Shown: positions 1 through 26,548 of the stretch, one piece after another
Numbering within the stretch: position 1 is the first letter of the stretch
Layout of the letters: each line of letters starts with the position of its first letter
Source of the DNA: a virus
Virus record (IMG/VR): IMGVR_UViG_3300045454_000061
Location: 1-26,548 of that record
DNA: 26,548 nt
Direction: 5' to 3' (one strand)
Notes under the pieces: model-generated
What the model was told of the DNA's origin: nothing
What the model saw: the letters and a program-made list of their open reading frames with translations, nothing else
The model's database searches: none
Position numbers and translations under genes: made by a program

Positions 1-868
1 TGAAGTCAACGCCGGCGCCTTCCTTGGTGGCCCAGGTGGCGCCGGCCTCCAGCACGCGGCGGGGCCGGTCCTGGAGCGTCACGATCACGGGACGCAGCCC
101 TTCGGCGGTGGTCTGTTCCGGCGGCGCCAGGGCGACGCCCACACCGTCATAGACGCCGGTGTCCAACAGGCGGCGCTCAAGTTCGCCGACCTTGTCGGGG
201 TCATACCGGTCGCCTTCCCGCCACGGCGCCAGGGCGGCGACCCAGGCCTGGTTGGTTCGACCCGGCCGCGGCATCAGGACGCCGTCCAACAGGACCGGTC
301 GGCCCGATACGATGCGGTATTCGGGCGCGACGGTGAAGGCGGCGTGATCCACCACGACGCGGCGGGGATCGGCCTTGGCGTCCGCATAGCCGTCCCGCAC
401 CAGGCGCGCGACGATCCGCCCTTCCGCCGCGATCACATCGACCGCCCGGCCCGGATCGCCGGCCTTCAACCCGATCGCGGCTCTGGCGTCCTCGACCGCC
501 TCGGCGTCGGGGGCGGGGTCGATCCAGCTGATGGTCGGCGGGGTCAGCACGAAGCGGCGACCCGGCTCGACCGAAACGATGGCGGTCGGCCGCTCTTCGC
601 CTTCGACGATGTCTTCGAGCACCGGCTGATAATAGGCTTCCGACCGCAGCAGGGCCTCGGCCGCCGACATGGCGCTGCGCGCGCGGCGCCGCGCTTCGAA
701 CCGGCTTTCGGGGGGGCCGTCCACCTCGCCGATGGCCCGCTCCAACATGCGGCGCAGCTCGGTGTCGACCTCGCCGCGGATTTGTGCGCGGGGATCTGCG
801 GCGGCGGCCTGGGCGAGAAGGCTGCAGGTCGTCAATGCGGTGAGAAACAGGGCGGGCCGGATCGTCAA
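1..868 (-). CDS. tamA: TamA/Omp85-family outer-membrane assembly protein (N-terminal part)
   Basis: Partial gene: 289 codons are visible and the C-terminal beta-barrel lies off the left edge. Translating the minus strand gives a signal peptide (ALFLTALTTCSLLAQAAAA, then DPRA). POTRA-like segments follow, including GLKAGDPGRAVDVIAAEGRI, VARLVRDGYADAKADPRRVV and YDPDKVGELERRLLDTGVYD, then VTLQDRPRRVLEAGATWATK where the barrel would start. In the family TamA works with TamB in outer-membrane protein and lipid transport. I chose the TTG at 868 because the signal peptide begins directly after it; a GTG at 916 is in frame. The next gene upstream is a lipoprotein, about 107 nt away. A different Omp85-family name (BamA-like) is possible, but the organisation and the phrase before the barrel fit TamA best. 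Confidence 0.8.
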   Translation of the reverse strand, partial: MTIRPALFLTALTTCSLLAQAAAADPRAQIRGEVDTELRRMLERAIGEVDGPPESRFEARRRARSAMSAAEALLRSEAYYQPVLEDIVEGEERPTAIVSVEPGRRFVLTPPTISWIDPAPDAEAVEDARAAIGLKAGDPGRAVDVIAAEGRIVARLVRDGYADAKADPRRVVVDHAAFTVAPEYRIVSGRPVLLDGVLMPRPGRTNQAWVAALAPWREGDRYDPDKVGELERRLLDTGVYDGVGVALAPPEQTTAEGLRPVIVTLQDRPRRVLEAGATWATKEGAGVDF

Positions 869-975
869 ACTACAGCTTTCGTCAAGATCACGGCCTCCGG
901 ATCGGCGCCTCGGCACGCCCTTTCAAGCACTTAGGTTAGCCCCTATCCGACCGCAGGAGGGAGGGACAAGGCCCG

Positions 976-1242
976 TCAGTAGAACAGGGTTTCGCTTTCG
1001 GGCTGAACCGACTGTTCCGAGGTCCGCTCTTGCGGCGGCGGCGGGGTCTCCTCAGGCGGCGTGGGCGCGGGATCGGTCACTTCAGGGGCGACGACTGGCT
1101 CGCCGGCGGCCTCGTCGGTCTCGGCGGGTTGTTCAACGGGGGGCTGGTAGCCGTCTTCGGGCCGAGACTGGCGATCCTCACAGCCCGCCAATGCGGACGC
1201 GGCCAGCGCTGTCGCGGCCAGAATGAAGATCGAGCGTCTCAT
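976..1242 (-). CDS. Small proline/glutamate-rich lipoprotein
   Basis: An 88-aa protein beginning MRRSIFILAATALAASALAG with the lipobox LAGC, so it should be lipidated on the Cys and membrane-anchored. The rest is low-complexity and rich in Pro and Glu (for example PAPTPPEETPPPPQ), probably an unstructured periplasmic tail. The frame is open upstream to 1449, but I chose the ATG at 1242: an AGGGGA ribosome-binding site sits about 8 nt before it, and the signal peptide begins there. It lies between the racemase gene (76 nt upstream) and tamA. No specific function can be assigned. It is a host gene, outside the prophage. Confidence 0.75.
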   Translation of the reverse strand: MRRSIFILAATALAASALAGCEDRQSRPEDGYQPPVEQPAETDEAAGEPVVAPEVTDPAPTPPEETPPPPQERTSEQSVQPESETLFY

Positions 1243-1318
1243 GAAAAGCGGTTCCCCTGGGTTGGTTCTGCAACGTCTGTCGCGCGGCTCCGTTCCATAG
1301 CGCCGAAAACGCCTTCGG

Positions 1319-2404
1319 TCATCTGGGTTCGCAGCCCCCCCAGCGCAGTATGGCCGCGTCGAGCGGAAGGGGCGGCGGATTTGCGACCGTAGAGGGCTGG
1401 TCGTCGAAGCGGGGCGCCGGGGCCGGGGCGCCGTCTTCGAATGTCCCACGGGCTTGATTGTGCGGATGAGCCGGCGCCTCGCCCAGGCTCAGCACGGGGG
1501 TGACGCAGGCCTCCGTCCCCGCGAAATGCTCCGCCCAGTCGTCACGGTTCCGGGCGGCGAACAGGGCGGCGAAGCGAAGATGGAGATCCGGCCATGCGAA
1601 GGTGTCGTACTGAGGCGCTTCGGCGGGGTCGATCCCCAGACCAGAGAGCAGGGCGAGATAGAAGCGGGGCTCCAGCGCCGCGACCGCCACATAGCCGCCG
1701 TCCCGGCAGATGTAACACCGATAGAAGGGCGCGCCGCCGTCCAGAAGGTTGGAGCCGCGGCGGTCGTTCCACAAGCCCTGGGCGCGCAGGGCGTGGAACA
1801 GGCCGCCCAGCAGGGCGGTCCCGTCCGTCATGGCGGCGTCCACGACGCGTCCGCGCCCGGTGGTTCGGACCTCCAGCAGGGCCGCCAGAACGCCGACGAC
1901 CAGCATCATCGCCCCGCCGCCGTAGTCGCCGACCAGATTCAAGGGCGGCGTCGGCGGTCGGTCCGGCGACCCCATGGCGTGAAGCAGACCGGTCAGTCCG
2001 ATGTAGTTCAGATCGTGTCCGACGGCCTGGGCCAAGGGGCCGCTCTGTCCCCAACCCGTGATCCGCCCGAACACGAGGGCGGGGTTTCGGCCCAGCAGAT
2101 CGGCCGGACCATAGCCCAGACGTTCCATGACGCCGGGACGAAAACCCTCGATCACGGCGTCGGCGGACTCGACCAGGCTCAGAACCCCGCGCCGGTCCGA
2201 CGCAGACTTCAGATCGACCGGCACGGCGGCGCGATTGCGATGAAGGACGGCGCCGCCCACCTCGGAAAAGACGGCCGAACCCGCCGCTTCCGAGCGGGTG
2301 AGGCGCAGCACCTCGGCCCCCATGTCGGCCAGCATCATGGCCGCGAAGGTGACGGGCCCCAGTCCGTCGAATTCGAGGATGCGAAGTCCGTTCAGCGGTT
2401 TCAT
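1319..2404 (-). CDS. CaiB/BaiF family III CoA-transferase, alpha-methylacyl-CoA racemase-like
   Basis: About 361 aa, the usual length for this family. It opens with MKPLNGLRILEFDGLGPVTF and carries LADMGAEVLRL and the IEGFRPGVMERLGYG segment typical of class III CoA transferases. Numbering from the upstream ATG, the residues that align with the racemase catalytic set are His132 (AVGHDLNYIG), Asp162 (NLVGDYGGGAM) and Glu247 (ALEPRFY). This favours alpha-methylacyl-CoA racemase, which inverts the C2 methyl stereocentre of branched acyl-CoAs, over a true transferase. Two in-frame ATGs (2410 and 2404) lie 6 nt apart. No Shine-Dalgarno is visible, so a leaderless message starting at 2404 is plausible. 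Host gene; the substrate cannot be read from sequence. Confidence 0.88.
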   Translation of the reverse strand: MKPLNGLRILEFDGLGPVTFAAMMLADMGAEVLRLTRSEAAGSAVFSEVGGAVLHRNRAAVPVDLKSASDRRGVLSLVESADAVIEGFRPGVMERLGYGPADLLGRNPALVFGRITGWGQSGPLAQAVGHDLNYIGLTGLLHAMGSPDRPPTPPLNLVGDYGGGAMMLVVGVLAALLEVRTTGRGRVVDAAMTDGTALLGGLFHALRAQGLWNDRRGSNLLDGGAPFYRCYICRDGGYVAVAALEPRFYLALLSGLGIDPAEAPQYDTFAWPDLHLRFAALFAARNRDDWAEHFAGTEACVTPVLSLGEAPAHPHNQARGTFEDGAPAPAPRFDDQPSTVANPPPLPLDAAILRWGGCEPR

Positions 2405-2422
2405 ATGCATTGAGTAGCAGAC

Positions 2423-2436
2423 CCGGTCTTGACCGG
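2423..2436. promoter_or_regulatory. Inverted repeat upstream of the racemase gene (tentative operator)
   Basis: CCGGTC-TT-GACCGG is a perfect 6-bp inverted repeat about 20 nt upstream of the racemase start. On the minus strand, GCTACTCA (2418 to 2411) lies between it and the ATG and loosely resembles a Caulobacter-type -10 box. A transcript starting 7 nt further on would begin at the 2404 ATG. No convincing -35 box is seen. The operator role is inference only. Confidence 0.25.
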
Positions 2437-2499
2437 AAGGGCGGATTGCAACAGAAGGCGCCCTTCGACGGTTTGGGCCAGGCCCGAACGTCGCGCGGT

Positions 2500-2576
2500 G
2501 CGTCCTTAGCTCAGTTGGTTAGAGCATCTGACTTTTAATCAGAGGGTCCTCGGTTCGAGCCCGAGAGGACGTACCA
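2500..2576 (+). tRNA. tRNA-Lys (anticodon UUU)
   Basis: A complete cloverleaf can be folded by eye. The acceptor stem pairs 2500-2506 with 2566-2572, with one G-U pair at the end. The D-stem GCTC/GAGC is at 2509-2512/2522-2525. The anticodon stem TCTGA/TCAGA encloses the loop CTTTTAA, with anticodon TTT at 2534-2536. The T-stem CTCGG/CCGAG encloses TTCGAGC. The discriminator is A2573 and CCA is encoded. It ends a few bases before a strong terminator. Phage DNA begins shortly downstream, so its 3' half is the likely attachment site of the prophage. Confidence 0.97.
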
Positions 2577-2580
2577 TCTA

Positions 2581-2604
2581 AAAGCCCGCTACGGCGGGCT
2601 TTTT
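2581..2604 (+). terminator. Intrinsic terminator after tRNA-Lys, probably bidirectional
   Basis: AAAGCCCGC and GCGGGCTTT form a perfect 9-bp stem around the tetraloop TACG, followed by a run of T on the plus strand. Read on the minus strand the hairpin is followed by TTTTAG, so it could also stop leftward late phage transcription before it enters the tRNA. Confidence 0.85.
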
Positions 2605-2637
2605 GCTGTCTGGCGACCAGAACAAAAGCGAACGTTT

Positions 2638-2667
2638 GTGACTTCCTCAAAGTCACACGTGTGACTT
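2638..2667. promoter_or_regulatory. Palindromic operator-like site with an extra half-site
   Basis: AAGTCACACGTGTGACTT (2650-2667) is a perfect 18-bp palindrome. A third copy of the half-site GTGACTT lies at 2638-2644, so the block holds GTGACTT, AAGTCAC and GTGACTT in succession. It lies in the 143-nt gap between the tRNA terminator and the zinc-ribbon gene, the only longer non-coding stretch at this prophage edge. It could be a repressor operator for that gene or an arm-type integrase/excisionase site near the attachment point. The symmetry is seen directly; the role is inference. Confidence 0.45.
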
Positions 2668-2747
2668 CGCACTCGACGTTCCCCTTGCGTTCACGGCGCG
2701 GGCGGCGCACACCGCGCGCCGGTCGGTGGCGCGGCCGAGGCGAGGAC

Positions 2748-3110
2748 ATGGGCAGGGACAACTGGACGCCGGAGCGCCTGACGCCGCGCGACGTGGTGGT
2801 GGATCGCGATGTGGTGGTCAGCGTGAACTGCTCGGGCTGTCGCTTCATCGTCGAGCTGAACGTCTGGACCGTCGGGGCGCGTCTGGCCGACGTTCCGTTT
2901 CAGATCATGCGCTTTCGCTGTCGCCGCTGCGGCGCCTACGCCGCGTCGATCGAGGTCGGGCGGCGCGACAAGGCCCAGGGGGAAACGCTGTTCACCATCC
3001 CGCTGACCCCGCGCTGTTGGGACGAGAGGCACGACCAGAGGCAGAGGGCCGCCCTGGCCCGGCTCACTGAGGGCAGGGCTCGCCGGTGTGAAACTGGATC
3101 AGGCGGCTGA
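2748..3110 (+). CDS. Zinc-ribbon-type hypothetical protein
   Basis: A 120-aa protein starting MGRDNWTPERLTPRDVVVDR. Two CxxC knuckles, VSVNCSGC near residue 29 and FRCRRCGAY about 36 residues later, should bind one zinc ion. The spacing recalls short alphaproteobacterial proteins of the form VxCxxC...RLRCxxCG. The ATG at 2748 is preceded by GAGG 7 nt upstream; a GTG at 2661 is in frame but would begin inside the palindrome. It is the only plus-strand coding gene in the phage part and its 3' end overlaps the convergent o-spanin gene by 47 nt, which suggests both belong to the phage. Function unknown; a DNA-binding or accessory (moron-like) role is possible. Confidence 0.55.
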   Translation: MGRDNWTPERLTPRDVVVDRDVVVSVNCSGCRFIVELNVWTVGARLADVPFQIMRFRCRRCGAYAASIEVGRRDKAQGETLFTIPLTPRCWDERHDQRQRAALARLTEGRARRCETGSGG

Positions 3111-3372
3111 CCTGGTCCAGCAGGGCGCCGCGGCTTTGGGCCATGCGCCGGATCCCGGCGCGCCATTCGGCGGGGATCGAGGCCGCGCCTTCGGTCGGCA
3201 GGCCCGCGACCGGCGCCGGGCACCGCAGCAGCTCGGCCGGCGGCGTCTCGCGCACGGTGCGCACCACCACCTCGGGCGGCGGGGCGGCCTTCGGCGCGCT
3301 ACCGCATCCGGGCAAGGTCATTGACAGCAGCAGCCCAGTCGCCGCCCACACGATCGTCTTGGACTGCCGCAT
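3064..3372 (-). CDS. o-spanin (Rz1-like outer-membrane lipoprotein)
   Basis: A 102-aa lipoprotein. The N-terminal segment TIVWAATGLLLSMTLPGC ends in the lipobox LPGC, with Cys23 as the lipidated residue. A proline-rich stretch (SAPKAAPPPEVVV) and TPPAELLRCPAP follow, the latter typical of Rz1-like proteins. It should sit in the outer membrane and pair with the i-spanin to fuse the two membranes in the last step of lysis. Its start lies inside the 3' end of the i-spanin gene in another frame (74-nt overlap), with GGAGG 6 nt before the ATG. It is the last gene of the leftward late operon. Confidence 0.82.
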   Translation of the reverse strand: MRQSKTIVWAATGLLLSMTLPGCGSAPKAAPPPEVVVRTVRETPPAELLRCPAPVAGLPTEGAASIPAEWRAGIRRMAQSRGALLDQVSRLIQFHTGEPCPQ

Positions 3373-3754
3373 CGGCCGCCTCCATTCGGTTCAGGGCGTC
3401 GTTCGCCCGTTTGGCATAGGCGGCCGCCAGGGCCGCATCCGCCGCTTCCTTGCCTTCGCGCCGCTCCAGATCGGCGATCATCGCGTCCAGCGAACCGGTC
3501 TGGGTCTTCTCGCGAAAGTCGACCAGGGCCGCGACGCGGTCGTTGCACCGCCGACCCCAGTCCTCTTGTCTCGCGCCGTCCGGCTGGAACGGCTCGCCGG
3601 CCGTGGCGCAGATCTCGCGCGCCTGGGCCAGCAGCAGGGCGCGGTCGGCCTTGGCCTGCTCCAGCCACCACCAGATCGCCGCCGCCGACGCCAGCACGAG
3701 CAGCAGGGTCAGGAACTGGCGGTTGGATTTCAGCAGCAGGAGCAGGGCGGACAT
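3299..3754 (-). CDS. i-spanin (Rz-like inner-membrane subunit)
   Basis: A 151-aa protein with one N-terminal membrane anchor (about residues 14-31, FLTLLLVLASAAAIWWWL) and a long charged, mostly helical periplasmic domain. The domain carries two Cys residues (REICATAG and GRRCNDRV) that could form a disulphide. This topology, and the position between endolysin and o-spanin, identify it as the Rz partner. The ATG at 3754 shares one base with the endolysin stop (TGATG), and GGAGGT lies 8 nt upstream, so the two genes are probably translationally coupled. Confidence 0.78.
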   Translation of the reverse strand: MSALLLLLKSNRQFLTLLLVLASAAAIWWWLEQAKADRALLLAQAREICATAGEPFQPDGARQEDWGRRCNDRVAALVDFREKTQTGSLDAMIADLERREGKEAADAALAAAYAKRANDALNRMEAADAAVQDDRVGGDWAAAVNDLARMR

Positions 3755-4137
3755 CAGGGGTACCTCCGGCGATCCAGCTCGAAGTGCGGGCCGTCCTTCA
3801 GCGTGGTCCAGTCGCCGCCCCACACGATAGGTATATCCCGCTCCAGGGCGGCCTGTTTGAAGGCGTCGGCGATCCGGCCGTACAGGGGCCAGTCCCAACG
3901 CACCTGACCGCCGACCAGGGCGGCGACATCCACCGCATGGCCGGTCAGGTGGCGGCTGTTCATCGTCTTGCTGGCCCCGGCGGCGAACAGCTGTTTCTGG
4001 CGGGTGACGGTTCGCAAGCCCTCGGTGATCTTGAAATCGACCGGCGTGATCTGGATGGCGCGTTCCACTACGGCGCATAGCGGCGCACGAACGCCGGACA
4101 GCTTGGCGCGCGACGCCTTGGACAGAGTAAAGGCCAT
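3754..4137 (-). CDS. Endolysin, M15-family peptidase (VanY/Ply-type)
   Basis: A 127-aa single-domain protein. The zinc-peptidase motif is clear: SRHLTGHAVDVAAL supplies His and Asp of SxHxxGxAxD, and DGPHFEL supplies the third ligand region. ITEGLRTVTRQKQLFAAG is the usual upstream helix. The family includes phage L-alanyl-D-glutamate or D-Ala-D-Ala peptidases that cut peptidoglycan stem peptides. No signal peptide or SAR segment is seen, so release through a holin is expected, and a holin-like gene lies 1 nt upstream. AAGGAG precedes the ATG. Confidence 0.9.
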   Translation of the reverse strand: MAFTLSKASRAKLSGVRAPLCAVVERAIQITPVDFKITEGLRTVTRQKQLFAAGASKTMNSRHLTGHAVDVAALVGGQVRWDWPLYGRIADAFKQAALERDIPIVWGGDWTTLKDGPHFELDRRRYP

Positions 4138-4138
4138 A

Positions 4139-4540
4139 TCAACCTTCTCCTTCAGGTTTCGGGGGTTCGGGCCGGGCGCCCAGCTTGGCGGCCCAGCCCT
4201 GCATCAGGGTGCGCCACACGGTTCCGGCGTCCTTGATGGCGTTGGCGCCGGCCTCGATCGCCGCCGCCTGCCAGGCGTGCAGGGCCTCGAAGGCCAGGAA
4301 GGCCACGAAGAAACCGACCAGATTGGCGACCCCCTCGGGCCAGTTCCACAGGTCGCTCAGCGCGCGCGTCACATAGTGGAAGACGATCACCCCCACGGTC
4401 CACTGGATGAACCTTTGGCGCAGGCCCAGGCCGGGTTTGCGCAGCTGGGCGACGATGGCCCCCAGGACGCCGGGAAGCCACGGCTCGACCCAGTCGCGGA
4501 CGCCGTGCCAGACCTCGATCAGGGCGGGTTTCCAGTGCAT
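4139..4540 (-). CDS. Putative holin
   Basis: A 133-aa membrane protein. Hydrophobic stretches lie near residues 22-35 (LPGVLGAIV), 44-60 (FIQWTVGVIVFHYVTRA) and 70-90 (VANLVGFFVAFLAFEALHAW). A hydrophilic tail ends in PEPPKPEGEG. The size, topology and position directly before the endolysin support a holin that permeabilises the inner membrane at the end of the lytic cycle. I cannot assign a holin family by eye. The start codon overlaps the stop of the 70-aa gene (TGATG). Confidence 0.7.
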   Translation of the reverse strand: MHWKPALIEVWHGVRDWVEPWLPGVLGAIVAQLRKPGLGLRQRFIQWTVGVIVFHYVTRALSDLWNWPEGVANLVGFFVAFLAFEALHAWQAAAIEAGANAIKDAGTVWRTLMQGWAAKLGARPEPPKPEGEG

Positions 4541-4752
4541 CAGGCGGTCTCGGACGACGAGGCCGCCGCCGCCGATGTCTTGAGGGCGTCCAGCTCGGCC
4601 AAGGCGCGCGCCAGATTGTCCGACGTGATGGCCAGCGCCTCGTCCAGCACGCGCGCATGGCTGATGTCCGCCAGGGGGATGCGCTGACGGGCGTGGGCCT
4701 CGGCCTCTTGACGAAGCGACCAGGCGCGGGCGGAAATGGAAGTCGGGGCCAT
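4540..4752 (-). CDS. Small helical protein between tail fibre and holin
   Basis: A 70-aa protein starting MAPTSISARAWSLRQEAEAH, mostly helix-forming, with a heptad-like segment ending LARALAELDALKTS and a Ser/Ala tail. The start at 4752 lies 2 nt after the tail-fibre stop, and its stop overlaps the holin start by one base, so it is part of the same operon. Not recognised. The position would suit a tail-fibre accessory protein or a lysis regulator; neither can be shown. Confidence 0.6.
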   Translation of the reverse strand: MAPTSISARAWSLRQEAEAHARQRIPLADISHARVLDEALAITSDNLARALAELDALKTSAAAASSSETA

Positions 4753-4754
4753 GC

Positions 4755-6761
4755 CTAGAGCTTTTGTCCAGAGATCAGGAAGGTTTCGCCCGCGAGCGTT
4801 CGGATCTCGATCGAGCCGTTCGGCGTGATCGCCCCGGCGACGAACGTGCCGATCCGCACCCGCCCAAGACCGCCGCTTCCGGTCAGGGCCAGGTCCGCCA
4901 CGGTCACGCCGGCGCCGTGCGGCTTGGCCACGACGTACACCACCCCTTCGCCGCCGTTGATCTCGGGATAGGCGGTCAGGCCGGGCGGGGCGTTGGCGTG
5001 CAGGACGGGACGTGTGAAGTCCTGCGTCACGCGCAGACCGCCGGACCCTTTGGCGTCCAGCCCCAGGTCGATGTTGGCGTCCAGTCCCCGCACGCGCAGG
5101 CTGGGGTAGAAGCCGGTCGGGGCGCCCGCCACATCCCAGCGGTTCACGCCGCTGACCTTGGTGGGCGAGTTCAGGACGCGCAGGGCCTCGTTGCCCGCAT
5201 GCCCGCCCAGGGTGACGAAGTCGCCGCCGTCGGGGATCACCTTCCTGTTGGCCGCGTCGTCGTGCTGGGACAGGCTCGGATAGACGCCGATGGACACCTT
5301 GGGATCGCCCGGCGACCAGTCGTCGGAACCGATGTAGAAGGGCCGGTTCTTGCCTAGGCCGGCCCAATCCTGTGTCATGTAGAAGCCGCGACCCAGGGTC
5401 GGGTGCCCGGCGAAGGCGAAGACGTTCAGGTTCTCCTCGTTGATCCCCTGCTCCAGCTGCAGACGCAGGGTCGTCACCTGGTCATTGATGTTGCCGCGCC
5501 ACGCGAAGGCGACATTCGATGCGTTCCCCGGTGGCGTTCCTGTGAAGCCGTAGGTGGCTTGGTCGACAAAGACCAGCTGCGACGCCGTGTAGGTCACGCC
5601 GTTCACGGTGAACGAAAAATCGCTGAAAAACAGGGGCGGGAAGGGCGTTCCGCTGACGTATTTCACCTGGCCGCCGACGATGTTCGCCACGCCGTCGCCG
5701 GTCGTGTAGCACCACTTGTAGAACTCGTTGGCGAAGGTGGTGTCGAACGTGATCGAACCGCTGGGGTACAGCGAGACCGCAAGACGGCCGTAGGCGGGCT
5801 TGCCCGTCACCTTCAGCTTGCGGCCGGCGAAATAGATCGTGTCGCCTTCGGCGATTGGCGTCACGTCGTCGCCCTCCAGCCGTTCGATGACGTTGGTGCC
5901 GTTCAGTCCCTGCGCCCGCCCCGACAGGGCTTTCGAATAGACGATGAACTCCGTCGGGTTGCCGACGCGCGTCGTCTCGACATGGACCCAGTTTCCATGT
6001 CCGTCCGGCCCGATCTTGGCGCCGTCGGTCGGCCCGGAACGCGGGTCGCCGCGCCCCAGTATGATCCCACCCGGATCGTTCGAACCGCCGAAACGGCCCA
6101 GCCCCCCGGCCGCGACGAACCGTTCCCCGCTGACGCTCTGGTGCTTCACGTCATCGGTCGGACCCAGTTTCAGGACATCGCGGAAAGCGGCGGCTTGCTC
6201 TTCCGCCAGATTGTCGCCTGACAGGTTCGCCTTGTTCAGGCCGTCGAAGTCTTCGGGACGCTCCACCACGCGAGGCGCGCCGGTTTCGTCGAGGGTTACG
6301 AACCGCACGCCGGCGCCCGGCGTCCACGGTACCTGGCCCCCGGCCGCGCCGGGCGGCATGACCAGGGCGCGGTCCAGATCGTCGCGGTCCTCCTCCGCGA
6401 TCAGCATTTGCTTGTCCAGCGCCCGCTCGGTCGCCCTGGGCTTATGACCTTCGTTGTCCGGCAGGGCGACGCCCTGGCGCCGCGCGGTGCGCCGCCGCAG
6501 GATCAGGCGCGTATCGGCCGGCCAGCCGCCGGCGGGCACGACGCCGACGGCCAGCGTCACCGTTCCGCCCGAGGTCAGCGGCGAACTGCCGGTCAGGGTG
6601 TAGTCGGTCCCGGCGGTCAGCGACGGCGCCGCGACGCCCGCCGTTTCGATCCAGACGCGCACGTCGGCCGCGTCGGCGTATTTCCAACCGGTCGCAAAGG
6701 GGCCGACCGATGTTCCGGTCAGCAGATGGCTGGTGATCGAGGGCGCGGGCGTCGTCGTCAT
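4755..6761 (-). CDS. Tail fibre / receptor-binding protein with T7 gp17-like N-terminus
   Basis: A 668-aa protein. Residues 1 to about 150 match the T7 gp17-type anchor seen at the start of many podovirus fibres: a beta-rich part (TAGTDYTLTGSSPLTSGGTV, LILRRRT), then the helix RALDKQMLIAEEDRDDLDRA and the spacer ALVMPPGAAGGQ. The anchor should attach to the tail adaptor and nozzle. The remainder (about 200-668) is beta-rich and Gly-rich and ends SIEIRTLAGETFLISGQKL, compatible with a trimeric receptor-binding shaft and tip; I do not recognise an enzymatic domain. The C-terminal half looks less GC-extreme than the neighbouring ejection genes, as often seen where host-range modules are exchanged. 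A motif A hairpin ends 12 nt before the ATG. Confidence 0.85.
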   Translation of the reverse strand: MTTTPAPSITSHLLTGTSVGPFATGWKYADAADVRVWIETAGVAAPSLTAGTDYTLTGSSPLTSGGTVTLAVGVVPAGGWPADTRLILRRRTARRQGVALPDNEGHKPRATERALDKQMLIAEEDRDDLDRALVMPPGAAGGQVPWTPGAGVRFVTLDETGAPRVVERPEDFDGLNKANLSGDNLAEEQAAAFRDVLKLGPTDDVKHQSVSGERFVAAGGLGRFGGSNDPGGIILGRGDPRSGPTDGAKIGPDGHGNWVHVETTRVGNPTEFIVYSKALSGRAQGLNGTNVIERLEGDDVTPIAEGDTIYFAGRKLKVTGKPAYGRLAVSLYPSGSITFDTTFANEFYKWCYTTGDGVANIVGGQVKYVSGTPFPPLFFSDFSFTVNGVTYTASQLVFVDQATYGFTGTPPGNASNVAFAWRGNINDQVTTLRLQLEQGINEENLNVFAFAGHPTLGRGFYMTQDWAGLGKNRPFYIGSDDWSPGDPKVSIGVYPSLSQHDDAANRKVIPDGGDFVTLGGHAGNEALRVLNSPTKVSGVNRWDVAGAPTGFYPSLRVRGLDANIDLGLDAKGSGGLRVTQDFTRPVLHANAPPGLTAYPEINGGEGVVYVVAKPHGAGVTVADLALTGSGGLGRVRIGTFVAGAITPNGSIEIRTLAGETFLISGQKL

Positions 6762-6773
6762 GACGCCAGCTTG

Positions 6774-6800
6774 GGACCGCCGAACCGGGGGGCGGACGAA
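6774..6800. promoter_or_regulatory. Motif A copy 1 (stem-loop upstream of tail fibre)
   Basis: CCGCC (6777-6781) and GGCGG (6791-6795) form a 5-bp stem around a 9-nt loop, flanked by GGA and ACGAA on the plus strand. On the coding (minus) strand the element ends exactly 12 nt before the tail-fibre ATG. Three other copies exist at 12863, 24810 and 26444. Confidence 0.6.
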
Positions 6801-6802
6801 CT

Positions 6803-6908
6803 GGCCTCAAGTAGGCCGAAGGCCGATAGGCCCCCAGCATGCCCTCAAATAGGCCGAAGGCCGATAGGCCCCCAGCATGCCCTCAAGTAGGCCGAAGGCC
6901 GACAGGCC
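6803..6908. repeat. Motif B copies 1-3, 38-nt tandem array
   Basis: Three 30-nt motif B hairpins start at 6803, 6841 and 6879, giving an exact 38-nt period; a CCCAGCAT-like linker separates the units. Each has an outer stem (GGCCT or GCCCT with AGGCC), an internal loop CAAGTA (CAAATA in copy 2) opposite GAT (GAC in copy 3), and an inner stem GGCC-GAA-GGCC. The array begins 5 nt after the stop of the 910-aa gene, fills the gap before motif A copy 1 and precedes the tail fibre. Confidence 0.8.
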
Positions 6909-6913
6909 CTACA

Positions 6914-9646
6914 TCAAGCGCCTATGGCCTCGGAGGGCGAAACGATGAACCCCGCCCCGGTCTGTTCCTCCACCCGCCGCTCGTAGCGTTCGACGCTGCC
7001 GGGGCTGATCGCCTCCTGGATCCGGTACAGGATCAGATAGTCCAGGGCCGTGCGGGCATAGAACAGGTTCAGGAACGGCGTGTTGTCCTTGGCGAACCTG
7101 AACCCGGCGGCGGGAACGTCCTCGATCCGCTCGGGGTCGCCGCTAATCAGGTCGGCCAGTATGCCGCGCAGCTTCTCGGCCTCGCCCACGGCCGGGCCGG
7201 CGAAGGCCGACAGGGTGGCCGGCAGGCCGTTACGGCTGGCCTCGCCGAACAGGAAGTCGCCGTAGATGCCCAGGCCGCCGCCCTGCAACAGGGAGGCCAA
7301 GAACAGCTCGCCGCCCTGAAACTCGCCGTCCTCATTCGTCATTGGCCGCAGTTCACGGCCTTTCGCCAACTGTTTGGCCTGAAGCGACAGATAGCCCAGG
7401 GCGGTCGAGGCCAGGATTAGATGGGCCAGCAGGGCGACCGGCGCCTGTCCCGCATAGCCCGCCGCCGCCGGGGCGACGTGGCGGCCCATGATCGCGGCCG
7501 AAAAGCTCCAGAACTGGGTGAAGGCCCGCACGCTCTCGCCCCACACCGTGCCGGGCCGCACGCCGCGCGTCAGGGCGACCCGCTCGCGCGCCCGCGCCTC
7601 GGTCAGGGCGTCGTCCAGCACCCCGCCGACCATGGCCTGAACCCGGATGCGCAGATCCTCGCGCAGCCGCCGCGCCGCCTCGGGCGTGGCCTCCTTGCCG
7701 CTCAGGCCCGCACGCCGGTGCAGATCGCGGTCGCTGATCCCGTCCAGGGCCTCGAAAGTGAAGTATCGCCGCCCCTCCGGCTCGGCCGTGTCCGCCTCTC
7801 CAAGCCCCGCCTCCCGCCGCGCCCGCATCCCGCCGAAACCCTCGGCGGGCGCTTCCGGTTCGACCAGGCCTCGGCGGATCAGCTCCCAGTCGGCGGCCTC
7901 GATCCCGTACCGCTCCAGGGTCTCGCGCGTCCCGGCGTTCAGCCCGTCCCACGGCTTGGCGGCCTCGGCCCCCAGGTGCGCCGAATACATTTCCGCGACG
8001 CCGCGTCTCAGTCCGTCCTGCCAGAACTCGAACAGGTTCACCCGGTAAAAGAACCGCTGCGCCTGGGCCGCCCAGCCCAGCGGCCCGTCCGCCGCATGGA
8101 ACCGACCCGTCAGATGCGCCGCCGCCGACCGCGCGCCGACGTCCAGCAGATCGGCCGCCGCCTTGCCCTCGGTCCCCTGCATCCGCGCCACGCCCGTCAG
8201 GGCGCCGGTGTAGCCGTCCAGCCATGTCGCGCCCGCCCGCTTCATCGCCGTCGCCGCCAGCGACGTGTCCGACAGGCCCGACAGCACCATGCCCCCCAGC
8301 TTGGCCAGGGACTGCTGCAACCGGATCGACCGGCCGATCATGGCCAGTCTCAGGCTGTCCGGCTGATTGCCCGCGCCCGTCAGTTCGTCGAACTCGGCCC
8401 GGCGCTGCGCCCGCATCAGGCGGTTGGCCGCGCCCGCGTCGCCGCGCGCCCGCGCCTGGGCGTGCAGCCGGGCCACCGTATTGTCGAACATGGCTTCCGG
8501 CGCCGGACCCCAGCGGTTCATCAGGGCCGTGTTGCGCGCCGCCCGCTCCAGCTCGGCCATGGCGTTGGCCAGCAGCGAACCCCGCCCGAACCGCAGGGCG
8601 TAGTCGTGGGCGTCGTCGGGCGTCTTGAAGTGCAGCACCCGGTGCTTCGACACGCTGCGCGCCTTCGACGCCGGCGGGCGGAAATCGCCGATGTCGTCCA
8701 GCCCGCCCAGCACCTCGGACCGGCCCGACACGATGTCGAACCAGACCCGATACAGAAACACCTCGCGCACGTCCGCCGCGTCGTCGATGGCCCCGGCGGT
8801 CTGCAGGGCCTTGGCGTCGTCGATCCAGCCTTCGTCGACGTCCCGCGCCTCGATCCCGTCGAAGGTGCGGTCGTCCAGCTTCGGCCGGATGAAGTCGCGC
8901 CATTCCCGGAACGCCCGGCGGCTGGCCTTCAGGCCGGCCCCCTTCATGTCCTTGATCGCGCCCAGCCCCCCGGCCTGAAACTCGCGCCAGAACCCGCCCG
9001 ACACGCGCAGCCGGTCATGGGTCTGACGCCCGGCATAGCCCTCCAGCCGGCCGATCCAGGCGCCGACGTCGTTCTGCATCAGCCGCCCCTTCTCCGACAG
9101 GGCGTTCAGGATCTCGGCGGTCTTCAGGGCGTCGGCGTCCCCGGTCGGCTCGACGGCCGCCCCGTTCAGCCGCGCCCGCTCGCGGCGGATATTGCGCTCC
9201 AGCGTCCCGTCCACGGCGAAACCGGACAGCTTGTTCAACAGGCCCGCATCCCGCAACTGCCGCTCCGCCTCGCCCCACAGGGCCGTGGTCCGCGCCCGCG
9301 CCTCGGCGTCCACGCTGAACGATCCGCCCAGCCCCTGTTTTTCCGACCCGACGTTGTACGCCTTCAGCCGGTCGGCCTCGTCGCCTATGGCCGCCATCCC
9401 CGCCATCTGGGCGTCAATCCGCCCGCGCGCCCGTTCGGCCGCCACGCGCAGCCGCCGCTCGCTCAGCCGGGCGAACACCTCTTCCTTGGTCAGCTCGGCC
9501 GCCGCCTCCTGGATCCCGGCCTTGTCGAACGCCTGGCCCTTGCGCTGGGCCTTCTTCAGCATCCGGTCCAGGATGTCGTCGATTTCTTCGTCCGTGAAGG
9601 CGTCGCCCGTCGCCATGCGGACGGGGGTATGACAGGCGCGGCTCAT
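6914..9646 (-). CDS. Large internal virion / DNA-ejection protein
   Basis: A 910-aa protein. The N-terminal 500 residues are helical and charged. The C-terminal part has hydrophobic segments (about 735-757, ALLAHLILASTALGYLSLQA) followed by LLQGGGLGIYGDFLFGEAS and a tail ending near LDYLILYRIQEAISPGSVER. This is a pattern I associate with the C-terminal part of giant podovirus internal virion proteins that enter the host envelope during DNA ejection. The ATG at 9646 has GAGAGG upstream and overlaps the stop of the 75-aa gene (ATGA), so I prefer it to the open frame reaching 9697. With the 986-aa protein it may do the job of a single T7 gp16. Assigned by position and C-terminal character; no catalytic motif seen. 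Confidence 0.72.
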   Translation of the reverse strand: MSRACHTPVRMATGDAFTDEEIDDILDRMLKKAQRKGQAFDKAGIQEAAAELTKEEVFARLSERRLRVAAERARGRIDAQMAGMAAIGDEADRLKAYNVGSEKQGLGGSFSVDAEARARTTALWGEAERQLRDAGLLNKLSGFAVDGTLERNIRRERARLNGAAVEPTGDADALKTAEILNALSEKGRLMQNDVGAWIGRLEGYAGRQTHDRLRVSGGFWREFQAGGLGAIKDMKGAGLKASRRAFREWRDFIRPKLDDRTFDGIEARDVDEGWIDDAKALQTAGAIDDAADVREVFLYRVWFDIVSGRSEVLGGLDDIGDFRPPASKARSVSKHRVLHFKTPDDAHDYALRFGRGSLLANAMAELERAARNTALMNRWGPAPEAMFDNTVARLHAQARARGDAGAANRLMRAQRRAEFDELTGAGNQPDSLRLAMIGRSIRLQQSLAKLGGMVLSGLSDTSLAATAMKRAGATWLDGYTGALTGVARMQGTEGKAAADLLDVGARSAAAHLTGRFHAADGPLGWAAQAQRFFYRVNLFEFWQDGLRRGVAEMYSAHLGAEAAKPWDGLNAGTRETLERYGIEAADWELIRRGLVEPEAPAEGFGGMRARREAGLGEADTAEPEGRRYFTFEALDGISDRDLHRRAGLSGKEATPEAARRLREDLRIRVQAMVGGVLDDALTEARARERVALTRGVRPGTVWGESVRAFTQFWSFSAAIMGRHVAPAAAGYAGQAPVALLAHLILASTALGYLSLQAKQLAKGRELRPMTNEDGEFQGGELFLASLLQGGGLGIYGDFLFGEASRNGLPATLSAFAGPAVGEAEKLRGILADLISGDPERIEDVPAAGFRFAKDNTPFLNLFYARTALDYLILYRIQEAISPGSVERYERRVEEQTGAGFIVSPSEAIGA

Positions 9647-9870
9647 GACGTCCTCTCGACGGTCAGGCGGAAATCGGCGGCGATCAGCACGCCGCAATCA
9701 CATTCGAACCCCGGCTGTTCGACCAGGCGCCACACCCCGTCGGGGTCTTCGCGGAAGTCCAGCTCGCGGGTCAGCAGATGGGTCACGGCGCAGGCCGGGC
9801 AATCGAACTGCACCTGATCGGGCAGAACGGCGACGCAGCTCAGGACGGGTAGGGGAACGGCGATCTTCAT
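9643..9870 (-). CDS. Small Cys-rich (possible zinc-binding) protein
   Basis: A 75-aa protein with FDCPACAVTH and a second pair FECDCGVLIA about 30 residues later, suggesting a single zinc knuckle. It starts at the ATG at 9870, 19 nt after the 986-aa gene, and its stop overlaps the next ATG (ATGA), so it is coupled to the 910-aa ejection gene. Not recognised. The placement between two ejection proteins suggests a virion-associated or translation-coupling role, but this is inference. Confidence 0.62.
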   Translation of the reverse strand: MKIAVPLPVLSCVAVLPDQVQFDCPACAVTHLLTRELDFREDPDGVWRLVEQPGFECDCGVLIAADFRLTVERTS

Positions 9871-9889
9871 GGTTTGAAGTGATCACGCC

Positions 9890-12850
9890 TCATGCGACAA
9901 GTTCGGACGTAAGGCAGACCGCCGCCGCGCGGATGGCTTCGGCGACAGTGGACGGATCGTCCGCCCCTGTGGATGGTTCCACCCGCACGCCCGCCTCGGC
10001 CGCCAGGGCCTCGGTGTCCTCCACCAGGGCCTTCAGCTCCGGGTCCGCGTCGATGAAGGCCGCCAGACGGGCCTCCGGCGTCAGCCGCGGGGGCGGGCCT
10101 TCATTTTGGCCGCCAGCGCCGTCAGCGCTTCGCCCGCCGTCCGGCTGCTGTCCCGTTCCTCCGGCTCCGTCGCCGTCCGGCTCAGGTTGGCGAAGGTCGA
10201 GGCCAGGAGGCTGATCCGCCGCGCCCGAAAGCTCTCTTGTGGACCAGAGGGGTTCGTCGCCTCCGGCGTAGGCGAGGCCGATCCGGCCTTCGCCTTCCGC
10301 GCCGCCATAGCGTTGGATGAGGGTGTCGAGGAAGGCCTTGCCATCGGGGGTCGCTCCAAACAGATCGGGTCCGGCCGGCGTCGCCGCCGCGCCGCGCGCA
10401 TAGTCTCTCAGGGCCTCGGCGATCCGCTCGGCCCCGCGCGGCCGGGTCAGGGCCTCGTCGCGGAACATCAGCCGGATCATGGCTTCGGTCTCGGGGCTGA
10501 TCGCCTCGCCGCCGAACAGGCCCAGTTGGCCCAGACGGGTCTCCAGCAGTTCGCCCATGCCGATCCGGCTGGCCCGCGCTTCGCGCATCAGGGCTACAGC
10601 ACTGGTCAGGGCAGGGGTCACGTCCAGTTCTGCCGGGGCCTCGGCCCGCATCCTGGCCCAGGCCGGGGCCGCGTCCGCCAGCGCCTGTCCGACGCCGCGC
10701 AGGCCCGCATCCGTCGTCTCGAACAGGGCGGCGGTCAGGGCGTCGTCGCCGTATGCCGCCTGCACCAGGGCCGCCTGCACCCGCATCCGCCCCGCCGTCG
10801 AAATCGCCCCACGCGCGTCGGTCAGGGCGTTGGCGTCGCCCGGCGCCACCCGCGCCACGAAGCCGCGCAGGAAGGGCCGGTTGGCCGCCGCGAACACATC
10901 GTCACCCTCGATCAGGCCGATCAGCTCCGCATCCACCCGCCGCGCGTCGCCGCGCGCCTGTTCGGCGGGGGAATAGGCCTCGGTCGGGGCCTCGTTCAGC
11001 GACCGCGCCAGTTCGGCCCGGTCGGCGCCGGTCATCGGCTCGGTCCGCATCCGCACCAGAACCGGCCGGTCGAACCCGGACGTGTCGATCCCCTGGCGCG
11101 CCAGTTCCGCCTGATACCGCCCCCAGGCCTCGGTGCCCGTCTGCGCGGATCGTCTCAGGGCGATGGTCCGGCCGTTTCCGCTCTCCACCACCCCGTCGGG
11201 GCTGACGATGGGCGCCCCGCCCGACGCCGCCTTGTCCCGCATCAGCAGGGCCGGGTTCAGGTCGCGCTCCAGCTCGAAGTTCGCCGCCTGCGACCCCGCC
11301 CGCGTCCGGTCGCGCGGCTGCAACAGACGGGGATAGTCGGCGACGGGAAACAGATCGTCGTCGTGGCTGGTCTTCAGGTCGCGCAGTTCGACCACGGCGA
11401 ACCGCACCGGCACCTCGGCCCCGCGCCGCGTCACCGCCGTGTCGGTCTCCAGAAAACGCCCGTTGATCGACGGAACCGCCGTCGTCTCGTCCAGCATCGA
11501 CAGGCCGTCGCGGGCCACCAGGGCGCCCAGGGACACAGGGGCGTCGTCGGCCGCCGCCTCGATCGCCTCCGCGAATGCGCCGGCCCGCTCGTTTTCCGTC
11601 AACCCGTCCAGGGCGCGCGGCGTCCGGCGCGGCGTCAGGGCGTCCAGCGACGGCCCGCCCCCAAACCGGGACCGCCAGATATTTGCAAACTCCCCCGCCG
11701 TCATGTCGGTCCGGCCGCCGTTCCCGGTGATGGCCTTGACGGGATCGCGCACGCCTGCCGCGCGCAGGGCCTCGACCGCCGACCGGTTCGGATCGCGCAG
11801 GATCTCGGTCGCCCCGCCTGCGCCCTGCTGGTGCGCCAGATACAGTTCCGCCCCGTCCGGCTCGCGCCCCAGCACGCGGCGCAGGGCCGTGGCGTTCTCG
11901 GTCGCCAGCCGCACCGCCGCCTCGGTCGCCTGGACCGGGTCGAACCGGTCGCCCAGGCCCATCCGGCGCGCGGTCCCGTCGATGAACTGAAACAGGCCGC
12001 CGGCGCTGCTGGTCGGGTTGCGGGCGGCGGGGTTCAGGCCGCTTTCCAACTCGGCGATGCGGATCATGACGTCGGGGTTCAGGCCCGCCGCCTGGGCGCG
12101 CTGGGCGATCAGGTCGGGGATGGCGCCGCGCGGGCGGCTTCGGGCGCGCGGCTGCCCGCGCGTGGTCGCCGCCCCCACGGTCCCGCCCACGACGCCGCCC
12201 AGGGTCGCGCCGAACAGGACGTTGCGCACTCCGTCGTCCGTCAGGCTGTAGTCTTCGCGCGCGCTCAGCCGGGCCGCGGCGTTGATCCCCTCGGCCACCA
12301 CGCCGCCGCCGAGACCGTCGATCAGTCCGACCGTGGCCCCCGTGGCCGCCGCGCCCAGCCGCGTCGTCGCCGGCGCCACGCGAAGCGCGCGCAGGGCCGC
12401 GCCGCCGCCGCCGATGAACCAGGTCGGGATCATCACTGGATCGGTCGCCGTCCCCAGCAGACCGGCGCCCAGGGTTTCGGCCCCGCTCAGATCCGCGCGC
12501 GCCGCCGTCTGTTCCCGGTATCGCCTAAGCTGGGCCTGACGGTGCATTTCCGCCGCCCGCGCGGCGTTCACCGGCTTGTCGAACGTCAGATAGCCCTCGA
12601 CGCCATAGGTCGCATTGGCGTCTTCCGGGCTCAACACATTGGCGTACCCTTGGCCGAAGGTCCGCGCCCGCTGATCGTCCCGCGCGCGTCGGTCGTCGCT
12701 GACGATGAAACCCGCCAGCCGATCCGTGACCTGGCTTTCCTCGAACACCAGGGCGCGCCCCAGACGGTTCGACACCGGCCCCTGTTCCACCAGGGCGGTC
12801 AGATCATCGTCGCCGGCGCTGGTCGCGGCCTGGAAGAAGGGATCGCTCAT
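9890..12850 (-). CDS. gp16-like internal virion protein: lytic transglycosylase plus ParB/DdrB-like domain
   Basis: A 986-aa multidomain protein. Residues 125-230 hold Gly/Ala-rich hydrophobic stretches (LGAGLLGTATDPVMIPTWFI, VLFGATLGGVVGGTVG) that could be membrane-active. Residues 245-345 are an SLT-type lytic transglycosylase: RIAELESGLNP, with Glu269 as likely catalytic acid, then SSAGGLFQFIDGTARRMGLG and AELYLAHQQGAGG. Residues about 475-640 match the DdrB-like ParB superfamily domain: VVELRDLKTSH, YPRLLQPRDRTRAGSQ, GAPIVSPDGVVESGNGRTIA and ELARSLNEAPTEAYSPAEQA. The C-terminus is acidic and disordered-looking. The transglycosylase would open peptidoglycan during DNA entry, as in T7 gp16; the ParB-like part recalls polyvalent anti-host proteins carried in virions. 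Motif A copy 2 ends 12 nt before the ATG. Confidence 0.87.
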   Translation of the reverse strand: MSDPFFQAATSAGDDDLTALVEQGPVSNRLGRALVFEESQVTDRLAGFIVSDDRRARDDQRARTFGQGYANVLSPEDANATYGVEGYLTFDKPVNAARAAEMHRQAQLRRYREQTAARADLSGAETLGAGLLGTATDPVMIPTWFIGGGGAALRALRVAPATTRLGAAATGATVGLIDGLGGGVVAEGINAAARLSAREDYSLTDDGVRNVLFGATLGGVVGGTVGAATTRGQPRARSRPRGAIPDLIAQRAQAAGLNPDVMIRIAELESGLNPAARNPTSSAGGLFQFIDGTARRMGLGDRFDPVQATEAAVRLATENATALRRVLGREPDGAELYLAHQQGAGGATEILRDPNRSAVEALRAAGVRDPVKAITGNGGRTDMTAGEFANIWRSRFGGGPSLDALTPRRTPRALDGLTENERAGAFAEAIEAAADDAPVSLGALVARDGLSMLDETTAVPSINGRFLETDTAVTRRGAEVPVRFAVVELRDLKTSHDDDLFPVADYPRLLQPRDRTRAGSQAANFELERDLNPALLMRDKAASGGAPIVSPDGVVESGNGRTIALRRSAQTGTEAWGRYQAELARQGIDTSGFDRPVLVRMRTEPMTGADRAELARSLNEAPTEAYSPAEQARGDARRVDAELIGLIEGDDVFAAANRPFLRGFVARVAPGDANALTDARGAISTAGRMRVQAALVQAAYGDDALTAALFETTDAGLRGVGQALADAAPAWARMRAEAPAELDVTPALTSAVALMREARASRIGMGELLETRLGQLGLFGGEAISPETEAMIRLMFRDEALTRPRGAERIAEALRDYARGAAATPAGPDLFGATPDGKAFLDTLIQRYGGAEGEGRIGLAYAGGDEPLWSTRELSGAADQPPGLDLRQPEPDGDGAGGTGQQPDGGRSADGAGGQNEGPPPRLTPEARLAAFIDADPELKALVEDTEALAAEAGVRVEPSTGADDPSTVAEAIRAAAVCLTSELVA

Positions 12851-12862
12851 GACGACACCCTA

Positions 12863-12889
12863 GGACCGCCAAATGGGGGGGCGGACGAA
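12863..12889. promoter_or_regulatory. Motif A copy 2 (stem-loop upstream of the gp16-like gene)
   Basis: CCGCC (12866-12870), a 9-nt loop and GGCGG (12880-12884) with the same GGA and ACGAA flanks as copy 1. The loop differs (AAATGGGGG on the plus strand against GAACCGGGG in copy 1) while stem and length are kept. It ends 12 nt before the ATG. Confidence 0.6.
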
Positions 12890-12901
12890 ACGGGGTTTTT
12901 C

Positions 12902-12966
12902 GGGCTCAAGTAGCCCGAAGGGCGATAGCCCCACATGGTCTCAAGTAGCGCGAAGCGCGATAGCCC
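12902..12966. repeat. Motif B copies 4 and 5
   Basis: Two 30-nt units at 12902-12931 and 12937-12966. Copy 4 has outer stem GGGCT/AGCCC and inner stem GCCC/GGGC. Copy 5 has outer GGTCT/AGCCC (one mismatch) and inner GCGC/GCGC. Both keep CAAGTA opposite GAT and the loop GAA. They lie between the gp15-like stop (12981) and motif A copy 2. Confidence 0.8.
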
Positions 12967-12980
12967 AAAACAAAGAGGCT

Positions 12981-15275
12981 CTATCGGCGCCCGGCGGAAA
13001 CGACCGTGCCTTCGCGGTCCAGATCGCTCCAGGTCTTCACCACGTCGCGGCCCGCTGCGTCCTTCACCCGGATCCAGCGGTCGCCGCTGGCCGAAGGCGT
13101 CACCAGTTCGATCCCGCTCCCGTCCGGCAGATTGCGCCACTGCCCGGCGCTGCGCACCACGTCGGCATAGGTCCGGCGGCTCTGTTCGGGCGTCAGGCGC
13201 GTGCTGGGCGGGGCGGCCAGGCCTTCGCCGTTGCGGCGGATCAGGGCCTCGACCGCGCGTTGCGCCGACAGTCGCGCTCGGCCGGGATTCAGGCCCGAGG
13301 CGCGCGGCACCGCCCAGGTCTCCTGATACTCCCAACCGTCGTTCATCGGCGCGGTCGCCGCCCGCACCGCGTCGCGCACGCTGTCGCCCCGTTTGACGGC
13401 GGCGTAGGCGGCGAGTTGGGCCGCCTCCCGCGCGGCGCGCGCGCCTTCGGGCGTGGACAGGATGCGGGTGAAGTCCCCCAGCGCCCGGTCCAGTTCGAGG
13501 TCGATGGCCTCGCGGTCGTTCTTCTCGGGAACCAGGTCGTTCAGCTTCTGCCCCCGCGCCTCGGCATAGGCCTGCATCCGCAGCGGCGAGGCGGCATAGA
13601 AGCTGATCGCCCCCAGGTCGGCGGGCTTCAGTCCCGCCAGCGACAGTTCCCGCATCAGCCGCGGCCGATGCTCCGGCCCGAACAGGGCGACCCGCGCCGC
13701 CAGCGACTGCAACCCCGCCTGGGGCTGGCCGTCCGCGTCGATCGACCCGATCCAGGCCTCGGCCTGCCCCTGGCTCAGGATGCGGCGTCCGCTCTCGGGC
13801 ACGCCGCCGAACGCCTGCGCCACCAGCTGCGCTCGTGCATAGGCCCGCGCCGTCTCCGGCCCCGGCGCGTCGCTGAAGGCGCGCAGGCGGCGCTGCACCT
13901 CGGCGGCGATGTTGTCGCCCGGCCCGAACGACGTCGCCGACCAGGCGGCCGGATCGGCCCGCGCCGCCCGGTCCTGCTGCACCATCTCCCGCGCCAGCTC
14001 CAGTGTGCGCGCCCCTTCGGCCGTGCCGGCCGCCGCCGTCAACCGCTCCAGCTCCGCATCGGCCTGCTGCGGCGTCAAGGTGCGCAGACGGCCGATCAAG
14101 GGCCGCACGTTCTGCGCCGCCGCCTGGTCCAGCCGAACCTTCGTCGCCAGGGGCTCGCCGCCCAGCAGGCGGGCTTCCGCCACCAGGGCCGTGTTCGGCG
14201 CCTGGCCCGACAGGATGTTTCTCAGGTCCGCCGCGATCCCGGCCTGTAGATCGGCCTCCCGCTGGGCGTCCTGCACCACGCCGTTGGCCTTGGCGCTCTC
14301 GACCCCGGCACGCAGCCGGTCCAGACGACCCGCGTCCAGCCGGTCGAACTTGCCGGCCTTGATCTCGGCCTCGACCGCATCGAACTCGCCGCGATTGATC
14401 CGCGCCGCCAGGGCCGCCGACTGGGCGTTCTGGAACGTCTCGTCCTTCAGCTTGGCGCGCAGGGCGGCCGGGGCCGCGTCCAGGATCGGCTGGATCTCGG
14501 CGTCGAAACGGTTCATCAGCGACGGATCGCGGCTCGCCCGATTGATGAAGCCGTTCAGCCCCTCGGCGACGGTCGTCAGGGTCCGCGCGTCCCGGCTTTC
14601 GTCCTCGGCCGCCATGGCCCGCGCGAACAGACTGGCCTCCGAAGACAGCAGCATGGGCCTGAGCCGCGCCGCCACGGCCTCGGACACACCGCTCAGGGCC
14701 ACCTCGCCCAACAGCCGCCACGCCGCCCGGCTTTCCTCGGCGATGGGCGTCAGACCGTCCCAGTTCTGCCGGCGCTCGTCCTCGCCCTGGTCGAACGCCG
14801 CCTGAACCCCCATCAGGGCGCGCACGGCCTCGGCCTGTTCGGCCGCGTCGCGGTCGGCCGCCGCCCTCTGGCCCCGCGTCTGGGCCTCGTTGGATATGGC
14901 CGCCGCCGCCGTGCGGGTTCTCAGGTCGCGCAACTGGCGGCCGACCGCCATCCGCACGCCGTCGGGCATGTCCGCCTGGTCCAGCACGGCGAAATGGTCG
15001 TCGAACGCCTTCAGCTCGGCCTCGGCATACCCCGGCGCCCGCCCGTCATAGGCATAGGCCCTTTCGCTGGCGGCGGGGACATAGGACTGCCGCGCCTCCT
15101 CGATCACCCGGCCGGCGACCGCCTCGTCCGCCTTGCGCCGTTCTTCGTCCACGCGCTCGATTTGCCGCGCCGCGCCCTGCAGCGCATTGTCCAGCCCGCC
15201 GAAATCCAGCGCCGCGCCCGATGATGTGGCCCCGTTCGGGACGGGCATGTCCAGGGATTGAGGCAGTTTCGTCAT
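12981..15275 (-). CDS. gp15-like internal virion protein
   Basis: A 764-aa, almost wholly helical protein rich in Ala, Arg and Glu (for example AARQIERVDEERRKADEAVA), as expected for the gp15-type component of the podovirus ejection apparatus, which forms a periplasmic channel in T7. Size and order (gp14-like, this, gp16-like) fit T7. The ATG at 15275 lies 1 nt after the gp14-like stop. No enzymatic motif seen. Motif B hairpins follow its stop by 14 nt. Confidence 0.72.
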   Translation of the reverse strand: MTKLPQSLDMPVPNGATSSGAALDFGGLDNALQGAARQIERVDEERRKADEAVAGRVIEEARQSYVPAASERAYAYDGRAPGYAEAELKAFDDHFAVLDQADMPDGVRMAVGRQLRDLRTRTAAAAISNEAQTRGQRAAADRDAAEQAEAVRALMGVQAAFDQGEDERRQNWDGLTPIAEESRAAWRLLGEVALSGVSEAVAARLRPMLLSSEASLFARAMAAEDESRDARTLTTVAEGLNGFINRASRDPSLMNRFDAEIQPILDAAPAALRAKLKDETFQNAQSAALAARINRGEFDAVEAEIKAGKFDRLDAGRLDRLRAGVESAKANGVVQDAQREADLQAGIAADLRNILSGQAPNTALVAEARLLGGEPLATKVRLDQAAAQNVRPLIGRLRTLTPQQADAELERLTAAAGTAEGARTLELAREMVQQDRAARADPAAWSATSFGPGDNIAAEVQRRLRAFSDAPGPETARAYARAQLVAQAFGGVPESGRRILSQGQAEAWIGSIDADGQPQAGLQSLAARVALFGPEHRPRLMRELSLAGLKPADLGAISFYAASPLRMQAYAEARGQKLNDLVPEKNDREAIDLELDRALGDFTRILSTPEGARAAREAAQLAAYAAVKRGDSVRDAVRAATAPMNDGWEYQETWAVPRASGLNPGRARLSAQRAVEALIRRNGEGLAAPPSTRLTPEQSRRTYADVVRSAGQWRNLPDGSGIELVTPSASGDRWIRVKDAAGRDVVKTWSDLDREGTVVSAGRR

Positions 15276-15276
15276 G

Positions 15277-15756
15277 TCAGAAACCCCCGATGAAGGCGGC
15301 CATCTTCGAAACGCTCTCGCCGTTGGCGCGACGCGCGTTCGCGTCGGCGCCCATCTGCCCCAGCACGGTCGACGTGGCCTCTATAAAGCTGCTGGTCAGA
15401 TCCAGATCGCCCTGGCGTTTGGCCGTCGTCGCATCGTTCAACAGGGCGACGCTCTCGGCCAAGCCGTCGCGCACCGTCTGACGCGCGCGATAGACGCCCT
15501 GCCGGCTAAGGTCCGCAATCACGTCCAGAGCCGACCCCTGCAATCCGCCGCCGCCCGACGCCGCCGCCAGGGTCGCCGCCCGCGCGCCGACCCGGTCGCT
15601 CTCCTCCAGGGCCATCGACGCCTTGATCCCAGCTTCCCGCCGGGTGTTGCGCGCCGCATTGGTCAGGGCGCGCGCCCTGGCCTTGGCGGCGTTTCTCTTG
15701 CCGAACCCGCTCATGATCGAACCCACGGCGCTGACGCCGGCCGCCAACAGGCTCAT
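15277..15756 (-). CDS. gp14-like internal virion protein
   Basis: A 159-aa protein starting MSLLAAGVSAVGSIMSGFGK, a short hydrophobic Gly/Ala segment followed by a helical Ala/Arg body. It has the phrase AASGGGGLQGSALDVIADLS, typical of gp14-type proteins (GGGxxGSxxDVxAD). In T7, gp14 forms the outer-membrane part of the ejection channel. The ATG overlaps the stop of the preceding gene (ATGA), indicating coupling. Confidence 0.75.
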   Translation of the reverse strand: MSLLAAGVSAVGSIMSGFGKRNAAKARARALTNAARNTRREAGIKASMALEESDRVGARAATLAAASGGGGLQGSALDVIADLSRQGVYRARQTVRDGLAESVALLNDATTAKRQGDLDLTSSFIEATSTVLGQMGADANARRANGESVSKMAAFIGGF

Positions 15757-16250
15757 CTGTATATCCCCGCGTACAAATAGTAATCTCGACGATCCGGCCC
15801 CCAGCCGCGCATCAGGCCCTCGCGCTCCATCCCCAAGGCCCGCGCGAAACTATGCGCGCGGAAGAACAGCGCCCAGTCCGTCGCCGCGACCGGCGCCCGC
15901 ACGTTCATCTCCACCCGACGCGCCCCGACGTGGGTCCGCATCATCCGAAACCCCCGCGCCACCATGGCCCAGCCGCGCGGGCTCAGGTCGCCGGCGTAAA
16001 GCCAGGCGCTCCACCGCCCGTGTCCCATGTCCTCGATCCCGCCGCAGGCCAGCGGCCGGTCCCTTCGCCCGGGCCCGGCCTTCAGCGTCCAGCACAGGCC
16101 GCCCGGCGTGTCCGGCCCCATCAGGGGGTCGCCCGCCGCCTTCTGCTCGGCCGCGAAATCGGCGCGGGCCTGGATGCGCGGCGGGTCCGAGGGCGAGAAG
16201 CCGCTCAGGGTCAGACCGCACTTCGTCGTGACGTCCCCCCTATTCCACAT
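15753..16250 (-). CDS. GNAT-like virion-associated protein (T7 gp13-like position)
   Basis: A 165-aa protein. I start it at the ATG at 16250 (MWNRGDVTTKCGLTLSGF); the frame stays open to 16385 but that part is antisense-like sequence over the nozzle gene. The second half, WSAWLYAGDLSPRGWAMVAR followed by FARALGMEREGLMRGWGPDR and DYYLYAGIYR, looks like a degenerate GNAT fold. T7 gp13, at the same map position, is also described as GNAT-like. It overlaps the nozzle gene by 11 nt and the gp14-like gene by 4 nt. Acetyltransferase activity cannot be claimed; a structural role in assembling the internal core is more likely. Confidence 0.7.
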   Translation of the reverse strand: MWNRGDVTTKCGLTLSGFSPSDPPRIQARADFAAEQKAAGDPLMGPDTPGGLCWTLKAGPGRRDRPLACGGIEDMGHGRWSAWLYAGDLSPRGWAMVARGFRMMRTHVGARRVEMNVRAPVAATDWALFFRAHSFARALGMEREGLMRGWGPDRRDYYLYAGIYR

Positions 16251-18489
16251 CGGCGGTCGCCCGGATTGAATGCAGCACCAGATCGAACCCGCTGCGCGTC
16301 TCGACGAACAGCCGCCGCTCGAACTCGGCTCCGCCCAGCAGGGGCGTCTTCCACGTCTTGCGGCGCACCGCTGGCCCCGCCACATCGGCCGGGGTCCGGT
16401 TCAACAGCCGGTCGGTTCCGCTGTCGCCGTCCTCGCCTGTCGTGCCGACATAGGCGATCGCCGCATCCACCGTCAGGACGGCGTGGGTCCATCGGACCTT
16501 ACGCCCTGCCGTCGATCCCGGCCCTTGGGTCTCGGGCGGCAGGCCCTCCCACCGGCTCAGATACGGCAGTCCCGCCTGAAGGCGCGTCGCCGTCACATCC
16601 TCGGGCAGCGCGACCTCTCCGTCCTCGACAGTCCGGCCCTCGTACTCGCCCCAGCCGCGTCCCGGCGTCGCCGACGCGCCGGTCTCGGTCGCCGCCATCA
16701 CCGTCACCGCCTCGCCGTCCAGGTGGTCCAGCCCGTCCACCGCATTGACGGCCGCCCCGACATAGGCTTCGGCCGCGTCCAGAAACAGCCTGTCGCCCGG
16801 ATCGGCCATCCGCAGGATCATCCGCTGCGTCGCACCGGCCTTCTGGCGCCGCGCCAACAGGAACAGGCGCGACCGGCCGCCGACGCCGGGCACGACGCAC
16901 TGGCTTTCGACGATCAGCCCGCCGCCCAGGGGCGCGTCCTCGGTCGGCGGGCTCAGAGCCGCCAGGCCGTGCCGGTTCCATCCCCGCACCTGCTGTTCGG
17001 CGTGATAGGTCATGCTGGCCTGACCGCCGTCGGCCAGCCGGACCCACAACAGATTGTCGGGCTGGCGCATCCACGACAGTTCGGCCAGGCCGCGCGCGCC
17101 GATATGGTCGGCGCCCACGGTCAACTCGCCCTCGATCAACGACTGATCGGCCGCCAGCCCGGTCCGAAACAGGCTCTCGCCCCCCGCGCCGACGAACAGA
17201 CATCCGCCGTGGGCCAGGACCGGCGTCACGTCCGCCGCGCCGTATTCGCTCAGGGGCCGCGCCACATTTCCGCTGGGGCTGATTGGATCGTCCAGCGTCG
17301 CGCCGGTGATCACGAACTCGCCTTCCGTCGTCGCGGCCAGCAGGTATGTGGTATTGACCAGCCAGACGATCCGATTGCGCTCGTCGCCGACGAAACGGGT
17401 CACGGCGTCGTCGTCGACCACCCGACCGGTCCCCAGGCCCGGCTTGAAATCCAGGCCGGCCGGGCTGAAGCCGGCCGTGCGCGTGAAACACACCATGTCC
17501 GGCTCGGCGGCGGCGGCGGCCAGGGCCAGCCGTTCCTCGCGCACGGCGGGCGCCGCCGTGGGCCAGCCGCGATAGTCGGAATAGGCGCCCTCCGCCCAGA
17601 AGCGCGTGCCGATCTCGACCTGCGACGGCGGCGGCGTCACCACTTCGACCGTGCAGTGCATATTGTCGTGAACCGTCGTCACCCGCACCACGCCGGCTCC
17701 GTCGTGCAGGAAGCGCCAGTCGGCGGCTCCGTCGGATACGACGCCGCTGGTGTGGATCGGCGGGGTGTTGCCCGATGTCGTCGATCCGCCGGCGTATTCA
17801 TAGACCGCCCCGTTGGACAGCCTTTGCACGCCCAAGGTCAGGCCGCCCTCTTCGGGCTCCCAACTCAGCACCCCCGGCACGCCGTCGCCGGCGCGCAGCC
17901 GAAACAGCGCCCCCGCATGGCCGGGCTGGAAGAACGCCACGTCGCTGTTCAGGGCGTTGCCGCCGGTCAGGGACAGGCTGTGGGCCTGGTTGGTGTTCTC
18001 GGCCCTCCAGGGGCCGTCCAGAAACACCGTCGGCGTCACGCTCCAGCTCGTGTTCGATGTCCGCTTGATCGTTTGCGGCCGCAAGCCGTCGCGATGGGTG
18101 ACATACACCAGATCGCCGATCTGCTTGAACCTCAGCCCTTCGACCTGGGCGGCCGTCCAGGGCGTGACGAACTCCACCGGCGTTCCGCCGCTCAGCACCG
18201 GGGCGCCGTTCACCGTCCACACCCGGCCGTACAGGTCGCCCAGTTCGATCACCAGGGCGTCCCCGGACGATCGCCGAAACCCGATCAGGCGACCGGCCTT
18301 GTCCTGATGCTTGGTCAGGCCGCAGAACCAGGTGCCGCGCCGGCGGCCGACAGGCCCCATCACGCGGCCGATCATATTGTAGCCCAAGCGGCATCCGCGC
18401 GAAAACTGCGCCAGGTCCGACCGTGACCAGCCGTCCGGGCTCAGTTCGCCGACGTTGAGCGCATTCTTGAAATCGGTCTGCCTGCTCAT
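16240..18489 (-). CDS. Tail nozzle protein (tail tubular protein B / gp12-like)
   Basis: A 749-aa protein starting MSRQTDFKNALNVGELSPDG, then DLAQFSRGCRLGYNMIGRVM and RRRGTWFCGLTK. This N-terminal pattern (GELSP, roughly 20 residues, then a G-rich RxGT) is shared by large beta-rich podovirus tail-tube/nozzle proteins. Later repeats such as RFVGDERNRIVWLVNT and LFVGAGGESLFRTG suggest beta-propeller-like blades. It should form the distal tail opening, with fibres attached at the adaptor-nozzle interface. AGGA lies about 8 nt before the ATG. It sits 45 nt after the adaptor gene. Confidence 0.78.
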   Translation of the reverse strand: MSRQTDFKNALNVGELSPDGWSRSDLAQFSRGCRLGYNMIGRVMGPVGRRRGTWFCGLTKHQDKAGRLIGFRRSSGDALVIELGDLYGRVWTVNGAPVLSGGTPVEFVTPWTAAQVEGLRFKQIGDLVYVTHRDGLRPQTIKRTSNTSWSVTPTVFLDGPWRAENTNQAHSLSLTGGNALNSDVAFFQPGHAGALFRLRAGDGVPGVLSWEPEEGGLTLGVQRLSNGAVYEYAGGSTTSGNTPPIHTSGVVSDGAADWRFLHDGAGVVRVTTVHDNMHCTVEVVTPPPSQVEIGTRFWAEGAYSDYRGWPTAAPAVREERLALAAAAAEPDMVCFTRTAGFSPAGLDFKPGLGTGRVVDDDAVTRFVGDERNRIVWLVNTTYLLAATTEGEFVITGATLDDPISPSGNVARPLSEYGAADVTPVLAHGGCLFVGAGGESLFRTGLAADQSLIEGELTVGADHIGARGLAELSWMRQPDNLLWVRLADGGQASMTYHAEQQVRGWNRHGLAALSPPTEDAPLGGGLIVESQCVVPGVGGRSRLFLLARRQKAGATQRMILRMADPGDRLFLDAAEAYVGAAVNAVDGLDHLDGEAVTVMAATETGASATPGRGWGEYEGRTVEDGEVALPEDVTATRLQAGLPYLSRWEGLPPETQGPGSTAGRKVRWTHAVLTVDAAIAYVGTTGEDGDSGTDRLLNRTPADVAGPAVRRKTWKTPLLGGAEFERRLFVETRSGFDLVLHSIRATADVE

Positions 18490-18534
18490 TCCGCCATCCT
18501 GCCCGCGCCGGGGCCGGGGGCGGACGGAGGGCGT

Positions 18535-19140
18535 CTAGCCCGCCATGGCGCGCAGGGCCGCCAGACGGTCCGTCAGCATTTCCTCGTCGGCCTTGCTGTC
18601 CTGGCCGTCGGCGGCGATGGCGGTCAGAATGGCCTGATCGGCGATCTTTCGCAGCTCCAGCGCCCGTTCCACGCTGCCGTTCATCGGCCGGCACGCGCGC
18701 GCCGCCAGTTCGAAGGTCACGGCGTCGACCACATTCGCGTCCAGCAGATCGGCCTCGCGTTCGACCACATAGGCCACGTTCAACGGTCCGCCGGTCTTGG
18801 CGCGGATGACGGTCAGGGCCGCGCCGTCGTTCCGACGCCACACCCCACGCTCCCAGCCCGTCAGCCGCTCCACGGTCCAGAAGCGCAAGCCCCCCTCGGG
18901 CATCAGATAGTGATAGGAGAAGCGCCAGTTGGCGGGCACGTCGCCGCTGGGCGACAGGGTCGCGTACTCCAGGCTGCACAGGAAGCCGTACCTTTTCAGC
19001 ACGGACCGGATCGCGGGGCGCAGATGCGGCAGGATCTTCGTCACCCGCGACGGCGCCGGATCGGCGTCGATCGAGGCGACCGTGTCTTCCCCCAACTGCA
19101 CCAGGGCGCCGTTGACGATGGCGGTGGCGGCTTCGGTCAT
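18535..19140 (-). CDS. Tail adaptor (tail tubular protein A / gp11-like)
   Basis: A 201-aa protein starting MTEAATAIVNGALVQLGEDT. The mainly helical N-terminus, ASRVTKILPHLRPAIRSVLK-like helix (seen as SRVTKILPHLRPAIRSVLKR), the beta-rich middle and the C-terminal helices (ARACRPMNGSVERALELRKI) match podovirus gp11-type adaptors, which join the portal to the nozzle and hold the fibres. GGAGGA lies about 8 nt before the ATG. One motif B hairpin lies 14 nt upstream of the start; no motif A copy is present here. Confidence 0.78.
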   Translation of the reverse strand: MTEAATAIVNGALVQLGEDTVASIDADPAPSRVTKILPHLRPAIRSVLKRYGFLCSLEYATLSPSGDVPANWRFSYHYLMPEGGLRFWTVERLTGWERGVWRRNDGAALTVIRAKTGGPLNVAYVVEREADLLDANVVDAVTFELAARACRPMNGSVERALELRKIADQAILTAIAADGQDSKADEEMLTDRLAALRAMAG

Positions 19141-19154
19141 AATCCATTCCTCCC

Positions 19155-19184
19155 GGCCTCAAGTAGGGCGACGCCCGATAGGCC
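19155..19184. repeat. Motif B copy 6
   Basis: Outer stem GGCCT/AGGCC; inner stem GGGC/GCCC with loop GAC; internal loop CAAGTA/GAT unchanged. Relative to other copies the inner stem has changed on both sides in a pairing-preserving way. It lies between a pair of strong hairpins and the adaptor start. Confidence 0.78.
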
Positions 19185-19200
19185 CCTCAACAATGACAGA

Positions 19201-19230
19201 GAGGCCGGAGCGCACTCACGCCCCGGCCTC
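19201..19230 (-). terminator. Hairpin downstream of the capsid block (1)
   Basis: GAGGCCGG (19201-19208) and CCGGCCTC (19223-19230) form a perfect 8-bp stem with a 14-nt loop. On the minus strand TCTCTGTCATTGTTG follows: T-rich but not a clean T-run. With the next hairpin it may attenuate late transcription after the capsid gene block. Confidence 0.5.
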
Positions 19231-19237
19231 CCGACTA

Positions 19238-19273
19238 CCGCCGCGCCGTTGTTGAGCAGCGCGGGCGCGGCGG
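19238..19273 (-). terminator. Hairpin downstream of the capsid block (2)
   Basis: CCGCCGCGCC (19238-19247) and GGCGCGGCGG (19264-19273) form a perfect 10-bp, very GC-rich stem around a 16-nt loop, starting 8 nt after the stop of the 166-aa gene. No T-run follows, so it may act as a pause, attenuator or processing site rather than a classical intrinsic terminator. Confidence 0.5.
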
Positions 19274-19281
19274 CTCCCCCG

Positions 19282-19782
19282 TTACTGCGGGGAACCGTAG
19301 ATGGACCAGGCCAGGGTGCCGGAACCGGGGTTGCCGCCCTTGAAGGTGGCGATCAGTTCGGCGCGGCCGCCGTCGGCGACCGTGGCGTCCTTGGCCGCCT
19401 GCAGGCTGGCGTAGCCCGCCAGTTCCCACAGGGTCTTGCGGCGGTTGGCGATGGCGACGGACTTCAGCAGTCCGACCGAACCGGCCGCCGTCGCCACGTC
19501 CTGGGCGGCGATCAGGCAATCCGGGTCCAGGGCCACGCCGACGTCCAGGGTGATGGAGGTGCCGAAGTCGTCGAAGTCGAGGGTCGAGATCGCGTCGAAC
19601 CGGGTGTTCCAGTCCACATAGCCCAGGCTGACATAGTCGTCCTGGGCGGCGTCGCCGGTCCAGTAGTCGCTCAGCATCCGGGCCACGCGGCCATTGGCGA
19701 AGTAGGGCGCGGTCAGGGGGGTGCTGTTGATGGTGGTGGCCGCGTGGGCCGCTCCGAGGATAGCGCCGATGAAACGGGCCAT
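19282..19782 (-). CDS. Capsid-neighbour protein of unknown function
   Basis: A 166-aa protein starting MARFIGAILGAAHAATTINS. Mixed composition; the N-terminal hydrophobic stretch is too weak for a confident signal peptide. Other stretches include YVDWNTRFDAISTLDFDDFG and AIANRRKTLWELAGYASLQA. AAGGAA lies 8 nt before the ATG. It lies between the major capsid gene and a pair of hairpins, so it is probably a virion structural or decoration protein made at a reduced level: the strong hairpin right after the capsid stop would limit read-through. Not recognised as any family. Confidence 0.65.
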   Translation of the reverse strand: MARFIGAILGAAHAATTINSTPLTAPYFANGRVARMLSDYWTGDAAQDDYVSLGYVDWNTRFDAISTLDFDDFGTSITLDVGVALDPDCLIAAQDVATAAGSVGLLKSVAIANRRKTLWELAGYASLQAAKDATVADGGRAELIATFKGGNPGSGTLAWSIYGSPQ

Positions 19783-19825
19783 GGGGGTCGTTCCTTGTCA
19801 TCTTGCGGCCTTTCCGGGGTCCGCA

Positions 19826-19839
19826 CCGCCTTTCGGCGG
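19826..19839 (-). other. Small hairpin with GAAA tetraloop upstream of the 166-aa gene
   Basis: On the coding strand CCGCC-GAAA-GGCGG forms a 5-bp stem with a GNRA loop. The stem sequence is identical to that of motif A but the loop is 4 nt rather than 9, and it lies about 43 nt before the start. Possibly a related mRNA stability element. Confidence 0.4.
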
Positions 19840-19852
19840 GGAAGGGGAAGGT

Positions 19853-19876
19853 GGGCCGGTCCGTCGGGACCGGCCC
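19853..19876 (-). terminator. Strong hairpin directly after the major capsid gene
   Basis: GGGCCGGTCC and GGACCGGCCC form a perfect 10-bp stem with a 4-nt loop (CGAC on the coding strand), 19 nt after the capsid stop codon. The coding strand continues ACCTTCCCCTTCCCC, pyrimidine-rich but without a T-run. It probably attenuates transcription or protects the capsid mRNA 3' end. Confidence 0.6.
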
Positions 19877-19895
19877 GGTTCAGTCCGTCAGCCGA

Positions 19896-20837
19896 TTACA
19901 GATCCTTGACTTCGATCCCGGCCACCGCCTCGTCCCAGCCACGGACGGCGCCGTGTTCGGTTTCGTAATAGGCGTAGGGGCGCTCGGACTTGTCGCTGCG
20001 CGGCTTGATGGTGGCCGTGTGGATCTCGCGGGCCTTGTATTTCATCGCCTGATCCAGCCAGACCGGCAGGATGAAGACGCCGGCCGCGCCCGCCTTGGGG
20101 TTCACGTCCTCGTCCAGCACGAACTCGAAGCCCAGGAAGTTGCTGATCTCCCCGCTCTCCAGGCGTCGCACCATCTGATAGTCGCTGCTGGTCACCGGAA
20201 TGGTGGTCAGCAACTGGCTGATGTCCTCGGTGCGCACCGCGATCTTCAGCTTGGCGCCCGGCAGGACGCTCGCCGCCCGCGTCTTGCGGATGATGGCCCG
20301 CGCCGTCAGCAGCTTGCCCAGCGTCAGCGGCAGATCGCCCGACGCGGGCAGGGCGGTGCCTTCCTGCGCGTGCAGATACTTGCGCGACTGGACGCCGACG
20401 ATCTTTCCGGACGGGAAGTTCAGCGTGTTCTCGCCGCTCTCGCCGATCCGCACGGGGGCGAAGAAGCTGTCGCGGATCTTCTTGTCCATATAGCGCATCT
20501 TGCCGGCACGCATGGCCGCCATGACCTCGTTGGTCGGGTCCTGCAGCTGGTGCACCTTCTGGATGCTCTCGATGAACTTGCCGTCGTGGAAGCTCTCGAA
20601 CGCGCCGACCCGGCGCGTCATGTCGACCAGGCCCTCGGGGCTGTCCGGTACGACCGTATCGACCTTCTTGGGGTCCGAGGTGCCGATGGTGTCGATGTTG
20701 AACAGCTTGCCCGGCTCGGAATAGGCCAGGTCCGCGTCCACGTGAGGCAGGTACACGCTCTCGCGGACCTGGGGGGCCATGTTCAGGTTCGCGCGGAACC
20801 CGTCAACATCGGCCTGGGTGATTTGAGAATAGTCCAT
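19896..20837 (-). CDS. Major capsid protein (podovirus HK97-fold type)
   Basis: A 313-aa protein starting MDYSQITQADVDGFRANLNM and ending near RPYAYYETEHGAVRGWDEAV. The C-terminal phrase with YAYY...HGAxR is typical of a podovirus capsid family. Other features fit an HK97-like fold: KYLHAQEGTALPASG (extended loop region), AVRTEDISQLLTTIPVTSSD and FEFVLDEDVNPKAGAAGVFI. AGGAGG lies about 10 nt before the ATG. It follows the scaffold gene, as expected, and a strong hairpin follows its stop. I saw no slippery sequence near the end, so a T7-like 10A/10B frameshift is not indicated. Confidence 0.85.
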   Translation of the reverse strand: MDYSQITQADVDGFRANLNMAPQVRESVYLPHVDADLAYSEPGKLFNIDTIGTSDPKKVDTVVPDSPEGLVDMTRRVGAFESFHDGKFIESIQKVHQLQDPTNEVMAAMRAGKMRYMDKKIRDSFFAPVRIGESGENTLNFPSGKIVGVQSRKYLHAQEGTALPASGDLPLTLGKLLTARAIIRKTRAASVLPGAKLKIAVRTEDISQLLTTIPVTSSDYQMVRRLESGEISNFLGFEFVLDEDVNPKAGAAGVFILPVWLDQAMKYKAREIHTATIKPRSDKSERPYAYYETEHGAVRGWDEAVAGIEVKDL

Positions 20838-21068
20838 GGGCGCACGCCCTCCTGCATTCGATCAAAGGTTCAGGTCTGATCGGCTGCAGTCTCGGGCGCT
20901 GGCCCGTGCGTGCCTGGCGATGACGCTCGCCTGGGGCGCTTTCCGCTGGTCCGGCGCGTCAGGCGATACTGGCGCGGTCTCCGGGGAGGAAAGTTGGGGG
21001 GCTTGCGGCGCACCCCCGGCCGTTACGCATGGGCTGAACTGATTTGCGGCCTTCGTCAAGAGGCGGCG
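20838..21068. other. 231-nt intergenic region before the capsid gene
   Basis: No credible gene. On the coding strand it holds a TTGACG hexamer near the scaffold stop without a matching -10 box, a hairpin CGGGC-CAGC-GCCCG (about 20895-20908) and the capsid ribosome-binding site AGGAGG. A CGTCATCGC...GGCACGC segment resembles dispersed GC-rich intergenic repeats seen in some alphaproteobacteria. Because the capsid needs the highest expression of the late genes, an extra promoter here is likely, but I cannot point to it. Confidence 0.4.
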
Positions 21069-22052
21069 TTACGACGGCTGATCCGGCCGCGCCTCCCCGC
21101 GCTGCTGGGCCAGCAGGGCGGCCCGCTCGGCCAGGGCCGCCGCGTGCATCGGGTGGCCCTTGGTCTGCAGGGCCTTCATCTTCTCCGGGTCGGCGTGGAA
21201 GGCGTTCAGGGCGGCCGTCGCCTGCTTGGGCGTCATCGCCTTGGGCGCGCCGGCTTCGCGGCCGGCGCCTTCCGGGGCCTCGGGCTCGGCCATCTTGCTG
21301 ACGGCGTAACCCAGGGCGCGCAGCAGGGTCAGGTTGGACGCCAGCTGGTCGGACAGGTCGGCCATGGCGGCGTCGTCCAGCTGGCCGCCGTTGGCGTCGC
21401 GGATCAGCTTGCCGATGGCCCGGTCGTTCGCCTCGCGCGCCGCGCCCCATTCCTTGTCCAGGGCCGCCGTCGTCTCGGCCTTCAGGGCCTTGACCTCGGC
21501 CGCCTCGGCCTCGGCCGCCTTCTGGCCCAGGGTGTTCAGGGTCTCGACCACCACCCCCATGGCGTCGGGCGTCAGCTTGGCCTTGCCGCCCAGCTCGCGC
21601 AGGATGTTCGCCAGCTCCGGCGTGTCGGCCGCTGCCTCGGGCGCCAGCTCGATCTTGTAATCCTTCGGGTCGTCCGGCACGCCCAGGGCCTTGTGGATCG
21701 GCGCCCAGTCGTCGGGCGCCTCGGACGGGGGCTTGCTGGGGATCTTCAGCAACTCGGCCGCCGTCGCGCCCTTCAGCTTGGTCAGGTGCTGGTGCGCCTT
21801 CGCCAGCTCGTCCACGGTCTTGTAGGTGCGGAACAGCGGATCGGTCGCCAGATCGCCCGCCAGCCGGTCCTGCCACGGGGTGTCGTCCGTCTTGACCTCG
21901 GTCTGGCCGCTCTGGCCGCCGCCGTCAGCCGAAGTCGCCGCCGACCCCGCCTGCGTCTGATCCGTCGTCTGCCCCGCCGTCGAAGCCGCCGCCGTCGTCT
22001 CCGAAGATGACGCCGGGGTTGCCGCCGTGGTCGTTGCCGTATCCGTGCTCAT
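21069..22052 (-). CDS. Capsid assembly scaffolding protein
   Basis: A 327-aa protein. It has a Ser/Thr/Ala-rich disordered N-terminus (MSTDTATTTAATPASSSETT), a helical middle (ELANILRELGGKAKLTPDAM, AEAAEVKALKAETTAALDKE) and a basic/helical C-terminus (HAAALAERAALLAQQRGEAR). This is the usual architecture of phage scaffolds, and it lies directly before the capsid gene. I chose the ATG at 22052 because AAGGAG sits 6 nt upstream; a TTG at 22067 would begin inside that site. Its first 128 nt overlap the 3' end of the Bbp19-like gene in another frame. Confidence 0.82.
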   Translation of the reverse strand: MSTDTATTTAATPASSSETTAAASTAGQTTDQTQAGSAATSADGGGQSGQTEVKTDDTPWQDRLAGDLATDPLFRTYKTVDELAKAHQHLTKLKGATAAELLKIPSKPPSEAPDDWAPIHKALGVPDDPKDYKIELAPEAAADTPELANILRELGGKAKLTPDAMGVVVETLNTLGQKAAEAEAAEVKALKAETTAALDKEWGAAREANDRAIGKLIRDANGGQLDDAAMADLSDQLASNLTLLRALGYAVSKMAEPEAPEGAGREAGAPKAMTPKQATAALNAFHADPEKMKALQTKGHPMHAAALAERAALLAQQRGEARPDQPS

Positions 22053-22386
22053 ATCGCGCTCCTTCAAGCGTTTGGGTCAGGCCCGCGGCGGATATCGCCA
22101 CGGGATCGAAGCCGGCCAGGCCGGCGATCTTCAGGACGGCGAAACCCCGTCCGTTCAGGTGGTTGGACTGTTCGGGCGTCTCGGCCGCGCGCGGCGCGCC
22201 GATCTCCCCGATGGTGGCGAGCATGTGCAGCAGCACGGTCCGGCCGATGTCGCTGGCGAAGGTCAGGCGGTACGCCTCGCCGATGGCCGCCGGATCGCCC
22301 CGGCGCACCAGAGCGATCAGCTTGCGGCTGTCGAACGTCGCCGCCGGCTCCAGCTCCGGCGCGTCCTCGGGCAGGGCGGCGGTCAT
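21925..22386 (-). CDS. Bbp19-like phage protein
   Basis: A 153-aa protein starting MTAALPEDAPELEPAATFDS. The core RTVLLHMLATIGEIG...NHLNGRGFAVLKIAGLAG resembles the short Bbp19-type proteins encoded near portal and scaffold genes of Bordetella phage BPP-1-like podoviruses (helix, loop, N.RG motif, helix). The C-terminus is Gly/Asp-rich (GDDGGGFDGGADDGSDAGG). This tail is encoded where the gene overlaps the scaffold start. The start overlaps the stop of the preceding gene (ATGA). Function in the family is unknown to me; the name is a pattern match by eye. Confidence 0.6.
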   Translation of the reverse strand: MTAALPEDAPELEPAATFDSRKLIALVRRGDPAAIGEAYRLTFASDIGRTVLLHMLATIGEIGAPRAAETPEQSNHLNGRGFAVLKIAGLAGFDPVAISAAGLTQTLEGARYEHGYGNDHGGNPGVIFGDDGGGFDGGADDGSDAGGVGGDFG

Positions 22387-22832
22387 TGAATTGTTGCGAT
22401 GACGGTCAAAGTCGGACCTTCTGGTGTCCGGTCGAAGCGCAGCCTGATCGAAGGCCCCTCGCGGACACAGGCGAACCACAACGGGCCATCGCCTTCTTCA
22501 AGACCGTCAGCCGCGTCCTTGATGGTCTCGCCGGACTGCTCGGCATCCCACCCAGAGCCCCCTTCTGAATGACGCATGAAGAACAGGCTCGTGCCATCCG
22601 GGACGGGCTCCACAGCGACGAACTCGCCGTCTTGCCATTCGGCTCGGACATCACCCAGGACTTCCAACGTCATGCCGTCGTATTCGTCGCCTGGCGCCGC
22701 AGCCAGTTCACGGTCGAACCAATCGGGATCCGGCTTATCGAGCCAGGCGGCCCATGCCTCTAAGGTCGGAGCGCATGGGATTACTTCATCCGTCCAGTGG
22801 TCGAGATAGTAGTTGATGGTTGGCTTGCTCAA
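22383..22832 (-). CDS. Highly acidic hypothetical protein
   Basis: A 149-aa protein starting at a TTG (SKPTINYYLDHWTDEVIPCA) with GGAGAGA about 7 nt upstream. By count it has 31 Asp/Glu against 10 Lys/Arg, and it is Trp-rich (AWAAWLDKPDPDWFDRELAA). The DNA looks less GC-extreme at third positions than the portal and scaffold genes on either side, suggesting separate origin. It sits between portal and Bbp19-like genes, where this gene is not part of the usual T7-type set. Not recognised. The strong negative charge is compatible with a DNA-mimic or an inhibitor protein, but that is speculation; an ordinary accessory virion protein is also possible. Confidence 0.65.
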   Translation of the reverse strand: MSKPTINYYLDHWTDEVIPCAPTLEAWAAWLDKPDPDWFDRELAAAPGDEYDGMTLEVLGDVRAEWQDGEFVAVEPVPDGTSLFFMRHSEGGSGWDAEQSGETIKDAADGLEEGDGPLWFACVREGPSIRLRFDRTPEGPTLTVIATIQ

Positions 22833-22858
22833 GGCCGTCTCTCCGGTGTGTTGAGGCT

Positions 22859-24604
22859 CTACGCGGCCATGCGGGGTTGCTGGCCGGCGTTCTCGATCGA
22901 GGCCATGCCTTGCCCCGCGTCGCGCAAGGCGGTGGCGGCGGCGGTCATGGCCTCGTTTTCCTGTTGCTGGGCGGCCTGTTCGGCGCGCGCCTGCTGGATC
23001 TCCTCGACCTCGGCGCGGGACTTCACCATGGCCGGGGCGTTCCCCAGGCTGTCGTTGATGGCGCGCAGGGCCTCATGCACGGCGACCACGTCGCCGGCCG
23101 TCTCGTCGAACTGTTTGGCGGCGGCGGCGGCGTTGAACAGCATCAGGGCGCCGTCCACCTGGGTCCGCATCTGCGCCTTGGCCAAGGGCCCGGCGTAATC
23201 CCAGTCCACGTCCACGCCCGACAGCTCGGCCGGCGGCGGCGCGACCAGATCTTCCTCGATCAGGGCTTCCAGCTCCCGATCCGCCCCCTTGCCGAACAGG
23301 TCGCGGTCGAAGGTCGGGACCAGATAGCTGATCGCCCGCTGGCGCAGGTCGCGCCGCTCGCGGATTTCCTCGGCCGTCACATTGGCCGCGTCGCGCAGAT
23401 TGGTGAACTCGCCGAAGAAGACCCGCTCGATATTGTCCGTCAGCTTGTCGCACCGCCGTTCGGCCCAGCTGGGGTCGCCGGCGATGTCCGCCTTCTGGAT
23501 CGCGTCGCGCAGGGACTGGAAGCCCAGGTTGACGGGATCATAGACGTTCACCTGGCCCGGGCGCCGGTCCAGCCGGTTGCCGAACAGGCGCGTGGGCGCG
23601 AACAGCACCGGGTCGTTGATCAGGTCGATGGCCCGTTCCATCCCGCCCGAGAAGTGGTTCAGGGCCATGGCGTCGGGCAGGGCGTCGTAGCCCAGGCCGG
23701 TGCAGTAGGGCGTGCCCTCGCGCGCGTCCATGCCCGCCACCTGATAGGGGAAGCTGTCGTACCCGCTCTCCTTCACCTCGAAGAAGTCGTAGTCGGGCAA
23801 CAGGGTCAGGTCGCTGAACGGCTTGTTGGTGTTGACCGCGCCCGACACGCCGCCCCGGCGCGGATCGACCAGGTGCAGCAGGGTGATGGTCTCGCCGTGC
23901 TTCTTCGGGTCCTTGAACTTCTCGGCGATGGCCCGATGCTCCAGGGCGTTCGGGTACTTCTCGACCATGCGCCACAGGGCCATGGTGAAGCGCCGATACA
24001 TGGTATCGGTCTCGCCCTCTTCGTTCTGGCTCCACCAGCAGGATTTCAGCGGCATGTGCTGGTGACGCGGGCCGAAGCCGCGCTTACGCCCGATCCAGCG
24101 CACGCAGTTGCCGAAGGCCAGGAACTCCAGCCCGCACCGGGCCACCGCCGTGACCATGCCCGACTGGGGCAGCATCTGCGCGTCGAACAACTGCCAGCGC
24201 AGCTCGTCCAGATAGTCGCGGGCCTCGGACGACAGATCCTGTTTGCGGCCTTCGCTGTCGCGGCGATAGACGGCCCGGCCGCTCAGGGCCATGCCCCGGC
24301 TGACGTTCGGCGCCATGAAGGGCTGGGTGGTGTCGATGGCGTAGGCGACGAACAGGGCCGCCGCCCGCTTCAGGTTCTGGCGCGGCACATTGGTGACGAC
24401 GCGCCGGTTGCGGCGGATCACGGGCGTCAGGGGCGACACCGCAAAGTCGGTCGACGGATAGAAATAGTCGCTGACCGCCTGCCAGCCGGGTTCGAAGTAC
24501 CGGCGCTCGGCCTGGCGCTCTTCCCAGTCGTTGCGGATGCGCCGGCCCCGGTCCGTCATCGACGGCATACGGGCCACGGCGGGGGCGGCGACGGTCTCGG
24601 CCAT
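22859..24604 (-). CDS. Portal (head-tail connector) protein, T7 gp8-like
   Basis: A 581-aa protein. The N-terminal region RIRNDWEERQAERRYFEPGW followed by QAVSDYFYPS is the typical start of the podovirus head-tail connector family, and SGGMERAIDLIND, GDPSWAERRCDKLTDNIERV and NVTAEEIRERRDLRQRAISY are further conserved-looking parts. The C-terminus is Gln/Ala-rich (QQARAEQAAQQQENEAMTAA is close to the pattern seen). It forms the dodecameric ring through which DNA is packaged and ejected. The ATG at 24604 lies 1 nt after the stop of the 63-aa gene. Confidence 0.88.
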   Translation of the reverse strand: MAETVAAPAVARMPSMTDRGRRIRNDWEERQAERRYFEPGWQAVSDYFYPSTDFAVSPLTPVIRRNRRVVTNVPRQNLKRAAALFVAYAIDTTQPFMAPNVSRGMALSGRAVYRRDSEGRKQDLSSEARDYLDELRWQLFDAQMLPQSGMVTAVARCGLEFLAFGNCVRWIGRKRGFGPRHQHMPLKSCWWSQNEEGETDTMYRRFTMALWRMVEKYPNALEHRAIAEKFKDPKKHGETITLLHLVDPRRGGVSGAVNTNKPFSDLTLLPDYDFFEVKESGYDSFPYQVAGMDAREGTPYCTGLGYDALPDAMALNHFSGGMERAIDLINDPVLFAPTRLFGNRLDRRPGQVNVYDPVNLGFQSLRDAIQKADIAGDPSWAERRCDKLTDNIERVFFGEFTNLRDAANVTAEEIRERRDLRQRAISYLVPTFDRDLFGKGADRELEALIEEDLVAPPPAELSGVDVDWDYAGPLAKAQMRTQVDGALMLFNAAAAAKQFDETAGDVVAVHEALRAINDSLGNAPAMVKSRAEVEEIQQARAEQAAQQQENEAMTAAATALRDAGQGMASIENAGQQPRMAA

Positions 24605-24605
24605 C

Positions 24606-24797
24606 TCAGCCCACTCCCGTCAGGGTCGGCGCCGGGGCCGCCGTCGCCGCCGGCGCCACCGCATCGCTCAGATAGGTGGACGCCCGCCCGCCGCTGCGCA
24701 GGCGACGCTGGCGCGCCTGGTCGATGCGGTTCTGCGTATCGGCAGGATCGACCGGGCGGGGGGTCTCGCGGACCTTCTGACGGCGCAGGAAGCTCAT
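24606..24797 (-). CDS. Small conserved protein upstream of portal
   Basis: A 63-aa protein starting MSFLRRQKVRETPRPVDPAD. The middle RIDQARQRRLRSGGRASTYL resembles small podovirus proteins near the portal that carry a basic helix followed by a (G)RASTxL motif. Motif A copy 3 ends 12 nt before its ATG, and GGGAG is close upstream. It opens the capsid block. Function unknown. Confidence 0.68.
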   Translation of the reverse strand: MSFLRRQKVRETPRPVDPADTQNRIDQARQRRLRSGGRASTYLSDAVAPAATAAPAPTLTGVG

Positions 24798-24809
24798 GCT
24801 CCCAACCTG

Positions 24810-24836
24810 AACCCGCCGAACCGGGGGGCGGACGGG
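24810..24836. promoter_or_regulatory. Motif A copy 3 (stem-loop opening the portal/capsid block)
   Basis: CCGCC (24813-24817), loop GAACCGGGG as in copy 1, and GGCGG (24827-24831). Flanks are slightly diverged (AAC and ACGGG). It ends 12 nt before the ATG of the 63-aa gene. Confidence 0.58.
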
Positions 24837-24862
24837 CCGGGCAGTTGCGGGGAGAGGTGAAC

Positions 24863-24892
24863 GGGCTCAAGTAGCGCGGCGCGCGATAGCCC
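24863..24892. repeat. Motif B copy 7
   Basis: Outer stem GGGCT/AGCCC; inner stem GCGC/GCGC with loop GGC; CAAGTA opposite GAT is kept. It starts 7 nt after the terminase stop codon and lies 26 nt from motif A copy 3. Confidence 0.8.
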
Positions 24893-24899
24893 AAGAGTG

Positions 24900-26414
24900 C
24901 TAGTCAAAGACCACCTCCACGACGTTCGAGGCCGTGGCGCCGTGCAGGCCGGTCATCGGCAACAACCCGGCCCGATCTTCGACGCCTTCGCCGCCCAGCA
25001 CCATGTATTCGGCGCTCTCGGCGACGGCGCTGAACTCGTTTTTCTTGGCCGACTGCGACGTGCCGTTGCCTTTCTTGGGGTAGTGAAAGCCGCCGTTCAG
25101 GGCGTTGATCAGCCAGATGCACCGGGGGTGCACCTTGTATCCGCCGTGGCGCTTCAGGGGGCGCGCCAGGGCCGTGCGGCGCATCTTCGGATCGTTGGTC
25201 GGCGCCAGGGACACGGCGATCTTGGTCCTGACCGAAATCTCCTGCGCCCAGCTCAGCTGACGGTTCAGGGTCGAACGCGACTTGGCCGCCGGATCGGGGA
25301 TCAGCAGGGCCTTTTTGCAGTGAGGGAAGATGGTCCGCATGGTGGACGTTATGGCGTCGGCGAACTCGATCACGTCCAGTTCGCCGTCCTCGGCGTCTTC
25401 CGCCACCACTTCGGCGAACACGCTCCATTGCCCGAACAGGCTCCGGTGGCCGAAGGTGGCCGCGCCCTTGAAGTCCACGTCCACCCCGATCATCACCGGC
25501 AGGTCCGGGTCTGGCTCCATGTCCGCAGGGCCGACGTGCTTGGTTTCGTCGAAGGCCGGATGCACCGGCACGCCCAGGCGGCCGTAGGTCAGCTTGCATT
25601 GCAGCAGCCGCCTCACGTCGGCCTCTTCCATGGTCGAGGCCATGTTGCGGTAGTAGTCGGGCCGGATCTTCTTCAGGTTGGCCTTGTTCTCGGCCAGGGC
25701 GTGGAAGCCGTCGGGCTCGTCGGGGTCGAAGCCGGGCGGCTGTTTGTGGACGTTCACCCCCGGACGCGGCGCGCCGTAGAACTCCTTTTCGAACCAGCTC
25801 CCGATGGTCGGCGTATTCGCGTCGCCCCACACGCCGGCATAGGCGATGCTGTCGGCCTGTTCGGGCCGGTCCTCGGGCTCGGGGAAGCGCCCGACGCGGT
25901 TGGTGCAGTAGGACAGGATGGCGCTGGACGCATGGGTGTCGAACTCTGGCAACCAGAAGGCCGTGCATTCCTTCCCCCGGAAGAACTCGTCCAGGTCCAT
26001 GTCCTGCACGGCGCGGAACCGCACATCGACCTCGACCGGCCCCTTGCCGTCCGGCCCGGCTCCGGGGATCTGGATCAGGTGGTCGGCCGGGTCGCCCTTG
26101 GCCCCGTTCCACTTCCCCCAGGGCCGGTCCATGACCTTCAGATAGGACGGGATCACGCTGTCCCAGGCGATGCGGTAGGTCGGGCAGACGACGAAAATCC
26201 GGGCTCGACGCCAGCCGTCCCTCGGACTAGGGTGCTGCCAGAGAGCAGCGCGCAGACAGCGCCGGGCCGACGCAATCGTCTTCCCGCCGCCCGTCGGCCC
26301 CACGATGATAGACACCGGCCCCTGATCGAACTCGTGCGCCCGCGCCTTCGGTCCGGCGAAGCCCCAGGTCCGTTGCTCGATCCTCTGTTCTGTCCCGGAC
26401 AAGCCGAACCCCAA
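24900..26414 (-). CDS. Terminase large subunit (TerL)
   Basis: A 504-aa protein with an N-terminal ATPase and a C-terminal nuclease. Walker A is GPTGGGKT (residues 39-46). A Walker B-like strand with catalytic acid is CTAFWLPEFD (Glu157). The RNase H-like nuclease shows IGVDVDF (Asp312) and LLIPDPAAKSR (Asp374). It packages DNA through the portal and cuts the concatemer. The only start that gives the family-like N-terminus is a TTG at 26414 (GFGLSGTEQRIEQRTWGF), because an in-frame stop lies at 26436-26438 and no ATG or GTG intervenes. It is separated from the portal block by about 100 nt of motif B plus motif A. Confidence 0.9.
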   Translation of the reverse strand: MGFGLSGTEQRIEQRTWGFAGPKARAHEFDQGPVSIIVGPTGGGKTIASARRCLRAALWQHPSPRDGWRRARIFVVCPTYRIAWDSVIPSYLKVMDRPWGKWNGAKGDPADHLIQIPGAGPDGKGPVEVDVRFRAVQDMDLDEFFRGKECTAFWLPEFDTHASSAILSYCTNRVGRFPEPEDRPEQADSIAYAGVWGDANTPTIGSWFEKEFYGAPRPGVNVHKQPPGFDPDEPDGFHALAENKANLKKIRPDYYRNMASTMEEADVRRLLQCKLTYGRLGVPVHPAFDETKHVGPADMEPDPDLPVMIGVDVDFKGAATFGHRSLFGQWSVFAEVVAEDAEDGELDVIEFADAITSTMRTIFPHCKKALLIPDPAAKSRSTLNRQLSWAQEISVRTKIAVSLAPTNDPKMRRTALARPLKRHGGYKVHPRCIWLINALNGGFHYPKKGNGTSQSAKKNEFSAVAESAEYMVLGGEGVEDRAGLLPMTGLHGATASNVVEVVFD

Positions 26415-26443
26415 CCCTGACCCTGTGCGATGGGGTCAGTTTC

Positions 26444-26470
26444 GGACCGCCAAATGGGGGGGCGGACGAA
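26444..26470. promoter_or_regulatory. Motif A copy 4 (stem-loop upstream of terminase)
   Basis: CCGCC (26447-26451), loop AAATGGGGG as in copy 2, and GGCGG (26461-26465) with the GGA and ACGAA flanks. It lies 29 nt before the TTG start of the terminase gene, not 12 as in the other copies. Confidence 0.58.
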
Positions 26471-26471
26471 G

Positions 26472-26548
26472 TCAGGGGCGAAGACCTGCCGGAAAGCCAC
26501 CCCCTGGGGAAATCGACGGCCCGCGATTTTGGGGGCCGGGGGTCGCGA
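26472..26548 (-). CDS. C-terminus of an upstream gene (possibly terminase small subunit)
   Basis: A minus-strand frame enters from the right edge and ends in TGA at 26474-26472; the visible residues end in GGGFPAGLRP. The stop lies 1 nt before motif A copy 4, so the motif would again be intergenic. The terminase small subunit is expected here by gene order. Only about 24 residues are visible, so this is weak. Confidence 0.3.
   Translation of the reverse strand, partial: ATPGPQNRGPSISPGGGFPAGLRP

Follow-up and report, generated by a model that had tools for sequence, protein, structure and literature searches.

The GTAG REPs, which are moved by host-encoded RAYT transposases, are palindromic intergenic repeats of 20–40 nt that occur in many copies and in clusters, lie between co-directional or convergent genes and fall into sub-families with complementary changes in their stems (PMC3733652, PMC2817692). 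The CGTC REPs of Alphaproteobacteria are short palindromes that have been reported without a dedicated transposase, in a survey whose text does not mention Brevundimonas (PMC3733652). REPINs, pairs of inverted REPs that a RAYT moves, are miniature mobile DNA hairpins that evolve within genomes (PMC3116915). Alphaproteobacterial REP-like families without a dedicated transposase have already been noted, with no known mover. Here we describe a 30-nt hairpin that shares these general features and is probably a dispersed, strand-specific, REP-like alphaproteobacterial element, with several insertions in a Brevundimonas prophage.

The window, that is, the whole stretch of DNA analysed, is a 26.5-kb viral sequence (26,548 nt). 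Its bases 1–2577 are 99% identical to Brevundimonas genome G468, and this similarity ends at the end of a tRNA-Lys gene (2500–2576, + strand) at the host/prophage junction; we therefore read the record as a prophage in a Brevundimonas tRNA-Lys gene. No second attachment copy of at least 14 bases was found elsewhere in the window. The phage genes encode a terminase, a head–tail adaptor, a major head protein, tail proteins and internal virion proteins, and resemble the gene set of a short-tailed, T7-like phage. A 986-aa virion protein (9890–12850, − strand) carries an SLT (lytic transglycosylase) domain together with a ddrB-like ParB domain. The window also holds a second repeat of about 43 nt, CCGCC...GGGGGGCGGACG, at 6758–6800, 12847–12889, 18486–18528, 24794–24836 and 26428–26470; it lies directly upstream of − strand gene starts and resembles a phage promoter or leader hairpin.

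Seven copies of the 30-nt hairpin occupy four sites in the window. Three copies (6803–6832, 6841–6870 and 6879–6908) form an array with a period of 38, two (12902–12931 and 12937–12966) form an array with a spacing of 35 in which the second copy is followed by A-rich AAAACAAAGA, and single copies lie at 19155–19184 and 24863–24892. The coordinates given in the earlier note were all correct: matching the core CTCAAGTAGNNCGNNGNNCGATAG with up to two mismatches returned exactly these seven sites, all on the + strand, against zero expected from shuffled sequence. The outer stem had been described as GGCCT/AGGCC or GGGCT/AGCCC, and this holds for most copies; those at 6841 and 6879 (GCCCT/AGGCC) and at 12937 (GGTCT/AGCCC) each have one unpaired outer position, and the loops read CAAATA at 6841 and GAC at 6879. 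Each site has a gene's stop codon on one side and, on the other, the region upstream of the neighbouring gene. The placement in gaps between late genes was confirmed, with the correction that the late genes all lie on the − strand, so that each of the seven copies is antisense to them.

The hairpin is built from an outer stem NNNCT/AGNNN, an asymmetric internal part C-A-A-G-(T or C)-A opposite G-(A or G)-T, an apical stem GNNC/GNNC of 2–4 bp (longer in some relatives) and an apical loop that is usually GNA, followed by about nine A-rich nt. One reading of the internal part is a bulged CAA, then G.T and T-A (or C-G) pairs, and an A.G mismatch. Copies in some other alphaproteobacteria have an apical stem of just 2 bp (GCGAAGC, a 26-nt class), and others have a longer apex. 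GCGAAGC, the GNA-type apex of many copies, is an unusually stable DNA mini-hairpin.

The proposal that the stem changes are compensatory and mark a selected fold was borne out by the seven window copies, in which 95.2% of the cells in the stated stems are paired and the covariation score is 0.339; shuffled copies give 81.1 ± 3.7% and 0.113, and none of 500 shuffles reached either observed value. Among 106 distinct copies, 96.0% of cells are paired, compared with 78.7% in shuffles, and the covariation score is 0.426, compared with 0.149 (0/500 shuffles in either case). Because the 106-copy set had been picked with a pairing rule, the test was redone on 117 distinct copies selected on the invariant core only; each of the five variable pairs was paired in 89–97%, against 48–79% expected. 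For the copies at 6803 and 12902, the predicted energy is better for an alternative fold of two side-by-side hairpins. This fold was rejected: across the 106 distinct copies it is rarer than chance (66.8% paired versus 72.7%), while the nested fold is 96% paired. Given this depletion across copies, the repeat seems to be selected against misfolding.

Watson–Crick pairs make up 966 of the 1,015 stem cells, and the G.U and A.C counts (8 versus 6 of 1,015, with G.U scored as G.T) show no asymmetry and are uninformative as to the RNA strand. Stems of such near-pure Watson–Crick composition fit recognition at the DNA level better than a slowly evolving RNA, without amounting to proof. They would also be produced if the repeat were a mutational by-product, spread passively by slippage or recombination and with its stems perfected by template switching, with no enzyme and no selection involved; differences of whole tandem units between genomes agree with this as well. 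Template switching should, however, tend to erase the asymmetric loop, yet this is near-constant across copies and across bacterial orders, and neither the dispersed new sites nor the depletion of the alternative fold is explained. We regard a by-product of this kind as improbable.

Genome comparison points to a mobile element. The gaps lon-like/trm112/gshB and rbfA/truB/rpsO carry a single copy or several in certain species but are empty in others. Between G494 and G510, which are 98% identical at the truB locus, 27 of the 33 comparable copies are kept and about six are gone or replaced, an orthologous-site comparison that alone cannot always separate insertion from deletion, and arrays differ by whole units (3 versus 2, and 2 versus 1). 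Target duplication was not consistently present at the compared sites. One unoccupied site (site 14) also has A-rich sequence, and the A-rich tail may therefore be part of the target and not of the element. As a separate observation, the rbfA–truB gap in L195, L198, L200, L201, L202 and L210 carries a different repeat, CCTCCCCC...GGGGGAGG, of more than 100 nt, where relatives hold the 30-nt hairpin.

Where copies are kept between G494 and G510, divergence is 7.9% at loop positions, 9.4% in flanks and 4.2% in stems (20 aligned copies from this one genome pair, hand-picked to omit misaligned ones). As the loop positions diverge about like the flanks, the loops are conserved between copies and hardly in place. 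The near-constancy of the internal and apical loops that had been remarked on thus stands for comparisons between copies, with no clear constraint in place. Conservation of this sort is as expected if selection acts when the repeat spreads, that is, if it spreads only when folded correctly.

The phage relatives that we fetched (adaptor proteins mostly 71–93% identical, four at 44%) carry copies mostly at gaps other than those of the window, and the model matches nothing in the stretches examined of L301 and L311. Site 19155 is common only to the window and L303, with no copy there in L301, L305, L309 and L311; eight relatives (L301–L306, L309 and L311) lack a copy at site 24863. A clean insertion of about 40 nt at L303 14098 is found also in L305, L306 and L309 and is absent in the window, L301, L304 and L310. 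In the L303 14098 region and the homologous gap of phage relatives, an older inverted repeat, GATCAAACC...CCTTTGATC, holds the phage copy in its loop. By our own count, the phage clade has about 11 independent sites, at which all copies but one are antisense to the late genes; the single exception, L307 7584, is part of a palindromic pair. Together with the loop and flank divergence, these differences in the gaps occupied give no support to an mRNA structure that phages conserve in place.

A core scan of 84,980 species genomes returned at least 120 stretches, chiefly from Brevundimonas and other Alphaproteobacteria, and a looser scan of about 1 Mb of these loci found 216 copies, compared with three weak ones in reversed sequence. 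All 12 genomes reached through the loci carry the element, with no reversed-pattern hits. With a covariance model, 41 of 41 Brevundimonas genomes were positive, at 2–54 copies each, as were 27 of 385 genomes across Alphaproteobacteria, for which about four chance matches are expected at the cut-off; outside Brevundimonas the element is patchy. Rfam matched only the tRNA in the window and did not match the element in any of five element-bearing loci, and the literature searched by sequence string and by topic contained no description of the 30-nt hairpin, in agreement with the earlier statement that no named phage element resembles it.

Another explanation is that the hairpin has a phage-specific function, in packaging, in late regulation or as a phage–host marker. 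Its one-sided orientation in the phage clade would suit such a function, as would the seven copies in about 24 kb of the window against 33 in 3.3 Mb of G468, a contrast in which the window density is biased by the way the window was found and the density in phage relatives is unbiased. A phage-specific role is nevertheless hardly credible, since every Brevundimonas genome sampled has the element on its chromosome and most homologous gaps are empty in the phage relatives. The view of the repeat as a phage element thus falls with the chromosomal copies in 41 of 41 Brevundimonas genomes and with relatives that carry copies at other gaps or none.

Copies are arranged in a polar manner. Neighbouring pairs at most 120 bp apart are, with one exception, head-to-tail, with a spacing of mostly 38–40 nt, and solitary copies have 45–73% A at positions +2 to +9, whereas their 5′ side shows no comparable enrichment. 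One unit sits in the apical loop of another copy (L009/L048). Copies nested within the apical loops of other copies were also seen in L020/L073/L131. The polarity matters for whether these are classical REPs moved by a host-encoded RAYT, a Y1 HUH transposase, which the earlier note had named as the main rival and tied to many host copies beside a RAYT gene. The similar size, intergenic dispersal, palindromic fold and GTAG string (PMC3733652) place the hairpin with repeats of a REP-like kind, and host copies are indeed many. RAYT mobilisation, by contrast, seems very improbable: Y1_Tnp (PF01797) is present in 0 of 12 and 1 of 45 element-bearing genomes (1 of 57, G478 being the sole case) in a search whose controls, E. 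coli and Caulobacter vibrioides, were positive, the GTAG is internal, between the outer and apical stems, with no terminal unpaired tag, and the arrays are head-to-tail, a form rare among REP dimers.

Gene context at the fetched loci is uneven. Sense tandem gaps hold 61 copies and antisense tandem gaps 31, each against about 39 expected by length, while convergent gaps hold 42 (about 31 expected) and divergent gaps 19 (about 44 expected), so that divergent promoter gaps are avoided; these counts are approximate, resting on simple codon-usage gene calls and counting array copies and orthologous sites separately. Many host copies lie between genes of an operon or 5–17 nt ahead of a start codon. 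In the gap before gshB (L160, L046, L089 and L124), the hairpin ends about 5–9 nt from the gshB start codon, which leaves little space for a Shine–Dalgarno site.

The sense bias in tandem gaps, the closeness to start codons and operon junctions and the avoidance of divergent promoters are what a cis-acting RNA element would lead one to expect, that is, an mRNA hairpin that protects, processes or modulates translation of operon neighbours and has spread by its usefulness; in our own reading, the internal loop also resembles a structured RNA loop. We nonetheless consider this explanation unlikely. Relative to the genes, copies are antisense without exception in the window and almost without exception in the phages, orientation in hosts is mixed, loop bases lack clear in-place constraint, sites are gained and lost between close relatives, G.U pairs are rare (8 of 1,015) and Rfam has no match. 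A regulatory RNA role in the late mRNAs is not supported; for individual host-operon copies an RNA role is possible, and would leave the phage copies unexplained.

We therefore return to the dispersed REP-like element, which was most likely spread as single-stranded DNA by an enzyme other than the known RAYT. In the mechanism we propose, the recognised form would be a folded single strand of DNA, which an enzyme would join into A-rich intergenic targets; only well-folded copies would spread, because the folded strand is what the enzyme recognises. Once in place, copies would drift, and arrays would grow via tandem duplication. Phages would acquire copies in their hosts and could ferry them between strains. 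Further observations are to be set against this scheme. The sense-strand bias (61 versus 31) and the avoidance of divergent promoters fit tolerated or useful mRNA hairpins too. Insertion into the lagging strand would predict a replication-strand bias, and none is significant on the host chromosome of G494 (28 of 46 sites even with the most extreme origin assumed, the origin being guessed from sparse GC skew). The stems also diverge less in place (4.2%) than the flanks (9.4%).

A more specific version can be offered only tentatively: the hairpins may belong to a previously undescribed alphaproteobacterial mobilisation system in which a folded strand of about 30 nt, with an asymmetric CAAGTA/GAT loop and a GNA apex, is inserted on the 5′ side of A-rich DNA with no Y1 HUH transposase involved, and in which phage DNA is a favoured target on one fixed strand. 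The defined fold, the presence or absence of copies between close genomes, the clean empty sites in phages and the one-sided phage orientation give a handle on the mover question, and bring it within reach of experiments in Brevundimonas. The prophage copies further suggest that a phage can pick up and carry host REP-like elements.

Compared with known systems, the hairpin has the general features of REP-like repeats, being short, palindromic, multicopy and intergenic with a conserved fold. The intergenic palindromic repeats CerM/CIR and Bru-RS of Caulobacter and Brucella, also alphaproteobacterial, measure some 100 nt or more and are not known to be related to it in sequence. In contrast to the GTAG REPs (PMC3733652, PMC2817692), the hairpin has its GTAG inside a closed hairpin with an asymmetric conserved internal loop, its arrays run head-to-tail and not head-to-head or tail-to-tail, and the Y1 transposase is absent from 56 of 57 genomes. 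It differs from the CGTC REPs (PMC3733652) in having neither a terminal CGTC (TGTC/CCTC) tag nor A-T at the first two stem positions, and in its nested stems, internal loop and head-to-tail arrangement, the CGTC REPs being head-to-head. Unlike those of REPINs (PMC3116915), its units are single or in direct tandem, with no RAYT. The hairpin family thus fails both the GTAG and the CGTC tag definitions, and is most likely new in its fold and arrangement.
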